This document shows, one piece after another, positions 1 to 64,000 of a DNA stretch of 64,000 bases. Numbering within the stretch: position 1 is the stretch's first letter; each line of letters opens with the position of its first letter. Origin of the DNA: Shimia isoporae (GTDB lineage: Bacteria > Pseudomonadota > Alphaproteobacteria > Rhodobacterales > Rhodobacteraceae). The stretch covers positions 1,550,001-1,614,000 of the forward strand of contig NZ_SMGR01000001.1 of the NCBI RefSeq assembly GCF_004346865.1. The letters are read 5' to 3'. Position numbers and translations under genes: made by a program. The notes under the pieces are model-generated. The model did no database searches. It was not told the DNA's origin and worked only from the letters and a program-made list of their open reading frames with translations.

Positions 1-1326
1 GTGCTACGAAAAGGCCTGACTCTTCCAGTCACCGGGGCTCCCGGCGAAGGAATACATGAAGGTCCAGCAGTCAAGACCGTGGCGATCCTCGGCTCTGACT
101 ATATTGGATTGAAACCGCGAATCTCCGTGGCCGAAGGCGATGTCGTCGCCGCAGGCACGCCAGTTATGGCACACAAGGATTCGCCCGAGGCGGTTATCGT
201 TTCTCCGGTTTCCGGCCGCGTCAAAGCAATCAACAGAGGCGCGCGGCGCAAGCTTCTCTCCATAGAGATTGAAGTCGACGCAAGTGCCGCCGAACCTGTC
301 GACTTTTCCTCGGTAGGAGACACCAACACACGAAACGGCCTTGTGGAACGACTTTGCGCCGCTGGTCAGTGGGGCGCATTCCGCACCCGCCCCTACTCTA
401 AAGTGCCGGCAACTGACGAGATTCCCTCGGCCATCTACATTAACGCAATGGACACCGAGCCACTCTCCGGCGATCCCGAGCCGATTATCGCGGAAGCGGC
501 CGAAGCTTTTGTCATCGGTCTTGCGGCCATTGCGAAGCTCACAGATGGCAAGGCGTATCTGTGTCACGCCAAAGGCGCCAACATCCCGACGACTAATGGC
601 ATCGATGTCGCCACATTCGAAGGCCCACATCCGGCCGGTCTGTCCGGCACACACATGCATTTCCTCGAGCCGCCCACGGCATCCAAGTTTGTCTGGACGA
701 TTTCCTATCAGGATGTGATCGCCATTGGTCGACTGCTCGAATCCGGAAACGTGAGCGCGGAACGCGTCATCGCAGTGTGCGGCCCCTTGAGCGCCAACCC
801 GCGTCTGGTCCGCACCCTTACCGGCGCCTCGATGGTCGACCTTACCGAAGGCGAAATTTCGGGTGACGCGCCTGTACGCCTCATATCCGGATCTATTCTC
901 AGCGGCAAAGCTGGCGAACCGGTCGAAGCTTATCTTGGGCGCTACGCCCGGCAGCTAACGGTCATCGAAGAGGATCCCAAGCAGATCCCGATGGGCTGGA
1001 TCCGCCCGATGCCGTCAAAATACTCTTTCTTGCCGGTTCTGGGGTCCGCGTTTTCCAAGAAGCTTTACCCGCTTACGTCCAACCTCAACGGGGGCCGACG
1101 TGCAATGGTTCCGCTCGGTACCTTCGAAGAACTGATGCCGCAGGATTTCCTGCCAACGCAGTTGTTGCGCGCGCTTCTGGTGATGGACACCGACGAGGCA
1201 CAGAAACTCGGCGCGTTGGAACTGGATGAAGAAGATCTGGGTCTCGTAGGCTTCGCGTGCCCGGCCAAGTATGAATACGGCATCGCCCTGCGCGACAGCC
1301 TCACCAAGATTGAACGGGAGGGCTGA
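1..1326 (+). CDS. nqrA: Na+-translocating NADH:quinone reductase subunit A (5' end at window edge)
   Basis: First gene of a six-gene nqr operon. Nqr oxidises NADH with ubiquinone and exports Na+; NqrA is a peripheral cytoplasmic subunit linked with quinone binding. The protein is 441 residues, close to the usual 445 or so. It opens with a basic KGL-x-LP segment typical of NqrA N-termini, and reading begins at the first base of the window. Whether the GTG at base 1 is the true start or an internal codon a few residues in cannot be decided. The stop is followed after one base by the nqrB start, so translation is probably coupled. Identity rests on the sequence itself and on the five diagnostic subunits downstream. 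Confidence 0.93.
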
Positions 1327-1327
1327 C

Positions 1328-2527
1328 ATGGGGTTGCGCAATTTCTTTGACCGCATCGAGCCGAATTTCGTCAAAGGCGGTAAGTACGAAAAGCTGTTCC
1401 CCATCTACGAGATGGTCGAAAGCTTCATCTACACGCCCAAGACCGTGACCACAGCCGCGCCTCACGCGCGGTCCTACGTCGACATGAAACGTATCATGAC
1501 TTACGTCGTGATCGCGACGATCCCCTGTATCATCATGGGGCTCTATAACGTCGGTCTTCAGGTCAACTCTGCCTATGAAACGATCGATCCCACCGGCTGG
1601 CGGGCTTGGATCATTTCCACACTGGGCATCGGCTTCAATGCCGCAAACCCGCTCGCCAACTTTGCACATGGCCTGCTGTACTTCCTGCCTATTTACATCA
1701 CCACGCTCGTCGTGGGCGGCATTTGGGAAGTGCTCTTCGCTACCGTCCGCGGGCACGAAGTGAACGAGGGCTTCCTCGTTACCTCCATGCTTTTCGCCCT
1801 CATTATGCCGCCCGCTGCGCCTCTTTGGCAGGTCGCACTGGGCATCAGCTTCGGGGTTGTGATCGGAAAAGAAGTCTTTGGCGGCACAGGCAAAAACTTC
1901 TTGAACCCGGCGCTTACGGGCCGTGCATTCCTGTATTTCGCTTATCCGGCCGATATGTCCGGTGACACGATCTGGACTCCGGTAGACGGCTTCTCCGGTG
2001 CGACAGCGCTTTCCGTAGGTGCCTCGCAGGGCTATCAGGAACTGCCCGCCAACGGCATGACATGGATGGATGCCTTTATCGGCACCGTCCAAGGCTCTAT
2101 CGGCGAAGTTTCCGCGCTGGCCTGCCTCATCGGTTTGGCCTTCCTGCTGATCACTAAAATTGCCAACTGGCGTCTCGTCGTAGGCTGTATGGGTGGAATG
2201 ATCGGCTTCTCCCTGCTGTTGAACCTGATCGGCTCCGATACAAACCCGATGTTTGCCATGCCGTGGTACTGGCACTTTGTGGTTGGCGGCTTCGCGTTTG
2301 GCCTCGTCTTCATGGTCACCGAGCCGGTATCCGCTTCTCACACAAACGCAGGACGCTACATCTACGGTGCACTGATCGGTTTCATGGTTGTGATGATCCG
2401 TGTCGTGAACCCGGCCTTCCCCGAAGGCATGATGCTCGCGATCCTTTTCGGCAACGTCTTTGCGCCGCTGATCGACTATTTTGTCGTGCAGGCCAACATC
2501 AAACGGAGGGCGCGTCGCAATGCCTGA
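1328..2527 (+). CDS. nqrB: Na+-translocating NADH:quinone reductase subunit B
   Basis: Large integral membrane subunit, 399 residues with about ten hydrophobic segments, that forms part of the Na+ channel and carries covalent FMN. The flavin attachment motif S-G-A-T is present with Thr226 as the expected phosphoester-linked residue (Thr236 in Vibrio cholerae by family knowledge). I chose the ATG at 1328, one base after the nqrA stop; an upstream in-frame start at 1271 would overlap nqrA by 56 bases and add a non-family N-terminus. The gene overlaps the nqrC start by 8 bases. Confidence 0.95.
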
Positions 2528-3329
2528 TAGCTCCCAAAACAAAGGGCCCATTGCCCGCTTTCTGGCCGCACCGCCCGATAGCGTAGGCAAAACGGTCTTC
2601 ATCGCGGTCGCGCTTTGCCTTGTGGCTTCCATGATCGTGTCCGCGACTTCCGTCGCGCTGCGTCCGCTGCAAGAACAGAACAAACTCAAAGACAAGCAGG
2701 CCAATGTTCTGCAAGTCGCTGGTCTTTACGAAGACGGCATGGACGTGATCGAAGGTTTCTCGGTCTTTGAACCGCAGGTTCTTGAACTGGCAACCGGCGA
2801 GTTCACCGATGCTTTGGGTGACGCGGCAACATTCGATGACCGTGCCGCAGCGGCGGATCCGGAACTCTCTGTTCGCCTCACCGAAGACCCCGCCGGCATT
2901 GGCCGCCAATCCCGGTACGTGACTGTCTATTTGCTTCGCAACGATGACGGTTCTCTGGACAAGGTGATCTTGCCAATTCACGGCTATGGTCTCTGGTCAA
3001 CGCTGTACGGCTTCATCGCGTTGGAAGAGAACGGAAACGACATCTTCGGCCTGCAGTTCTACGCCCATGGCGAAACTCCGGGATTGGGGGCCGAAATCGA
3101 CAACCCACGCTGGAAGGCGCTTTGGAACGGCAAAAAACTCGCTGACGAAAGTGGCGAACTTCAGATCACCGTAGCCAAATCCGTTCCGCCCGCCGGTGCA
3201 GACTTCCATGTCGATGCACTCGCTGGTGCAACGCTGACCTCTGTCGGCGTGGACAACCTCGTCCGTTTCTGGATGGGCGAAGCCGGCTACGCTCCTTTCC
3301 TTGAAAACCTGAAATCGGGAGACATCTGA
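2520..3329 (+). CDS. nqrC: Na+-translocating NADH:quinone reductase subunit C
   Basis: 269 residues: one N-terminal membrane helix (about residues 24-45) and a periplasmic FMN-binding domain. Near the C-terminus is A-G-A-T with Thr238 as the expected covalent FMN site, the counterpart of Thr225 in Vibrio NqrC. The ATG at 2520 is chosen because it gives the normal length and overlaps the nqrB stop. The TGA stop shares its last base with the nqrD start (TGATG). Confidence 0.95.
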
Positions 3330-3982
3330 TGGCGCAGACCAAAAGAGACCTTCTGGTCGATCCTCTTGTCGACAACAACCCGATCACGCTTCAAGTGCTC
3401 GGAATCTGTTCCGCCCTCGCGGTAACGTCCTCTTTGCAAGTTGCTTTTGTCATGGCCATGGCCGTGACAGCCGTGACCGGCTTCAGTTCGATGTTCATTT
3501 CGGTACTGCGCAACCAGATCCCTGGCTCCATCCGGATCATCGTTCAAATGGTGATCATCGCCTCGCTGGTGATCATCGTGGATCAGGTTCTCAAGGCTTA
3601 CGCCTATGATGTCTCCAAGACATTGTCGGTCTTTGTCGGACTGATCATCACGAACTGTATCGTCATGGGCCGCGCAGAAGCCTTCGCCATGAAGAACCCG
3701 CCGATTGACAGTTTCATCGACGGCGTCGGCAACGGCCTTGGATATGGCGCTCTGCTTCTCGTAGTCGGCTTTATTCGTGAACTGTTTGGCGCAGGAAGCC
3801 TTTTCGGTGTCACCGTCCTGCCAACTGTGAACAACGGCGGCTGGTACGTCCCTAACGGGATGCTGCTGCTGCCACCGTCTGCCTTCTTCATTATCGGTCT
3901 TCTGATCTGGGCTGTCCGCACTTGGAAACCTGGTCAGGTCGAAGAACGCGAATATAAAATTCAAGTCGTGGAGGGCCACTGA
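3329..3982 (+). CDS. nqrD: Na+-translocating NADH:quinone reductase subunit D
   Basis: 217-residue polytopic membrane protein of the NqrD/RnfE family with about six hydrophobic helices. With NqrE it forms the inverted pair of small membrane subunits that coordinate an intramembrane iron centre in known structures. Start and stop overlap the neighbouring genes by one base each (TGATG), which indicates translational coupling along the operon. Length and hydropathy are normal. Confidence 0.95.
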
Positions 3983-4590
3983 TGGAAGGGCTTCTCTCTT
4001 TGGCCGTAAAGGCCGTCTTTGTTGAGAACCTCGCGCTCTCGTTCTTCCTTGGCATGTGTACGTTCATCGCCGTTTCCAAGAAGATTTCGACGGCGCTGGG
4101 TCTCGGCATATCGGTTATGCTGGTGCAGGCCATCACGGTACCTACCAACAACCTTTTGCTGTCATACCTTCTGGCGCCGGGTGCGCTGGCCTGGGCTGGC
4201 TTTCCCAATGTCGATCTCACCTTCCTTGGTCTGATCTGTTACATCGGTGTGATTGCGGCGATGGTGCAGATCCTCGAGATGGTGCTCGATAAGTTCTTCC
4301 CGCCGCTCTACAACGCTCTGGGTGTGTTTCTGCCGCTCATCACCGTGAACTGCGCCATCCTCGGTGGTTCCCTCTTCATGGTGGAGCGCGACTACAACTT
4401 CGCGGAAAGCATGACCTACGGCCTCAGCTCCGGCTTCGGCTGGGCGCTGGCAATCACTGCGATGGCCGGCGTTCGCGAAAAGCTGAAGTACTCCGACATT
4501 CCTGATGGTTTGCAGGGGCTCGGTATCACCTTCATCACCGCGGGTTTGATGGCACTGGCCTTCATGTCCTTCTCCGGCGTCAAACTCTAA
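3982..4590 (+). CDS. nqrE: Na+-translocating NADH:quinone reductase subunit E
   Basis: 202-residue polytopic membrane subunit of the NqrE/RnfA family, partner of NqrD. The segment [10 protein letters not shown] around residues 131-140 and the C-terminal [12 protein letters not shown] helix are family-like. It starts one base inside the nqrD stop and is followed after 12 bases by nqrF. Confidence 0.95.
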
Positions 4591-4602
4591 GAGGTCAAAC
4601 AG

Positions 4603-5826
4603 ATGGAAACATTTACTCTTGGCGTGGTGCTTTTCACTCTGATCGTTCTGGCACTTGTGACGATCATTCTTCTGGCGCGCTCCAAACTGGTTTCGACCGG
4701 CAATGTCAACATCACCATCAACGGTGAGAAAACCGTATCGGTTCCCGCAGGCGGTAAACTCCTGCAGACTCTGGCAGAGCAGAAACTCTTCGTACCTTCT
4801 GCCTGTGGCGGCGGCGGTACATGTGCCCAGTGCCGTGTGCGTATTCACTCCGGCGGCGGCTCAATCCTGCCAACCGAAGAAAGCCACATCACCAAGCGCG
4901 AAGCCGCTTGCGGCGACCGTCTTTCCTGTCAGGTGGCCGTGAAGCAGGACATGAACATCGAAGTTCCCGAAGAAGTCTTCGGCGTCAAAAAGTGGGAGTG
5001 CACCGTGCGCTCCAACGAAAACGTCGCGACCTTCATCAAGAACCTCGTGCTGGAATTGCCTGAAGGCGAAGACGTGAACTTCCGCGCCGGCGGTTACATC
5101 CAGATCGAGGCCCCGGCCCACAAGCTGAGCTACAAGGATTTCGCGGTCGAGGAAGAATATCACGAGGACTGGGACAAGTTTAACTTGTGGCAGTATGAAT
5201 CCACTGTGTCCGAACCCATCGAACGTGCCTACTCGATGGCGAACTATCCGGACGAAAAAGGCCTGATCATGCTGAACGTCCGTGTGGCATCTCCGCCTCC
5301 GGGCTCGCAAGGTATCCCGCCGGGTCAGATGTCCTCATACATCTTCAACCTGAAACCTGGCGACAAGGTCACCATTTCCGGCCCGTTCGGGGAATTCTTT
5401 GCCCGCGACACTCAAAAAGAGATGGTCTTCATTGGTGGTGGTGCCGGTATGGCACCGATGCGCTCGCACATCTTCGACCAGCTGAAGCGTCTGGAGAACC
5501 GTGACCGCAAGATTACCTTCTGGTACGGCGCACGGTCCAAACGTGAAATGTTCTTTGTCGAAGACTTTGACGGTCTCGCCAAGGAGTTCGACAATTTCGA
5601 TTGGCATGTGGCATTGTCCGACGCCCTGCCCGAAGACGATTGGGACGGCTACACCGGCTTCATCCACAACGTTCTTTATGAGGAATACCTCAAGAACCAC
5701 CCGGCACCGGAAGACTGTGAGTTCTACATGTGTGGTCCACCCATCATGAACCAGTCCGTGATCAACATGCTGCTGGAACTCGGCGTGGATCGCGAAGACA
5801 TCATGCTCGACGACTTCGGCGGCTGA
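4603..5826 (+). CDS. nqrF: Na+-translocating NADH:quinone reductase subunit F
   Basis: NADH-oxidising entry subunit, 407 residues. In order: an N-terminal membrane anchor (about 5-26), a plant-type 2Fe-2S ferredoxin domain with cysteines 68, 74, 77 and 109, an FAD-binding domain with the R-A-Y-S motif, and an NAD-binding domain with GGGAGMAP. Electrons pass NADH to FAD to 2Fe-2S to the FMNs of NqrC and NqrB. It is the last gene of the operon, followed 18 bases later by a rho-independent terminator. Nothing unusual is seen. Confidence 0.96.
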
Positions 5827-5843
5827 TCGATAGAAAACAAATC

Positions 5844-5874
5844 AAAAAGCCCCGCCAACCGGCGGGGCTTTTTT
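5844..5874 (+). terminator. Rho-independent terminator after nqrF
   Basis: A GC-rich 8-bp core stem (GCCCCGCC / GGCGGGGC) with a 4-base AACC loop is flanked by an A run before and six T residues after. The flanking runs make it functional in both directions, so it may also end the convergent gene that stops at 5894. Confidence 0.9.
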
Positions 5875-5893
5875 GTTCCAAGGCGTTGTTGTC

Positions 5894-6364
5894 TTAACCG
5901 CCCATGCGGCGCATGTGCTGTAACAGATTCTGGGTGATGCGATTGTCCTGCGGCAGCCCGTGATCACGTTGATATGCTGCGATCGCTCGGCCCGTTGCTG
6001 GACCGGCCTTGCCGTCCGCCGGTCCGGGATCATATCCAAGTCGACGAAGCGCCAATTGCACTTCATAAACGAGGTTGACTGCGCTTTTGGGCTTGGGCCG
6101 TTGAACCGGCTGCTGTGCCCTGTATCGATCCCAGCGCCGGTATTCATAATATCGGCGTTCTCGGTCAATTTCACGCGCCGCGCCGTCTATCGCGCCAATC
6201 GTACCCCCGATAACGGCACCGTCAATGGCGCCGTCTTCGCCGTCAATGATACCGCCGATAATGGCACCATCTATTGCGCCATCAATAAATCCGCCCCACA
6301 TGTCGGCTTGCGCAGCACCGCCAAAAGCCACTCCAGTCAATAAAATCACGGATGCCAGTCTCAT
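5894..6364 (-). CDS. Exported glycine-zipper protein with a peptidoglycan-binding-like domain
   Basis: 156 residues from the ATG at 6364. A signal peptide (to about residue 21) is followed by a Gly/Asp/Ile-rich repeat of the form DGAIDGAIIGG, resembling glycine-zipper motifs that insert in or span membranes. A basic linker follows, then a C-terminal segment (about 95-150) with V-Q-x-A-L-R-R-L-G-Y-D-P-G-P-A-D-G, the hallmark of peptidoglycan-binding domain 1. The start overlaps the stop of the upstream MORN gene (ATGA), so the two are co-translated. A role at the cell wall or periplasm is inferred; no enzyme motif is visible. Confidence 0.75.
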   Translation of the reverse strand: MRLASVILLTGVAFGGAAQADMWGGFIDGAIDGAIIGGIIDGEDGAIDGAVIGGTIGAIDGAAREIDRERRYYEYRRWDRYRAQQPVQRPKPKSAVNLVYEVQLALRRLGYDPGPADGKAGPATGRAIAAYQRDHGLPQDNRITQNLLQHMRRMGG

Positions 6365-7197
6365 TGCGTCGGCTCCCCGTTTTTCCACACCTCTACAACA
6401 GCCTCCGCATCCGCGCCGCGAAACACCAGAACTGTGCCCTGAAGCTCGCCTTTGACAAACCGCCCCTGCACAACAGTGCCATCAACAGTTGTCAGTGTGC
6501 CAATGCCGTCAGGAATTCCTGCTTGGAATTGACCAGAATAGTGATCCCCCTCAGCGGTCAGATAAAACCCCTGCCCCGTTGCAAATCCATTTTGAAACTC
6601 GCCGGAATAAAAGTCGCCGTCCACAAGCTCGAGAATGCCATCGCCATGTCGTTCCCCCTTGTCAAATCCGCCAATGTATACTTCGCCATTTGCGGAGCTG
6701 CTCTGCCCGAAACCATGCGGAAGATCATCCACAAAGAAACCGCTGTAGCGTGCGCCGTCTGCGCCAAGGAACTCGCCTTCGCCGTGCAACTTGCCCTGCT
6801 TGAATTCACCGGTTTTCCGATCCCCATTGGCGAAAACGACTTCGCCTGAGCCATTCAGATATCCGTCTTCAAAACTGCCGACATGGCGCACAAAGTCGCC
6901 GTTGCTTGACAAATTGAGTACACCCTCTCCGTTGAGCATCCCGCGCGCCATTTGCCCTTCATAGCTCGCCATAAGATCGCCCCCGTCCATCCAAACAAGC
7001 GAGCCTTCGCCTGATGCCATCCCGTCTTTGCATGGTCCGACCCAATGCACTGTCTCCGTAGGTTTGGGAGAGCTGTCAAAAACAACTTTGCAGCCACTAA
7101 TCGGATCGGACGCAAAAAACTCTTCCGCCGTTAACGGCAGCGCAAAAACAACGCCAACACCCAGACTCAAAACCATTTGGCCGAACTGCATGATCAT
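6361..7197 (-). CDS. Exported MORN-repeat protein
   Basis: 278 residues: a signal peptide (about 1-24), then some seven to eight MORN-type repeats of roughly 23 residues with the pattern Y-x-G-x-F-x-x-G-x-x-H/N-G-x-G from about residue 70 to 265. MORN repeats form an elongated beta-sheet used in protein or membrane binding; bacterial members are mostly uncharacterised. It is coupled by an ATGA overlap to the peptidoglycan-binding-like gene downstream, which suggests a joint envelope function. The exact role is unknown. Confidence 0.8.
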   Translation of the reverse strand: MIMQFGQMVLSLGVGVVFALPLTAEEFFASDPISGCKVVFDSSPKPTETVHWVGPCKDGMASGEGSLVWMDGGDLMASYEGQMARGMLNGEGVLNLSSNGDFVRHVGSFEDGYLNGSGEVVFANGDRKTGEFKQGKLHGEGEFLGADGARYSGFFVDDLPHGFGQSSSANGEVYIGGFDKGERHGDGILELVDGDFYSGEFQNGFATGQGFYLTAEGDHYSGQFQAGIPDGIGTLTTVDGTVVQGRFVKGELQGTVLVFRGADAEAVVEVWKNGEPTQ

Positions 7198-7246
7198 CTC
7201 CCTTGTCTGTCGGATTGCAATTGATCCACGAATCCAAACGGACTTT

Positions 7247-8047
7247 TCATGGGAAAATGTAGCTCAGTCCGAATTTGAACTGTTGTTTGTTCGCGCCAGC
7301 TGCGGCCTCGACCAGATAATAATAACCAATGTTAAAATCTATCGCACCGCCGTTCGGCTGCGCCCAGGTCTTGCCGGCTGTCAGACCAATTGGCACTGTC
7401 CATTGAGAGCCCGAAGGCGCCGCATCATTATAGGCAATTGTGTTGTTATAGCCAAAATACGACCCGCCCAAAAACTCGGTGTTATAAAACACGATCGGTT
7501 GGATCGTAGTGACGTTCACATCGTTTTCCCCGCGGATGTGTCCGATGATGCCGCCGTAGGACAAATCACCCGCAAAACCAAAAGCAACCGCTGCCAGCCC
7601 AAGCCCGTCTCCCAGTCCCGCGAGCGCAGGGTTTTCACGGGTCTGCACCGAGACTTGAGGTCCGAACCCGATACTGAGCGGACCTAATTTGGTGTTCGGT
7701 ACCCAGAACGCCTGCAGGATCGTGTCTGAAAAGCCTGTAATGTCGCTCGGCGTAGAAGGCACGCTGTTGTAGTTGATCACACCGCGCAAAATCAGATGCC
7801 CCGTCTCGCCGAAATCGATCGAATACACCGGTTGAATCTGGTAATTCGCCGTTTGATTTCCGCCCGAATTGTCAAAGGTGAAAGTGTTGTCTGTAAAGAC
7901 AGCAGTCACCGGCGCCAAAGGGTCCTGTGCCTTGCGGGCAGCAAGACAAGCCGCATCACAGGCCTCCTCTGCTGCCACAGCAAATGAAACTACAGAGGCT
8001 GCAACTGAAAGACATGTGGCCATCAGGGGCTTGATGATACGTCTCAT
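7247..8047 (-). CDS. Putative outer-membrane beta-barrel protein
   Basis: 266 residues with a signal peptide ending near AVA-AEE (about residue 26). The remainder is made of alternating short amphipathic strands rich in Gly, Tyr, Phe and Asn and ends in S-Y-I-F-P, with a terminal aromatic strand expected for an outer-membrane barrel. It resembles alphaproteobacterial proteins annotated as neuromedin U or transporter-like outer-membrane proteins, a name without functional meaning here. It is transcribed in the same direction as the MORN pair, 49 bases upstream of it. Confidence 0.65.
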   Translation of the reverse strand: MRRIIKPLMATCLSVAASVVSFAVAAEEACDAACLAARKAQDPLAPVTAVFTDNTFTFDNSGGNQTANYQIQPVYSIDFGETGHLILRGVINYNSVPSTPSDITGFSDTILQAFWVPNTKLGPLSIGFGPQVSVQTRENPALAGLGDGLGLAAVAFGFAGDLSYGGIIGHIRGENDVNVTTIQPIVFYNTEFLGGSYFGYNNTIAYNDAAPSGSQWTVPIGLTAGKTWAQPNGGAIDFNIGYYYLVEAAAGANKQQFKFGLSYIFP

Positions 8048-8202
8048 GAAATCACCTGTTCAAATTACACGCGTAACGCCGTCCAACTGATCGTACACCG
8101 TTTGGTCAACCGTTCAATGCCGACCATGTGACTTTCAGGTGATGACAGAAGCGTTTGGAGAAAAGCCGGCACTTGGCAGACAAATGGGCTTTGCCGTGTT
8201 TG

Positions 8203-9060
8203 TCAGCGGCCATCGTCCGCGACCCGCGTTTCTTTACGGGACAGGTTCTCGGCACCACTGACCGCGACCAATGCGCCGGACACGACCGCCATAACGACGG
8301 TAAACACCAAAACGCCACCAAAGTCCCCACGGTACACATCGACATATCCACCAAACCAAGCGTTTCCGGCGCCATGCATCACGGCAGCCACCAAAACACT
8401 GCCGCCAGTGTTGTTAAATACCCAACCGAATTGAACAGACCATGCCATGCAAAAAACGACGTACCCACCGATAGCAACGATCCACCCTGCGTCCTGTAGC
8501 CAGTCGTTCTGGACCGTTCCTTCAACCATAAACAATGGCAGGTGCCACAATCCCCATAGACACCCGATGCAAAGACAGGACGCCAGTGCCCCAAACCGCG
8601 CTTGCAACCTCGGCATAGCAAACCCGCGCCACCCGAATTCTTCTCCGAAGCCGGCAAGGAGAGTGAGCAACAAAATGAGCGGTACAACTTTCCAAATCGG
8701 ATCGAGCCCGTCCCATGTGACCTGCGGTCCGCCAATGACGCTATAAAGATAGAGAGCGGCGACCGAGGGTATCACGGGAAACACAAGCGCGAATGCCCAC
8801 CAGCCCAATCCAACACGCCATTTAAGTCCGCGTTTCAGCAGGTTGTAAAATCCCTTGGCGCCACCGGTGAGAAACGCCAGGACAAACCCGGCCAAAGACG
8901 CACTCAGTGCCCCCAACTGGCTCGCTTCTTTTGGCAGAAATCCAGCGGACACAGCCCACAACGGGACAATTCCAAACACCATCGCCAAAACTGTCAGGCA
9001 CAGAGCCGGATGTTTGACAACGATCTCGCGCAATGCTGGTTTCTCGTCAGATGTGTCCAC
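8203..9060 (-). CDS. CPBP-family intramembrane metalloprotease
   Basis: 285 residues with about seven to eight hydrophobic segments. The CPBP (CaaX protease/Abi) signature is clear: Glu140-Glu141-x3-Arg145 in one helix and His173 in W-G-L-W-H-L-P in the next, with the second H/N motif in the C-terminal helices. The family includes Rce1-like proteases and bacteriocin self-immunity proteins; the substrate cannot be inferred. It stands alone between the outer-membrane gene and tRNA-Ser. Confidence 0.8.
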   Translation of the reverse strand: MDTSDEKPALREIVVKHPALCLTVLAMVFGIVPLWAVSAGFLPKEASQLGALSASLAGFVLAFLTGGAKGFYNLLKRGLKWRVGLGWWAFALVFPVIPSVAALYLYSVIGGPQVTWDGLDPIWKVVPLILLLTLLAGFGEEFGWRGFAMPRLQARFGALASCLCIGCLWGLWHLPLFMVEGTVQNDWLQDAGWIVAIGGYVVFCMAWSVQFGWVFNNTGGSVLVAAVMHGAGNAWFGGYVDVYRGDFGGVLVFTVVMAVVSGALVAVSGAENLSRKETRVADDGR

Positions 9061-9161
9061 AAATCAAAACTAACGAAGAACTGGGCACGACACACGACAA
9101 AGATTTTACGGCCAGCGCTTCACGCGCAACCTCATCAAGTATCTGATTTTCAAGATGAAAG

Positions 9162-9251
9162 TGGCGGAGAGACAGGGATTCGAACCCTGGAGACGGTTTC
9201 CCGCCTACACACTTTCCAGGCGTGCGCCTTCGACCACTCGGCCACCTCTCC
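9162..9251 (-). tRNA. tRNA-Ser(GGA)
   Basis: On the minus strand a complete class II tRNA folds: acceptor stem GGAGAGG paired with TCTCTCC, discriminator G, encoded CCA (9162-9164), a long variable arm and the T-loop TTCGAAT. The anticodon loop reads CTGGAAA, giving anticodon GGA for serine UCC/UCU codons. The long variable arm is typical of tRNA-Ser. Confidence 0.95.
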
Positions 9252-9339
9252 GCGCTTTGTCCGCGCTGTTTACAGCCAAACCCGTTCCGCCTGCAAGAGG
9301 CAAAAGCACTTTATTGAAGCGATTTTTTGCACACTTTCT

Positions 9340-10059
9340 TCAGCTGTCCAGATGCAGGTACACGCGACGGTTCTGTTTGCCTTTTTTCTCGATCTTTCCG
9401 AGCCTTACAGGGCCAATCTCAGCGGTGCTGGCCACATGCGTGCCTCCGCATGGCTGTAAGTCGATCTGATCTTCACCTTCGCCGATCCGCACCAATCGCA
9501 CGTGCCCTGCCCCTACGGGCGGTTGCACGGACATGGTTTTCACAAGCCCCGGATTCGCTTCCAACTCCGCATCGGTAATCCACTGCTCTCCAACCGGCAA
9601 ATCGCGTGCAATCAAAGCGTTCAGAGCCTCTGCAAGCGCCTCTTTGTCTTCGGGCGCTTCCGGCATATCAAAATCCAGTCGGCCTTTTTCGGCTGAAATA
9701 GAACCGCCCGTAACCGGAAGCGGGACAACCACAGAAAGCAGATGCAGCGCGGTATGGATCCGCATGTGCCCATAGCGCCGCCCCCAGTCCAAACGTTGAA
9801 CCACCAACTGTCCCACCGGCGGCAACGCCTGCGGTTCTGCAGGCACCAATACGATCTCACCCTCGGGCGTTTTCACCGTGGTCGCGATCTCGAGCGACTG
9901 ATCCCCCCAGGCCAGAATTCCGCTGTCTCCGGGCTGACCTCCACCGGTCGCATAAAACACCGTTTGGTCGAGAATGACGCCTCCTTCGGCCGTATGTCCA
10001 ACCACGGCTGCGTCGGTCTCTTTCAGATATGCATCTTCACGAAACAACAGTTCTGTCAT
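9340..10059 (-). CDS. AlaX-type alanyl-tRNA editing protein
   Basis: 239-residue stand-alone homologue of the AlaRS editing domain. The Zn-binding residues are present: His102-x3-His106 (R-I-H-T-A-L-H) and Cys204-x3-His208 (C-G-G-T-H). The glycine-rich motif ATGGGQPGD at about 38-45 is also typical. It hydrolyses mischarged Ser- or Gly-tRNA(Ala) in trans. Its ATG overlaps the stop of the upstream mechanosensitive-channel gene by four bases. It ends 88 bases upstream of the tRNA-Ser gene, a location that is probably incidental. Confidence 0.9.
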   Translation of the reverse strand: MTELLFREDAYLKETDAAVVGHTAEGGVILDQTVFYATGGGQPGDSGILAWGDQSLEIATTVKTPEGEIVLVPAEPQALPPVGQLVVQRLDWGRRYGHMRIHTALHLLSVVVPLPVTGGSISAEKGRLDFDMPEAPEDKEALAEALNALIARDLPVGEQWITDAELEANPGLVKTMSVQPPVGAGHVRLVRIGEGEDQIDLQPCGGTHVASTAEIGPVRLGKIEKKGKQNRRVYLHLDS

Positions 10060-12497
10060 CTGGCGTCTCCATCACCGTCACCCTCGCTACCGGGCATGTC
10101 TTCCAGATCCGGTTCGACCGGTTCCCTTTTTTGAGCCAGTTGTACAGGCTCCTGAGGGGTGTTTGCAGCGTCCTGCGCGCCATCATCCGCAGCCACACCG
10201 CCAAGAGCTTCGGGGTTCCGGATCCAGATATCACGCTGGGCGTAGGGTATTTCGATACCTTCTTCCACAAATCGTTTGGCGATTTCATGGTTGATTTCGG
10301 AGCGCACCGACAATGACCAGTTAACGTCCCGAAGAATGGCACGGATTTCAAAATCCAGACTATCCGCGCCGAAGCCTTGAAAAACGATCCCGGGCGCCGG
10401 GTTCGCAAGCACCATCGGATGTGCCTCGGCAATCTCGCGAAGGATGCCCTCGACACGGCGGGTGTCAGTGCCATAGGCCACACCAACCGGTACAATGATC
10501 CGCCCGACGGTGTTCCCGCGTGTGTAATTCGTCACCGTACCGGAAATGAAATCCGAATTCGGGACCACGACATCCGTACGATCAAATGTTTCGATCCGTG
10601 TGGCCCGAACCGAAATATCCCGCACATACCCCATCTGCCCGCCGACTTCGATCCAGTCTCCCTCTGTGATCGGGCGCTCAATCAACAGAATGATGCCACT
10701 GACAAAGTTGCTCACAATGGTCTGCAGTCCAAAGCCGATCCCGACCGACAAAGCGCCAGCAAACAAAGCTACATTGCTCAGGTCAATTCCGGCAATCGTG
10801 AGCGCCACAAGAGCGGCCAGGAATATCCCGACGTAGCCGGAACCGACCACGATGGCGTTCTGTCCGCCTGGATCAAGCTTCGTCTTTGGCAGGATGTTGT
10901 CGCGCAGCATGCTTTGGGAAAGCCGCGTCAACATGTGGCCGACCGAATAAACCAACAGGAAGATAAAGATAGTTCGGGGAGAGAGCGTCATGTCTCCGAA
11001 CCGTAGTCCGGACGCCAACTGGCTCCATATCTCTTGAAGATCAGCGACCCTCGCGCCCCAGAAAAGCGCCAGAATCGGCATCGTTGCGATCACCAGCATC
11101 GCGCCAATCAGAACCGCCGCCAGAGAGGAATCGTCATCATCGCGACCTTCCAGTGCGGCAAATATCTTTTGCACCAGACGTTGAATTACGAGGATGAAGG
11201 CGATCAACAAAACCGTCTTGGTGGCGGCAAAAACAAGAAATCCGCCCGCCCGCGTCAGGCCGAAAATCCCCAACGTTACGCTCACAATGGCCGCTGCCAA
11301 CATAAATCGCGAAACGAAAACGACGATCAAACCCGTGGCACTTCGACGGCTTTCGTCCGGTACCACCATCTGCGCCCCTTGACGGGCAACAAGACGGCTC
11401 AAGACGCCCATACAGATCGCGGCAAACATCGTCGTCGTAAAGAAGACAACGGCCTGCGCTTCCAGTTGCCAGTTGTCATACCGTGCCAATTCCGAAAACA
11501 GGGTGTTCACGGCAAGGAAAACACCCAGAGCCGCCGATGCATGTCGCCCTTGTACCTTTTCGACATTGCTCAATTGGATCGGCAGCAACGGATCTTCATA
11601 GCGGGAGAAAATCCGCTCCCCCAGCCAGCGCGCCACCAAAACCTGGAAGGTCAAAAGTGGAAGGTTGGACAAAACGATGTCCCCGCGAAGCCCCGCCAGA
11701 TCAGTGGCGTAGACTGCTTTCGTCAAAGCAAAGACGCCGAACATTGGCAGGATCACCTGCCCGAATGACAACAGGAAAAGCATCACCCAACGCGCGGCAG
11801 AGATCTTGCCTTCGCGCGTTAGCATATGTTCCAGACCCGAACGGACCCAGCGCCCGCCCCGCAAGATTAGGAGCCCTCCGACCGCGAGGTAAAACAGAAT
11901 GATCGGAAGAGTTTTGCCAAGGCTGTTGCTGCGTTTTTCATGCACCCAACTGGTCGAAAACTCGAGCCCCATCAAAAGCAAGGACCGCTGAACATCCTTC
12001 CATGCAGGCAACCAAATTGCAGGGTTTACCGGAATTGGCCCCGGCTCGATCAAAAGTTGCGTCTGCCGATCGCGCATCAGGACGTCAATTGCGCGGATTA
12101 GCTCCGAGGCCTCCGCCTGTGCCAACTCCGCGCGCCGCGCAGGCGCCCGGGCAAATGCCAGCTGTTTCTCCAGTGTGTCCCGTTCCGCAGCGACATCCTC
12201 TGGATCACCGCCCTCCGGCACTGGCCCAAGGCTTTGAAGCTGAGCCTGAATGGTGCTGACCGAGACGCGGCTCTTGGAGCTTTCCTCTCCAAACACATCC
12301 CGCCAAAGATCCAGCTGGTTGCGCAATGCATCCATAGCCGCTTCAGAGGCGCGATTGTTGTCAATCGCCTCTCCCGCCCGCTGCACCACGCGGTTCCATT
12401 CTTCGTAGTCCGGCGGTGACGTCTGCGCAAAGCCCGCTGTCACCGACCAAAGCATGAGGGTCGCGCATATGGCGACCAGACGCACTATGGCTTGCAT
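10056..12497 (-). CDS. MscS-type mechanosensitive channel with DUF3772 N-terminus
   Basis: 813 residues. A signal peptide is followed by a helical periplasmic domain (about 25-150, DUF3772-like, with coiled-coil character), then about ten membrane helices. The conserved MscS pore and beta-domain segment contains GIGFGLQ-TIVSNF-SG and RPI-EGDWIEV. The C-terminal tail is acidic and Pro/Gln-rich. It is a large MscK/MscM-like member expected to release solutes on hypo-osmotic shock. The start lies 14 bases after the cysK stop, and the end overlaps alaX. Confidence 0.88.
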   Translation of the reverse strand: MQAIVRLVAICATLMLWSVTAGFAQTSPPDYEEWNRVVQRAGEAIDNNRASEAAMDALRNQLDLWRDVFGEESSKSRVSVSTIQAQLQSLGPVPEGGDPEDVAAERDTLEKQLAFARAPARRAELAQAEASELIRAIDVLMRDRQTQLLIEPGPIPVNPAIWLPAWKDVQRSLLLMGLEFSTSWVHEKRSNSLGKTLPIILFYLAVGGLLILRGGRWVRSGLEHMLTREGKISAARWVMLFLLSFGQVILPMFGVFALTKAVYATDLAGLRGDIVLSNLPLLTFQVLVARWLGERIFSRYEDPLLPIQLSNVEKVQGRHASAALGVFLAVNTLFSELARYDNWQLEAQAVVFFTTTMFAAICMGVLSRLVARQGAQMVVPDESRRSATGLIVVFVSRFMLAAAIVSVTLGIFGLTRAGGFLVFAATKTVLLIAFILVIQRLVQKIFAALEGRDDDDSSLAAVLIGAMLVIATMPILALFWGARVADLQEIWSQLASGLRFGDMTLSPRTIFIFLLVYSVGHMLTRLSQSMLRDNILPKTKLDPGGQNAIVVGSGYVGIFLAALVALTIAGIDLSNVALFAGALSVGIGFGLQTIVSNFVSGIILLIERPITEGDWIEVGGQMGYVRDISVRATRIETFDRTDVVVPNSDFISGTVTNYTRGNTVGRIIVPVGVAYGTDTRRVEGILREIAEAHPMVLANPAPGIVFQGFGADSLDFEIRAILRDVNWSLSVRSEINHEIAKRFVEEGIEIPYAQRDIWIRNPEALGGVAADDGAQDAANTPQEPVQLAQKREPVEPDLEDMPGSEGDGDGDAR

Positions 12498-12511
12498 AAG
12501 CCCCTCGCGTG

Positions 12512-13549
12512 TCAGACGTCCTCAAAAACGCCGGGAATGCTGCTCGGTCCGGTTTCACCAAGCCACTCTGGCGTAGGCAAACCCTTCTCCTTGAGGAACG
12601 CCGGGTTGAACAATTTCGACTGATACCGCGTGCCGTAATCGCACAGGATCGTCACAATGGTGTGCCCTGGCCCCATCTCTTTGGCCATGCGAACCGCACC
12701 GGCAACGTTGATGCCGGAAGATCCGCCAAGACACAGGCCTTCTTCGGCCAAAAGATCAAAGACATAAGGCAGTGCCTCTTCATCGGAGATCTGGAAATTC
12801 ATGTCGGGTTTGAACCCTTCGAGGTTGGCTGTAATGCGGCCCTGCCCGATACCCTCGGTGATCGATCCACCCTCGGATTTCAGCTCCCCGTTTTCGTAGA
12901 AATTGTAAAGCGCCGCCCCCATTGGATCAGCAAGGCCAATCTTCACACCCTTGCCTTGAAGAGCTTCTGCGACACCGGCCAACGTGCCCCCCGACCCAAC
13001 CGCGCAGGTAAATCCATCCACTTTGCCGCCGGTCTGTTCCCAGATTTCAGGACCCGTGGTTTCCACATGCGCCTGGCGGTTTGCCACGTTGTCGAACTGG
13101 TTTGCCCAGATTGCTCCGTTCGGTTCCGTCTTCGCCAGCTCCTCGGCCAAACGCCCTGAATAGCGAACGTAGTTGTTCGGGTTCTTGTAGGGCGCTGCAG
13201 GCACCTGCACCAACTCCGCGCCGGCCAGACGCAGCATGTCTTTCTTTTCCTGCGACTGCGTTTCCGGGATCACGATCACGGTCTTGAAACCCATTGACGC
13301 GCCAACAAGAGCCAATCCGATACCGGTATTGCCCGCAGTGCCTTCGACGATTGTTCCGCCCGGCTTCAATGCACCGCGCGCAATTGCATCTTTGATAATA
13401 TAAAGCGCCGCGCGGTCCTTGACCGACTGCCCGGGATTCATGAACTCGGCCTTGCCATAGATGTCACAGCCCGTCGCCTCGCTCACTTTGTTGAGCCGGA
13501 TCAGAGGGGTATTGCCAATCGCTTGGGCCAGATCGCGCGCAATGTGCAT
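12512..13549 (-). CDS. cysK: Cysteine synthase (O-acetylserine sulfhydrylase)
   Basis: 345-residue PLP enzyme that makes cysteine from O-acetylserine and sulfide. PLP lysine is Lys44 in SVKDRA; the substrate loop GTAGNTG and the PLP phosphate loop GSGGT are intact. The ATG at 13549 is chosen because the family motif IGNTPLI then begins at residue 11; an upstream in-frame start would add 34 non-family residues and overlap trgB. In Rhodobacter sphaeroides cysK lies beside trgAB and is tied to tellurite resistance, and the same order is seen here. Confidence 0.93.
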   Translation of the reverse strand: MHIARDLAQAIGNTPLIRLNKVSEATGCDIYGKAEFMNPGQSVKDRAALYIIKDAIARGALKPGGTIVEGTAGNTGIGLALVGASMGFKTVIVIPETQSQEKKDMLRLAGAELVQVPAAPYKNPNNYVRYSGRLAEELAKTEPNGAIWANQFDNVANRQAHVETTGPEIWEQTGGKVDGFTCAVGSGGTLAGVAEALQGKGVKIGLADPMGAALYNFYENGELKSEGGSITEGIGQGRITANLEGFKPDMNFQISDEEALPYVFDLLAEEGLCLGGSSGINVAGAVRMAKEMGPGHTIVTILCDYGTRYQSKLFNPAFLKEKGLPTPEWLGETGPSSIPGVFEDV

Positions 13550-13608
13550 CGATGACGTCCTTTTTCTTTTTTGTTCGCTCTTCTGTGTAGGACCGCGCGT
13601 TGACAAAC

Positions 13609-14733
13609 TCAAGCACCAGCGCGCAGCCGCTCCCGATGTCGTGACAACCATAATGCCATAAGGATGAGAGGTGCGTTGTCCAATTCCCGCCTGTCCACGA
13701 GTTCCATCAGTGCGTCATAGCTGTAAAGGTAAGACCGAATGTCCTCCGCCTCATCTTCCAGACCAGACACCCCAATAACGTCGTCAGGCAAATTTGTGAT
13801 GCCGACGTAAAGGTGGAAGTATTCCGTACAACCTCCCGGAGACGCATAAGAACTTCCCACTTCCTCGAGACGCTGCAATGTAAGTCCGGCTTCCTCCTGG
13901 GCCTCCCGATGCGCGGTGGCCTCTGGCGTTTCTCCACCGTCAACACGGCCTGCAATGGGCTCTAGTTGCCAGACCTTTCTGTCCCCGCGTGCGGTTGGTC
14001 CCAACCTGAATTGCTCAACCAGCAAAACCTTGTCCCTGACAGGATCGTAAGGCAGGACAAGTGCCGCATCCGTGCCCATGAACACGGCGCGATTGACAGG
14101 TTGGGACATGCTGCCGTCATATCGACGGAAACTGACATCTACTTCTTCAATTGCAAAAAAGTTGGCATAGGGTCGTTCCAGCCGGTGGATCTCGATGTCC
14201 GTCACATCAAATCCGCTGGGATTATGACGAATTGGCCCACTCTCGGCCAAAACTTTAGCACTGGCTCTGGCCTTGATCGTCGGCAACATCCGGTCAACTT
14301 CACGTCGCGATCTGCTACCGAAATAACTCATTTCTTCCATAGCCTTATGGACCGTAAATGATCCATGCCGCTCGCTCCAGTCTTTTAGAGACCAATCGCC
14401 CTCCGGCTGCCAGACAGCACTTTCGCTGAAATATACCTGCGCGGATGTCACAGCGCCGCCCACAACAACATCCACCGGCTTTAGTGCGTAATCATACCCG
14501 CCTTCATAGAAATCTAGTCGGTCGACGTCCGTTTGGCTCAGGTTCCGAAGCAGCAGACCTTCGGCAGTACCTTCACCAACAGACAGGATGGGAAAGTCCT
14601 CACCAACAACCCCGTTGACACGGTGTCCGGGCAAAGTGCCGATCACCATATCAATCTTGTCCGCAGGACGATCAAGTACAGCTGCCAAAAGCGGCACGTG
14701 TCTCAACGTGCCATACACAAACAGATCAGCCAT
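13609..14733 (-). CDS. trgB: TrgB-like fusion of a gamma-glutamylcyclotransferase-like domain and a Nudix hydrolase
   Basis: 374 residues in two domains. Residues 1-130 resemble the AIG2/GGCT fold (V-Y-G-T-L at 6-10, a conserved Glu-Gly-Y segment near 77). Residues 180-370 are an ADP-ribose-pyrophosphatase-like Nudix domain with the full Nudix box at 262-284 (G-x5-E-x7-REAQEEAG). TrgB of Rhodobacter sphaeroides is a tellurite-resistance protein with a Nudix domain. It starts three bases after the trgA stop. The true substrate of either domain is not known from sequence. Confidence 0.85.
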   Translation of the reverse strand: MADLFVYGTLRHVPLLAAVLDRPADKIDMVIGTLPGHRVNGVVGEDFPILSVGEGTAEGLLLRNLSQTDVDRLDFYEGGYDYALKPVDVVVGGAVTSAQVYFSESAVWQPEGDWSLKDWSERHGSFTVHKAMEEMSYFGSRSRREVDRMLPTIKARASAKVLAESGPIRHNPSGFDVTDIEIHRLERPYANFFAIEEVDVSFRRYDGSMSQPVNRAVFMGTDAALVLPYDPVRDKVLLVEQFRLGPTARGDRKVWQLEPIAGRVDGGETPEATAHREAQEEAGLTLQRLEEVGSSYASPGGCTEYFHLYVGITNLPDDVIGVSGLEDEAEDIRSYLYSYDALMELVDRRELDNAPLILMALWLSRHRERLRAGA

Positions 14734-14736
14734 GCC

Positions 14737-15171
14737 TCATCCCCAGCGACGGTAGGCGTAATCGATCAGAAAACCGGAGATCAGGCCGCCAACAGCCAAA
14801 ACAACAAGCACAACGGGATGCGCAAGATAAAGCCCGTACTCCAGCCCGATCGCAACGATTTGCTCCAACGCTTCAACAGGTTCGGTGTAATAGCGCTTCA
14901 TTGCACGTTGCAGCATCTCGTAGCCGCCAAACACCAAAAGCCCGACAACCACGAGAATGATCACACCGGTGATCCCGTTGTTTACCGGCCCTGCCCGCAC
15001 GGCCTTTGGCCCGACAATCTTCCATCCGACAAACATCCCGACGCCTGCGGAAACCAATGTCATATACCCGGGATCAAATCCCTCGGGCAGTTGTGGTTTG
15101 ACAAGTTCAGCCACAATCGCGCCGAGAAAGGCGAGACAGATGGCGGCGACCAGATTGTTTGCAGTGGGCAT
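14737..15171 (-). CDS. trgA: TrgA family membrane protein (tellurite resistance)
   Basis: 144 residues with four predicted helices (about 5-22, 35-55, 70-90, 115-138) and a short basic C-terminus (YRRWG). It matches the TrgA family known from Rhodobacter sphaeroides, and the trgA-trgB-cysK order supports the name. The ATG at 15171 shares a base with the stop of the upstream methyltransferase gene (TGATG), so it is preferred over the start at 15258. How TrgA acts is unknown. Confidence 0.85.
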   Translation of the reverse strand: MPTANNLVAAICLAFLGAIVAELVKPQLPEGFDPGYMTLVSAGVGMFVGWKIVGPKAVRAGPVNNGITGVIILVVVGLLVFGGYEMLQRAMKRYYTEPVEALEQIVAIGLEYGLYLAHPVVLVVLAVGGLISGFLIDYAYRRWG

Positions 15172-16385
15172 CAGTTGGGTCTTGAGATCGTGATTTGAGT
15201 CACGTCGCAGCTTCCACTGTGAAACGCCGCAGCACAAGAGGTGAGATAAAAATTCCACATCCTGCGAAACCTGACATCAAATCCCAGCGGCTGGATCTGG
15301 TCCCACTTGGCGTTGAATGTATCGAACCAACGGCGCAGCGTCTGGCTGTAGCTCTCGCCAAATTCAACGCTCCGCTCCACCAGCATTCCGGCTTTTTCAA
15401 CCTCGCGCCGCAAGACTTCCGGGCTTGGCAACATGCCACCGGGGAAGATGTATTTCTGTATAAAATCAACTTCTTTCCGATAGCCCTCAAACCGCTTGTT
15501 GGCGATGGTGATGATCTGAAGTGTCGCGTTCTTTCCGGGCTTCAAACGCTCCCGTACCGTTTCGAAGTACACTGGCCAGTACTTTTCTCCGACCGCTTCG
15601 AACATCTCGATACTTGCAATCCCGTCGTAGGTTGCCGTTTCGTCTCGATAGTCCTGAAGCTTGAACTCAACCAAGTCGGACAATCCAGCCTTTTCAATAC
15701 GTTCCTGCGCATACTTAAGCTGTTCTTCAGAGATCGTCAGCCCCGTGACACGCAACCCGCGCTCCTTCGCAGCGTATTCCGCGAAGCCGCCCCAACCACA
15801 TCCGATCTCTAGAACATGATCACCGGGTTTAACCCCCATCTGATCCACCATGGAGGCATACTTTGCGGTTTGAGCTGCCTCCATACTTTCTTGGCCGGTT
15901 TCAAAGATGGCCGAAGAGTATGTCATCGTATCGTCAAGCCACAGACCGTAAAATTCGTTTCCGAGATCATAGTGATAGGAGATGTTCTTCCGCGCCTGCT
16001 TTCGGGAGTTCCGATTCATCCAGTGGCGCATCCGCTCGTAGAATCTCACAAACGCCATGCCAGGGAACCCGTCATAAACGTCGTCGTTGTCCGACCTCAG
16101 AAAATCACAGAACGCCTGAAGATCAGGCGTGCTCCACCATCCATCCAGGTAGGCTTCACAAAAACCCAACTCGCCTTCGCGCATCAAACGGGCAAAGGTC
16201 TCACCGTTGTGGACGTGCATCTCACAAACCGGTCCGGGCTTGCCCCCCTGAGCGCGAAACACGCGCCCGTCCGACATGACAAAATCAATCCGCCCCTCGT
16301 TCACCTTCTTTGCGATTTGAAAAACCGCAGGAAAATACCTCGGCAGGTCTTGTTCATTTTGCGTCGTCGTCAGGACCATCCACAT
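15171..16385 (-). CDS. Cyclopropane-fatty-acyl-phospholipid synthase family methyltransferase
   Basis: 404-residue SAM-dependent enzyme of the CFA synthase/mycolic acid methyltransferase family. The SAM-binding motif is VLEIGCGWGGFAEYAA (about 195-210). The segment SYHYDLGNEFYGLWLD and the C-terminal YC-like motif region around F-I-Q-K-Y-I-F-P-G-G are diagnostic. It is expected to modify double bonds of membrane phospholipid acyl chains. It heads a tight run with trgA, trgB, cysK, a channel gene and alaX. The ATG at 16379 is an alternative start. Confidence 0.88.
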   Translation of the reverse strand: MWMVLTTTQNEQDLPRYFPAVFQIAKKVNEGRIDFVMSDGRVFRAQGGKPGPVCEMHVHNGETFARLMREGELGFCEAYLDGWWSTPDLQAFCDFLRSDNDDVYDGFPGMAFVRFYERMRHWMNRNSRKQARKNISYHYDLGNEFYGLWLDDTMTYSSAIFETGQESMEAAQTAKYASMVDQMGVKPGDHVLEIGCGWGGFAEYAAKERGLRVTGLTISEEQLKYAQERIEKAGLSDLVEFKLQDYRDETATYDGIASIEMFEAVGEKYWPVYFETVRERLKPGKNATLQIITIANKRFEGYRKEVDFIQKYIFPGGMLPSPEVLRREVEKAGMLVERSVEFGESYSQTLRRWFDTFNAKWDQIQPLGFDVRFRRMWNFYLTSCAAAFHSGSCDVTQITISRPN

Positions 16386-16413
16386 CTCCCCATCGTTGTG
16401 GTTGTTGTTAAGG

Positions 16414-16435
16414 CTAGGCGGTCAAAACCGCCTAG
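16414..16435 (-). terminator. Hairpin after the photolyase gene
   Basis: A perfect 9-bp stem (CTAGGCGGT / ACCGCCTAG) with a four-base loop lies 9 bases past the photolyase stop and before the CFA-synthase-like start. The T run on the minus strand is weak, so termination efficiency is uncertain. Confidence 0.65.
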
Positions 16436-16444
16436 GGCAAGAAA

Positions 16445-17866
16445 TTATTGGGTTTTGAAGGTTTCGTAGGCCGCAAGCGCCCGCGCGCGCCCTTCTGCGA
16501 GGTCCACCAAAGGCTCGACCGATTTGTCAGTCAACTTCAAACCCCAAGACACTGGAATTGCGTCAAAAAACTGGATCGCAGATTCACTTGCGCACGACAT
16601 CTCGTCGGGCAGCCAGCGGGTCAGATACCGCGCTTCGGGATCAAATTTGTCCGACTGGGTTTGCGGGTTGTAAATGCGAAAATACGGCGCCGCATCCGGG
16701 CCGGAACCAGCCACCCATTGCCATCCCATGGCATTTGATGCCGGATCCCAGTCTACCAGACAGTCTTCAAACCAGCGCATTCCGAGCCGCCAATGAATGC
16801 CCAGATGTTTGGTCAGATAACTTGCGGTGATCATCCGCGCCCGGTTGTGCATTTTGCCGGTGACATACAGTTCACGCATCGCTGCATCGACCAGTGGCTG
16901 TCCCGTCCGACCCTGACACCAGCGCAGGAAATGCGGATGGTCCTCGTCGTCTATCCAGCTGAACCCGTCCCACTCGGGCCGCCAATTCTTGGTTTCAATC
17001 TCGGGATAGTGCCACATCAGATGCCAGGCGAATTCTCGCCAGACCACCTCTTTCAGGAAGTGTTCCGCGCCAGCAGCGCCTTCCTGCATCCGTCGGCGCC
17101 CCGCGTGCCAACACTGTGCAGGACTGATCTCTCCAAGGCTCAAGGCGTCAGACAATTCGGACGTGACCTCAGCATCAAGATAGTCCCGTTTTGCTTTGTA
17201 GGCTGCGATCAGGTCTTCACAGAATTCTGCCAACCGAGCTTGGGCCGCAGGCTCTCCAACTCGAACGTATTGGCGGACAACATCCGCGCCCCGCCGCATT
17301 TCCGCCGAAAGCTTCCAGTTTTCCCGTGCCTCTCCATGAGGCCAAGTCTCGGGCGCGGGGATTTGGTCCGGTGCCTTCAGCGGTGCCGGAACGCCGACCT
17401 CGCGCACCGCCTTCCAAAAGGGTGTGTAAACGCGATATGGCCCGTCGGTTTTGGTCTTCACCGTCCACGGCTCAAACATCAGCGCACCGGTAAAGCTCTC
17501 GACCTCCAACCCATCGGCTTTCAGGCTCGCTTTTATGTCTGTATCACGCGCCACTGAGGACGGATCATACAAACGGTTCCAATACACAGCCGTTGCGCCG
17601 GACTCGCGCGCAAGGTCCTGCAGAACATCGAGTGCCTTGCCACGCCGCATCACCAGCTTGCTTCCCATCGCCCCCAAACGGTCTTCAAACGCCGCCAACG
17701 CCAAATCCAACCGGAATTTAGGTGCGGCGCCCAATGACTCAACCTGAGGGTCGCAGATGAATACCGGCAAAACCGAACCACGACGTATCGCGGCGGTCAA
17801 AGCCGCATTGTCGGTCAGGCGGAAATCACGCCTGACCCAATAGATGGAAATCGGTGAAATACTCAT
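16445..17866 (-). CDS. phrB: Class I deoxyribodipyrimidine photolyase
   Basis: 473 residues. The N-terminal Rossmann-like antenna domain begins with I-Y-W-V-R-R-D-F-R-L-T-D-N. The C-terminal FAD domain has the conserved WQW-VAGSG-PDAAPYFRI-NP-Q and DP-x-YL-x-RW-P blocks. It repairs cyclobutane pyrimidine dimers with blue light. The ATG at 17866 places the conserved antenna start at residue 7; an ATG six codons upstream is less likely. Confidence 0.92.
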   Translation of the reverse strand: MSISPISIYWVRRDFRLTDNAALTAAIRRGSVLPVFICDPQVESLGAAPKFRLDLALAAFEDRLGAMGSKLVMRRGKALDVLQDLARESGATAVYWNRLYDPSSVARDTDIKASLKADGLEVESFTGALMFEPWTVKTKTDGPYRVYTPFWKAVREVGVPAPLKAPDQIPAPETWPHGEARENWKLSAEMRRGADVVRQYVRVGEPAAQARLAEFCEDLIAAYKAKRDYLDAEVTSELSDALSLGEISPAQCWHAGRRRMQEGAAGAEHFLKEVVWREFAWHLMWHYPEIETKNWRPEWDGFSWIDDEDHPHFLRWCQGRTGQPLVDAAMRELYVTGKMHNRARMITASYLTKHLGIHWRLGMRWFEDCLVDWDPASNAMGWQWVAGSGPDAAPYFRIYNPQTQSDKFDPEARYLTRWLPDEMSCASESAIQFFDAIPVSWGLKLTDKSVEPLVDLAEGRARALAAYETFKTQ

Positions 17867-17912
17867 GGTCCTCTCGTATTTCAAAGACTTACGGGAGGAT
17901 TTTAGCAGTGGA

Positions 17913-19133
17913 TCACAATACAGCGTCCAAAGATTGCAAAAGCTTGTCGATCTCCGCTTTTGACGTGTAATGCACGAAACTCAGTCGCAAAACGCCCTTC
18001 TCCATGTCCACACCACAAGCTTCCAGCGCCCTGCCCGCATAAAAATCCCCGCCGCCGGCCATAATACCGTGATCAGCCAGCTGCGCCGCCAATGCGCCAC
18101 CGTGAACATTGGCGGCCAAAGCCACCGTTGGCGCCCGCTCAGAGGCACGCGAGGGACCAATCAAGCGGACTGAATTTTTGCTTGCAGCGTAGTCCAGAAC
18201 CGGCTGCAACAATGCCGCCTCATGGTCACGCATTAAATCGTGCACAGCCGCGCCTGTGGCTGCAGGAGTCTCACCGATGACACCGTGATGTGCGGCCAAC
18301 GCTTCGAAATAATCCACCATTCCGGCACAGGCGGCGACTTGCGCGTGATCCGGTCCCGCAGGCGTGAATCGCTTGTAAAGCGTGTCGCCGTTGAAATGGT
18401 GCCCTTGATTGGGAAGCAACCACCCGAGGCTCTCACGCATCACCATTATGCCCTGATGCGGCCCATAGGTTTTGTAACTGGAAAACAGATAAATGTCGGC
18501 ACCAAGCGCCCCTACGTCCGGCAAACCGTGCGGCGCGTAGCTGACCCCGTCAACGCATACAAATGCCCCCGCAGCATGCGCGAGCGCCGTGATCCTCGCC
18601 ACAGGATTGATCTCGCCAACAACGTTGGAACAATGTGGGAAACACACCAACCGCACGCGATCATCCAGCAACTCATTCAGCTTTTCGGGATCTAGAGCTC
18701 CAGTCTCCGGATCGATTTCCCACTCACGTACGTCAATTCCCGCGTCAGCTAGGCGTCTCCACGGGCCGGAATTGGCTTCGTGATCTTGATTAGTGACCAC
18801 AATCGCATCACCGGGATCCATCCACTGTCGGAAAGCTTGGGCCAGAACATATGTGTTTTGCGTCGTGGATGGGCCAAAGGACACTTCTTGCGCGGCAACA
18901 CCCATCAGGGCCGCCAGACGCGCCCGCGCTTCATCCATCTCCGCTCCGCCCAATTCGCTGGCGCGGTATGGCGCATAGGGCTGAACTTTGCGTTCCCGAT
19001 AAAAACGCGTAAGCCGATCGATCACTTGTCCGCAGGTGTAGCTACCACCGGCATTCTCGAAGAATGCCTGCCCTTGCAAACTTTGCTCATCAAACGCCGG
19101 GAACTGCGCCCTTACAAATTCAACGTCCAACAT
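17913..19133 (-). CDS. Class V aminotransferase, cysteine-desulfurase-like
   Basis: 406-residue PLP enzyme of the class V aminotransferase fold. The Schiff-base lysine is Lys221 in S-S-Y-K-T-Y-G-P-H, and Asp195 (VDG) is the expected pyridine-nitrogen partner. It belongs to the cysteine-desulfurase-like SufS/CsdA subgroup, but the N-terminal NAGGS and the lack of isc/suf neighbours leave the substrate open. The gene ends 46 bases before the photolyase start and is probably transcribed with it. Confidence 0.8.
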   Translation of the reverse strand: MLDVEFVRAQFPAFDEQSLQGQAFFENAGGSYTCGQVIDRLTRFYRERKVQPYAPYRASELGGAEMDEARARLAALMGVAAQEVSFGPSTTQNTYVLAQAFRQWMDPGDAIVVTNQDHEANSGPWRRLADAGIDVREWEIDPETGALDPEKLNELLDDRVRLVCFPHCSNVVGEINPVARITALAHAAGAFVCVDGVSYAPHGLPDVGALGADIYLFSSYKTYGPHQGIMVMRESLGWLLPNQGHHFNGDTLYKRFTPAGPDHAQVAACAGMVDYFEALAAHHGVIGETPAATGAAVHDLMRDHEAALLQPVLDYAASKNSVRLIGPSRASERAPTVALAANVHGGALAAQLADHGIMAGGGDFYAGRALEACGVDMEKGVLRLSFVHYTSKAEIDKLLQSLDAVL

Positions 19134-19334
19134 CTCGCACTCCGTTGGTTCCGGCCCAAGCTGCGCTTAGACCGGCATGTTTATTTTCCAGCTAGTAAGA
19201 AAAGCATTCCACATTGCCGTCAAGCACATAGCCGCCTCTTGACCGGCGGGGCCAAACCGCATCAAGTCGTTGCATAACGAGTTTCATTCGGTGCAAGCAA
19301 TTTATTTTCAATTCACTTTCGCAGGGAGACCTTA

Positions 19335-20078
19335 ATGTTCCGTCCAATTTCGCTCGCACTTTGTCTGGTGGCTTCCAACGCCTCGGCGTCCGACGTCGGC
19401 TCCGACGGCAAGTATTTCGTTTACAACGGAACGAAGTTTTTGACCAAAGGAGCACAAGCCGTCGCCGCTCCGGGGCAAACCGGAAGAATCACGGGAAAAG
19501 GACTACTAGGTTTCTTCACCAAAAACGGATTTGCGCATTATGCCTACACATCGGCTGGCGGAACCCGACCGGCCACAGAATTCGAGATCGACGGCAGCTT
19601 GCTGGCCTCCGGAAACGTCAACGTATCCCTTGCCGCCGGCGATGTTGCCGAAGTTGGTGTGGAAGCCGAAGCATCAATTGACACGAACAAGTCTTACAAA
19701 GGCTTGTTTGTTGAAGTGAAAGACTGGCCAGCTGTAATTAATGAACTCAACGACTTCGCGGCGACACAACCTGACGGAAGTGCTATTTTTAACAAAGACT
19801 TCCGGGTCATTTCTTCCGTACTTTATGTCACCGGATACACTGACTCTATGGACATCGAGTTCGATGGAAGCGTCAATTTGGAGGTCGAGCCAACCGATGA
19901 AATTTCGGTTGTTGGTACTGTCACCGGTGAAGGTTCAAGGTCTTCGTCGTTCAGCCTGTCAGACGGAAGCACGGTTGCATTTAGCCTGCGCCATGTGTGT
20001 TGGAACAACAAAAAAATCGTGGATATCGTTGCGGATGTTGTCGGCCAGTCACGCCCGGGAGACTGCGACAAATACTGA
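19335..20078 (+). CDS. Secreted protein of unknown function
   Basis: 247 residues with a signal peptide (cleavage near ASA-SDV, residue 19). The mature part is acidic, rich in Gly, Ser, Asp and Val, and reads as mostly beta-strand, with two cysteines near the C-terminus (VCWNNK and GDCDKY) that could form a disulfide. I recognise no family. A purine-rich GGGAGA precedes the ATG at normal distance. It lies alone on the plus strand, convergent with the HIT gene. Confidence 0.7.
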   Translation: MFRPISLALCLVASNASASDVGSDGKYFVYNGTKFLTKGAQAVAAPGQTGRITGKGLLGFFTKNGFAHYAYTSAGGTRPATEFEIDGSLLASGNVNVSLAAGDVAEVGVEAEASIDTNKSYKGLFVEVKDWPAVINELNDFAATQPDGSAIFNKDFRVISSVLYVTGYTDSMDIEFDGSVNLEVEPTDEISVVGTVTGEGSRSSSFSLSDGSTVAFSLRHVCWNNKKIVDIVADVVGQSRPGDCDKY

Positions 20079-20091
20079 GGCTGGTTGATAT

Positions 20092-20120
20092 CGGTGGCCT
20101 CTCGCGATGGAAGGCCACCG
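20092..20120. terminator. Hairpin between convergent genes
   Basis: An 8-bp perfect stem (CGGTGGCC / GGCCACCG) sits in the 51-base gap between the stops of the secreted-protein gene and the HIT gene. Neither side has a long T run, so it may be a weak bidirectional terminator. Confidence 0.5.
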
Positions 20121-20129
20121 ACAGAGTGT

Positions 20130-20546
20130 TTAATCCAATACCGCGCGGATCTTGTCGGCTTGCTCTTTAAGCACGTCAAAATCCGCCATTGTGCCCGGTG
20201 GGCGCAGTTTCACACCGGCATGGCGTGGCAGAACATGGTAGTGCAGGTGAAACACCTCCTGCCCGCCCGCAGCCTCGTTAAATTGTTGCACCGTCACGCC
20301 TTCAGCGCCAAAGGCCTGCATCACCGCGTGTCCCATTTTTTGCACCGTCAACAAACAGGCAGACAATTGCTCAGGGCTTGCGTCCAACATGTTACGGCAG
20401 GGCGTCTTCGGGATCACCAGACAATGCCCGTCTGCACGCGGCATGATGTCCATGAAAACAAAAGTGTTTTCATCCTCATACAGTTTCTCCGACGGGATTT
20501 CCCCGCGCAGGATTTTCGCGAAAATGTTGTCGTTTTCATAAGACAT
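20130..20546 (-). CDS. HIT-family nucleotide-binding hydrolase
   Basis: 138 residues of the HINT branch of the histidine triad family. The triad H-x-H-x-H is His100, His102, His104 (H-L-H-Y-H-V), and the N-terminal IFAKILRGEIPS block is typical. Such proteins hydrolyse AMP-lysine or other nucleoside phosphoramidates; the physiological substrate is unknown. It follows acuI on the same strand but is separated from it by a terminator. Confidence 0.9.
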   Translation of the reverse strand: MSYENDNIFAKILRGEIPSEKLYEDENTFVFMDIMPRADGHCLVIPKTPCRNMLDASPEQLSACLLTVQKMGHAVMQAFGAEGVTVQQFNEAAGGQEVFHLHYHVLPRHAGVKLRPPGTMADFDVLKEQADKIRAVLD

Positions 20547-20571
20547 GGCGCGCGGTCTCCGTCAGCAATAC

Positions 20572-20599
20572 AAAAGGCGGGCAAGTTTCCTCACCCGCC
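20572..20599 (-). terminator. Rho-independent terminator after acuI
   Basis: Read on the minus strand, a GGCGGG/CCCGCC stem with a 12-base loop is followed by TTTTGT. It lies 23 bases beyond the acuI stop and closes the dmdA-acuI array before the HIT gene. Confidence 0.8.
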
Positions 20600-20621
20600 G
20601 TTGTCGAGATTTGTTGCTTGC

Positions 20622-21614
20622 TTATGCGTTGACGTCAACCACAACGCGACCCTGAACCTGACCCTTCAGAATATCCGCGCCCAAACCGGGCAGATCGGTT
20701 AGGGTTGCGGGCTTCACCATCGCTTCCAGCTTGTCCATCGGCAGGTCACGCGCAATCCGTTCCCATGCACGCAAACGGTTTTCGTATGGCTGCATGACCG
20801 AGTCGATGCCCAGAAGGTTCACACCACGCAGCAGGAACGGGATAACGGTTGCCGGCAGCGCCGCTCCACCGGCCAGACCGACGGCCGCAACAGACGCGCC
20901 ATACTTCATCTGCCCCAGAACCCGCGCCAGCATCTCGCCACCCACGGCATCGACACAGCCGGACCATGTCTCGCTTTCAAGAGGGCGTTTCACGGTTTCG
21001 TTCAGGTCTTCCCGCGCCACAATCTGCGTTGCGCCCAAAGACTTCAGATAATCGCCGCTTTCCGGACGCCCTGTGACACCAGCCACCTCGTAACCGAGAT
21101 TGGCCAGGATCGCGACGGCGACCGACCCCACACCGCCTGCTGCACCCGTCACCAGAACGGGACCATTGCCGGGTGTCAGACCATGATCTTCCAGCGCCAT
21201 AACAGACAACATCGACGTGAAACCCGCGGTGCCAACCGCCATGGCCTGCTGAGCGGAGATCCCTTCCGGCAGAGGCACAAGCCAATCCGCTTTGACACGC
21301 GCTTTTTGGGAATAGCCGCCCCAATGCGCCTCACCCACACGCCAGCCGGTCAGAACAACCTTATCGCCCGGCTTGTAGCGGTCATCGCTGCTTTCCTCGA
21401 CAGTGCCCGCGAAATCAATGCCCGGCACATGCGGATACTTCCGCACCAGTCCACCGCCTTTGGCAGACAGGCACAATCCGTCCTTGTAGTTCACTGTAGA
21501 ATATTCGACCGCAACGGTCACTTCGGCGTCAGGCAAATCCGCCACCGAAAGCTCCTTGATCGAAGCGCTCGCCAGACCCTCTTCGTTCTGGTCCATCACC
21601 AATGCATTGAACAC
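20622..21614 (-). CDS. acuI: Acryloyl-CoA reductase (NADPH), MDR family
   Basis: 330-residue zinc-independent medium-chain dehydrogenase. Blocks YSTVNYKDGLC, VPGIDFAGTV, GWRVGEAHWGGY and VTGAAGGVGS (NADPH-binding) match the AcuI/YhdH family. AcuI reduces toxic acryloyl-CoA to propionyl-CoA, the exit from acrylate made by DMSP cleavage. It lies 46 bases downstream of dmdA, as in other roseobacters, so DMSP demethylation and acrylate disposal are encoded together. A terminator follows. Confidence 0.93.
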   Translation of the reverse strand: MFNALVMDQNEEGLASASIKELSVADLPDAEVTVAVEYSTVNYKDGLCLSAKGGGLVRKYPHVPGIDFAGTVEESSDDRYKPGDKVVLTGWRVGEAHWGGYSQKARVKADWLVPLPEGISAQQAMAVGTAGFTSMLSVMALEDHGLTPGNGPVLVTGAAGGVGSVAVAILANLGYEVAGVTGRPESGDYLKSLGATQIVAREDLNETVKRPLESETWSGCVDAVGGEMLARVLGQMKYGASVAAVGLAGGAALPATVIPFLLRGVNLLGIDSVMQPYENRLRAWERIARDLPMDKLEAMVKPATLTDLPGLGADILKGQVQGRVVVDVNA

Positions 21615-21660
21615 TTTGTCATTCTCCTATCTAGCGGCGCTTTCGCGCCGGAATATTTCG

Positions 21661-22764
21661 CTATGCCCAGAAGGCCTCGTAAACGGTGGCAGGCCGCACC
21701 CCATCCGGAGTCAGAACATCCAACTCGGTTCCCACATCCCAATGCGTCATGCGGATCATCCCAATCGAAACATTCGTATTGAAATCGGGGGAAAATGCCG
21801 CGCTGCTTATGTTGCCGACGTGGTGCTCTCCATCCATCACCGGCCACAATCGGTCACAAGCCGCCACTGGGGCCCCATGAATTTCCACCGGCCTAATCTG
21901 TCGCACGGGCCCCTCTTGCGCCACGCGCAGCAGGGCATCCCGCCCGACACAGCCAATGGCCGTATTCGTGTTGCAAAACCGACCCAATCCACATTCGTGC
22001 GGCGTGTTGTCATCGGTCATGTCATTGCCATAGCTGAGCAATCCGCCTTCGATCCGTTCGATCAAATTGGGACAGCCCGCACGCACATCAAGATCCTTTC
22101 CGGCTTCCATCAAGGCGTTCCAAAGCGGCATGCCGATGTCGCCGCCTTCAACGTAGATTTCGAACCCTCCCTGCTTGGAGTACCCGGAACGCGCCACGAC
22201 AAGGCTACGTCCCTGAAACTCGAACCAGCCAAAGCGGAAAAACTTAACATCACGGACCTTGTCTCCAAACACCCGCGCCATCAACTCATCGGCAAGCGGC
22301 CCCTGCACCGCCAGAGGGCTCACATCCGGCTCATCCACCAACACATCAAGCCGGTAACCATAGGCAATACCCTTGACCCAAAACAGCAAATCGCTGTCAG
22401 CAATGGAAATCCACCATCTGTCCTCGGCCAGCTTCACGGCCACGGGATCATTCAGCATCCCGCCCGTTTCGTCCACGATCGGCACATAAAAACACTGCCC
22501 GGGCAGCATTGAGCGCAAATCCCGCGGTGTGAGCATTTGCATCAAGCGGCCAGCGTCCGGACCGCGCAACTCAACCTGCCGCTCTACGGCCACATCCCAC
22601 ACCTGAACCGCCGACTTTAGATGCCGGTAGTCTTCTTCAACCGAGCGGAATACTGTGGGCAAAAGCATACGGTTGTAGACTGTGTAAGCCTTTACGCCTG
22701 CTGCCTCCACGCCTTCCGAAAACGGCGTTCGACGCAGCCGACGCGATGGGGAAATCAGTGCCAT
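21661..22764 (-). CDS. dmdA: Dimethylsulfoniopropionate demethylase
   Basis: 367-residue member of the glycine-cleavage T-protein fold. DmdA moves a methyl group from DMSP to tetrahydrofolate, giving methylmercaptopropionate. Features are VWDVAVERQVEL-GPDA, the DPVAVKL-EDRWW-SIADSDLL block and CNTNTAIGCVGRDAL, all closer to DmdA than to GcvT. The acuI neighbour confirms the assignment. The start overlaps the DinB gene by 10 bases, so it is probably translated from the same mRNA as the upstream DinB, DUF1326 and DUF2182 genes. Confidence 0.92.
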   Translation of the reverse strand: MALISPSRRLRRTPFSEGVEAAGVKAYTVYNRMLLPTVFRSVEEDYRHLKSAVQVWDVAVERQVELRGPDAGRLMQMLTPRDLRSMLPGQCFYVPIVDETGGMLNDPVAVKLAEDRWWISIADSDLLFWVKGIAYGYRLDVLVDEPDVSPLAVQGPLADELMARVFGDKVRDVKFFRFGWFEFQGRSLVVARSGYSKQGGFEIYVEGGDIGMPLWNALMEAGKDLDVRAGCPNLIERIEGGLLSYGNDMTDDNTPHECGLGRFCNTNTAIGCVGRDALLRVAQEGPVRQIRPVEIHGAPVAACDRLWPVMDGEHHVGNISSAAFSPDFNTNVSIGMIRMTHWDVGTELDVLTPDGVRPATVYEAFWA

Positions 22765-23273
22765 GACGAACCCTCCGGCATCAAAACGAGATCAGTTGCT
22801 CCCGGATCACGATCCAGGCTGGTCAGCATCGCGTGAATCTGTCCGCGATGGTGGGTTTGGTGGTTAAACAATCCGACGACACAGTCCGCCAGCGGTTTGG
22901 ACATCTCCCTGTCCAGCATCACCGCGTGCCAGTGCAAATCGCCGCTCAAAGTGTCTTCGCTCACCCGATCCGCCCATTGCCCGATCCGCTGATCCATGCG
23001 CAGTCTTTCTTGCGACCAAACCGCGAATGTCGGGCATATATCGATGTGCTCTTTGGCCGGAACCGATGGCCCCTCGCCACCGTCAAGCCGGCTCATCCAC
23101 AGGAAATCGCCCCAAAGGATATGATTGAGTGTTGCCATGACCGAGCCAAAAAACGCGCCGCGATCAGCCCGTAATTCCGCCTCGGTCAGCTTTTCACACG
23201 CCGCCCGCACCTGCCCGTTCTGCCACGCGTTATAGCGGGCCATCATCTGGCAATATGCAGGCGTCACAGTCAT
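22755..23273 (-). CDS. DinB-family putative metal-dependent protein
   Basis: 172 residues forming the four-helix DinB/YfiT-like fold. The three metal-ligand histidines are visible: one in NHILWGD and two in NHQTHHRGQ. Members include thiol S-transferases and uncharacterised enzymes, so the reaction is unknown. The ATG at 23273 overlaps the DUF1326 stop by one base, and the end overlaps dmdA by 10 bases, which places it firmly in the dmdA transcription unit. Confidence 0.82.
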   Translation of the reverse strand: MTVTPAYCQMMARYNAWQNGQVRAACEKLTEAELRADRGAFFGSVMATLNHILWGDFLWMSRLDGGEGPSVPAKEHIDICPTFAVWSQERLRMDQRIGQWADRVSEDTLSGDLHWHAVMLDREMSKPLADCVVGLFNHQTHHRGQIHAMLTSLDRDPGATDLVLMPEGSSWH

Positions 23274-23977
23274 TACCGAGGACCTTTCCAGTCGATCGGG
23301 CATATCTCCGCGGACTTGCCGCCAAAGTCCCAGACGCGGCCGAAGTCACGAACTTTGGACTTGGTACCAACCGCTGCAATAATGTCCGGCCCCATCCAGT
23401 ACTTGGAGTTGGAAATCATAACCGGGTGGTCGGGACTGGCACCGTCCAGCATTTCGACCTCACCCTGAATCTTGCGCCCGACATAGAGCCCGCGCTTCTT
23501 GCCGTCGCGCACGATCTCCACCTTCTCACGCTCTGCCGAGAAAATGTCGCTGACCAGCATTGTGAACAGGCCTGTCGTGCCGCCCGCCTTGCCCGAGAAG
23601 ATTTCGAGCAGACCCTGATAGGCCTTACCGCTCGCACGATCATCCACATAGGCTGCCACGCGCCAGTCGCCTTCCGCCATCTTGCCGGGGATGTACACCA
23701 TCAGGCCGACGTTGAGCCCGGACAGGTCCTCACCTTCGTAATGACCCTCATCAATGGCAATCGCCATCCAGGCCTTACAATCTCCCTCTGTCGGCGGGTG
23801 CTGACCCAACGACACAACGCAGGGACAAAACACTGTGCAAGAGCAGTTCAGGATCAATTCGCCTTTGATCGCCCATTCCGTTGGCGTCATCTTGCGACGC
23901 TTTGGGTTCGTCATCCGGTTGTCGATCCGTTGCGACACCGGCAGCTTGTCCGCATCAGGTTTGCGCTCCACAGCCAT
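23273..23977 (-). CDS. DUF1326 domain protein
   Basis: 234 residues. After a basic N-terminus comes a Cys-rich motif L-N-C-S-C-T-V-F-C-P-C, the mark of DUF1326 and a plausible metal site, then a beta-rich domain. The ATG at 23977 follows a strong AGGA ribosome site by a few bases and is preferred to the ORF start at 24238, which would overlap the DUF2182 gene deeply. DUF1326 genes often pair with DUF2182 membrane proteins, as here; a role in metal handling is an inference only. Confidence 0.82.
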   Translation of the reverse strand: MAVERKPDADKLPVSQRIDNRMTNPKRRKMTPTEWAIKGELILNCSCTVFCPCVVSLGQHPPTEGDCKAWMAIAIDEGHYEGEDLSGLNVGLMVYIPGKMAEGDWRVAAYVDDRASGKAYQGLLEIFSGKAGGTTGLFTMLVSDIFSAEREKVEIVRDGKKRGLYVGRKIQGEVEMLDGASPDHPVMISNSKYWMGPDIIAAVGTKSKVRDFGRVWDFGGKSAEICPIDWKGPR

Positions 23978-23979
23978 GA

Positions 23980-24783
23980 TTATCCTCCATAAATCAGGTT
24001 TGGCATGACGCAGATCACGCCTCCGCCAACGATCAATGCCACGCCCATCGGCTTGGTCACATGGTGACCGATTTGCGGCAACTTTTCCAAGACCATAAAG
24101 AGCGTCGCGAGCCCCATCCACAACAGGCTCATAACGCCGCCCACAAAACCCAGAGCCATAAAGCCCCAGCAGCATCCGACACAAAATGCGCCAAGGCCAA
24201 GCCCCATGCGCAGTCCGCCTGCGAACCCGGTTTTCCAATGTCCGAGGAAGTAGGTCATCGGACTATGACACACGCCGTGACAGACCTCCTTGGCGCGAGT
24301 GAACTGGAACGCTCCGACGGCAATCATCAATCCGCCCGCTACCCACGGGCTCTTAGCAATACCAAGCATATCCACAACGCCACCGAACAAAAGCGCAAGC
24401 TGAACTGCCGTGATCAATGCTGCAAACGCCACCCAAACAATAAAGTAGCCCAGCAAAACGCCGACCCAGCCACCCCAGCTGCCATCTGCGCTTACCATCA
24501 GCCTTTGATAGTTTGTCAGGGTCGGCACAATCGTGGGCAACATCATTGCCGCCATCATGATCGCCCACATCGCAAAAAGCGGGCCAAAATTGGCCATCGG
24601 CATGTACATCGGCATGCGAGGATCCATCATCGCCATGCGTTTGCCCATCTCGCCCGGGCGACCAATGAAATCCACATCCATGGACCGGGCCATGTCAAAC
24701 ATGACCCACCACGCGATCAGGATAGCCGCGAAGAACGACAGCCACAGAATACTGCGAACGGACAAAAATCCGGTACGTGTCAT
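23980..24783 (-). CDS. DUF2182 integral membrane protein
   Basis: 267 residues with about six to seven helices and Met-rich stretches between helices 1 and 2 (M-A-M-M-D-P-R-M-P-M-Y-M-P-M). The conserved W-A-I-M-M-A-A-M-M-L-P and F-C-V-G-C-C-W-G segments define DUF2182. Methionine and cysteine clusters are suggestive of soft-metal (copper-type) binding. The ATG at 24783 is chosen for its GGGAGGAG ribosome site. It is the first gene of the array leading to dmdA and acuI and is divergent from the GntR regulator. Confidence 0.8.
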   Translation of the reverse strand: MTRTGFLSVRSILWLSFFAAILIAWWVMFDMARSMDVDFIGRPGEMGKRMAMMDPRMPMYMPMANFGPLFAMWAIMMAAMMLPTIVPTLTNYQRLMVSADGSWGGWVGVLLGYFIVWVAFAALITAVQLALLFGGVVDMLGIAKSPWVAGGLMIAVGAFQFTRAKEVCHGVCHSPMTYFLGHWKTGFAGGLRMGLGLGAFCVGCCWGFMALGFVGGVMSLLWMGLATLFMVLEKLPQIGHHVTKPMGVALIVGGGVICVMPNLIYGG

Positions 24784-24834
24784 ATCTCCTCCCTTAGATG
24801 CCATCACTAGCGACTCGACCTTTGCCATTTTTAA

Positions 24835-24843
24835 TGTCAGACA
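24835..24843. promoter_or_regulatory. Palindrome TGTCAGACA, putative GntR operator 1
   Basis: Nine-base palindrome in the 94-base gap between the divergent DUF2182 and GntR genes. A second copy with the same half-sites lies 33 bases on (24868-24876), close to three helical turns, a spacing that suits cooperative binding by a FadR-type dimer. Confidence 0.6.
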
Positions 24844-24867
24844 ATTGAAGCAGCCGCAAACACTAAA

Positions 24868-24876
24868 TGTCTGACA
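24868..24876. promoter_or_regulatory. Palindrome TGTCTGACA, putative GntR operator 2
   Basis: Second TGTC-N-GACA site. It ends one base before the GntR start codon, where a ribosome site would be expected. Binding here would repress the regulator's own gene. Confidence 0.6.
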
Positions 24877-24877
24877 A

Positions 24878-25609
24878 ATGAAAATCGACCCACAAAGCCC
24901 CGCAGATCTTTCTGCTCAAATCGCCAAGGCGATCCGCGACGCCATTGTGAACGGCCAGATGATCGTTGACGAGCGCCTGCCTTCGGAAACCGAACTCTGC
25001 GACCAATTCGATGTGTCCCGTTCCACCGTCCGAGAAGCCCTAAAGCGGTTGGCGGCCCAGAACCTGATCCGTACGCAGCGCGGCGCCACAGGAGGAGCTT
25101 TCGTTCGCCGACTAAGCTATGACGAAGCGCAGTCTCAACACGTGACCACCTCGACGCTGCTGCTGTCGATGAACGCGGTGGATTTTGAAACGGCCTGCGA
25201 GGCCCGCTTTGCGCTGGAGCGCGCCTGCGCCCCTTTGTCCGCGACACGCCGTACACCCGACCATCTGGCGACGATGCGCGCGGAAATCCATCGACAGGCT
25301 CAGCCTGGCCTGTCTGACGAGCGCTTCTGCGACAGCGACGTAGCCTTTCACCGGGCTTTGGTGGACGGCGCCGGAAACCCCGTTCTGTCTTACCAACTGG
25401 CAGGCGCGGTCGAAGCCATGCAGCCTCTTATGAATATGATCACCTTCACCCAACGCAATCGAGACGAAATTATTTCGCTTCACACCCAGATCGCGGATGC
25501 TCTCGAAGCTCAGGATGGTACAAAGGCCGACACCGCCCTCTCCCAACTTTCCGACTACACGTTGACGTTAGGCCGCAAGGCGATGGAAGCACGCGCCAGA
25601 CGCGACTGA
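24878..25609 (+). CDS. GntR/FadR-family transcriptional regulator
   Basis: 243 residues: an N-terminal winged helix (LPSETELCDQFDVSRSTVREALKRLAAQNLIRTQRG, about 29-65) and a C-terminal all-helical FCD domain (about 90-235) with the usual acidic and His ligand positions (D-V-A-F-H). It diverges from the array containing dmdA and acuI and is the obvious candidate regulator, perhaps sensing an acryloyl-CoA-type or DMSP-derived ligand; this is inferred from position. No Shine-Dalgarno site precedes the ATG, because a palindrome fills that place, so the mRNA may be leaderless or weakly translated. Confidence 0.87.
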   Translation: MKIDPQSPADLSAQIAKAIRDAIVNGQMIVDERLPSETELCDQFDVSRSTVREALKRLAAQNLIRTQRGATGGAFVRRLSYDEAQSQHVTTSTLLLSMNAVDFETACEARFALERACAPLSATRRTPDHLATMRAEIHRQAQPGLSDERFCDSDVAFHRALVDGAGNPVLSYQLAGAVEAMQPLMNMITFTQRNRDEIISLHTQIADALEAQDGTKADTALSQLSDYTLTLGRKAMEARARRD

Positions 25610-25894
25610 ACATTGCGAGCAGGTCGGTGAAAATACGACCACCGCCAATCCCTGAGAGCGATTGTCAACACGCTGACATCTTGACGCGTCCGTTCGCTCC
25701 CGAACGCCCGCCACATCTGGCTGGTCACTGGTTTGACGACATACGACCATGCGCTCCAGTTTCCCGGACAATTCAACGCACAAACGTCACCGACGTTTTG
25801 CCGACGCAATACCGACGTTGTGCAGACAGGTATTTTTCCCAAACAACCCGCCCCTTGCGACTCGCGCCCGCGCCGCATATCTAAATACTGTTCC

Positions 25895-26205
25895 TTCGGG
25901 GACTATGGACATAAACGCGCTTGTAATAAACGGATCGGACCCGGGGGCGGTACCCGGCGTCTCCACCAAACATCCTTCATTTGGGGATCATGGGGACGAA
26001 ATAGGATCGACGGACGTCTAAAGAAGTTAGCTTTGTCTCGGCTGTCTGCCACCGTTATCGGCGAAACTAGTACAATTGCAAATGACAATCGTGCTCCGGT
26101 AGCAGTCGCTGCGTAAGCAGTGCCTAAAACCGAACTTTAAGCCCTGACGCTAGCTGCCTCAGGCGGGGTTCGCAGGTACCTGGCAACAGAAACCTGCACC
26201 TAACC
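25895..26205 (+). ncRNA. ssrA: Two-piece (permuted) tmRNA gene
   Basis: Circularly permuted alphaproteobacterial tmRNA. The acceptor piece comes first and ends in CCA at 25968, with a T-arm stem CCGGG/CCCGG and loop GGCGGTA. After a 23-base spacer removed in maturation, the coding piece starts at 25992 with GGGGACG, which pairs with the acceptor strand CGTCTCC. The tag frame at 26078-26116 reads ANDNRAPVAVAA then TAA. A pseudoknot-like hairpin (GCAGGT/ACCTGC, 26172-26197) follows. The outer 5' and 3' ends are approximate. The 285 bases between the GntR stop and the RNA show no gene. Confidence 0.93.
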
Positions 26206-26371
26206 TTCTGAAGTATCTACTTTTTCAGCTTCGATAACGCTGGATCCCTTTGATTTATTGATCGAACGGTGTCTTTGGCCGGTCTGGAATCCCCGACCAT
26301 CGGATCGTTCCGGGTTAAACACTTCAATAACACTTTCACCATAGATTACCCGCTAAGGTGGAAACTTGGGG

Positions 26372-26803
26372 ATGAAAATGGACAAAAAGCAGATCATCAA
26401 AGACTGGTTTCAAAGGGTCTGGATTGACATGGATCTGGACGCTGTTGACGAATACTTCGAACCTGACACCGAAGCCGAAGGGCTTTTGCCGGACTTCGGC
26501 ATCGGTCCCAATGACTTCAAAGTCTTTGTGCCGATGTGTCGAGCGCTACTCGAAAGCCTTGAAGTACACGTCGATAAGGTTCTGGAAGAAGGCAATTGGG
26601 TCTCGGCTATTACATCGATGCGCGCAGTGAACCCAACGACGGGTCAACCTTTCGCCGCACATGGTCAGCTGTTCTGCCGATTCAAAGAGGACAAGATCGT
26701 CGAAGCCTACAATGCGTTCGACTATCTGTCTTTCTTCACACAACTGGGGTATCTGCCGCCGCAATCGCTAGAGCTGGGTCTCACGGGGCAAAAGATCGCC
26801 TGA
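26372..26803 (+). CDS. SnoaL-like/NTF2-fold protein
   Basis: 143 residues with the cone-shaped NTF2-like fold of SnoaL polyketide cyclases and ester cyclases: D-W-F-x-R-V-W near the start, a hydrophobic pocket, and the closing strand H-G-Q-L-F-C-R-F-K-E-D-K-I-V-E-A-Y. The function could be enzymatic or ligand binding; nothing nearby fixes it. The ATG at 26372 with an upstream AAGGTGG is preferred to the TTG at 26366. Confidence 0.75.
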   Translation: MKMDKKQIIKDWFQRVWIDMDLDAVDEYFEPDTEAEGLLPDFGIGPNDFKVFVPMCRALLESLEVHVDKVLEEGNWVSAITSMRAVNPTTGQPFAAHGQLFCRFKEDKIVEAYNAFDYLSFFTQLGYLPPQSLELGLTGQKIA

Positions 26804-26851
26804 CAAAAAAATTCACTTGGTTTTTTGACGCCACGTCTCTAGCCAAGTCGC

Positions 26852-28102
26852 ATGACGCAGGCAACCAACCTATCTGAACTGTTCCGAACCTTCGGACGCA
26901 TCGGCCTTTTGTCGTTCGGCGGACCAGCCGCGCAAATAAGTCTTATGCATCAGAGCCTTGTCGAAGAAAAAGCCTGGCTAAAAGAAAAGGAATTTCTGGG
27001 AGCGCTTTCGTTTTGCATGCTTCTTCCCGGACCGGAAGCCATGCAACTTGCGACCTTTTGCGGCTGGAAATTACGTGGCACGCTCGGCGGACTGATCGCA
27101 GGCCTCCTGTTCGTTTTACCAGGAGCAGCGGTGATCTTCGGCCTAGTTGCAATTTATGCACTGTTTGGCGATCTACCCTTGGTTAGCGCGGCTTTTCTAG
27201 GTGTCAAAGCGGCGGTTGTAGCCATAATCCTTCAAGCTTTGCTCCGTTTGTCCGGCAAAATGTTGACGACTTGGTTCAATCGGATCATCGCCATGGCAAG
27301 TTTCGCCGCGCTGTATTTCGGAATTTTGCCGTTTCCCGCAGTTATTGCACTGTCCGCGACTGCGGGTCTGATCATAAACGCAACAGATAATGCGGAACCA
27401 ACAACGGAATCCAAGCAAATCAGTGGCAGTCACACGCTGCGCACCGCATTGATCTGGGGAGCATTATGGGCTGTTCCTATTGGGCTTCTGTTTCTGGCCG
27501 ACGCCCCGTTCCTGCAAGACGTCGCTGTCTTCTTCTCTCGCCTGGCTGTCGTCACCTTCGGGGGCGCTTACGCTGTATTGGCTTATATGGTGCAAACCGT
27601 ATCACAAGACTACGGCTGGCTGACAACAGGCCAAATGATGGATGCGCTTGGCCTTGCAGAGACCACGCCAGGTCCTCTTATTCTGGTCACCCAATTTGTC
27701 GCGACACTCGCAGGATACCAACAAGGTGGTCTCTGGTTGGGGTTCGCAGCGGGTTTGACCGCTTTGTGGTGCACCTTCGTGCCCTGTTTTCTCTGGATTT
27801 TCGCAGGCGCGCCCCATGTGGATCGGATTCTTGCCTCTCCAAGGCTAAGCAATGCACTCACAGCAATATCCGCAGCCGTTGTTGGAGTGATTGCCAACCT
27901 CGGTCTCTGGTTCACGGTCAATCTGCTTTTCCCTGAAACCGTTTTGACCATAGTCGGCGAAGTGCCAGATGTGACCTCAACCAACTGGATCGCAGCCGCG
28001 TTGACCGCCCTCGCCTGCGCGTTGATATTTTTTGCGCGCCTCTCTCTTTTGAGCACTTTGGCGATCTGCGCTGCCGCCGGTCTGGGATTAGGTCTCCTTT
28101 AG
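26852..28102 (+). CDS. chrA: Chromate transporter, long-chain CHR family
   Basis: 416 residues made of two homologous CHR domains. The N-terminal half has SFGGPAAQI-LMHQ and LPGPEAMQLATFCGW; the C-terminal half has the related T-FGGAYAVLAY and ETTPGPLILVTQFV. The family exports chromate, driven by the proton gradient; sequence alone cannot exclude other oxyanions. It follows the SnoaL-like gene by 48 bases on the same strand, with no chrB regulator near. Confidence 0.88.
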   Translation: MTQATNLSELFRTFGRIGLLSFGGPAAQISLMHQSLVEEKAWLKEKEFLGALSFCMLLPGPEAMQLATFCGWKLRGTLGGLIAGLLFVLPGAAVIFGLVAIYALFGDLPLVSAAFLGVKAAVVAIILQALLRLSGKMLTTWFNRIIAMASFAALYFGILPFPAVIALSATAGLIINATDNAEPTTESKQISGSHTLRTALIWGALWAVPIGLLFLADAPFLQDVAVFFSRLAVVTFGGAYAVLAYMVQTVSQDYGWLTTGQMMDALGLAETTPGPLILVTQFVATLAGYQQGGLWLGFAAGLTALWCTFVPCFLWIFAGAPHVDRILASPRLSNALTAISAAVVGVIANLGLWFTVNLLFPETVLTIVGEVPDVTSTNWIAAALTALACALIFFARLSLLSTLAICAAAGLGLGLL

Positions 28103-28181
28103 AAGCTAATTTTCGCCCAGTCGTCTTTCGTTTCGCGCCGAATCTACTATGCTGAACGCAAGTCACTCAAAGAGAAGAGCC

Positions 28182-28655
28182 ATGTCCCGCACAATCGACT
28201 ATGGAAACCTCATGCACCGCGCAATGCGGTCGTTGATTCAGGACGTGCTGACGGATGTGCAAGCCAACGGTTTGCCGGGCGACCACCACTTCTTTATTAC
28301 CTTTGACACGCAGCACCCTGAAGTCGACATCGCGCCTTGGCTGTCTGACCGGTATCCGGGCGAAATGACCGTCGTGATGCAGCACTGGTATGATGGGTTA
28401 CGCGTTACGGACGAAGGTTTCGCCGTAACGTTGAACTTTGGCGATAATCCTGAACCTTTGTACATTCCCTATGACGCAATCAAAACATTCGTCGACCCGT
28501 CGGTCGAGTTTGGACTGCGCTTTGAAACGCAGGATGACGAAGACGATGAAGATGAATTGCTTGATGAAGTAGAAGACGAGATTACCGTCGAAGAGGTCGA
28601 AGAAGAACCCCGAAAAGACGCCGAAGTTGTGTCGCTGGACAGCTTCCGGAAATAA
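28182..28655 (+). CDS. sspB: SspB-family ClpXP adaptor
   Basis: 157 residues matching the alphaproteobacterial SspB type: a substrate-binding domain (about 1-115) with Y-x-x-L-M-H-x-A-M-R at the start and HHFFITFDTQ, then a long acidic linker (DDEDDEDELL) and a short conserved tail (VVSLDSFRK) in the place of the ClpX-docking module. It delivers ssrA-tagged proteins to ClpXP. The ATG at 28182 is chosen by family start. The tmRNA gene that makes the tags is 2 kb upstream. Confidence 0.9.
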   Translation: MSRTIDYGNLMHRAMRSLIQDVLTDVQANGLPGDHHFFITFDTQHPEVDIAPWLSDRYPGEMTVVMQHWYDGLRVTDEGFAVTLNFGDNPEPLYIPYDAIKTFVDPSVEFGLRFETQDDEDDEDELLDEVEDEITVEEVEEEPRKDAEVVSLDSFRK

Positions 28656-28676
28656 CCCGCACAACTTCTTTGTTGT

Positions 28677-29573
28677 TCAAAGGGCGTTTTGTGCTTCCCC
28701 CGAGATCAGTTTTCGCATCGCCCTGATTTCCTGCGCCATGAAGTCGACAAATAAACGTACGCGCATGGTTTTTCGTAGCTCGCCATGCATCAATATCCAG
28801 ATCCAGCGGTTCAACTCGACTTTTGTTCCCGGCATTTGCACGAAATCGTGATCGCCTAACACACTGCTTACCGGCAGATATCCAAACCCCATTCCAGCGC
28901 GGATCATTTCTTTCTGCATAACAACTTCCCGCGCAACGTGGCGCGCGTTTGCCTTTGAATAGGGTGTCTTCGAAGCCCACCTTTGAACGTCATCGGAATC
29001 TGTCCACGCAACCCAGTCGAGCCCTGCTCCATCCGGGCCCGACTGCGGGACCTTGTGCTCCAGATACCAAGGGCTGCAATACAGCCCGATCGCGGTTTGC
29101 GCGACCTTGCGCCCCACTACGTCATCGGTCACCTCATATGCCACTCGGATCGAAACATCAGCTTCCAATCTGTTGAGATCCTCAAACCGGTTCGTAACTG
29201 TAATGTCGAGCTTGATATCAGGATAGGCTTCTGAAAACGCTTGAAAAATCCTTGGAAGCAAATCGAAACCAAGCACTGGTGGAACCGACACTTTCACCGT
29301 TCCGTACGCTTCCTGATCCAACCCAAGTACCCGCGCCTTTGCCCCATTCATCGCGTCTTCCGCATTTTCAGCCAATGGCAAAAGGCTTTCTCCGGCCGGC
29401 GTCAACGACATGCCGCCACGCGTTCTGTCAAACAAGCGCACCCCATAACTCGCTTCCAGTGCCTTAACGTGACGGTCAACCGTCGCATGTGTTGCCCCCA
29501 ACGACAAAGCTGCGGCGCGCAAACTCCCTTCCCTCGCAATCGCCAAAAAATAGGGCATTGCAGACCACTCCAT
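28677..29573 (-). CDS. LysR-family transcriptional regulator
   Basis: 298 residues: N-terminal winged HTH (M-P-Y-F-L-A-I-A-R-E-G-S-L-R-A-A-A-L-S-L-G, about 5-60) and a LysR effector-binding domain from about residue 90. The ATG at 29573 is preceded by AGGAGG. The N-terminal W-S-A-M-P-Y-F-L-A and Y-C-S-P-W-Y-L segments fit the group of LysR regulators that act near oxidoreductase genes. It is divergent from the SRPBCC gene 104 bases away, its likely target. Confidence 0.87.
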   Translation of the reverse strand: MEWSAMPYFLAIAREGSLRAAALSLGATHATVDRHVKALEASYGVRLFDRTRGGMSLTPAGESLLPLAENAEDAMNGAKARVLGLDQEAYGTVKVSVPPVLGFDLLPRIFQAFSEAYPDIKLDITVTNRFEDLNRLEADVSIRVAYEVTDDVVGRKVAQTAIGLYCSPWYLEHKVPQSGPDGAGLDWVAWTDSDDVQRWASKTPYSKANARHVAREVVMQKEMIRAGMGFGYLPVSSVLGDHDFVQMPGTKVELNRWIWILMHGELRKTMRVRLFVDFMAQEIRAMRKLISGEAQNAL

Positions 29574-29677
29574 AGCCGCACCTCCTGTATCATATTCAAT
29601 CCACCGCGTCAGAAAACGTACGGTTCCGGACAGAAATATAACCACTTAACTCTTCGTCACAACAGGAGGAGATCAAT

Positions 29678-30148
29678 ATGCCAGAAGTATCAGTTCAAAC
29701 CACGATCAACGCACCGGTCGAGGATGTTTGGAGCGCATGGGATGACTATGCCCATATCGAAAAGTTCAACCCGAACCTGAGCCGTTCTTTTCTGCTGGAT
29801 GGATCGGAAACAACCGGACTCGGCGCAGAGCGTCAGTGTACCCTGACAGACGGTAAGAATTACATTCAGGAACGGATTGTCGAATACAAACCCCATCAGC
29901 GAATGAAGGTGGAGATCTTTGACGGAACTTTTCCGCTCAAGGATAACTACGCCACCATAGACATGCGCCAAACCGGTCCGAACCGCACCGAATTAAACTT
30001 CAAAATGGAGTTTGTGCCCAAATACGGCTTATTGGGGCGTCTGATGGTTCCCATGATGAAGCCGCAATTCCGCAAGTTGCTGGGGAAACTCATCGACGCA
30101 AACAAGGCTTATGTGGAGCGCGGTGAAGTTGTTGCCCGCGCAGCTTAA
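29678..30148 (+). CDS. SRPBCC-family (START-like) protein
   Basis: 156 residues of the polyketide-cyclase/Bet v 1-like fold: INAPVEDVWSAWDDYAHIEKFNPNL is the classic N-terminal SRPBCC signature, followed by a lipid-type cavity and a C-terminal helix. Binding of a hydrophobic ligand is expected; the ligand is unknown. A strong AGGAGGAG site precedes the ATG. Regulation by the divergent LysR gene is likely. Confidence 0.82.
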   Translation: MPEVSVQTTINAPVEDVWSAWDDYAHIEKFNPNLSRSFLLDGSETTGLGAERQCTLTDGKNYIQERIVEYKPHQRMKVEIFDGTFPLKDNYATIDMRQTGPNRTELNFKMEFVPKYGLLGRLMVPMMKPQFRKLLGKLIDANKAYVERGEVVARAA

Positions 30149-30279
30149 GCCCAACGAACACGGGCTGCGACCATTCGCGGCCCGAATTTGGTCCGTGTTA
30201 GCGGTATCCCATAGTATACAGTATTGATCTTCCGGCCCCGTACGCTAGAAAGCGCGTGAACGCTATTCCGGAGGTCATG

Positions 30280-31674
30280 ATGGCAGATACCCGCACCGAA
30301 ACCGACAGCTTTGGCCCGCTAGAGGTTCCTTCCGACAAGTATTGGGGCGCGCAAACTCAGCGCTCGATCATGAACTTCCCGATTGGTTGGGAGAAACAGC
30401 CGGTCGCCATCGTCCGCGCCCTTGGGGTGATCAAGCAAGCCTGCGCGATGCAGAACAAAGCGACAGGAAAGCTGGATCCAAAAATCGCGGACGCGGTTAT
30501 CCAGGCAGCTTCCGAGGTGGTCGCAGGGAAGTTCGACGACAATTTCCCCCTGGTTGTCTGGCAAACCGGATCCGGCACCCAGTCCAACATGAACTCCAAC
30601 GAAGTTATCGCGAATCGAGCGATCGAAATCCTCGGCGGCGTGATCGGCTCCAAGGACCCAGTGCACCCGAATGACCATTGCAACATGGGTCAATCTTCAA
30701 ACGATACCTTTCCGACCGCAATGCACATTGCAGCGGCAATGACAGTGCGCGACGTTCTTTTGCCTGGGTTGACCAAGCTGGCAGAAGGCCTTGAAGCAAA
30801 GTCTGAAGAGTTCAAGGACATCATCAAAATCGGGCGCACGCACACTCAGGATGCAACCCCTCTCACGCTGGGTCAGGAATTCGGCGGGTATGCCCATCAG
30901 ATCCGCCAAGGCATCGCCCGTGTTGAAGCTGCGCTGCCAGGCATCTACGAGTTGGCCCAAGGTGGTACTGCGGTTGGCACAGGTCTTAATACCCAAAAGG
31001 GTTGGGGCGAAGCTGTGGCGGCCAACATGGCAGAAATCACGGGATTGCCATTCGTGACAGCGCCAAACAAATTTGAAGCTCTGGCCGCACACGATGCCAT
31101 GGTCTTCATGTCTGGTGCCCTCGCCACCGTCGCCGGAGCAATGTACAAAATTGCTAACGATATTCGCTTCCTCGGCTCCGGTCCCCGCTCCGGACTTGGT
31201 GAACTTATCTTGCCTGAGAACGAACCCGGGTCTTCGATTATGCCAGGCAAGGTGAACCCGACACAGGCCGAAGCCATGACTCAGGTTGCCGCGCACGTCA
31301 TGGGCAACAACGCCGCCATGACCTTTGCCGGTTCGCAAGGACATTTCGAACTGAACGTTTACAACCCGATGATGTCCTACAACCTTTTGCAATCCATGCA
31401 GTTGCTAGGCGACGTGGCGGACAGCTTCACAGAACGAATGCTCAACGGCATTCAAGCAAACGAGCCACGGATCGACAAACTGATGAAAGAAAGCCTGATG
31501 CTGGTAACAGCACTGGCACCCAGCATCGGTTATGACAACGCAACCAAGGTCGCCAAAACCGCCCACAAGAACGGCACTACCCTGAAAGAAGAAGCCATCG
31601 CATTGGGCTTCGTCGACGAAGCGACTTTCGATGCGGTCGTGCGCCCGGAACAGATGATCGGCCCCAAAGACTGA
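30280..31674 (+). CDS. fumC: Class II fumarate hydratase
   Basis: 464 residues of the fumarase/aspartase superfamily. The signature [11 protein letters not shown] is present, as are [24 protein letters not shown] and the [10 protein letters not shown] active-site block. It hydrates fumarate to L-malate in the TCA cycle. The second of two adjacent ATGs (30280) has the better distance from the GGAGG site. A strong terminator follows. Confidence 0.95.
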
Positions 31675-31702
31675 TCTCTTGCTGACAGAACGTCACACTT
31701 GG

Positions 31703-31726
31703 GGCGACCTTTGGGTCGCCTCTTTT
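31703..31726 (+). terminator. Rho-independent terminator after fumC
   Basis: Seven-bp stem GGCGACC/GGTCGCC with a four-base loop, followed by TCTTTT; 28 bases past the fumC stop. Confidence 0.85.
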
Positions 31727-31758
31727 CATTTGAGCTTTCCTTGTGCCAAACTCGCAGC

Positions 31759-31929
31759 ATGACTGTCGTTAACCTCAACAAATTCCGCAAAGCAAAGGCC
31801 CGCGCTGAACAAAAAGCACAGGCAGACGAAAACGCAGCGAAATTCGGGCGCACCAAAGCACAAAAAGCACTGGAGGAGGCCCGCGCGGAAAAAGACAAAC
31901 GCGACCTCGATGGCAAGGAACGCGAATGA
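31759..31929 (+). CDS. DUF4169 small charged protein
   Basis: 56 residues, highly charged and helical (VVNLNKFRKAKAR... with runs of Lys, Arg, Glu and Ala), matching the small DUF4169 family common in Rhodobacteraceae. The stop overlaps the start of the ribbon-helix-helix gene by four bases (ATGA), a pairing that suggests a joint role. No function is known. Confidence 0.78.
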   Translation: MTVVNLNKFRKAKARAEQKAQADENAAKFGRTKAQKALEEARAEKDKRDLDGKERE

Positions 31930-32150
31930 CTCGCCCAGTCAAACGCTCTTTGACGCTGCGCGGACACCGGACCAGCGTATCGCTTGAGGACGACTTCTGG
32001 CGTGCTTTTCAGGAAATAGCGCGGGAAAAAAATATTGCAACCAACGCGTTAGCTGCTGAAATTGATGCAACTCGTGACTTTGAGGCAGGGCTCGCCACTG
32101 CGATCCGGATCTATGTACTCAATCATTACCGCTCGAAAGCAATGGGCTGA
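31926..32150 (+). CDS. Ribbon-helix-helix domain protein
   Basis: 74 residues with a ribbon-helix-helix DNA-binding fold: K-R-S-L-T-L-R-G-H-R-T-S-V-S-L-E forms the beta strand, then two helices (D-D-F-W-R-A-F-Q-E-I-A and the C-terminal G-L-A-T-A-I-R-I-Y-V). It is translationally coupled to the DUF4169 gene. Probably a small repressor; targets are unknown. Confidence 0.8.
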   Translation: MTRPVKRSLTLRGHRTSVSLEDDFWRAFQEIAREKNIATNALAAEIDATRDFEAGLATAIRIYVLNHYRSKAMG

Positions 32151-32173
32151 TATTGTCTGAAACGGCCTCCGTT

Positions 32174-32584
32174 TCAGCCCGCTTCGCTCGCCACCAAACG
32201 TATGCGTTCGATCATCGCCCGAAGTCCGTTGGAGCGCTGCGAACTCAGATGTTCGTTCAACCCGAGCCGTTCCATTTCAGCGCGGGCATCAACGTGAAGT
32301 ACATCTGCAACAGGCAGGCCATTATAGAGCTTGCGCAGAACGGCAATCAATCCACTGACAATCATGGCGTCAGACGCCCCCTCGAAAGAGAAAATTCCAC
32401 CTTCGATGTTCGGATGAAGCCAAACCTGGCTGGCGCAGCCGTCGACTTTGGTCGCAGGCACCCGCAACGCTTCGTCCAGCGCGGGCATGTCCTTGCCCTG
32501 CTCTATCACATAGCGATAGCGGTCTTCCCAGTCCTCGATGAACTCGAAATCCTCAACGATTTCTTCAAACGCCTCGGTTGCCAT
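32174..32584 (-). CDS. sufE: SufE-family sulfur acceptor
   Basis: 136 residues. The sulfur-accepting cysteine is in K-V-D-G-C-A-S-Q-V-W (about residue 53), with the G-L-I-A-V-L-R-K-L-Y-N-G segment and the C-terminal R-S-N-G-L-R-A-M-I-E-R-I helix typical of SufE. It takes persulfide from SufS and stimulates Fe-S cluster assembly. The ATG at 32584 matches family starts. No other suf genes are in the window. Confidence 0.9.
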   Translation of the reverse strand: MATEAFEEIVEDFEFIEDWEDRYRYVIEQGKDMPALDEALRVPATKVDGCASQVWLHPNIEGGIFSFEGASDAMIVSGLIAVLRKLYNGLPVADVLHVDARAEMERLGLNEHLSSQRSNGLRAMIERIRLVASEAG

Positions 32585-32709
32585 AGGCCGGTCTCCTTCT
32601 TGCCCAACCGAGTTAAGCCGCTCCGCGGGAAACGTCCACCCTGCCAAAGCCACTTTTCAAGTAGCCTGCGATAGGTTAACCCATGAAATCAAAGAATGAG
32701 GCCTAATCG

Positions 32710-33231
32710 ATGCGCACCGCCCTGACTGTTTTGCTGCTGTCCACGTTGACTTTGACTGCGTGCCAGACCCGATTGAATCCATTTAACTGGTTTGGCAGCG
32801 ACCGCGAAGTTCAGGCGGTCAAGGATGCTGTCGAAGCTGGCGAGGCAAATCCGCTTGTTCCCAATAGCAGCAACACCAACAAGGGTATCTTCTCCAAAAA
32901 ACCCGCTCCCGTTTATGCAGGTACATTGATCGCGCAGGTGAAATCTGTTCAGGTCCTGCGCGTCACGGAAGGCGCGTTGATCGAAGCAGTAGGCGTATCG
33001 AACGTGCATGGCGTCCATTCCCTCAAACTTGATCCGCAAAACGACGGGAAACCGGTCAACGGCGTGCTAACCTACAGCTTCCTTGCAGTGCATCCCAAAG
33101 GCGGCTTCACCGGCGGCCCGGAACAGTCGCGCGAAGTTACGGTCGCCCATGTGGTGACGTCTGCGCAACTCTCCGGAGTGAGAACCATACGTGTCGTGGC
33201 GGCTCAGAACGCACGGGAAACCCGCCGCTAA
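32710..33231 (+). CDS. Putative lipoprotein of unknown function
   Basis: 173 residues with a lipoprotein signal: hydrophobic LTVLLLSTLTLTA then Cys18 (lipobox L-T-A-C). The mature part begins with QTRLNPFNWFG, as in Rhodobacteraceae lipoproteins often named D-galactarate dehydratase by mistake; no such enzyme motif is seen. A beta-rich domain from about residue 70 to 165 is likely. It should be attached to the outer membrane on the periplasmic side. Confidence 0.75.
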   Translation: MRTALTVLLLSTLTLTACQTRLNPFNWFGSDREVQAVKDAVEAGEANPLVPNSSNTNKGIFSKKPAPVYAGTLIAQVKSVQVLRVTEGALIEAVGVSNVHGVHSLKLDPQNDGKPVNGVLTYSFLAVHPKGGFTGGPEQSREVTVAHVVTSAQLSGVRTIRVVAAQNARETRR

Positions 33232-33255
33232 GCAAGTTTGAGCCGGAGTTTTACC

Positions 33256-35031
33256 TTACCAGGCATCAACATATCGCAATGACGGGACGCAGGGGCCGGC
33301 CGCGCACAATGCCTTGCCAATCGCGTCCCGGCTATCCGCCGGATCAATAACAGCATCGAACTCCAGCAAACTGGCCGCATTCAAAGCTTTGCCGTTTTCA
33401 TAAAGCAACGCGACCAACCGCTCGTATTCTTTCTCGCGTTCTACCTGATCACTGATTGCAGCAAGCCGTTCCCTTTGCCCCAGCTTAACCGCGCCTTCCA
33501 AGCCCATTGCGCCGACTTCTCCGGTGGGCCACGCACAGCAGAACTGCGGTCGGTCAAATCCACCGCCTGCCATGGCCATTGCCCCGAGTCCGTAAGCCTT
33601 TCTTAGAATGATCGTCACCAATGGCTGCGTGAAATGCGCTCCTGCGAGGAACAGGCGCGATACATGCGCCACCTGACCCGTCTTTTCGATCTCCGGCCCA
33701 ACCATAAATCCGGGAGTGTCACACAATGTAACAACGGGAACGCCCCACGCGTCACAAAGCTGCAAAAAACGCGCGCCCTTATCGGCCGCCGACGCATCAA
33801 TGGCTCCCCCCAAGTGTAAGGGATTGTTCGCCAAAATCCCAACTGACCGTCCATTGATCCGCGCAAAACCTGTCACCATCCCAACGCCGAAACCGCGCCT
33901 GAGCTCTAAAAATCCGGCTTCGTCAACCAGGCTGTTAATCGCGTCTCGCATGTCATAGGCACGCGTTCGGTCGGTCGGGATAACATCCCGCAATCGTTCC
34001 GCTTTGGGAGCTTCCAAGGATTCCAAATCCGGCCCGGACATCCCAAGCAATTGCTTTGCCGCAACTACAGCGGCAGCCTCGTCATCAACCAAGCAGTCAA
34101 TCACGCCGTTTTTGGATTGAACGTCAGACGGGCCTATGTCCCGCGCGTCAACAACGCCCAGACCGCCACCCTCGATCATGGCTGGACCGCCCATTCCGAT
34201 GAAACTGGCTTGCGTGGCTATGCGAACGTCGCAAACGCCAAAGAGCGCCGCATTTCCCGCGAAGCAAAGGCCTGTCACGATCCCTATCTTCGGACCTTTG
34301 TGAGCCGCGAAATGGCGGAACGATGTCACGTTCAGTCCAGCAACCATCATATGTGCGACGTCATAGTCGTTTGGTCGCCCGCCACCGCCTTCCGCAAACA
34401 GAACTATTGGAAGATTGTCTCGTCCCGCGACCTCGATCAGCCGGTCCATTTTTCGATGGTGGTTGTAACCTTGCGTTCCTGCCAGGACCGTGTAGTCCAC
34501 GGCCATTGCAGCAACGGCAGTACCGTTGACTGTTCCTGTACCGCAGATAATCCCATCACCCTGAGTGCGCGCCTGCAACTCGGCGAGGCCGCGTTGCGTG
34601 CGCTGTGCTGCCACAGCCAGCGCCCCGTACTCGGTAAAGCTGCCTGCATCTAACAAATCTTCAATATTATTTCGGGCTGTTCGCATCCCTGCGTTGCTAC
34701 GCTTGGCCACCGCTTCGGGACGCGCGGAATCTTGCAAAAGTGCCATCCGGGTTTCTAGCTCTGCCAGATCTGTCCGCGCCTCAACTTTCCTTGATGGCGC
34801 AGTAGTCTCCACCGCTTTCGGTTCATAGCTGATCAGCCGTTCTCCCCCAGCGAGTTCCTGGCCAGCCTGCACATGCACGGTTCTCACGACGCCGCTTTCG
34901 GAGGCGCGGATCTCGTGTTGCATCTTCATCAATTCGGTAACGATCAGTACCGTGCCTTTCGCCACCGCCTGACCTTCACGCACCCGCACATCAGAAACGA
35001 TTGCAGCACTCTCTGCCTTAACAACCTTCAT
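33256..35031 (-). CDS. Fused biotinyl-carrier and carboxyltransferase protein
   Basis: 591 residues. Residues 1-70 are a biotinyl domain with the biotin lysine Lys36 in E-L-M-K-M-Q. After a linker, residues 110-590 form an acyl-CoA carboxyltransferase pair of crotonase folds, with GGGGRPND, GLCFAGNAALFG and CDTPGFMVGPEIE motifs. The protein should hold carboxybiotin and transfer CO2 to an acyl-CoA or related acceptor. Carrier and carboxyltransferase are more often separate, or the carrier is fused to biotin carboxylase; no biotin carboxylase gene is in the window, so one must be supplied elsewhere. The substrate is unknown. Confidence 0.85.
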   Translation of the reverse strand: MKVVKAESAAIVSDVRVREGQAVAKGTVLIVTELMKMQHEIRASESGVVRTVHVQAGQELAGGERLISYEPKAVETTAPSRKVEARTDLAELETRMALLQDSARPEAVAKRSNAGMRTARNNIEDLLDAGSFTEYGALAVAAQRTQRGLAELQARTQGDGIICGTGTVNGTAVAAMAVDYTVLAGTQGYNHHRKMDRLIEVAGRDNLPIVLFAEGGGGRPNDYDVAHMMVAGLNVTSFRHFAAHKGPKIGIVTGLCFAGNAALFGVCDVRIATQASFIGMGGPAMIEGGGLGVVDARDIGPSDVQSKNGVIDCLVDDEAAAVVAAKQLLGMSGPDLESLEAPKAERLRDVIPTDRTRAYDMRDAINSLVDEAGFLELRRGFGVGMVTGFARINGRSVGILANNPLHLGGAIDASAADKGARFLQLCDAWGVPVVTLCDTPGFMVGPEIEKTGQVAHVSRLFLAGAHFTQPLVTIILRKAYGLGAMAMAGGGFDRPQFCCAWPTGEVGAMGLEGAVKLGQRERLAAISDQVEREKEYERLVALLYENGKALNAASLLEFDAVIDPADSRDAIGKALCAAGPCVPSLRYVDAW

Positions 35032-35216
35032 CTACCACTCCCCGAATCCCTGCCCGTGCATTTTTCGATCCCAGAATGCGCGAATGTGCGGGTATGTGGC
35101 AAAGCCCTTACCGTGACGTCACAAGGGCAAGAACAACCTTCCTGAGATCAATTTTGCCTGCCAGTTCCGACAGAAACGGAACAGATTTCCAAATTATTAT
35201 TGTCAGATTGGCAAAC

Positions 35217-35250
35217 AAAAAAGCCCTCAAGTCAGAGACTTAAGGGCTTT
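35217..35250 (-). terminator. Original terminator of tRNA-Asn, left of attL
   Basis: On the minus strand a 13-bp stem (one G-T pair) with a TCT loop is followed by six T residues. It lies just beyond the displaced tRNA-Asn 3' segment and would have ended tRNA-Asn transcription before integration. Confidence 0.8.
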
Positions 35251-35300
35251 TTATGGCTCCGGCGGTAGGGATCGAACCTACGACCAATTGATTAACAGTC
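35245..35300. repeat. attL: 56-bp copy of the tRNA-Asn 3' part
   Basis: Identical over 56 bases to 63195-63250. It contains the tRNA-Asn sequence from the anticodon loop to the CCA end, plus 9 bases of flank. The tRNA 5' half is absent here. Together with the integrase gene 0.6 kb inside, it marks the left end of an integrated element; the copies are 27,950 bases apart. Confidence 0.93.
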
Positions 35301-35392
35301 CTAGGGCGACTGCCCTCCCATCGGTTGCCCATCGGAGAAAAAACCAAAAAGTCACCTTTAAAACATGACTGACCAATTGATTTTACCTTTAC

Positions 35393-35420
35393 TGTCGGAG
35401 TGTGTCGGAGCATGTCGGAG
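35393..35420 (+). repeat. Three direct repeats TGTCGGAG
   Basis: The octamer TGTCGGAG occurs at 35393, 35403 and 35413, spaced exactly 10 bases, one helical turn. A 12-base copy of part of the att core (GACCAATTGATT) is at 35371-35382. The position between attL and the first gene suggests arm-type integrase or excisionase sites. Confidence 0.55.
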
Positions 35421-35486
35421 GTCCGAAAACTGCCCTTCCTCTGCCCATCGGGAGGATGGGCAAAACCGAAAACACAGGACTTCCTC

Positions 35487-35909
35487 ATGAAGACAGAAGA
35501 CAAACTTAAACTTGCCCAAGATACACACGCGCAGTGCATGCGAACCCTCGAAATCCTCGAAGACTATGACGCGAACAGCCCGTTGATGGGAGCAGTCGGA
35601 GAACTATGGGCAGAGGTCAATCTGGGTATGACAAAGGCCGAGCGCGGTGCGGAGCACATCGACGGAACAACACCGGACGGTCGACGTTTGCAGGTGAAGG
35701 CAAAACGCGCTGGAGCGCATCGCGACAGCGGAACATACGTCACCATGCCCAAGGACACAAAGGCGGACGACTTACTGATTGTATTCGTCGCCGACGATGG
35801 AGAGATCACCCGCATAATCGGGCCAGTACCAACCAACCTCTTGCAGCCAAAAGGGCGCGGAAACCGCTGCTACGTCAGCGACATCGTCAAGGCAATTGGG
35901 GACAAATGA
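35487..35909 (+). CDS. Small PD-(D/E)XK nuclease-fold-like protein
   Basis: 140 residues. The order Glu39 (G-E-L-W-A-E), Asp64 (P-D-G-R-R-L) and Q-V-K at 69-71 on a strand followed by a helix fits a restriction-endonuclease-like core with the E-x-K position as Q-x-K. The later IGPVP segment is a further strand. The protein could cleave DNA or have lost activity. It ends directly at the integrase start with no gap, so both are likely expressed together. The family assignment is tentative. Confidence 0.5.
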   Translation: MKTEDKLKLAQDTHAQCMRTLEILEDYDANSPLMGAVGELWAEVNLGMTKAERGAEHIDGTTPDGRRLQVKAKRAGAHRDSGTYVTMPKDTKADDLLIVFVADDGEITRIIGPVPTNLLQPKGRGNRCYVSDIVKAIGDK

Positions 35910-37208
35910 ATGAAATTCGACATCGGAAAACCGCTCGCGATCAGAGCCGCGTTGAAACCCCACGACGACGGAAAGCCCTTCGAAATCAGCGACACGCAGG
36001 TCAAAGGCCTCACAGCGCGGGTCAGACGCATCGACGGGCAAATCATCGGCAAGTGGAACTGCCGCATCACCATCGACGGGAAGACCAAACGTATCAGCCT
36101 CGGCGATGTGAACGAGATGAGCGGCACAGAGGCCCGACTCGCAGCCATCACCACCAGAGAACAGGCCAGACAGGGTCAGACCATCGTGAGCGCCAGCACA
36201 GCAGCCAGAGAGGCCCAACGCGAGGCAGAGGAAGCCGCAGCCAAGGCAGCAGTCGACCAAACCACCCTGCACGACCTGCTGTTCGTCGATGATGGCCAGC
36301 GAAAGAGCTACGACACACTCAAGTGGCAGCACCTGAAGTCAGGTGCAGGCGCAGCACGACATGCGAGTAACTTCCTCGCAGACCTGCTGCACAAACCCGC
36401 GAAGCAACTCACCAAGTACGATCTGGAGCGGGTTTTCCTACAGAAAGCAGACACAGCACCGCACAGCGCCACCCGAGGGCTCGCGTACGTCCGCCCTGCC
36501 CTCATCTTCTTGATGAAGCGCGAATGGGTCCAGCGAGACGTTCTCGATCTGGTCGAAGATTTGAAGGTCAAAACGGTCGCGAGAGAGCGCGTTCTGCAGC
36601 CGGTAGAATGGCAAGCCATCTGGTCAGCCACAGGCACCGAACTGTTAAACGCCACACCCGCAGGCCTCGCGGTCAAAACGCTGATGATGACAGGCGCACG
36701 GAACCGAGAGGTCGCAGAGATGCGCGTCGATGAACTGCATCTCGACCGAGCCGAGTGGCATCTGCCGACCGACCGAAGCAAAAACGCAGACCCGCACGTC
36801 TTCTGCCTGCCCCAGCGAGCGGTCGAGGTGCTGCGTCACACGTTGCAGAAGAAAGAGGACTTCGGGCTCGAGGACAGTGAGTTCGTCTTCACGAACGACG
36901 GGATCGCCCCAGTCTGGCTGGGCAGCAAGGTCAAAGCGCAAATCGACAGCCGCAGCGGTGTGACGGAGTGGCGGTTTCATGACCTGCGACGCACGATGGC
37001 CACGGAACTCGGCGAACGCGGCATTAGCGGCGAGATTGTGGACATGATGCTGAACCACAGGGCCAGCGCGAGCCGCGGCGGTGTCAAAGGCGTTTACAAT
37101 CGATCGAAGCTGCTGCCACAGCGCCACGCCGCCGCAGACCGCTGGGGCAATATCACCGACAACTGGATCGACGGGCATACGTCAAACGTGGTCCAAATCG
37201 CCGGTTAA
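35910..37208 (+). CDS. int: Tyrosine recombinase/integrase of the element
   Basis: 432 residues. An N-terminal DUF4102-like arm-binding region (1-90) and a core-binding SAM-like domain (about 115-215) precede the catalytic domain with Arg264 (T-G-A-R-N-R-E), His357-x2-Arg360 (H-D-L-R-R-T), His383 and nucleophile Tyr396 (V-Y-N-R-S). It resembles P4-type integrases, which use tRNA 3' ends as targets. It is the first large gene inside attL and faces inward, so it is the likely agent of insertion into tRNA-Asn. Confidence 0.92.
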   Translation: MKFDIGKPLAIRAALKPHDDGKPFEISDTQVKGLTARVRRIDGQIIGKWNCRITIDGKTKRISLGDVNEMSGTEARLAAITTREQARQGQTIVSASTAAREAQREAEEAAAKAAVDQTTLHDLLFVDDGQRKSYDTLKWQHLKSGAGAARHASNFLADLLHKPAKQLTKYDLERVFLQKADTAPHSATRGLAYVRPALIFLMKREWVQRDVLDLVEDLKVKTVARERVLQPVEWQAIWSATGTELLNATPAGLAVKTLMMTGARNREVAEMRVDELHLDRAEWHLPTDRSKNADPHVFCLPQRAVEVLRHTLQKKEDFGLEDSEFVFTNDGIAPVWLGSKVKAQIDSRSGVTEWRFHDLRRTMATELGERGISGEIVDMMLNHRASASRGGVKGVYNRSKLLPQRHAAADRWGNITDNWIDGHTSNVVQIAG

Positions 37209-37476
37209 ACTTTGCTGGAGGGGTGGACAGGACCGAAACGATAGTCAACGATGGGTCATCCGTACCGCCACGCCTCAACCGTAAAATCGGCACTGACGTA
37301 ACAAACGGTCGGAGACCCTGCTGGCCCAATGACCGCGGCGACCTTGCTCTCACCGGATGGGGGAGAATGCTCGCCGGATGCATCATAGCACAAGTGGAAG
37401 ATCGACGGACAGCCCTACGAGGCGCGGCACTGACCGCATCGATCTCCCGCTTTTGCCGCGCCTCACAGCAGAGACG

Positions 37477-37791
37477 ATGACCCAACCATCCGAACTCAAG
37501 TACCTATTCAACGACCTGCCACTCTGGTGTTCGATTGACCATGTCTGCATGGCGGTAAATCGCGCAGTCCCGCGCACCGAAGGACTGGTCAAAATCGACA
37601 TGCGCCACGGCCTCGGCCAGAACGTCCAGCGCAAACGCCTCGGTCGCAATTTGTACTACGACCGAGCAGACCTGATCCACTACATCGAAGCGCTGCTAGA
37701 TAGCATGGAACCCGTCGACGGTCTGGACCCAGAAATGGCGGCACTGGCGAAGAAAGCGTCCGATGCGCTCGCTGAACGGGGTGCAGCATGA
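37477..37791 (+). CDS. Small putative DNA-binding protein of the element
   Basis: 104 residues from the ATG at 37477. The middle part (P-L-W-C-S-I-D-H-V-C-M-A-V ... K-R-L-G-R-N-L-Y-Y-D-R-A-D-L-I-H-Y-I) has the length and pattern of a winged-helix excisionase/AlpA-like protein, but the match is weak. It lies 268 bases after the integrase and opens a chain of ten overlapping genes. The stop overlaps the next ATG (ATGA). Confidence 0.5.
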   Translation: MTQPSELKYLFNDLPLWCSIDHVCMAVNRAVPRTEGLVKIDMRHGLGQNVQRKRLGRNLYYDRADLIHYIEALLDSMEPVDGLDPEMAALAKKASDALAERGAA

Positions 37792-37844
37792 CGTGCGCCT
37801 CCAACCGCCCCGCAATCACTGGCCAGAAGGCCCCAAAAAAATGA
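37788..37844 (+). CDS. Micro-ORF of 18 codons in the overlap chain
   Basis: Starts in the ATGA of the previous stop and ends in an ATGA with the next ORF. The peptide is basic (it ends Q-K-A-P-K-K). Its only support is the precise stop/start coupling on both sides, which is the rule in this cassette. It could be a coupling device rather than a functional peptide. Confidence 0.35.
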   Translation: MTCASNRPAITGQKAPKK

Positions 37845-37963
37845 CCGCGCCTGACAGGACCAGACGCGGACAAAAAACCGAAAACTACGGCTTCAGGAAG
37901 CCGAGGTTAGCTTACCGCATCAGTCCTGTCAGGTCCAGCGGCACCCGCATCAGGGAGCCATGA
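37841..37963 (+). CDS. Micro-ORF of 40 codons in the overlap chain
   Basis: A 40-residue basic peptide with many Arg and Lys (D-R-T-R-R-G-Q-K-T). Both ends overlap neighbours by ATGA. No family is recognised. Basic composition fits nucleic-acid binding, but no more can be said. Confidence 0.4.
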   Translation: MTAPDRTRRGQKTENYGFRKPRLAYRISPVRSSGTRIREP

Positions 37964-38247
37964 GAATGGATCAGATGAAACCGGATCAACAGTCCGACAC
38001 GACACAACAAGGGCCCGTACCGGATCAGCCGTCGCAGATGGGCTGCGAAGGGGCAGAATCTGCCAAGATCGCAGCGATGGTGCCCATGAGCGACCAGCGC
38101 ACCCGATACATCGAGGAAGTCGCCAGACGAACCAGAAAAGTGGTCGCCGCAACAAAACGGAGTGAAGACACCATCGAACTGGTCAAACAACTGTACGCAA
38201 TCGCACCAAGAACCTCCGGTGGCGGTGGAATGCCAGAGGACAACTGA
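37960..38247 (+). CDS. Hypothetical protein of the element
   Basis: 95 residues. The N-terminal third is Gln/Pro/Asp-rich and probably disordered; residues 45-80 form a charged helix (R-Y-I-E-E-V-A-R-R-T-R-K-V). Not recognised. It is coupled by ATGA upstream and by TGATG to the primase gene downstream, so an accessory role in replication is possible. Confidence 0.55.
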   Translation: MRMDQMKPDQQSDTTQQGPVPDQPSQMGCEGAESAKIAAMVPMSDQRTRYIEEVARRTRKVVAATKRSEDTIELVKQLYAIAPRTSGGGGMPEDN

Positions 38248-39134
38248 TGCGTGACAGGAACCTAACCCCAGAGGAACTGACCCAAGCCCTCGGCGGAGAG
38301 TGGCGCGGCAATGTCGGTCGCGCCCCATGTCCAGCCCACGACGGCACGGACAACAACCTCGTCATCAGCCATGGCAACAACGGCATCGTCATGTACTGCC
38401 ACAGCCACGGCTGCGATTTCCGCGACATCACAAACGAACTCCGCAACCGCGGACTGTGGTCAGGAAAACCAGACGACAACTGGACGCCCCCCAGCCCTGC
38501 GCAGCGCGCCGAGAACAGGCGACGCCAAGCCCAACACGAGGCACAGAGGGTCGCCAAGGCCAAAGAGCAATGGGCGGGCAGTCAGCGGCTGGATGGCACG
38601 CTGGGCGATCGCTACCTGAACCGCACCAGAGGACGGGATGGTCGCGGCATCCTCGACCTGCGGTTTCACCCCCGCATCTTCTACAGCCAAGCCGAGTGGG
38701 CCCCCGCCATGATCGCCGCGGTCAGAAACGTGGTCACAGGCCAATTCCAAGGCGTCCATCGCACCTTTCTGAACGATGATGGCACAAAGCACGCCAATGC
38801 CCGTACGGTCAAAGGCATCGCTCACCACGGAGCCATCATGTTGGACCCGTTTGATGCGGTCACAACCGGACTGTCGATCTGCGAAGGCATCGAAGATGGG
38901 CTGGCCATCAGAAAACACCAGACTCCGGTGTGGGCCATGCTCAACAAAAACAACATCGCCGAACTGCCGGTGTTGAACGGCATCGAACACCTGACCATCT
39001 TTGCAGATCGCGACGCCGATGAAGGCGGTCTGAATGCCGCCAAGATGTGTCGCAGGCGATGGCAGGACGCCAGTGTCGAGGTGTCCGTCCTCCTGCCGAT
39101 CGGCGGCAAGGACGCAGACGAGGTACTGGCATGA
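38247..39134 (+). CDS. Phage/plasmid-type primase with zinc ribbon and Toprim domain
   Basis: 295 residues. The N-terminal zinc motif is Cys28-x2-His31 and Cys51-x4-Cys56. The C-terminal Toprim-like domain has the acidic residues in C-E-G-I-E-D-G-L-A and F-A-D-R-D-A-D-E-G-G. It resembles primases of the DnaG/P4-alpha type encoded in phage and plasmid replication modules. The helicase gene follows with an ATGA overlap, giving a primase-helicase pair. Confidence 0.83.
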   Translation: MRDRNLTPEELTQALGGEWRGNVGRAPCPAHDGTDNNLVISHGNNGIVMYCHSHGCDFRDITNELRNRGLWSGKPDDNWTPPSPAQRAENRRRQAQHEAQRVAKAKEQWAGSQRLDGTLGDRYLNRTRGRDGRGILDLRFHPRIFYSQAEWAPAMIAAVRNVVTGQFQGVHRTFLNDDGTKHANARTVKGIAHHGAIMLDPFDAVTTGLSICEGIEDGLAIRKHQTPVWAMLNKNNIAELPVLNGIEHLTIFADRDADEGGLNAAKMCRRRWQDASVEVSVLLPIGGKDADEVLA

Positions 39135-40471
39135 GCGACATCAACGAGAACTTCGAGCCGGTGCCAGACGATGAGCCGACCAAAGGACCCCAGGTCAACG
39201 GAACAGGTCAACAAAACAACGGTCAAAGCCACCAAGGCGACGCCGGTGGTCAGAGGGAGGGCTGGACTGAGGCGCTGATTGCGGAGCGCACCTTCACAAT
39301 CGGCCCTCCATTCCCAAAACGACGCCAACTGGTCTACGGCAACTTTGCCGCTCGAAAGCGAGTTACCGTGATCGGTGGCACAAGCGGCATAGGCAAGACG
39401 GCAATGATCTCGGCTTTGTCTGCAGACATGGCATCGGCGGGGGCGCTAACAAAAACACCGTGCCCCGAGGGTCCACTGAATGTCATCTCCATCAATACCG
39501 AAGATGACACCGAAGAAGTGGATCGCTCCCTGAACGCAACATGCGTGGGAAACGACATCACCAAAGCGCACATAGGCGACAGGATCGTTGCAATCGGTCG
39601 GGACAAACTGCTCACCGCTCCCATGGCCGTCGCGGGGAGTGAAAGGGCACCAACGCTCAACACTTCATTCTTCAAGAGCCTCTCCGACCTGATCGAAAAG
39701 TCCGGTGCGGATGTGCTGATCATCGATCCGATCGCAGGGCTCACAGGCGCGGTCGAGTTTACCCCGGGCGTGATGAACTTACTGCTGCGCGCCTTCATTG
39801 ACATGGCCATCAGGCAAAACATCGCCATCATCGTGGTCGCCCACACCAGAAAAAAGCAGGGCATCAGTTCCAATAACGATGACGCAGAAGACCTTTCCGG
39901 AGGCAAAACGCAACAGAACGCCGCGCGGTGCGTAATCATGGCGAGGCCGATAACCGAAAAGGAGGCAACCGCTTTCCGTCTCGACAAAGATGAGATGCGC
40001 AAACTGGTCAGAGCCACAGTTCGAAAAACCAACATCGGCATCGAGGGCGCGACACTGTGGTGGGAAAAGAAAACCACCATGCTCACCGACGACGATGGCG
40101 AATACGAGATGAACTACGTCTCGCCGTGGTCGCCGCCGTTTGTTTCAGAAAACGCAGACACCCGCATCTGGCCGGAACTCAAGTCACGGCTGCAGAGCGA
40201 CTTCATCTACGGTTCACTCAGAAGCAAAACTGAACCAAGGCTCGACAAACTCATCCAAGAAATTGCTGACACGGCTGGTCTGGCAATGGACGCCAAAAAG
40301 GTCGCCGAGGCGATGATCAAATCCAAATGGATTGAGATCGAAGATCACAAGCCTGAAGGGAAGAAATCACCTGCCAAACGAGCGGTGGTCGGGAGTGGTG
40401 ATCCTGACCATCAGACGCAAAATCAGCCCGATGATGAGGCGGCTGACCATGGTCAGGAGTTCACAGCATGA
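39131..40471 (+). CDS. RepA-like AAA/RecA-fold helicase ATPase
   Basis: 446 residues. Walker A is G-G-T-S-G-I-G-K-T (82-90) and Walker B is V-L-I-I-D-P (195-200), followed by a sensor-like VVAHTRKK. This matches the AAA_25/RepA hexameric replicative helicases of plasmids and phages. The C-terminus is a winged-helix-like region with an acidic tail. Start and stop overlap the primase gene and the next small gene. With the primase it forms the element's replication core. Confidence 0.87.
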   Translation: MSDINENFEPVPDDEPTKGPQVNGTGQQNNGQSHQGDAGGQREGWTEALIAERTFTIGPPFPKRRQLVYGNFAARKRVTVIGGTSGIGKTAMISALSADMASAGALTKTPCPEGPLNVISINTEDDTEEVDRSLNATCVGNDITKAHIGDRIVAIGRDKLLTAPMAVAGSERAPTLNTSFFKSLSDLIEKSGADVLIIDPIAGLTGAVEFTPGVMNLLLRAFIDMAIRQNIAIIVVAHTRKKQGISSNNDDAEDLSGGKTQQNAARCVIMARPITEKEATAFRLDKDEMRKLVRATVRKTNIGIEGATLWWEKKTTMLTDDDGEYEMNYVSPWSPPFVSENADTRIWPELKSRLQSDFIYGSLRSKTEPRLDKLIQEIADTAGLAMDAKKVAEAMIKSKWIEIEDHKPEGKKSPAKRAVVGSGDPDHQTQNQPDDEAADHGQEFTA

Positions 40472-40684
40472 GGGCCATCGAAAAACTCTTCAAAAAAAAG
40501 GAAAATGCGCCCGACCATCATCATCCCCCTCTAAGGATGGTCATGATGGTCAGGAGGTCCCCAATTCGGAGGGATTGTCTGTCTGAAAGAGGCAGACAGA
40601 CAAACCTCCAAACCGACGACCAAAGGGACCCGAAGCAGACCTTCAGGACCACCGCCCGACCTTATGGTCAGGATGGTCAGGAGG
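40402..40684 (+). repeat. Cluster of GATGGTCAGG motifs and one 14-bp palindrome
   Basis: The motif GGTCAGG and its complement recur here: inverted at 40402-40413, as the perfect palindrome CTGACCATGGTCAG at 40443-40456, as two GATGGTCA copies at 40536-40552, and as two ATGGTCAGG copies abutting at 40664-40681. They lie over the helicase 3' end and a low-complexity ORF. Clustered iterons beside a helicase gene fit a replication origin. Confidence 0.45.
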
Positions 40685-40794
40685 GCACCGCCACCACGCC
40701 CTTTCAAGTGGGGGGCAAGGTGGGGGTCTCAGGTGTGGGGGTGTGCAAAACCACACCACCCAAAAACAAACAAACAGGAGAACTGAACTCATGA
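40468..40794 (+). CDS. Low-complexity ORF over the iteron cluster
   Basis: 108 residues, basic, rich in Thr, Gln, Arg and Gly, with no recognisable domain. ATGA overlaps at both ends argue that it is translated. The DNA is repetitive, and the peptide may only reflect an iteron region kept open for translational coupling. Treat as doubtful. Confidence 0.4.
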   Translation: MRAIEKLFKKKENAPDHHHPPLRMVMMVRRSPIRRDCLSERGRQTNLQTDDQRDPKQTFRTTARPYGQDGQEGTATTPFQVGGKVGVSGVGVCKTTPPKNKQTGELNS

Positions 40795-41117
40795 ACACAC
40801 TGACAGCCGAAGACCAAGAGACCCACCGGCAACTGGTCGAGCAAATCGCACTCAAGCTGCAACTCCTCGCCAACCTGATGGCCAATGTCTGCGAACAGCA
40901 GACGATCGAACTGCCGGACATACCGCTGTCGATCGAATGGAAAAGCAAAAGCGAAGGCAACGGCATCGATAAGGTCTTCATCGAGGCACTCACCGACATC
41001 CACAGCTACATCGCAGGCTTCGAAAAGGGACAAGAGGCTGACTGGGGCATCAAAGTGGTCAACTTTTGGATCGGTCATGACGAGGATGACCCCGAGGAAA
41101 AACGGGTGCTGCAATGA
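40791..41117 (+). CDS. Hypothetical acidic protein of the element
   Basis: 108 residues, acidic and largely helical (E-D-Q-E-T-H-R-Q-L-V-E-Q-I-A-L-K-L-Q-L-L at the start). Not recognised. AGGAG lies a little upstream of the ATG, and the gene is coupled by ATGA to both neighbours. Confidence 0.6.
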   Translation: MNTLTAEDQETHRQLVEQIALKLQLLANLMANVCEQQTIELPDIPLSIEWKSKSEGNGIDKVFIEALTDIHSYIAGFEKGQEADWGIKVVNFWIGHDEDDPEEKRVLQ

Positions 41118-41719
41118 CCCAAGCCCGCGGCCTCTTCACATCGACCGGCAATGTGTCCCGCCAGACGACGGCGCGTAAAAAGGATGACTTCTACCCGACG
41201 CCGCCAGAAGCCACCGCCGCACTCATGGCCGCAGAAGCAAAAGACATCCGACACCATGCACCGTGGGTGATCTGGGAGCCATGTGTCGGCAACGGTGCCA
41301 TGGCCGAGGTCATCCGAAACATGGGCTTCACAGTGATCGGATCAGACCTGCACACCCGGTGGCCAGAAACGGAGAACTTCATCCAGCGGGACATCTTCGA
41401 CTGGGAAGCCCGACCGGCAGACGCAGTGATCACCAACCCGCCCTTCAATCTCATGTCCAAGCGCGACGGCACCGCGCCGTTCTTCACCCACCTGATGCAA
41501 CTCGGTGTGCCCTACATCGCCATGCTGCTCGGTGCACAATGGCCTTACGCCCAAAACCGCAAGTGGCTGCACGACACCATGCCCATGTCGCGCATCTACC
41601 CCATCCGGTGGCGGCTGCAATGGTCAGAAGGCAAAAACCCACCACAAAGCCACAACTGGGTGGTCTGGGACAGGAACCACCACGGCCCAACCGAACTGCA
41701 CTTCCTCGACAAACCATGA
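41114..41719 (+). CDS. Phage-type N6-adenine DNA methyltransferase-like protein
   Basis: 201 residues of the class I SAM methyltransferase fold. The SAM site is E-P-C-V-G-N-G-A-M (55-63), an acidic loop follows (G-S-D-L-H), and the catalytic motif is N-P-P-F (108-111), typical of amino-DNA methyltransferases. The Y-P-T-P-P segment at 27-31 occurs in Dam-like phage enzymes. There is no separate target-recognition domain and no partner restriction gene, so it is probably an orphan methylase. Confidence 0.8.
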   Translation: MTQARGLFTSTGNVSRQTTARKKDDFYPTPPEATAALMAAEAKDIRHHAPWVIWEPCVGNGAMAEVIRNMGFTVIGSDLHTRWPETENFIQRDIFDWEARPADAVITNPPFNLMSKRDGTAPFFTHLMQLGVPYIAMLLGAQWPYAQNRKWLHDTMPMSRIYPIRWRLQWSEGKNPPQSHNWVVWDRNHHGPTELHFLDKP

Positions 41720-42306
41720 CCGAAAGCAAGAGAACTGAACGCATGACCGCAATCATCGAACGACGTCTCCGCAAGAAGCTGGTCAAACCGACCCAACCCG
41801 CCACTGTCCGCCGCCAGAGCAGGGCTCTGGGCGTTTCCGCGGTCAAGGTCACACAGAAGACCTCTGACGCGCCCCAGAGCGTGCAAAAGCGCACCTGCAA
41901 GAATGGGCCAACAACCCTCGACAAACTGCAGGCAAAATGGCCCAAGGTGTTCCAGTTGTCAGCGCCCCTGCCCCTCGCCCTCGGCATCCACGAGGATATC
42001 GCCAAACATCTTTGCGATGAGGTCCCGATGAAAAAATCCGATCGACATTGGGATAGCGGACCAACCAGCGCAAGTACCGGAGCTCCAGAATCGAAGCGGC
42101 ATGACCTGAACGGCAATCCGGTTTGCGAGGTCGATGAGGATCAACGGGCATGGGCCAAAAGCAAACTGAACAAGCCCGCTGATCGTCAATCAACTGGTCA
42201 GGTCAAAATCAACAGGAAAAGGCGCAGAATGACCCAAAGCAGACATAGATGGGCTGAGAGTGGGCAGTCTCCCCGTCATCCCATGCGCGGTGAGGGCAAA
42301 TTTTGA
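41716..42306 (+). CDS. ProQ/FinO-domain RNA-binding protein, middle part abnormal
   Basis: 196 residues. A basic N-terminal tail is followed by L-D-K-L-Q-A-K-W-P-K-V-F ... L-P-L-A-L-G-I-H-E-D-I, the start of a ProQ/FinO domain, and later by R-H-D-L-N-G-N-P-V-C-E-V-D, its end. The stretch coded by 42025-42100 does not fit the family, while another frame there reads R-T-N-Q-R-K-Y, as expected for the missing helix. Two compensating frameshifts are likely. The protein may be inactive. It ends the ten-gene overlap chain. Confidence 0.65.
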   Translation: MTESKRTERMTAIIERRLRKKLVKPTQPATVRRQSRALGVSAVKVTQKTSDAPQSVQKRTCKNGPTTLDKLQAKWPKVFQLSAPLPLALGIHEDIAKHLCDEVPMKKSDRHWDSGPTSASTGAPESKRHDLNGNPVCEVDEDQRAWAKSKLNKPADRQSTGQVKINRKRRRMTQSRHRWAESGQSPRHPMRGEGKF

Positions 42307-42413
42307 AAGCCGCAATCCGGTTCGGATTTGGGCGCGAAACAGCATGACGAAGGGACGCGCGCGCGGCCACCATACAGACCACTCCGCGGTGGTCAAAAGC
42401 AGGAGGAAAACAC

Positions 42414-42749
42414 ATGGCAGGACACCACCGATCAAACTCCGTTAAAGCGGGTAGACAAAAGCCGCACCAGTTCGTTCTCAAGCGCCTTTGGGCAGGCACA
42501 CATGAGGAATGCTACAATGCTGCGATAGAACTCCCCGACCTCGCTGGCGTGCCAGAGTCATTCGAGGGCGTGGGAGACACGGCAGGAGTCGCGATTGACC
42601 ATCTGATGCAACAGGTCACGGAACACGGCTACGGCGGGCAGCGGTTTTACATGGCGGGCACGTTCGAGGCCCCGACCGCAGAAGCCGATCGCGTACCAAT
42701 GACGGACCCGTTCGATGAGCCGTTTGAGGACGAGGACGTGGACATATGA
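42414..42749 (+). CDS. Hypothetical protein of the element
   Basis: 111 residues with a basic N-terminus and an acidic C-terminal tail (E-P-F-E-D-E-D-V-D-I). Not recognised. A strong AGGAGG site precedes the ATG. The stop overlaps the start of the terminase-like gene by ATGA. Confidence 0.6.
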   Translation: MAGHHRSNSVKAGRQKPHQFVLKRLWAGTHEECYNAAIELPDLAGVPESFEGVGDTAGVAIDHLMQQVTEHGYGGQRFYMAGTFEAPTAEADRVPMTDPFDEPFEDEDVDI

Positions 42750-43348
42750 CCAAGAAGAAAAAACTCCCTGCGAAAAAGGAGCCGGATAATGCACCTAAGG
42801 CGAAAAAGCACAAAGGCGGTAATCCAGCGTACGACCCCGAGCCCAACTGCGAGATGGTCCGTACTCTGGCGACCAAGGGCCTCTCCCGCGTATCAATCGC
42901 GGATCAGGTCGGTATCGGCGAAACAACGCTGTACAAATATCACAACGAAGACCTGCGCCTTGGTGACGGTGACCACGAAAGTCTGCACCTCGGCAATGTG
43001 AACGCCTTATCCCAACTCAAAACCAACCCCAACGTCGCTTTGCGAGCGTCAATCTGGGCCCTCGAACGCCGCCACGGCTACGGCGCGACGGTCAACGTCA
43101 ATATCAACAACCAGACACCGGAGGAACGTGAGGAAGAACTAAAGGCTTTGAAAGAGGAAGCAGACCGAAAACTCGAACCGTATCTGCGTCTCGACCGAAC
43201 GGTGGATTTCGATTTCTGGATGGAGCAACTCGACCGCGCCGAAGCCGAGGGCCTGTTTAAAGGCGACAAGGAGGCGTTCGTGAAGCGGTTGGCCACAATC
43301 AAAACGCAGCCGGATACAATCGAGGGCAAAGCAGAAAGTGTAGAGTGA
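42746..43348 (+). CDS. Phage HTH protein, terminase-small-subunit-like
   Basis: 200 residues. A lysine-rich N-terminus (1-25) precedes a helix-turn-helix (M-V-R-T-L-A-T-K-G-L-S-R-V-S-I-A-D-Q-V-G-I-G-E-T-T-L-Y-K-Y) that resembles DNA-recognition domains of phage small terminases. The segment N-V-A-L-R-A-S-I-W-A-L-E-R-R-H-G-Y-G also occurs in such proteins, and the rest is a charged coiled coil. No large terminase, portal or capsid gene follows. Confidence 0.6.
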   Translation: MTKKKKLPAKKEPDNAPKAKKHKGGNPAYDPEPNCEMVRTLATKGLSRVSIADQVGIGETTLYKYHNEDLRLGDGDHESLHLGNVNALSQLKTNPNVALRASIWALERRHGYGATVNVNINNQTPEEREEELKALKEEADRKLEPYLRLDRTVDFDFWMEQLDRAEAEGLFKGDKEAFVKRLATIKTQPDTIEGKAESVE

Positions 43349-43400
43349 AGCTTCGCCCCTGCGCCTTGCGCGAACAAGCGGAAAAGAAGAAGTTCAAAGG

Positions 43401-43577
43401 ATGACCACCCTCGCAGACCACCTCGCCACATCCGACCTGTCGGAAATCCGCGTACAGGCGCAGCCGGTAGAATTCGCGGTCACGATCGAAGGTCTGCGCG
43501 AGAGGCTCAATCGTGGCGACGTACGCGATGCGGCCCATGCGCAATCCATCATCGACAGGTCAAATCTCCGCGTCTGA
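43401..43577 (+). CDS. Small hypothetical ORF
   Basis: 58 residues (begins M-T-T-L-A-D-H-L-A-T), acidic to neutral, with a helix E-G-L-R-E-R-L-N-R-G-D-V-R-D-A-A-H-A-Q. It has weak ribosome-site support (AAAGG) and no recognised family. It is the last plausible phage-side gene before the cargo. Confidence 0.4.
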   Translation: MTTLADHLATSDLSEIRVQAQPVEFAVTIEGLRERLNRGDVRDAAHAQSIIDRSNLRV

Positions 43578-44064
43578 ACGCAGACTGGTAATCGGCAAAA
43601 CCTCTCGTCCCGAACGACAAGAATCCTTCACTGCGGGGCGAAGAATTAGTGGGCAAAACAATCCTCACCCCAAGGCGAAGAACCGCTCACAGTCCGTACC
43701 CACCGACCGCCTCACCTCACTCAAACGCAGACCAGATGAGGTCCAATCAACGGGCAATCGTGAAAACAAGCGATCCAGCGCTGCCTTAAGTTAGAATGGG
43801 CTAAAGGTGGGCTTAACACTCTGCGGTAAGGCGGCTGTCGCTTCGATCTGAACCAATTTCCGGTAAGTGCAGATGGCGACGATCGCAAAGCAAACCGCCC
43901 TTTTCGACGACGTCCGCTCCCGGCCCTTACCGGTCGTTCGCAGGATCCCTACGCGCTGCATCGCAGCTTTCCTTAAGCTGCCGTTGGCTCATTGATGCAG
44001 CATTTTAGTGGGTCCGAGGTCGGCAATGCGGACGAAGCGGCCTTCCGTCGTTTGAGGTCGAAGG
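43578..44064. other. Intergenic stretch at the left cargo boundary
   Basis: About 490 bases without a convincing gene. A plus-strand ORF (43513-43794) overlaps the previous small gene and lacks family features. The part after about 43800 differs in style from the phage side and holds a 32-base segment repeated at 56375. Confidence 0.5.
43895..43926 (+). repeat. 32-bp repeat, copy 1
   Basis: Matches 56375-56406 in the same orientation at 31 of 32 positions. It lies just outside the TetR gene at the left border of the cargo. Both copies are in non-coding DNA. Confidence 0.8.
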
Positions 44065-44652
44065 TCAGCATTCGCTGTTTTTACAAAGACGCGCGATTTC
44101 ATGTTCTGCACTTTCGAGGATGAACTCGGCTAGGGCCTCTCGCGTATCCATACCGTAAATTCCTTCAACCGTGGGCAGCGAGATCACCACGTATTGGACA
44201 GATCCGATAAAACTATGGGCCTCCGCGAGTGCAGCAGGTCGCGATAGGCCAGATTGATTGGGCAATGCTCTTACAAGATCGATCAGGCGATCCAGATAAG
44301 GCGTGAGTGGCCATGATCGCGCTTTGGGGTCACTGTCGAGCAGCGCCCGCATGACCAGCCGAATATCTTGCGACGATTCAAGAACACTCGTCACTATCGC
44401 TCGATAATAAGCGGCAAGATGCGTCCTGGCATCTTCGGCCCTGGCTGTTTCGATCTCAGCGCAAAGCCGGTCGCACAATGCACTCAGGACTTCGGCATAG
44501 AGCCGTTCTTTGGTTCCAAAGAAATGCAAAACCGCCTGTTTGGAAACACTTGCCTCTCTGGCTAAGACGGCAAGGCTGACCCCGTCAAATCCATCTTGGG
44601 CGAATAGCCGAGTGGCGATCTCTATGTAGTTTTTGCGAGGATCAGACGTCAT
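44065..44652 (-). CDS. TetR-family transcriptional regulator
   Basis: 195 residues from the ATG at 44652 (an upstream ATG at 44691 would give 208). The N-terminal HTH is A-T-R-L-F-A-Q-D-G-F-D-G-V-S-L-A-V-L-A-R-E-A-S-V-S-K-Q-A-V-L-H-F-F, and the C-terminal ligand domain is helical. It diverges from the Rieske oxygenase gene by about 100 bases, and inverted repeats lie between them, so it very probably represses that gene. Confidence 0.87.
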   Translation of the reverse strand: MTSDPRKNYIEIATRLFAQDGFDGVSLAVLAREASVSKQAVLHFFGTKERLYAEVLSALCDRLCAEIETARAEDARTHLAAYYRAIVTSVLESSQDIRLVMRALLDSDPKARSWPLTPYLDRLIDLVRALPNQSGLSRPAALAEAHSFIGSVQYVVISLPTVEGIYGMDTREALAEFILESAEHEIARLCKNSEC

Positions 44653-44673
44653 GAAAGTAACCTGTCGTTGCGC

Positions 44674-44685
44674 CGTAACGTTACG
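44674..44685. promoter_or_regulatory. 12-bp perfect palindrome CGTAACGTTACG
   Basis: Lies 21 bases upstream of the chosen TetR start in the divergent promoter region. A candidate TetR operator, or part of one. Confidence 0.5.
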
Positions 44686-44723
44686 TAGCATGGGATTGTC
44701 TGCTTACCAATCGTCAAGTAACC

Positions 44724-44735
44724 TACCGAATGGTA
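44724..44735. promoter_or_regulatory. Inverted repeat TACC-GAAT-GGTA, putative TetR operator
   Basis: Inverted half-sites TACC/GGTA with a four-base spacer lie 21 bases upstream of the Rieske gene start, where a bound repressor would block transcription. A nearby TTACCAAT (44704) may form a second half-site. Confidence 0.55.
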
Positions 44736-44756
44736 AGGGGGTCATAGGAGGGCGTT

Positions 44757-45905
44757 ATGGATCGTGAAACAGAACTTGGCCTGATCCGAGAGATTATTGG
44801 CCTGGCAGAGCAGAAGTCCGCCTTTCTGGACGCTGAAATCGCACATTCACCGATCTCTCGATATTCGAGCCCGGAACGGTTCGAACGTGAGATGGCGCTG
44901 GTCTTTCGTCGGAGGCCCGTCGTTGCGGCCCACAGCTCTGAACTTGAAAGCGAGAATGCATTTCTCTCCAAGGATTTCCTCGGCCTGCCACTTCTTTTGA
45001 CCCGCGATGGAGAGGGCAAAGCCCATGCTTTCCTGAATGTTTGCCGTCATCGGGGCGCCAAGATCGAGCGCGAAACCTCTGGCTGCAAGCGTGTGTTCAC
45101 GTGTCCGTACCACGCGTGGAGTTGGTCGAACCAAGGCGTGTTGCGCGCAGTTCCACAGGAGGCGCAGGGCTTTCCTGATCTTCCACGGTCCGAGCGTGGC
45201 CTGCGCCGCCTCCCGACCGCCGAGGCGCACGGCTTTATCTGGATCATCGCAAACCCGGACGCCGCAGACATACCGGATATCGACGAATGGTTGTCCGGCC
45301 TGACGCCGGATTTTGACTGGCTCGGGCTCTCTGATCACCGGATCGCGGTCATGGAAACAATCGAGATCAATGCCAACTGGAAAGTTCTGATCGAAGGCGG
45401 TCTAGAGGCCTATCACTTTCGCATCGCGCATAAGACCACCATTGGCCCACATTTCCCTGACAACCTTTTGACGTATCGGCAATTCGGTCCGCACATGCGC
45501 GCCGTTCTGCCGCGCAACGCGATGCCTCAGCTGGGGGACACGCCCGAGGAAGACTGGGCGCTGCGCAAAGACGCGAACTTAGTTTACACGCTCATGCCCA
45601 ATACTCAGATGCTTGTGCAACAAGATCACTTCATGTGGTTTCACATTGAGCCAGTATCCGTCGATAAGACGTTCTTTCGATCGGCGACCGTTGTTCCGAA
45701 GAGCGCACCGAGCACGGAAGAGATGGAAAAGCATTGGCAGACAAACCATCGGATCTCGATAACAGCCCTCAAAGAGGATTTTGAGATTGGCGAGGAGATC
45801 CAAGCTGGTTTCGCATCACGCGGCAATCCCTCTCACCTCTTTGGGCGGTTTGAAGGTGCGCTGAACAGGTTCAATCTCACCGTCGAAGAAATGCTTGCGA
45901 GTTGA
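44757..45905 (+). CDS. Rieske non-heme iron oxygenase, alpha-subunit type
   Basis: 382 residues. The Rieske 2Fe-2S centre is Cys96-x-His98 and Cys116-x2-His119. The mononuclear iron ligands His220 and His225 are in E-A-Y-H-F-R-I-A-H. This is a ring-hydroxylating or demethylating oxygenase; the substrate is not evident. No ferredoxin or reductase gene is next to it, so electrons must come from another locus. AGGAGGG precedes the ATG. It is divergent from the TetR gene, its likely regulator. Confidence 0.9.
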   Translation: MDRETELGLIREIIGLAEQKSAFLDAEIAHSPISRYSSPERFEREMALVFRRRPVVAAHSSELESENAFLSKDFLGLPLLLTRDGEGKAHAFLNVCRHRGAKIERETSGCKRVFTCPYHAWSWSNQGVLRAVPQEAQGFPDLPRSERGLRRLPTAEAHGFIWIIANPDAADIPDIDEWLSGLTPDFDWLGLSDHRIAVMETIEINANWKVLIEGGLEAYHFRIAHKTTIGPHFPDNLLTYRQFGPHMRAVLPRNAMPQLGDTPEEDWALRKDANLVYTLMPNTQMLVQQDHFMWFHIEPVSVDKTFFRSATVVPKSAPSTEEMEKHWQTNHRISITALKEDFEIGEEIQAGFASRGNPSHLFGRFEGALNRFNLTVEEMLAS

Positions 45906-46070
45906 TCTATACCTGTGGGTCCGCCAGTAGCCGACTTTGGTGCACAGCGCAGCATCAGTTGAGATGGGCTCGCAGCGGACCTCGGAGGCCGTGCAGCATC
46001 CCGTGATATGGTAGCCAGGTCAACGTCGGGTTGTCGCCGTGGGAGGGAGTGGCGGATCAGAGGATCCATC

Positions 46071-46703
46071 ATGCAAACACCAAACTTACCCGCCATTCGC
46101 GCATGTCGCCCTGCCTGGAACAAAGGCCGCGTTATAGGGCAGAAACGTCCGCTTTTGCCTAAGCATGTCTGGGCAATTCGAGTTCGACTTGAAATCGCTG
46201 AAAATCACCGCGACCTCGCGTTGTTCAATCTTGCCATCGACAGCAAACTTCGGGGCTGCGATCTGGTCAAACTGAAAGTCGCGGACGTGTACGCCGCGGG
46301 TCAGGTTAAGGAGCGGGCGTCAATCATCCAAAGCAAGACTCAGAAACCTGTCCGCTTTGAGATCACCGAGGGAACACGGAAGTCCATATTGAGATGGATG
46401 GAAGAGCCGCTAATGATCGGCTCCGAATTCCTATGGCCAGGGCGTTTCCATGAACGGCTGCACATTTCGACAAGGCAATATGCGCGATTGGTACGAGACT
46501 GGGTGAAATCAATCGGTCTGGAGCCGAGCGCTTATGGAACACATTCAATGCGGCGGACGAAGGTTGCGCAGATCTACAGGAAGACCGGCAACCTGCGCGC
46601 TGTTCAGCTCCTGCTTGGACACACCAAGATGGACAGCACAGTCCGATACCTCGGTGTCGAGCTGGAAGACGCTTTGTCGATCGCCGAGGCGGTAGAAATT
46701 TGA
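46071..46703 (+). CDS. Small tyrosine recombinase (catalytic domain only)
   Basis: 210 residues, half the size of a normal integrase. The catalytic set is complete: Arg61, His158-x2-Arg161 (H-S-M-R-R-T), His184 and Tyr193 (V-R-Y-L-G). The arm-binding and most of the core-binding regions are missing. Such short recombinases are frequent in alphaproteobacterial plasmids and islands. A 14-base near-repeat flanks it (45929 and 46735). It may be a second mobility module nested in the larger element. Confidence 0.85.
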   Translation: MQTPNLPAIRACRPAWNKGRVIGQKRPLLPKHVWAIRVRLEIAENHRDLALFNLAIDSKLRGCDLVKLKVADVYAAGQVKERASIIQSKTQKPVRFEITEGTRKSILRWMEEPLMIGSEFLWPGRFHERLHISTRQYARLVRDWVKSIGLEPSAYGTHSMRRTKVAQIYRKTGNLRAVQLLLGHTKMDSTVRYLGVELEDALSIAEAVEI

Positions 46704-46710
46704 AGGCAAT

Positions 46711-46732
46711 GGGCCGTCTTCACGGACGGCCC
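46711..46732 (+). terminator. Hairpin after the small recombinase gene
   Basis: Eight-bp perfect stem GGGCCGTC/GACGGCCC with a six-base loop, 8 bases past the recombinase stop. No T run follows, so it may be a rho-dependent pause or an mRNA-stabilising hairpin. Confidence 0.5.
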
Positions 46733-47057
46733 AAAGCCGACCTTGGTGATCTTTTGCTCAAAGACCCTTGGCTGTTGCTTCTGAAGCTATTTCAACCAAA
46801 TGTTTTGTTGTGCTTTGGTGAATTAGCTCGTGGATCTTGTTTAGGACGTTCTTGCGCATGTTCAGTGCACATCACGAAGGTAAGTCTCCCAAATGCCATT
46901 TAGGCAATCGGAGTGCTGGAATTAACTGTTCGACACGAGTACATCCAATTTTGCTTCGCGGTCCCACAATTTGCCCAATTTCCACGAAGACCGTAGCTCA
47001 ATGTGCAAACTTCTCGACGAGCACCTTCGCTAGACCGCCGCCAGTAAGTGGTCCATT
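46733..47057. other. Intergenic stretch between recombinase and SLC13 gene
   Basis: About 325 bases, more AT-rich than its surroundings, with no supported gene. It begins with the second copy of the 14-base near-repeat (46735-46748). Confidence 0.5.
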
Positions 47058-48878
47058 TTACAGCGGAAAGAACCACGGAGTGATCCAAACCGTGATTACC
47101 CCAACGAGCGCGGTGAGTGGTAAACCAATCTTCAAAAAATCCGCGAAACGGTAGCCGCCAGGGGCGACGACGAGTGTCACAACAGGTGTCGAGACCGGGG
47201 TGGAGAACGCCGCAGACGCAGCCATCAGTACACAAATCGCCATCGGGTAAGGCGAGACGCCGAGCGTTTCGGATGCGACGATCGCAATCGGAGCGACAAG
47301 GACGGCGGATGCGGTATTGGACAGAACCAACCCAAGCGCTGCGGTGATCAGAAACAGGCTTGCCATCATCACTTGAGGTGAGGCATCCCCCACCAGATCA
47401 AACAGCGCATCTACCACGACATCGGCTCCGCCGGTCTGTTGTAGTGCCGTCGCCAACGGTAACATCCCGGCGACGAGGACGATGCTGCTCCAATGAATGG
47501 AGCCATAGGCAAGCTCGGGTGTCAGCGTGCGGAACACAACCGCTGCGGTGGCCGCAACAAGAACAGCGACGACAACCGGAACGAGCCCCGAAATACTCAA
47601 CAAAACCATCGCCGCCAAAATCAACAATGCTGTTGCGAACTTGTGGCGCGCTACAGGCTCGCCAAACCGCTCCTTTGGGATGTTGAGGAGCACAAAGTCG
47701 TGGTTCAAATCGGTGAGATGCTCGATGTCATTCCAACTTCCTGCCAACAAAAGGCGGTCGCCGGACTTTAGCTTTGTGTTAAAGGGGTTTTCCAGTGCGT
47801 CTTCACCACGCACAACCCCGACCACTTCGATGCCGTAGACGTCGCGAAACTCAAAATCGCGAATGGATTGTCCGACAATCGTAGCGTTTGGGTGGACAAG
47901 AACATCGGCAATCCCCACTGAGTCACGCCATTCTGCCGTATCTTCACGCACATGGTTGAGCATGTTGAATTCCGGACGGCTGTTGAGTTTCTCAATTTCC
48001 GCTTCTTCGCCCACAACCAACAACCGGTCCCGCGCATAAAGAGCCATTTCGGGAACAAAGCTGTCAGCAACTTTTTGGCCCTTGGACGGACGGCGACGCG
48101 CCAGAATACGGGCATCCAATCCCTTGAAAATCTCTTTGAACGAAAGCGATGGCGCCTGTGCGACTTCAAACACATAGAAGCGCTCCAGCAGATTGTAGGC
48201 GTCCAACAAGGCCACCGAGGGCGTTTGTGCATGTGCCGGAGCGGCCCCGGCCGCGCTGCTCTCTTCTGACTGCGGTAAAAGGCGGCGCGCGAAGGCCAGC
48301 ATATACACAACCGCAGCCAATAAAATCACAAGGCCGATTGGGAAAAAGCTAAAGAACCCCAGCGGAGCATAGCCCGCGTCCTGCAGGCTATCGCTCACTA
48401 CAAGGTTGGGTGGCGTTGCAATCAGAGTGAGCATGCCGCTGATCAATGCGGCGTAGGACATTGGCAACAACAGTCGTGACTGGGATATGCCGGTCTCTGC
48501 AGTGATGCGTAGGATGATCGGTATGAAAATCGCAACGATTGCCGTGGAACTCATAACGCAGCCGAGAAAGGCAGCGCCCAGCATCAGATAAATAACCAAA
48601 CGGTTTTCGTTCTGGCCGCCCCGTTTCAGGATCAGGTTCCCAATGGCATGGGCGACGCCAGTGCGGTCCAGCATCTCTCCAATGATCAAAAGTGCGGCAA
48701 CCATAATCACGACGGGGCTGCCAAACCCAGCCAATGCCTGATCTGCGGTCAGAATGCCTGAGAGAATAAGCGCTACGACGACAATAAGCGCGACGAGATC
48801 AAACCGAACCCGGTTGCTGGCCATCATGGCACCGGCGATACCGATCAAAATAAACACGAATAAGACGTCGGAAGTCAC
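47058..48878 (-). CDS. SLC13-family anion permease with two TrkA-C domains
   Basis: 606 residues. About five to six N-terminal helices (1-200), a cytoplasmic part (about 215-400) with two TrkA-C-like domains (G-D-R-L-L-L-A-G pattern), then five to six C-terminal helices (400-606). The family motifs S-S-T-A-I-V-A-I-F and S-N-T-A-S-A-V-L-V-A-P-I are present in the two halves. Members carry sulfate, dicarboxylates or other anions with Na+ or H+. The substrate is unclear. Confidence 0.87.
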   Translation of the reverse strand: MTSDVLFVFILIGIAGAMMASNRVRFDLVALIVVVALILSGILTADQALAGFGSPVVIMVAALLIIGEMLDRTGVAHAIGNLILKRGGQNENRLVIYLMLGAAFLGCVMSSTAIVAIFIPIILRITAETGISQSRLLLPMSYAALISGMLTLIATPPNLVVSDSLQDAGYAPLGFFSFFPIGLVILLAAVVYMLAFARRLLPQSEESSAAGAAPAHAQTPSVALLDAYNLLERFYVFEVAQAPSLSFKEIFKGLDARILARRRPSKGQKVADSFVPEMALYARDRLLVVGEEAEIEKLNSRPEFNMLNHVREDTAEWRDSVGIADVLVHPNATIVGQSIRDFEFRDVYGIEVVGVVRGEDALENPFNTKLKSGDRLLLAGSWNDIEHLTDLNHDFVLLNIPKERFGEPVARHKFATALLILAAMVLLSISGLVPVVVAVLVAATAAVVFRTLTPELAYGSIHWSSIVLVAGMLPLATALQQTGGADVVVDALFDLVGDASPQVMMASLFLITAALGLVLSNTASAVLVAPIAIVASETLGVSPYPMAICVLMAASAAFSTPVSTPVVTLVVAPGGYRFADFLKIGLPLTALVGVITVWITPWFFPL

Positions 48879-48971
48879 CTTATCAAATTCCCTCAGAAGA
48901 CATTAATGCACTGGTGCAAAACCCAGAAAAATCACACTTGTGGCAATGGTTACATGCCCAAGCATGCCTTG

Positions 48972-50231
48972 TCATCGCTTAGATTGAGGTGCCAGTTCGG
49001 CGCTGGTGGTGAGCGTGCTTTCGCGTTTTGCCTGCTCAGCTTTGGCGGTTGGTGAAGAACGGCCAAGTCGCCAATAGACAAAAGCTGCGTAACCGCCCAT
49101 GCAGGCAAAGTTCAACCAATTCAGGGCACTGTCTCCCAGTAGGCTGGTGACTGCGCTTGCGACCAAGGGGCCGGCAATAGAGCCTACTGTCCATACGAAA
49201 AGCATCGTGACAGAAGTGGAAGAGATATACACCGGAACCGTTCTGTCTAGCGCATGGGCCACGATCAGCGAATAGATCGTCAAAAGGCTCCCTCCCAAAA
49301 GCATCATCAGCACTATGAAGAACCAGAACGCCACAGACGCATAGTCAAAGCGCTGCGGGGCGTAGTCCGGGTCAGAGAGTATGCCCATCGCAAGCAAAAC
49401 AACCGCACAGACCAGCGACACGCCAAACACAACCCGGCGGCGGTCGATGCGATCGGACAAACCGCCCAAAGGAAACTGGAAAACAACTCGGCCCAAGTAG
49501 ATCGCCGCAATCGAGATGGCGATGTCGACAGGTTGCACCCCCAATTGGGCTGCGCCGTAGGGCACAACGTTGAGAATTGTGGTCGTGACGACCCCGGTGG
49601 CAAGCGCACCAATGGCTGCGGTTGGCGCTTCTTGAAACAGGGCGCGAACACGTAGGTTTATCTTTTTTCCGGAATCCGGCGGCGACATGCTGGTGGTGGT
49701 AATGACGACAATCGACGCGCAATAAAGCAGCGCAATGACCAAAAACACCGGCCCCAGATCACCTTCTGCAAAGAAGATAATTCCCTGACTGGCCACAGCC
49801 ACAATGCCGATGACAACGGCATAGATCGACAGAACTCGCCCTCTGGATTGGCCATCTGCCGCCTCGTTTATCCATGCGTCTCCGATGGCAAACAGCGACG
49901 CCGTGGCCAAGCCAACCAGAAACCTCAGCACGATCAAGACCGCGGCATTTGAGCCGACGGAAAACAGAATGGCGGCGATTGTGACCACCGCAGCGGATGC
50001 CGCAAACGCGCGAATGTGTCCAAAGTCCGCGATGGAACGCGAAACGACGAAGCAGCCGAGCAGGAAACCTGTTGCATATGCGGATGCTGCAAAAGATGCC
50101 GCTTCTTGGGAGGCGCCAATGTCAGCAAAAACCAGAGGGACAAACGTACCGGATGCGGACGTTGCAAGCTGGATCGCTGCCATCGCGACAAATACGGATT
50201 TCAAAGCTGATACTTGCGCCTTTAGAGACAT
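48972..50231 (-). CDS. MFS transporter
   Basis: 419 residues from the ATG at 50231 (ATG at 50243 possible) with twelve predicted helices and a central loop near 190-205. The MFS motif A-like segment G-L-S-D-R-I-D-R-R-R lies after helix 8, the mirror position of the usual loop 2-3 motif. A basic C-terminal tail follows. An efflux or uptake role cannot be decided from sequence; the setting among export genes favours efflux. Confidence 0.83.
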   Translation of the reverse strand: MSLKAQVSALKSVFVAMAAIQLATSASGTFVPLVFADIGASQEAASFAASAYATGFLLGCFVVSRSIADFGHIRAFAASAAVVTIAAILFSVGSNAAVLIVLRFLVGLATASLFAIGDAWINEAADGQSRGRVLSIYAVVIGIVAVASQGIIFFAEGDLGPVFLVIALLYCASIVVITTTSMSPPDSGKKINLRVRALFQEAPTAAIGALATGVVTTTILNVVPYGAAQLGVQPVDIAISIAAIYLGRVVFQFPLGGLSDRIDRRRVVFGVSLVCAVVLLAMGILSDPDYAPQRFDYASVAFWFFIVLMMLLGGSLLTIYSLIVAHALDRTVPVYISSTSVTMLFVWTVGSIAGPLVASAVTSLLGDSALNWLNFACMGGYAAFVYWRLGRSSPTAKAEQAKRESTLTTSAELAPQSKR

Positions 50232-50626
50232 CAAACAGACCACAAGAATAAAAAAAATCTGTTGTGTCAGTGTGCTGGCCTGACGGTGGCTGTGTCAACT
50301 CGTTAGGCATCCGGACTGTTCTGAGCCCTGAGTTTCTTACTTCGGGGGCAAGTGTGTCGCACCTATGCGGCAATGGATGCCGTGCTTTGCGATCAACAAT
50401 GCGATGGATTTGAACGCTTTAATCAGTTCTTCGGCGCACTTGAAAAATTAATACCGCAAGCGTTCGCAACTGTGCCATGCTGATCTCACACATTTGGTGC
50501 TTACGGGCGCCGACAGTTTTTGACTGATTGCACTTAACGATCCGCGCACCGCGTAAGGACTACAAGAAAAGACCATTTTCCTTCGCTCTCTCGGGATTTC
50601 GAAGCTACTGACGAGGACTACTCTGC
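50232..50626. other. Divergent promoter region of the MFS and RND genes
   Basis: Nearly 400 bases between divergent genes. No ORF is supported. An A-rich run (about 50247-50257) lies close to the MFS start. I see no clear palindrome and no regulator gene next to it, so how the RND operon is controlled is unknown. Confidence 0.5.
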
Positions 50627-51883
50627 ATGCAACTGCTCACAGCCATTCTTTCTTTCGGCACAGCTCTTTTTCTTTCCAACCAAGTGACAGCGCAAGAAAA
50701 CGACGCCCCGCCTCGGCCGGCCAAGGTGCACGTAGTGACAGCACAAGAGTCGGTTCTAAGTCGGAGCTATCCGGCTGTTGCGTTTCCATCTCGCGAAGTG
50801 GCGCTTTCCTTCCGCGTCGGCGGACGTGTCGTCGACCTGCCCATCCGCGCATCGCAGGCTGTAAAGGCCGGTGACTTGATCGCGCAGCTGGATACGCGGG
50901 ATTTCGAAGCCGATGTGTCCCAGCTCGAAGCCCGACTGGATGAAGCCGAAGCGCAGTTGCAAATTTTGAAAACCGGCGCCCGTCCTGAGGAAATTGCAGC
51001 TCTGAAAGCCGCCGTACAAGCCGCTTCTGTGCAACTTGAGCAGGCACGCGACGAATATGAGCGCACAAAACAGCTAGTGGAGCGCGGTGTGGTTGCCGCC
51101 ACCGTCGTGGAGCAACAAGAAGCAGCGGTACGCGTTGCTGAAGCCGAATTGGTGTCACGCAACGAACAACTCACAATCGGACTGATTGGTGGCCGACCCG
51201 AGGAGGTCTTGGCCGCTGAAGCAGGAATTCGCGGCCTCAAGGCGCAGTTGCAAGCCGCCCGCGACACTCTTTCGGACGCCACCCTGCGCGCGCCTTTCGA
51301 CGGTGTGATTGCGCGCCGTTCCATCGAGGCCTTTTCCAACGTGCAAGCAGGCGCAGACATTGCGCTGTTGCAAAACATCAAGACGCTTGAGGTCGGCTTT
51401 GACCTGCCGGGCGCTGATATTGTTGCGATGGCCAACAAGGGATTTGACCTGTTTGAAAACGCCGTGACCTTCGACGCTCTGCCAGACCTGGAACTTCCAG
51501 CCGATCTGGTCGAATTTGCAACCCAAGCTGACACCGCCACCCAAACATACCGTGGCCGGCTACTGGTCACACTTCCAGATGGCGCCGTCGTGCTTCCAGG
51601 CATGGTCGCACGCGTGCATATTAGAGGAAGCAGCTACGAAGCGGCAGTCGTGTCCGTGCCTCAATCCGCACTTGCCGCGGCGCCGGACGGGTCGACATTC
51701 GTGTGGAAGGTTGATGCAAACAGCAATGCGGTAACGAGCGCCCCCGTGACTGTGAGCGATGTCACCGAAAGTGGCACAATCGTTACTTCCGGACTGTCCG
51801 CCGGTGACGTCGTGGTCTCTGCCGGCATTGGCGACCTGCAAGACGGCACAATCATTCGTCCCATTCAGAAGGTGGGAGAATAA
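50627..51883 (+). CDS. RND efflux periplasmic adaptor (membrane fusion protein)
   Basis: 418 residues. The signal peptide ends near VTAQ-END. In order: a split biotinyl-lipoyl domain (V-G-G-R-V-V-D-L-P-I-R ... L-R-A-P-F-D-G-V-I), a long helical hairpin (about 100-210, rich in Glu, Ala, Leu), a beta-barrel domain, and a membrane-proximal domain. It links an inner-membrane RND pump to an outer-membrane channel. The pump gene follows after three bases. No TolC-type gene is in the window. Confidence 0.9.
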   Translation: MQLLTAILSFGTALFLSNQVTAQENDAPPRPAKVHVVTAQESVLSRSYPAVAFPSREVALSFRVGGRVVDLPIRASQAVKAGDLIAQLDTRDFEADVSQLEARLDEAEAQLQILKTGARPEEIAALKAAVQAASVQLEQARDEYERTKQLVERGVVAATVVEQQEAAVRVAEAELVSRNEQLTIGLIGGRPEEVLAAEAGIRGLKAQLQAARDTLSDATLRAPFDGVIARRSIEAFSNVQAGADIALLQNIKTLEVGFDLPGADIVAMANKGFDLFENAVTFDALPDLELPADLVEFATQADTATQTYRGRLLVTLPDGAVVLPGMVARVHIRGSSYEAAVVSVPQSALAAAPDGSTFVWKVDANSNAVTSAPVTVSDVTESGTIVTSGLSAGDVVVSAGIGDLQDGTIIRPIQKVGE

Positions 51884-51886
51884 CTG

Positions 51887-54800
51887 ATGGATCTCGCTCG
51901 TTTTGCTGTCGAAAAGCGCGTTATCTCTGCGCTTGCGACCCTTCTCATTATAGCTGCTGGTCTGTTTGCCTATGGCAAGCTGCCGCGCTTTGAGGATCCG
52001 GAATTCATCATCCGACAAGCGCAGGTGGTCACACCCTATCCTGGGGCCACTGCAGAAGAAGTCGCATCAGAGGTCACCGAAGTTATTGAGACCGCCCTGC
52101 AGGAACTTTCAGGTGTGAAGGAAGTCAAATCTGTTTCTTCCCCGGGTCTCAGCACGGTTAATGTCGAATTCACCATCCAAACCACCAAAACCCATGCCGA
52201 TTTGCGCCAGCGGTTCGCCCAGATGCGGGCCAAGATCCTGGATACGCAATCAGATCTGCCGCCAAACGCTCTGGAAACACAGGTCTATGACGACTTCGGC
52301 GATGTGTATGCCTTGTATTTCGCAATTGTCGGAGACGGTTACTCGATTTCTGAGTTGCGGGATTATGCCAAGCAATTGCAGCGGCAACTGCTGACAGTCG
52401 GCGGAGTATCGAAAGTGGTTCTGAGCGGAGTTCAAGACGAAGTCATCTACGTGGAATACTCCACTGCTCGCCTCGTCGAACTCGGCCTTTCGCCTCAGCA
52501 AATTGCGCAGGTGCTTGAAGGGCAAAACCTTGTATTGCCTGCGGGATCAGTATTGGCCGGTAGTTTCCGCATCGAAGTGCGCCCTCAGTCCGCCGTTGAC
52601 TCTATCGAGGCTATCGAGAACCTGCGGATTGCCAACCCCGAAACCGGCGCCTCATTCAGACTGTCCGATATAGCCTCTGTGTCTCGGGGCCTCGCCGAAC
52701 CGGCAAGTCTTCAGCTGTTCCGAGATGGCAAACCCGCTATTGGCATTGGCATATCCAACACTCTGGGCGGTAACGTTGTTGCAATGGGCGACGCCGTCAA
52801 AGCAAAAATGACAGCGCTGACGTCGGAACGTCCAATTGGTATAGAGCTTTTGCCGATCTCCGATCAATCGTCTTCGGTCAAAGACTCCGTCGATGACTTC
52901 GTCCTGAACGTAATTCTGGCGCTGGTGATCGTGGTGGGTACACTTCTGATTTTCATGGGGCTCCGCTCCGGCGTGCTCATGGGCGGTATCCTACTGGTGA
53001 CCGTGGCCGGCACCCTGGCTGGCATGTATCTTTACGGTTTGGACATGCAACGTATCTCGCTAGGCGCGCTGATCATCGCGCTTGGCATGCTGGTGGACAA
53101 CGCGATCGTTGTCGTCGAAGGGACGCTCGTGCGGGTCCAACGGGGCGAGGACGCCCGTTCTGCCTCCATCGCGGTGGTCAACCAGACCAAATGGCCTCTG
53201 CTGGGCGGTACGGTTGTAGGCCTATTGGCTTTCTCCCCGATTGGTTTCTCTCCGGACAATACCGGCGAATACGCAGGCAGCCTATTCTGGACGATTTCTA
53301 TTGCCCTCCTGTTCTCATGGCTGGTCGCAATCTGGCTCACGCCGTATTTCTGCACACTTCTGATGAAGGCGGGTAAGACTGCGGTTGTTGCAGAAGAAAA
53401 CGCTGTTTTGAAGGGCTACAGAGCCGCTCTTAAAGGCGCAATTCGAATGCGCTTTGTCACGGTTGGTGTGGTGTTTGGCCTTTTCGTCTCGGCGGTTCTG
53501 GGCTTTGCGCTGGTGCCGCCGGGTTTCTTCCCGAACAGCACCCGACCGCAATTTGTGATTGATTATTTCCTACCGCAGGGATCGGACATTTCGCAGACCA
53601 ACAGCGATATTGCCGCCATCGATGCCCATGTGCGCACACTTGAGGGGGTGATCGGAACCAACACTGCCGTTGGCGGCGGGCACACACGCTTCATGCTGGT
53701 CTATAGCAGCGAGGACAGCAACAGCGCTTACGGACAGATCCTCGTTGATGTAGAGGACTACCGCCAAATCGACGCTCTGAGACCCCAAATACAGTCCTGG
53801 ATTGAGGAAACCTTCCCGGCCTCCAATTCCAAGGTTTGGAAGTTTGTCTTGGGGCCGGGTGGCGGCTCGGTGATTGAAGCGCGTTTTTCCGGCCCCGACC
53901 CAGTGACCCTTCGAGAGCTGGCTGAAAAGGCCAAGACTATCTTTGACGAGCAAGGGGCAATCGCCATCAAGGACGACTGGCGGGAGCAAGTTCAGGTCAT
54001 CCGGCCGCAGATCAACACGGAGAACGCCCGCCGCCTCGGGCTCAGCCAAGCGGACATTTCGCAGGCGATCAACGGCCATCTTTCCGGCGAAATCCTCGGG
54101 CTTTATCGGGAGGGCGACGAGCTCCTCAACATCACGATGCGCCCCTTTGAGCGCGATCGCAACGATGTGGGCGCTTTGCAAAACCTACAGGTGTTCAGCA
54201 CCGTCACGGGCACCTATGTGCCAATATCACAAGTTGTGGACAGCTTTGATCTTGTTTTTGAAGCGGGTAATTTGCGTCGTATCAACCGCCAACTTGCCAT
54301 CACGGCGCAGGCCGACAATCCGCCCGGCGTCTTGTCCGGAGACACGTTTGAAATGGTTAGGCCCCATGTCGAAGCCATCGACTTGCCCCCAGGCTACGCG
54401 CTTGAATGGCAGGGCGAATACGGAGACAGCATGGAAGCCAACGAAGGCCTAGCCTCCACTATGCCTTTGGGATTTGGCGCGATGATTGTTGTGGTCATCC
54501 TGCTGTTTAACGCAGTGCGTCAGCCTTTGATCATCTGGCTCACCGTCCCCTTGGCCATCATTGGTGTTGTGTGGGGCCTCGCTGCCACTCAAACCCCGTT
54601 GGAGTTCATGGCAATCTTGGGGATGCTATCGCTCACTGGGATGCTGATTAAGAATGCCATTGTTTTGATTGATGAGACGGACACCCAAATCGCCAGCGGC
54701 AAGGAGCGCATGGACTGCGTGGTGGATGCCGCTGTGTCGCGTGTGCGGCCAGTGGCTCTGGGTGTTCTCACGACAGTACTAGGGGTGATGCCGCTGTTGT

Positions 54801-54955
54801 GGGATCCGTTCTTTCAGTCGCTCGCAGTTGTGATTATTTTTGGTCTGAGCTTTGCAACGATCCTGACGCTGATCATCGTGCCGACACTCTACGCCATCTT
54901 CTTTGGCGTGAAGAACGATGAAATCAAAGGCACCGACGAGCCCGAACCTGCGTGA
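51887..54955 (+). CDS. RND-family efflux pump, inner-membrane permease
   Basis: 1022 residues with the AcrB/HAE1 architecture: helix 1 (about 10-28), a large periplasmic loop, helices 2-6, a second large loop from about residue 550, and helices 8-12. The V-D-N-A-I-V-V-V-E motif of helix 4, with the paired acidic relay residues expected there, and the F-x-G-x-x-x-(X)3-P segments are visible. It exports organic compounds using the proton gradient; the range of substrates cannot be read. Confidence 0.93.
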   Translation: MDLARFAVEKRVISALATLLIIAAGLFAYGKLPRFEDPEFIIRQAQVVTPYPGATAEEVASEVTEVIETALQELSGVKEVKSVSSPGLSTVNVEFTIQTTKTHADLRQRFAQMRAKILDTQSDLPPNALETQVYDDFGDVYALYFAIVGDGYSISELRDYAKQLQRQLLTVGGVSKVVLSGVQDEVIYVEYSTARLVELGLSPQQIAQVLEGQNLVLPAGSVLAGSFRIEVRPQSAVDSIEAIENLRIANPETGASFRLSDIASVSRGLAEPASLQLFRDGKPAIGIGISNTLGGNVVAMGDAVKAKMTALTSERPIGIELLPISDQSSSVKDSVDDFVLNVILALVIVVGTLLIFMGLRSGVLMGGILLVTVAGTLAGMYLYGLDMQRISLGALIIALGMLVDNAIVVVEGTLVRVQRGEDARSASIAVVNQTKWPLLGGTVVGLLAFSPIGFSPDNTGEYAGSLFWTISIALLFSWLVAIWLTPYFCTLLMKAGKTAVVAEENAVLKGYRAALKGAIRMRFVTVGVVFGLFVSAVLGFALVPPGFFPNSTRPQFVIDYFLPQGSDISQTNSDIAAIDAHVRTLEGVIGTNTAVGGGHTRFMLVYSSEDSNSAYGQILVDVEDYRQIDALRPQIQSWIEETFPASNSKVWKFVLGPGGGSVIEARFSGPDPVTLRELAEKAKTIFDEQGAIAIKDDWREQVQVIRPQINTENARRLGLSQADISQAINGHLSGEILGLYREGDELLNITMRPFERDRNDVGALQNLQVFSTVTGTYVPISQVVDSFDLVFEAGNLRRINRQLAITAQADNPPGVLSGDTFEMVRPHVEAIDLPPGYALEWQGEYGDSMEANEGLASTMPLGFGAMIVVVILLFNAVRQPLIIWLTVPLAIIGVVWGLAATQTPLEFMAILGMLSLTGMLIKNAIVLIDETDTQIASGKERMDCVVDAAVSRVRPVALGVLTTVLGVMPLLWDPFFQSLAVVIIFGLSFATILTLIIVPTLYAIFFGVKNDEIKGTDEPEPA

Positions 54956-55004
54956 TCAGATCACTGGCCTCACCTCGAAAGAGGTGGGGCCGGCAGAATT
55001 CCCG

Positions 55005-56246
55005 TTATCGGGGCGGGCCACTTCGCCAGAAATCTCCGGATTTGAAACTGTCATAGCCGTAGCTATAGAGCGCACGCATGTATTCCGGATCAAATGGTTC
55101 GGCGAGCGGCAAGGTAAAGTCTTCTCCAATCCACGCAACCCGGTAGCGTGCGTTGGTAGCACGCGCGAGTTTATAGCCAAGCTCCAATTCACTGGCGCCC
55201 TGATTTTTGGTCAACGTTGTAAGGGAACGCTCGGCGATTGAGAGCAGGTTTGCATCCGTCACGTTGGGCTCAGGCGCGATCTTGCCGTTGCGGATCAAAT
55301 ATAGCGTCGGACGACCGGCGAGCTGACTGCTGTGTCGCCAGCTGTTCAGGCTTGTCGACTGGGAGATAACGCCGCCATCCACGTGCAATTCGTCCCGCAC
55401 ACCATCAGGCGTTTCCACTTCGATCAGCACAGGTGGGAAAATCGCCGGCATTGCGGAAGAGGCCAACAGCACGTCCCGGAACAGGTCTGGCGCGTTTGGC
55501 GCCCCGCTGGCGGCGATGGCACCGAGATCCCAGATAACGGCTCGCTGCGCATCAAGACTTGTGGTTTGTACCAACAGCCGGCGCCCGCGTTCGTGTTGTT
55601 TTGCGATAGCCGCTAGGAATTCCGGTGTAATGTAGGCTTCAATCGTTTCACGGAGCGGCTCCGAACTGTAACGGGATGCGTTTGGCAGAACCCCAAACAA
55701 TGACCGGACCTTAAAGATGCTGTCTGGCTCCAACCCACCAAAAAACTGGCGCAAGTCGTCATCGTAGTCTGACCCTAGATAAGCAAACGGCGCAGCCAGA
55801 GCACCTGTCGAAACGCCTGTGACCACAAGAAACTCAGGGCGCGAGCCACTTTCTGACCATGCCTTGAGTGCCCCGGCCGAAAAAGCCCCATTCTCCGCAC
55901 CACCGGACAACGCCAAGACATTGAATGCACCGCCCAGTCCAGCCGCTCGTCGGCGCGCGTCAACGTCTCTATTGAGCGCTGATATGTTGGCCGGCGGCGT
56001 GTCTCCCCAAAACCGCACATCCTGCATATTGGGAACTTGCGGGTCATCTAGGTCCGCCAGCGAAATAGGGTCTCTATGAATGTTGGAACTGCAGGAACAA
56101 CAAACCAAAGTGACAATCGTCGCAAGGATGGCCCTGGTTCGCCCCTTCGTCGAAAAGGATAATGTGGATTGGGTCACGTATTGGATCGCTACCTGAATGA
56201 ATTGTTGGACTTTCAAACAGATTACTACGAGACGCAAAACGATCAA
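55005..56246 (-). CDS. Patatin-like phospholipase, exported
   Basis: 413 residues. The Ser-Asp dyad is Ser147 (G-V-S-T-G) and Asp290 (V-D-G-G), with the oxyanion loop S-G-G-A-E-N-G-A at 114-121. The N-terminal 50 residues include a hydrophobic stretch ending in Cys-rich C-C-S-C-S-S, like a lipoprotein signal but without a standard lipobox. A GTG at 56177 gives a more normal signal length and may be the true start. It converges on the RND pump gene. A lipid acyl hydrolase role is expected. Confidence 0.83.
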   Translation of the reverse strand: MIVLRLVVICLKVQQFIQVAIQYVTQSTLSFSTKGRTRAILATIVTLVCCSCSSNIHRDPISLADLDDPQVPNMQDVRFWGDTPPANISALNRDVDARRRAAGLGGAFNVLALSGGAENGAFSAGALKAWSESGSRPEFLVVTGVSTGALAAPFAYLGSDYDDDLRQFFGGLEPDSIFKVRSLFGVLPNASRYSSEPLRETIEAYITPEFLAAIAKQHERGRRLLVQTTSLDAQRAVIWDLGAIAASGAPNAPDLFRDVLLASSAMPAIFPPVLIEVETPDGVRDELHVDGGVISQSTSLNSWRHSSQLAGRPTLYLIRNGKIAPEPNVTDANLLSIAERSLTTLTKNQGASELELGYKLARATNARYRVAWIGEDFTLPLAEPFDPEYMRALYSYGYDSFKSGDFWRSGPPR

Positions 56247-56579
56247 CCTTGGGATCAGGTATGCAGGTTAGCAATACGTGTCACCATTGCCCCCAAACTT
56301 CACGCAGTTGGCTTTATCTGCAGCACTTTCTGCAAAGCAGTCATTGGCGTCGGATTGCAGCGAACGTCCGCATTCCGCCCTTTTCGGCGACGTCCGCTCC
56401 CGGCCCAGAGCAAACGTTCGTTCTGCTTGGGACTTTAAACAACTCGGAACGGACAGGGGGAGACTTCCCTCAGAGCGCAACGCATCATCCTCGATAACTC
56501 AAGGGCCTCGCTTCGCGCGACATTCCCAGTTGAATCGACCTATCTTATCACGCTTGACCAGGCAACGCATGAGTTTGCC
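56247..56579. other. Intergenic stretch with repeat copy 2
   Basis: About 330 bases between the patatin gene and the HlyD gene, with no supported gene. It contains the second copy of the 32-base repeat (56375-56406) and looks like decayed sequence. Confidence 0.5.
56375..56406 (+). repeat. 32-bp repeat, copy 2
   Basis: Matches 43895-43926 at 31 of 32 positions in the same orientation. The two copies bracket the TetR to patatin part of the cargo (12.5 kb). Confidence 0.8.
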
Positions 56580-57794
56580 TTAGTGCGCGCCTCCACCAAG
56601 CCCAATTCCAGCAGCCAATGCAATCCAAACTTTAATACGCAGCAGGACCGCCTTCAGTACCCCCAATGCCTCTATGCCGTGAGCCAGAACGCCTCCTTCC
56701 AATGCGCCGGTCACATGCGTCGTATAGGTCTGCACCATGCATCCGCTCCCCTGCATAAGCACGGCTTGGTGCTCCGGATGAACCAATTCAAGGTGAACAA
56801 CAATATCGCCGCGCATGGCCCGCTCTCCCGGTTCGATCAAACGCCCGGATGGAGTCATTTGTCCCGTCGACACCACAGATTGGATTCGCGCGACCCGCGC
56901 TGGCAAAACAGTATTTCGCATTGAAATGTTGAAACTGCTGTCGCATGCGACCTCCGCAGCCATTCCTTCATGCAAAATGCTTTTTGTCACTTGCGAGAAA
57001 CCTGCCGAAACGAAAGGAGGTTCATCTTCAGGTCGATCGGGAATAATGACCATCGATGGGTTCAATGCCAATTGAGAAGCCCGCGCACCCACGTGGAGGG
57101 TCAGTTGCTCAACTATCCCATTCGACGCTGCAAAAACTTGCGTTTTGTTTAAGTCGACTTTTGCTTGAACCAGAATTGCCTCTGCGCTTTCCAACCGAGC
57201 CGGAAGAATGGACGCGACCTGAAGCTTTGCTGCGTCCAATCTGCGTTGCGCAGCGTCAACTTCCGCCAAACGTAGTTCACGGGTATTTTGTGCTCGCTCA
57301 AGCTCGCTTTGTTGAAAGGCCGCAGACCCTCGTTGTCTTAATCCTTCTTGATCCTCCAAAGTCAGCTCAATCTGCTCCAACTGTGACTGCGCTCCTGCCA
57401 GTGCCGCCTCAGCAGTCTGTATATCGACTTTACCTGCGGCGATTGCTGCCTGTGCTTCCACGATTTTGCGCTCGGCAACAAGAACAGCCGCTTTCTCAGC
57501 GCCGTCGTCTACAGTGAAAAGCAGGTCACCTTTCTGAACTCGGTCACCGGCCGAAACCGCCACCGAAGTAACGGTCCCGCTATTCTCGGCAACGACTGGG
57601 ATCGTTCTAAAGGCGACAATGCCAGTATAGGATTTAGGGTAGTAATAGAAGACTGTGAAGAAAACCGCCAAAGCCAAAACCAGCCACAAAAACAGCGCCC
57701 AATGAACTGTATAGAGCGTTACCGGTATTCCGCGCCACCTCAGATAAACGACACGCAAAATGAACGGGAAGGAAGTGAGGACAAGCTCAATCAT
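56580..57794 (-). CDS. HlyD-family membrane-fusion protein
   Basis: 404 residues. An N-terminal helix (about 28-50) anchors it in the inner membrane. A biotinyl-lipoyl half (S-G-T-V-T-S-V-A-V-S-A-G-D), a long coiled coil (about 100-205) and the second lipoyl half (A-S-N-G-I-V-E-Q-L) follow, and a C-terminal hydrophobic segment (about 385-402) is unusual for HlyD. Partnered with the small membrane protein upstream by an ATGA overlap, it resembles the YiaV/YibH arrangement of enteric bacteria. Export substrate unknown. Confidence 0.85.
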   Translation of the reverse strand: MIELVLTSFPFILRVVYLRWRGIPVTLYTVHWALFLWLVLALAVFFTVFYYYPKSYTGIVAFRTIPVVAENSGTVTSVAVSAGDRVQKGDLLFTVDDGAEKAAVLVAERKIVEAQAAIAAGKVDIQTAEAALAGAQSQLEQIELTLEDQEGLRQRGSAAFQQSELERAQNTRELRLAEVDAAQRRLDAAKLQVASILPARLESAEAILVQAKVDLNKTQVFAASNGIVEQLTLHVGARASQLALNPSMVIIPDRPEDEPPFVSAGFSQVTKSILHEGMAAEVACDSSFNISMRNTVLPARVARIQSVVSTGQMTPSGRLIEPGERAMRGDIVVHLELVHPEHQAVLMQGSGCMVQTYTTHVTGALEGGVLAHGIEALGVLKAVLLRIKVWIALAAGIGLGGGAH

Positions 57795-58123
57795 TTGCCT
57801 TGCTCCTCATGATGCGGGTCCCACCAAAGCATGAAGTCGCGAGCCAGAGCCGCGAGAATTAATGCAATCGGCAGCAGCACGCTAAAGTGCGACAGAGGAG
57901 GAAAAATTTCGTAGGCCAGCGCAACGGTCAACATGGTTGGAATCGTTGTTCTCAGCGGGGTATCGATTGCGCGGTGCTCTGCATATCGGTCAAAGCGCGC
58001 GTACATATGAATGACCGCGTAGACCAGCAGGAAGAAGAACACCAATCCAACCATAGCAAAAACGTCTGTTTCACCTGGTGCCGTCCACCATGCGGGCGCG
58101 CCACCGTGATTACCCTCAGCCAT
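57791..58123 (-). CDS. Small inner-membrane protein partnered with HlyD
   Basis: 110 residues with three hydrophobic segments (about 22-43, 61-76, 80-97) and His/Asp-rich ends (W-W-D-P-H-H-E-E at the C-terminus). I do not recognise the family. Size and gene order recall the small DUF3302 partner of YiaV/YibH-type adaptors, though the sequence itself does not clearly match. Coupled to the HlyD gene by ATGA. Confidence 0.7.
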   Translation of the reverse strand: MAEGNHGGAPAWWTAPGETDVFAMVGLVFFFLLVYAVIHMYARFDRYAEHRAIDTPLRTTIPTMLTVALAYEIFPPLSHFSVLLPIALILAALARDFMLWWDPHHEEQGK

Positions 58124-58211
58124 TTGTCAAACCCTCCCAAAAACCTGTTTGCACATCGGCGCAGGTAAAAAATCCGCGCCGATGCCAACTAAAAACAAGC
58201 GTACTCGGTAA

Positions 58212-59711
58212 TCATTCAATCAATTCGAAGTCGCCGGGTCGCCAACTCTTATCGAACCAAGGCTCCAGCGGCCCATAGAGACGCATCATGACATTGAAAC
58301 TCTTACCAGGCATAGTCTGCGCCCAGTTGTTTTCCCAACCTTCAGGCGCTTCAGGTCCGACGTAGATGGTATAGCTTCCATCGTTGTTGGCTTTGATGCC
58401 TTCACGATTGGAATCGATGCCTCCAGATTTTTGGTCTGTCTCAAGAATGGAACGTGTCTGACCGCTGTAGAGCATAAACGACCAGAAGTTTTTCGCGGGC
58501 ACTGGCGCGGGCAAGGTAACTTTGTAGGTTTTAGAACCATCAAGGTACTCGCCATTCACGTCTCGTGCCGTCATGGCATAAACCGAGCCCGAGCCCACCG
58601 GCGGCGACGTCATGGCTGGCGTTATGCCGGTGGCCATGTAAAAGAAGTAGGTACGGTCGTCGAGAATGCGGGCGCTGTTCTCTAGGAACTGATAGCTCTG
58701 GCGCTGGAATGGCGAATTCCATTGACGGTCTTCGTAAAAGAAGACACCCGGATCACGGCTTGCATAAGTGATGGCACGGGCGGTTGCATTTGCGATTGCT
58801 GCAGCTTCTTTCATAATGCCTTGCATGCGGGCGTCCGGTTCAAACGGCTGTCCCTTCTTGAGGCCAATTGAAGCAAAAGTACCCAAGATTTCGGGCGCGA
58901 AGGCATCTTCGGGATTGTTTTCGAGTGCGACGTGTATCTCTTCGAAAAAGTCCTCATTGTTGGCGTGTACTGTGTTGTATTGAACACCCGAAACATTGAT
59001 GAATGTCTCATTGGGCGGGTTGGCAGCATCGGCCAGCGGATATACATTTAAACCAGCTTTGATTTCTGAGACTGGCCCTTCGGTACTTCCATCGGCGTTG
59101 GGAGATCGGCGCAACAGGAGCCAGTGCTCGTAGGTTTTTGTACGAAGCTCAAAATACCCATCCGGCACCGGAGTTTCGTCATCGTTGTGCAGAAGTAGAT
59201 ACTTGCCACCTTTGCCTTTGTCGGCTCCAAGCACGCCAATGTCCGCCACGTAGTCAAAAGCGGCATCATCCAAAAGACCAAGCAAACCAGCGGGCACATC
59301 AATGACGACAGGCCCATCCGAGATATCCACGTTTGAGCCGATATAGATGGTTGTTGTGTTCGGTGTCAGCCAAATGGAACGTGCATCCATGAGCGTCTCG
59401 GTGATCACCACATCATTTGGCTTTGCCCCGACGTTCTCGTACCCTTGGAACATACCTCTCAGTGAGGCAATTTTCATTCCGTCCAAAAAGGCGGTAGTGG
59501 CCCTCATTAGGTCGAGGTTATCGAAGACCTTCTCGACCGTATCAGCGCTCGGCATGCCATCGAAAAACTCCAATGTGCCGAGGGTCTCGGTTTCAACGGA
59601 GTCCGGCGTCAGCACATTTTGTGGAACGTCTGCTGCAAATTCCTGGGACTGAACAGCAGTTGCCACAGCCAAGGCCATTGCACTGCAGGTCAGAAATTGA
59701 CTTAAGTTCAT
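58212..59711 (-). CDS. DUF1254/DUF1214 exported protein, copy B
   Basis: 499 residues with a signal peptide (about 1-22, ending V-Q-S-Q). The N-terminal DUF1254 domain (about 60-200) and C-terminal DUF1214 domain (about 360-480) carry the typical W-L-T-P-N-T-T-T-I-Y and K-N-F-W-S-F-M-L-Y-S-G-Q-T-R blocks. Proteins of this kind are periplasmic and of unknown biochemical function. The ATG at 59711 follows GGAGG. It lies 17 bases after copy A, with which it shares architecture, so an old tandem duplication is likely. Confidence 0.87.
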   Translation of the reverse strand: MNLSQFLTCSAMALAVATAVQSQEFAADVPQNVLTPDSVETETLGTLEFFDGMPSADTVEKVFDNLDLMRATTAFLDGMKIASLRGMFQGYENVGAKPNDVVITETLMDARSIWLTPNTTTIYIGSNVDISDGPVVIDVPAGLLGLLDDAAFDYVADIGVLGADKGKGGKYLLLHNDDETPVPDGYFELRTKTYEHWLLLRRSPNADGSTEGPVSEIKAGLNVYPLADAANPPNETFINVSGVQYNTVHANNEDFFEEIHVALENNPEDAFAPEILGTFASIGLKKGQPFEPDARMQGIMKEAAAIANATARAITYASRDPGVFFYEDRQWNSPFQRQSYQFLENSARILDDRTYFFYMATGITPAMTSPPVGSGSVYAMTARDVNGEYLDGSKTYKVTLPAPVPAKNFWSFMLYSGQTRSILETDQKSGGIDSNREGIKANNDGSYTIYVGPEAPEGWENNWAQTMPGKSFNVMMRLYGPLEPWFDKSWRPGDFELIE

Positions 59712-59728
59712 GGTTTCCTCCAAATACT

Positions 59729-61216
59729 TCATTTCAATTTTTCAAGATCACCAAGCTGCCACCCGCTTTGCAGCCATCCTTCCTCAGGGCCGTACAGGCG
59801 GAAGAGAAGGAAGTAGCTTTCGGTGGTCGGAATCCAGTTGGCTTCCATACCTTCGGGGGCAAACGGACCGAAATAGATATCGTAAGACCCATCCTCGTTG
59901 GCCTTCATGGTTTCAGCGTCACGGGACGACAGACCTACGCGGTCAACGTCACGAATGAAGCTCTTGGTCTCCATCGAATAGACAATGACAGACCAGAAAT
60001 CCTTGGCTGGAGTATCTGCCGGAACATTCAGTTTGTAGGTGGCATTGTGGTCATACATCTCGCCATCGCTGTCGCGCAGACCAGTTAGGTAGAAAGTGCC
60101 TCCGCCCAACAGTTTGGGAAGGTAAGTGATCCAGAAATAGCTGCCGCCTGCGCGGTCATCGACCAGAATTTCTGTGTCTGTTTCATAGGGAAATCCTGCT
60201 TCTGCTTGGCCTTCGGCAAAGTCCCAAACCAGCCATTGGCTCTTGAGGCTACCATCTTCATTCGCCCACAAAGGCACAGTCGCAAGACCTGGCTCAACGA
60301 AGTAACGTTGCATCGCGGCATATGCCAAAACCAACCCTTCGTTCATCGCCGCAATTTGGCGTTCCGTTGGTTCGAAAGGCTTGCCCTTTTCGATGCCCAA
60401 ATCCTTCAGGAAATTGACCATGATTTTATCTTGTGGGCGGATAGGGTTGTTTTGAACATAATCGTTCAGGTCCTGAAAGTACGTCTCGTTGTAATATGGC
60501 AGCGAGTCATACGGTACATCAGAAGCCTCATGATAGGTGTTGGCCGGAGGGTTGTCCGCCTCTGATAGATAGTAAACTTTGATTGTCTGCGCGTATTCGG
60601 CCGCATCCGCATCCGTAGCGCCATTGTAAAGACGGGGGCGGAACGAGAAACCGTACTCATAGGTGTCTGTTTCAAAGGGCATATATCCGGCAGCGGCCAT
60701 GTCTTCCATGGACATTTCGCCTTCATAGCCCGGTGGGATCATGACGTATTTCCCGCCTTTTCCCTCGTCAAATCCGGATGGGCCAACATCCGCAATCGGT
60801 TGATCCCAAGCATTCACAATGGTGCCAAAGTAACTCACACTCTCCGTTGCGGCAGGAACCTCGATCACCAAAGGCCCCGGTTCCGAAGTCATTGATGCCC
60901 AAGCATAAGCGGTCACATCGTTGGCCGTGAGAAACCCGTGTTTTGAATCGAATGGTTTGTTCAGATACACAATGTCGTTGTAGTCACCACCAAGGTCGCG
61001 CCGAATTCCTTTCAAGAAATCCACCATCCCGGCGGCTGGCATGCCCCAGATGGCGGCCTGCGTAGCGCGCTGGACCATTATCTGATACTCGATGTCTTCC
61101 ACCTCAGCTGATCGCGCCAGAATGTCCCCTGTATCATTGAAAGTCTGGCTGAACGCCAATTGAGCGGGTATCGCAAGCGCGACGGCCAATCCCAAGCAAG
61201 GTAATGAAGCCTTCAT
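59729..61216 (-). CDS. DUF1254/DUF1214 exported protein, copy A
   Basis: 495 residues with a signal peptide (about 1-22). The same two-domain layout as copy B: DUF1254 near 50-180 and DUF1214 near 350-470 with K-D-F-W-S-V-I-V-Y-S-M-E-T. The paralogues are clearly diverged, which suggests distinct ligands or a heteromer. It is the first gene of the operon A, B, small membrane protein, HlyD, and is divergent from the AraC regulator 103 bases away. Confidence 0.87.
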   Translation of the reverse strand: MKASLPCLGLAVALAIPAQLAFSQTFNDTGDILARSAEVEDIEYQIMVQRATQAAIWGMPAAGMVDFLKGIRRDLGGDYNDIVYLNKPFDSKHGFLTANDVTAYAWASMTSEPGPLVIEVPAATESVSYFGTIVNAWDQPIADVGPSGFDEGKGGKYVMIPPGYEGEMSMEDMAAAGYMPFETDTYEYGFSFRPRLYNGATDADAAEYAQTIKVYYLSEADNPPANTYHEASDVPYDSLPYYNETYFQDLNDYVQNNPIRPQDKIMVNFLKDLGIEKGKPFEPTERQIAAMNEGLVLAYAAMQRYFVEPGLATVPLWANEDGSLKSQWLVWDFAEGQAEAGFPYETDTEILVDDRAGGSYFWITYLPKLLGGGTFYLTGLRDSDGEMYDHNATYKLNVPADTPAKDFWSVIVYSMETKSFIRDVDRVGLSSRDAETMKANEDGSYDIYFGPFAPEGMEANWIPTTESYFLLFRLYGPEEGWLQSGWQLGDLEKLK

Positions 61217-61261
61217 TGATCTGTCCCTACAAAAATAGATGGAATCGAAAAAAGATTAACG

Positions 61262-61316
61262 GTTTCCGTCCGTTGCGACGTATCATTTTACGACAGTTGA
61301 AAATTTTGACGGAAAC
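61262..61316. promoter_or_regulatory. 9-bp inverted repeat in the AraC/DUF1254 divergent promoter
   Basis: GTTTCCGTC at 61262-61270 and its exact complement GACGGAAAC at 61308-61316, centres 46 bases apart, frame the gap just before the AraC start. Widely spaced half-sites suit looping or paired binding by an AraC-type regulator. Confidence 0.5.
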
Positions 61317-61319
61317 GTG

Positions 61320-62318
61320 ATGCCGCTGCCTCCCTTGATCTCTGCCAAGGCACTCGGAGCAATGCCCGAATTCACACTCGAGCATGTGGGGGAAAAAGCA
61401 CTTAACCGGGCATTGAAAACAGCGGGTCTGCCTTACGGTCTTTTGGAAGCTCGTGAAGGATTCATACCAAAATATGCGCTCGCAGAATTTATCGACCAGG
61501 TCAGCGTCGAGTTGGGTGAACGTCACATCGGATTAATGTGGGCACCCGCCCTGACCATCGCAGACTACGGAGCTTGGGGAGGTTACGTACTCAATGCACC
61601 AACCTTGGGTGCCGCGTTAGAGCGCGCCAGACAGGTTATGCCCTACCACTCGTCAGTGGATCGAACTCACTTTAGAGCACAAGGCGACCTAATTGGGTAT
61701 GAATATAGCTTTGGACTGAAAGGCCACCGTGCATATTCGAACGTAGCATTTTCCGCATTGGGCTCTGTTCTGAGTATATTTAAAACTTTTCTGGGCTCTA
61801 ATTGGAAACCGGAACGCATTGAGTGCGATCTTCCTCGGACAAACCAGCATGAGCAAGTAGAAGCGGTGTTTGGATGCCCCATTGTCTGGAACGCCAGGCG
61901 TTTGGAAATTTGGTTTCGCAAATCTGTTCTGACGACCACTTTGAAGCCGCTACATGTCGTCCCAGTCACTCTACAAGACATACAAAGAGAACGCTGTTTG
62001 GCGGGCGGAGAAACATTTTCGAACGTAGTGAATTCGGTCCTAATGCAGCAGGTGTCCGGCGAGGGAATAGATCTGGACAACGCAGCTCGAATGTTGGGTA
62101 TTGGGCCGCGTTCGCTTCAGCGAAAACTACATACCGAAGGAACAAGTTTCCGAACGCTCTCCAACCAGGTGAAAGCAAATCGAGCTACGGAACTACTCCA
62201 AGAAGGAAGCCTTTCTGTCAAACAGGTTGCGGCTGAACTCGGGTATGAAACCCCGCAGAACTTTAGCCGCGCATTCCGCAAGGTGACAGGAATGCCGCCG
62301 TCTTCTCTGGCTGAATAG
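61320..62318 (+). CDS. AraC-family transcriptional regulator
   Basis: 332 residues from the ATG at 61320 (a GTG one codon upstream is possible). The N-terminal part (about 15-200) is the Arabinose_bd-type domain of OruR/ArgR-like regulators, and the C-terminal double HTH (about 230-330) has R-S-L-Q-R-K-L and the family signature L-G-Y-E-T-P-Q-N-F-S-R-A-F-R-K-V-T-G-M-P-P-S. Divergent from the DUF1254 operon, which it probably activates on sensing a small hydrophobic or amino-acid-like ligand. Confidence 0.88.
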   Translation: MPLPPLISAKALGAMPEFTLEHVGEKALNRALKTAGLPYGLLEAREGFIPKYALAEFIDQVSVELGERHIGLMWAPALTIADYGAWGGYVLNAPTLGAALERARQVMPYHSSVDRTHFRAQGDLIGYEYSFGLKGHRAYSNVAFSALGSVLSIFKTFLGSNWKPERIECDLPRTNQHEQVEAVFGCPIVWNARRLEIWFRKSVLTTTLKPLHVVPVTLQDIQRERCLAGGETFSNVVNSVLMQQVSGEGIDLDNAARMLGIGPRSLQRKLHTEGTSFRTLSNQVKANRATELLQEGSLSVKQVAAELGYETPQNFSRAFRKVTGMPPSSLAE

Positions 62319-62508
62319 GATTTAAAAAGCATCGGTTTCGCATAGATTTTGGCTTGAAAAAAGGGCGGCATATTTTCGCCTAAAGGTCCCTCAGGTTCTC
62401 CTTTACCAGCCTCATAGCTTTTTGGCAGTTGCGTGTTTTGTCGGAGAACATTGAGTGCAGTCGAGGCGAATAACCGCTTCCCACCCACATCGAAAGTGAG
62501 CAATACTA

Positions 62509-62988
62509 GTGCTGGGCGATGCAGGACGGGCCAATCGCTTCTTTGCCAGCTTCACGTCAGACGGGCGCTTCATGGCGGTGGTGGGCTTTGCGACCCGCTG
62601 GCGTCGCCACAACAGCGACGACGGGACGGTGCTGTGGTGACGAGGCTGTACAACACTCGCAGCCCACGTACACGCCGCCACATGGACAGCAGGACAGGCG
62701 CTGAAGGACCTGAAAACTGAAAGACTTTCCAAGGGCATCGCCTACTCCGACCCGCTCGCAGGTGAACGCGGTGTCGTTTACAGCGCAGCGGGTCTCAAAC
62801 AGGACGGTGAACCGCATGGGCGCTTCCGCGTTCAACTACCAAAGGTCAAATGGCACGAACACCACCTCTGCCACTCAGACCGATGGCTGAGACATGGCGG
62901 ACGCAAATGGTCGGCGGACCAAGCACGGTCGAAGGGCTACCGCGTCGAACAGGTGCCGCAGCGAAAACTCTGGACCAAATCACTCTGA
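62509..62988 (+). pseudogene. Mom-like DNA-modification protein, interrupted by a stop codon
   Basis: A 160-codon frame from GTG 62509 to TGA 62986-62988 with one in-frame TGA at 62638-62640. Both parts look coded: V-V-G-F-A-T-R-W-R-R-H before the stop and, after it, A-Y-S-D-P-L-A-G-E-R-G-V-V-Y-S-A-A-G-L with a C-terminal R-K-L-W-T-K-S-L. The second pattern resembles Mom-type GNAT-like phage proteins that modify adenine (S/Y-x-D-P-x-x-G-H-x-G-x-x-Y-x-A). The assignment is by eye. It is probably a remnant of the phage side of the element. Confidence 0.5.
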
Positions 62989-63165
62989 ACGCGGGGAGAT
63001 TATTTGTGCCAAAAAGCACCGAATGCGGGCACAAATCTCTAAACAGCGGAAAATCAAAAAACCTGAGCGCCTCCAAAACGCCACAGCGCGGACTGCCCAC
63101 CCCGTCCTGACGGAACTGCCCGTTCTCAGCCCTTCCACCGAACACGATGGGCAGGTCCAACAACC

Positions 63166-63200
63166 AAAAAAGCCTCTAACCGTTTGAGGTCAGAGGCTTT
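63166..63200 (-). terminator. Terminator next to tRNA-Asn, supplied by the element
   Basis: On the minus strand a 12-bp stem (one G-T pair) with a six-base loop is followed by six T residues, directly after the tRNA-Asn 3' end. It differs in sequence from the original terminator at 35217-35250 but has the same design, so the element carries its own replacement. Confidence 0.8.
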
Positions 63201-63250
63201 TTATGGCTCCGGCGGTAGGGATCGAACCTACGACCAATTGATTAACAGTC
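63195..63250. repeat. attR: 56-bp tRNA-Asn 3' part
   Basis: Identical to 35245-35300; the right boundary of the element. The repeat runs from the terminator edge through the tRNA 3' end to the anticodon loop. Confidence 0.93.
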
Positions 63251-63278
63251 AACTGCTCTACCGCTGAGCTACGCCGGA
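63204..63278 (-). tRNA. tRNA-Asn(GTT)
   Basis: Complete tRNA on the minus strand: acceptor TCCGGCG paired with CGCCGGA, discriminator G and encoded CCA, D-arm GCTC-AGCGGTAGAGC, anticodon loop CTGTTAA with GTT, and T-loop TTCGATC. Its 3' half is the attachment site used by the integrated element, and insertion has left the gene whole. Confidence 0.95.
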
Positions 63279-63390
63279 ACATTACCACTCAGAGCCGCTG
63301 TGTCTCTGAGGATGTCGCGGTGTATAGCCACGCCATTCAGAGACGTCCAGAGCCTTTTTTCAAGTTTTTGACATTTCGGCAAAAAAACTT

Positions 63391-64000
63391 TCAAAGGCGC
63401 TCAAAAACCGCCTCAGCGCGCAATTCCCCAATAGGTGAAACCATGTTTTTACCAACCAAATCAACGAGGTGTGCGAATACATTGCGGGTCGCAGCCGGCA
63501 AAAGCGCCGACGGTGTTTCCGTGTAAATACACCGCGCCAGCCCCTCGGCTGTGTTTGATCCGGCTGCGAGGGCGTCAAGAATCTCGGCCTCCCGCCCAGA
63601 CCTGTGGGATACAAGCCAATCCAGACGTTCGTGGGGCGCTTCGATCGGCGCTCCATGTCCTGCGTGAAACACCCGCCAAGGCCGCGCATGAAGTTTGGCA
63701 CAACTGTTCATAAAATCGGTCAAATCCCCATCCGGTGGCGAAACCAGCGAACTGGCCCACCCCATAACGTGGTCTCCGACAAAGCACGCATCTCCCCACG
63801 CCAACGCGATATGGTTACCGAAGTGACCGGGGGTGTGAATCACTTCAAGCGACCAGTCATCACCCGAAATCACGTCGCCTTCAGCAACGATCACATCCGG
63901 AACAAACGATCCGTCAACTCCTTCGCCTCCGCCTGCCAAGCCACGATCAGCAAGCTCGGCCATGACCGCGCTGCGCCCTGCATCCGGCCCGCCGAAAGCC
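63391..64000 (-). CDS. Metallo-beta-lactamase-fold hydrolase (5' part outside window)
   Basis: About 203 residues visible; the frame stays open to the right edge of the window, so the N-terminus with the main H-x-H-x-D-H metal motif is missing. Visible are T-P-G-H-F-G-N-H-I-A-L, G-D-H-V-M-G-W (metal ligands) and H-A-G-H-G, then a C-terminal winged-helix-like tail (I-L-D-A-L-A-A-G ... V-F-A-H-L-V-D-L-V) as in LACTB2-type proteins. It is chromosomal sequence flanking tRNA-Asn, outside the element. Confidence 0.87.
   Translation of the reverse strand, partial: AFGGPDAGRSAVMAELADRGLAGGGEGVDGSFVPDVIVAEGDVISGDDWSLEVIHTPGHFGNHIALAWGDACFVGDHVMGWASSLVSPPDGDLTDFMNSCAKLHARPWRVFHAGHGAPIEAPHERLDWLVSHRSGREAEILDALAAGSNTAEGLARCIYTETPSALLPAATRNVFAHLVDLVGKNMVSPIGELRAEAVFERL

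Follow-up and report, generated by a model that had tools for sequence, protein, structure and literature searches.

Within the window, by which we mean the whole 64,000-nucleotide stretch of DNA that was analysed, an exact 56-bp direct repeat encloses a P4-type integrase gene, a replication core, a long run of pump and enzyme genes and a Mom-like remnant, and its right-hand copy lies in a complete tRNA-Asn(GTT) gene. The features are as follows.

35215 to 35252, minus: the host's original tRNA-Asn terminator, moved to the outer side of the left end (hairpin, -21.9 kcal/mol)
35245 to 35300, minus: left end, att core; truncated tRNA-Asn copy (last 47 nt of the tRNA, with 9 nt of flank)
35310 to 35462: candidate integrase arm sites, left cluster (TGCCCATC / GATGGGCA and CTGCCC), with TGTCGGAG three times at 35393-35420
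35487 to 35909, plus: DUF6998 protein, weakly like a restriction enzyme model (PF22522 2.7e-08)
35910 to 37208, plus: P4-type tyrosine recombinase (integrase; PF00589, Arm-DNA-bind_3, phrog_1)
37474 to 37791, plus: possible AlpA/Xis-like winged-helix protein (low-confidence structure model)
38247 to 39134, plus: DUF7146/Toprim primase (PF23639 1.7e-19, PF13362 4.5e-14, phrog_510 2.3e-29)
39131 to 40471, plus: RepA-like AAA_25 ATPase/helicase (PF13481 7.9e-21, phrog_239 1.3e-19)
41114 to 41719, plus: phage-type DNA methyltransferase (phrog_799 4.4e-45)
41716 to 42306, plus: ProQ/FinO-domain RNA-binding protein (PF04352 3.8e-12)
42746 to 43348, plus: HTH protein resembling terminase small subunits (TerS; phrog_309 7.4e-07, phrog_4102 5.5e-05, DNA invertase phrog_125 7.9e-06, HTH_7 7.8e-07)
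44065 to 62318: cargo block (domain scans; host-like composition), with a short Xer-like recombinase at 46008-46703
62641 to 62985, plus: open frame with a Mom-like DNA-modification remnant (phrog_1384 2.5e-05)
63093 to 63154: candidate integrase arm sites, right cluster (one TGCCCATC, three CTGCCC)
63168 to 63204, minus: element-borne, terminator-like hairpin beside the complete tRNA (-21.7 kcal/mol)
63195 to 63250, minus: right end, att core within the complete tRNA-Asn (ARAGORN, repeat search)
63204 to 63278, minus: complete tRNA-Asn(GTT) (ARAGORN; Rfam tRNA, 72.4 bits)

The element ends in a tRNA-Asn gene

The bases flanking the two copies of the 56-bp repeat differ (G and A before, C and A after). 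The repeat is exact, and a search of the whole 64 kb for direct or inverted repeats of at least 24 bp found only this pair; a chance origin was rejected. ARAGORN and Rfam call a single tRNA-Asn(GTT) in the window, at the right end of the element, and neither calls a tRNA at the left; the core covers 47 of the 75 nt of this tRNA, with the 5' 28 nt lying outside the core, to the right. A direct repeat with the 3' part of a tRNA and a complete tRNA at one end are features of tRNA-targeted islands. The sequence-only reading had described this arrangement, with an identical 56-base repeat, the whole tRNA-Asn on the right, its 3' part alone on the left and a P4-type integrase just inside the left end, and all of it held up. 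Its figure of 27,950 bases between the copies stands as the start-to-start distance, and so as the predicted size of the excised circle, but not as the number of bases strictly between them, which is 27,894. A search of the host's own genome gave no strong match to the tRNA-Asn besides the truncated copy, and the target appears to be the sole tRNA-Asn(GTT) gene of that genome.

Hairpins lie at both ends, different in sequence, and neither was matched by any of 200 shuffles. A terminator of the same type as the left one adjoins the tRNA at the empty site described below, and we propose that the right end of the element would supply its own hairpin, replacing the displaced tRNA terminator.

The integrase gene starts 609 bp inside the left copy, and its product matches PF00589 (9.8e-16, 58.4 bits), Arm-DNA-bind_3 (3.4e-06, 27.5 bits against a cut-off of 27) and phrog_1 (2.4e-39). 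The residues R-K-HxxR-H-Y, which we take to be those of the tyrosine recombinase motif, are all present. Candidate arm sites cluster near both ends, where four of the eight copies of TGCCCATC in the window fall within the two 250-bp ends; for this motif, chosen after inspection of the ends, a control with equally frequent 8-mers found copies on both sides in 4 of 2,000 random segment pairs, and was weaker at other word lengths (6-mers 15, 7-mers 67 and 9-mers 9 of 2,000). With one mismatch allowed, TGCCCATCGG showed no clear excess (12 in the window, 7.04 expected, with 8 of 100 shuffles reaching 12). Downstream of the integrase, the protein at 37474-37791 has no Pfam match; its structure model, for which no alignment was used (mean pLDDT 62.5; order helix-helix-strand-strand-helix), makes an AlpA/Xis-like product possible.

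An empty site and other elements at the same tRNA in the genus

Comparison with related genomes, which the sequence-only reading had proposed as a check, revealed an empty tRNA-Asn site in G014, a genome from a different species of the same genus. There the outer flanks and one core align unbroken (665 of 840 positions identical, 79%, with 2 gap positions), with no match to the integrase at 1e-15 or to the primase at 1e-10. Of the 24 other genomes of the genus, this is the one in which the complete junction of acc gene, tRNA-Asn and MBL gene is known; acc-gene DNA was matched in G014 and in G017 only, in the latter about 800 kb away from the tRNA, and the right-flank search took in 21 of the 24.

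Partial tRNA-Asn copies of 45-49 nt occur in at least four of the 24 (G002, G004, G012, G013). In three of these four genomes (G002, G012, G013) an integrase-like gene adjoins the truncated copy and reads away from it; no integrase match was found alongside the partial copies on G004:C19, G012:C52 and G013:C5. Judged by such copies, the same tRNA-Asn is also the target of other elements in the genus.

A compositionally foreign core and a host-like cargo

The left 8 kb of the element is foreign by composition, unlike the cargo. Its dinucleotide distance from the 35-kb flank is 80.0, against a mean of 27.8 and a maximum of 45.6 for 14 flank pieces of the same size, while the cargo, at 31.3, falls among its own 9 same-size flank pieces (mean 26.3, maximum 41.9). 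At the 3-kb scale, where single flank windows reach 68, the stretch from 36 to 42 kb (114 and 101) alone stands out. No close relative of this core was found in the genomes searched, and no relative of the primase in the genome contigs searched. The methyltransferase has relatives in alphaproteobacterial phages, and tblastn with the ATPase gave distant partial matches in 17 phage and 3 plasmid records, none covering 80%.

The cargo, 18 kb between the left core and the Mom-like remnant at the right end, encodes a TetR protein, a Rieske oxygenase alpha protein, SLC13/CitMHS and MFS proteins, an RND adaptor and pump, a patatin, an HlyD-type protein, a 110-aa protein, two DUF1254/DUF1214 proteins and an AraC regulator. 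Its AraC-DUF1254-DUF1254 part circulates among roseobacters, and the solved relatives of the DUF1254/DUF1214 proteins are named merely as uncharacterised or hypothetical proteins (VPA0735, VPA0106). A plasmid origin of the entire cargo was considered and rejected, as a single short megablast match was found. To its right, the Mom-like match is weak and partial (positions 101-184 of 245 in the phrog_1384 profile); the Mom Pfam match among the gap frames was at 0.0011, and tblastn of the fragment against phages gave nothing significant. PADLOC assigned no defence system to the 10 element proteins submitted; single genes resembled its models, the patatin those of phospholipase effectors (1.1e-12), the methylase mad2 (2.5e-06) and the DUF6998 protein mREase_II (4.2e-4).

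Across the named open reading frames and 72 gap frames of at least 45 codons, no Pfam or PHROGs match at the thresholds used was found for the capsid, portal, tail and large terminase genes that define a temperate prophage, or for the relaxase and T4SS conjugation genes that define an ICE (for the RND, TetR and two DUF1254 genes, the scan used Pfam only). The same scans bear out the earlier description of a replication core with an efflux and detoxification cargo, free of structural and conjugation genes, and its judgement that this is not a standard prophage or ICE was correct. Many genomic islands lack transfer genes, however, and the novelty implied by this judgement is therefore smaller than it sounds. 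New beyond the earlier reading are the foreign core set against a host-like cargo, the Mom-like remnant, the ProQ gene, the two terminators, the arm-site motif and the other elements at the tRNA.

Discussion

We consider it very probable that the block is a 27,950-bp genomic island that integrates site-specifically, here into the tRNA-Asn(GTT) gene of a roseobacter-type bacterium. It is a hybrid, in which pump and enzyme genes of an ordinary bacterial kind accompany an unusual module of phage character for insertion and copying. Genomic islands of this kind are common, and this one adds a new and clearly delimited example. In the mechanism that we propose, the integrase would cross over within the 56-bp core, whose inner edge corresponds to the anticodon region, and would bind TGCCC(ATC) arm sites at both ends; the element would be excised as a circle, perhaps with the help of the AlpA/Xis-like protein, and the circle copied by the primase and the RepA-like ATPase. 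A phage-related chassis, seen on the left from the integrase to the TerS-like gene and on the right in the Mom remnant, probably received an inserted cargo of roseobacter type. The element is probably mobile and not self-transmissible: with no recognisable transfer genes of its own, it would depend on a helper, either a phage or a conjugative element, or on passive uptake to pass from cell to cell.

Two other explanations draw on the gene order. Integrase, primase, helicase, methylase and TerS-like gene, without large terminase or structural genes, might constitute a live phage satellite that is induced by a helper phage, replicated by its own primase and ATPase, and steered into helper capsids by the TerS-like protein. 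Of the genes expected in PICI-like satellites, the element has the integrase and primase, with weak signs of the AlpA-like regulator and of a packaging-redirection gene such as TerS; the last core gene matches the TerS profiles phrog_309 and phrog_4102, and the primase and methylase have distant phage relatives. However, the evidence for TerS is weak and points more than one way, as the HTH profiles of DNA invertases and resolvases give similar scores; among phages the protein matches two records (E 3e-3), whose annotation is 'putative DNA binding domain', and its structure model is unusable (mean pLDDT 42.5). A peptide-pattern search, which reaches close relatives only, found no viral-contig relative of the ATPase, integrase or TerS-like protein, and 28 kb exceeds the roughly 20 kb given for satellites of standard capsids in excerpts of PMC12595487. 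We regard a live satellite as rather improbable. Were the element instead a decayed prophage, in which a temperate phage in the tRNA had lost the structural genes after TerS, gained host cargo in their place and become immobile, this would fit the early-region order with the TerS-like gene last, the Mom remnant at the opposite end and the confinement of foreign composition to the core; yet no structural gene was matched in the 72 gap frames, with E values of up to 0.001 allowed, the reading frames of the integrase and replication genes are still open, and the att repeat has no mismatch although its left copy is an incomplete tRNA. We think this history somewhat unlikely.

ProQ/FinO proteins are frequently plasmid-borne, which would suit an integrative mobilizable element (IME) that a conjugative plasmid transfers and whose oriT went unrecognised. 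IMEs carrying an oriT alone do exist, according to excerpts of PMC11389934, but the element has no relaxase match, and a genome-wide search for one relaxase family (PF03432) gave a single below-cut-off match, on another contig. We hold the IME reading to be distinctly doubtful. That there was no insertion, and that relatives have lost a block inherited from their common ancestor or the repeat arose through misassembly, is scarcely credible: the cargo resembles the host in composition and the junctions are read from the assembly alone, but the boundaries are precise, tRNA-derived repeats with an integrase within, terminator and tRNA are contiguous in relatives, and the core is missing from nearly all relatives searched. 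The genomic island that we favour is defined to the base pair and has an unusual integrase and replication core for which no close relative turned up in the searched genomes, which makes its excision and transfer directly testable; it also shows locally circulating genes carried as cargo on a foreign chassis of phage type.

A bolder proposal would make the tRNA-Asn elements a class that spares host tRNA expression, with a far-end integrase and, at the tRNA side, a replacement terminator from earlier hosts that moves with the element, combined here with a phage-satellite-type chassis hauling 18 kb of bacterial cargo. Because the two ends of the other elements in the genus lie on different contigs, a tRNA-side hairpin is not assignable to them, and this, together with the stem-loop known in ICEKp1, reduces the odds of such a class, which we hold to be improbable.

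Comparison with known systems

The element resembles tRNA-borne islands with P4-type integrases in its core in the 3' part of the tRNA, integrase inside one end, direct repeats, cargo and absence of transfer genes; it differs in that its integrase lies beside the truncated copy, theirs beside the complete tRNA, and in its terminator-like hairpin for the tRNA and its own primase-ATPase module. As described in excerpts of PMC12595487, the Pseudomonas tmRNA islands I23, I44 and I55 likewise have direct repeats, no autonomous-transfer genes and a tyrosine integrase close to one of their ends, with a DNA methyltransferase in I23 and I55; they differ in that their repeat is 14 bp against 56 bp here, the site here is tRNA-Asn, they carry phage defence where this element has efflux and oxygenase cargo, and I55 was moved by a jumbo phage. 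PICMI and other phage satellites, in the excerpts of PMC10803314, share the integrase, possible AlpA-like regulator and primase, but the element falls outside PICMI: its primase is DUF7146/Toprim_3, with no DUF3987/DUF5906 match, its site is tRNA-Asn rather than fis, and it is 28 kb long with bacterial cargo. Tycheposons, likened here by description only (excerpts of PMC10872708), share the tRNA site, tyrosine recombinase and cargo, in a different host and with Prochlorococcus-type core genes. In Klebsiella ICEKp1, according to excerpts of PMC13023037, tRNA-Asn is also the target and the host terminator likewise ends up at the element's far end, but int adjoins the tRNA and is co-transcribed from the tRNA promoter, its leader holding a merely attenuating stem-loop; here int lies at the opposite end, conjugation genes are absent and a strong hairpin abuts the tRNA, so that the two elements offer a contrast in the fate of tRNA termination after integration.

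An exact repeat and a single tRNA-Asn gene bound the element

When the 64 kb were searched for repeats, the exact 56-bp repeat bounding the element (35245-35300 and 63195-63250) was the sole one of at least 24 bp in the window; the excised circle would measure 27,950 bp. The 3' 47 nt of the complete tRNA-Asn(GTT) lie within this 56-bp core, whose edge falls in the anticodon region, and 28 nt lie outside. Since the only other strong match to this tRNA in the source genome (4.2 Mb, 9 contigs) is the truncated left copy, the element appears to occupy its sole tRNA-Asn(GTT) gene. Rfam also identified a tmRNA of alphaproteobacterial type.

Features of the element and its tRNA gene (window positions)
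35301-43348, left part: DUF6998, integrase, possible winged-helix regulator, primase (DUF7146/Toprim), ATPase (AAA_25, RepA-like), phage-type methylase, ProQ/FinO and, at its end, an HTH protein resembling terminase small subunits
44065-62318, cargo: TetR, Rieske oxygenase, short Xer-like recombinase, SLC13, MFS, RND pair, patatin, HlyD-type protein, 110-aa protein, two DUF1254/DUF1214 proteins, AraC
62641-62985, right end: Mom-like remnant (phrog_1384, 2.5e-05; one of 72 gap frames scanned)
63204-63278, minus strand: complete tRNA-Asn(GTT), a single call by ARAGORN and Rfam

Profile searches gave no meaningful match for the small ORFs at 37960, 40743 and 42414, and none of the element's scanned frames was recognised as a relaxase, T4SS, large terminase or structural gene.

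The empty site was seen in one genome only, G014 of the same genus, in which the acc gene (left host neighbour; 75.7% over 592 aa), terminator, complete tRNA-Asn and MBL gene (right host neighbour; 86% over 201 aa) lie together. When the window flanks were joined via one core, 840 nt aligned with G014 at 79% with 2 gap positions. Searches of this genome for the integrase (at 1e-15) and the primase (at 1e-10) matched neither. Other genomes of the genus keep terminator and tRNA contiguous (the better matches reach 87-95% over ~90 nt), and no acc-gene DNA was matched beside them.

Of the 8 copies of TGCCCATC that the window contains, 4 fall within the element's terminal 500 bp (both ends combined), making these candidate integrase arm sites. 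Among 2000 random segment pairs, 4 equalled the ends for 8-mers, with copies on both sides, as did 15, 67 and 9 for 6-, 7- and 9-mers. The 10-mer TGCCCATCGG, allowing one mismatch, showed no clear excess in the whole window (12 versus 7.04 expected; 8 of 100 shuffles reach 12). Separately, three TGTCGGAG units with 10-bp spacing lie ahead of the first gene (35393-35420), possibly as an operator.

Left core and cargo differ in composition and relatives

Dinucleotide composition points to an element that combines two histories. The left core lies at a distance of 80.0 from the flank, above all 14 same-size flank pieces (maximum 45.6), whereas the cargo, at 31.3, falls inside the range of 9 such pieces (maximum 41.9). 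At the 3-kb scale, the 36-42 kb stretch reached 114 and 101, with single flank windows up to 68.

The left core has few relatives in the genomes searched. Counting the source genome in every case, the integrase was matched in 1 of 149 genomes at 1e-60, 2 of 394 at 1e-35 and 4 of 25 genus genomes at 1e-15; the primase in 3 of 25 genus genomes at 1e-10; the ATPase in 1/149 at 1e-40 and 5/292 at 1e-20; and the TerS-like protein in 1/345 at 1e-6. The core may descend from either a prophage or a satellite. Another genome (G008:C4:154000-172000, ~5561-11580) has a compact element-like block that is possibly a cargo-free cousin of the core: besides small ORFs it encodes an integrase that reads as P4-like, a primase with 29% identity to that of the window and, in the ATPase's expected place, an ORF of 518 aa.

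At least part of the cargo has many relatives, as seen for the DUF1254 genes and the short recombinase. A peptide pattern placed the DUF1254 protein at 36 loci in genome_contigs, many of them Ruegeria and Shimia at 83-87%; the order AraC-DUF1254-DUF1254 recurs in 19, and some loci in other phyla hold single or tandem DUF1254 genes only. The short recombinase matched 1380 plasmid records, mostly below 60% identity; the 20 matches listed reach 83-89%, in roseobacter-type hosts nearly throughout, and two plasmid records 90-95%. Furthermore, genome G091 carries AraC-DUF1254-DUF1254 genes (DUF1254 41-53%) and a short recombinase (69%) at C6:2000-21900, ~6 kb from an integrase that reads as P4-like and adjoins tRNA-Arg(ACG); this is a different island bearing related cargo. 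Taken together, these matches argue that such cargo moves among genomes without depending on the window's chassis.

A DUF1254 protein with 83-84% identity is present in records labelled Pseudohalioglobus and Lysobacterales (the latter a MAG), which suggests transfer between classes, though the MAG record may be mis-binned. The source genome has a second DUF1254 protein, 54% identical (C1:1040922-1042415).

The tRNA-Asn gene as a repeatedly used site

At least 4 of the 24 other genus genomes (G002, G004, G012, G013) carry partial tRNA-Asn copies of 45-49 nt, a count that excludes weaker or shorter copies in G006, G021 and G022 and a third in G013. In three of these four an integrase-like gene adjoins a truncated copy and points away from it, the arrangement found in the window. 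The three genes are distant: that of G012 is 27-30% identical to the window's integrase, that of G013 33% (missed by tblastn), and that of G002 25% to G012's. Beside the partial copies at G004:C19, G012:C52 and G013:C5 the searches matched no integrase.

G024 and G001 each have two complete tRNA-Asn genes in tandem, with starts 239 and 108 bp apart, respectively; these may be traces of earlier integrations. In G013:C28, multicopper oxidase- and metal-transport-like genes, named by reading only (~13600-19500), lie >11 kb outside a truncated tRNA-Asn copy on the side opposite its integrase, perhaps as a neighbouring tandem island.

Mobility and terminators

Most likely, the integrase would drive excision, the element's own primase and ATPase would replicate the excised form, and transfer would rely on outside help. 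Whole-genome searches returned one PF03432 relaxase match, below cut-off and on another contig, and one match to phrog_2, a large-terminase family, on the element's own contig at a distance of ~370 kb; these decide neither for nor against a helper within the genome.

Strong hairpins accompany both ends: the host tRNA hairpin, now beyond the left end (-21.9 kcal/mol), and an element-borne one beside the complete tRNA (-21.7 kcal/mol), each equalled by 0/200 shuffles. By eye, the latter is similar to those beside tRNA-Asn in G016, G019 and G012, as if it had been taken from such a host. The two ends of other genus elements lie on different contigs, so a hairpin beside the complete tRNA is not assignable to those elements. 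In G013 the shared core seems longer, because nearly the same sequence follows a partial and the complete tRNA-Asn copy.

The element is of interest for its orphan core, its carried terminator and its repeatedly used tRNA-Asn site. ICEKp1, a Klebsiella element in tRNA-Asn, likewise displaces the tRNA-Asn terminator; its int adjoins the tRNA and is co-transcribed from the tRNA promoter, a transcription that is only attenuated by a stem-loop in the leader of int (PMC13023037). The window's element resembles ICEKp1 in displacing the host tRNA-Asn terminator, and differs from it in carrying int at the opposite end.
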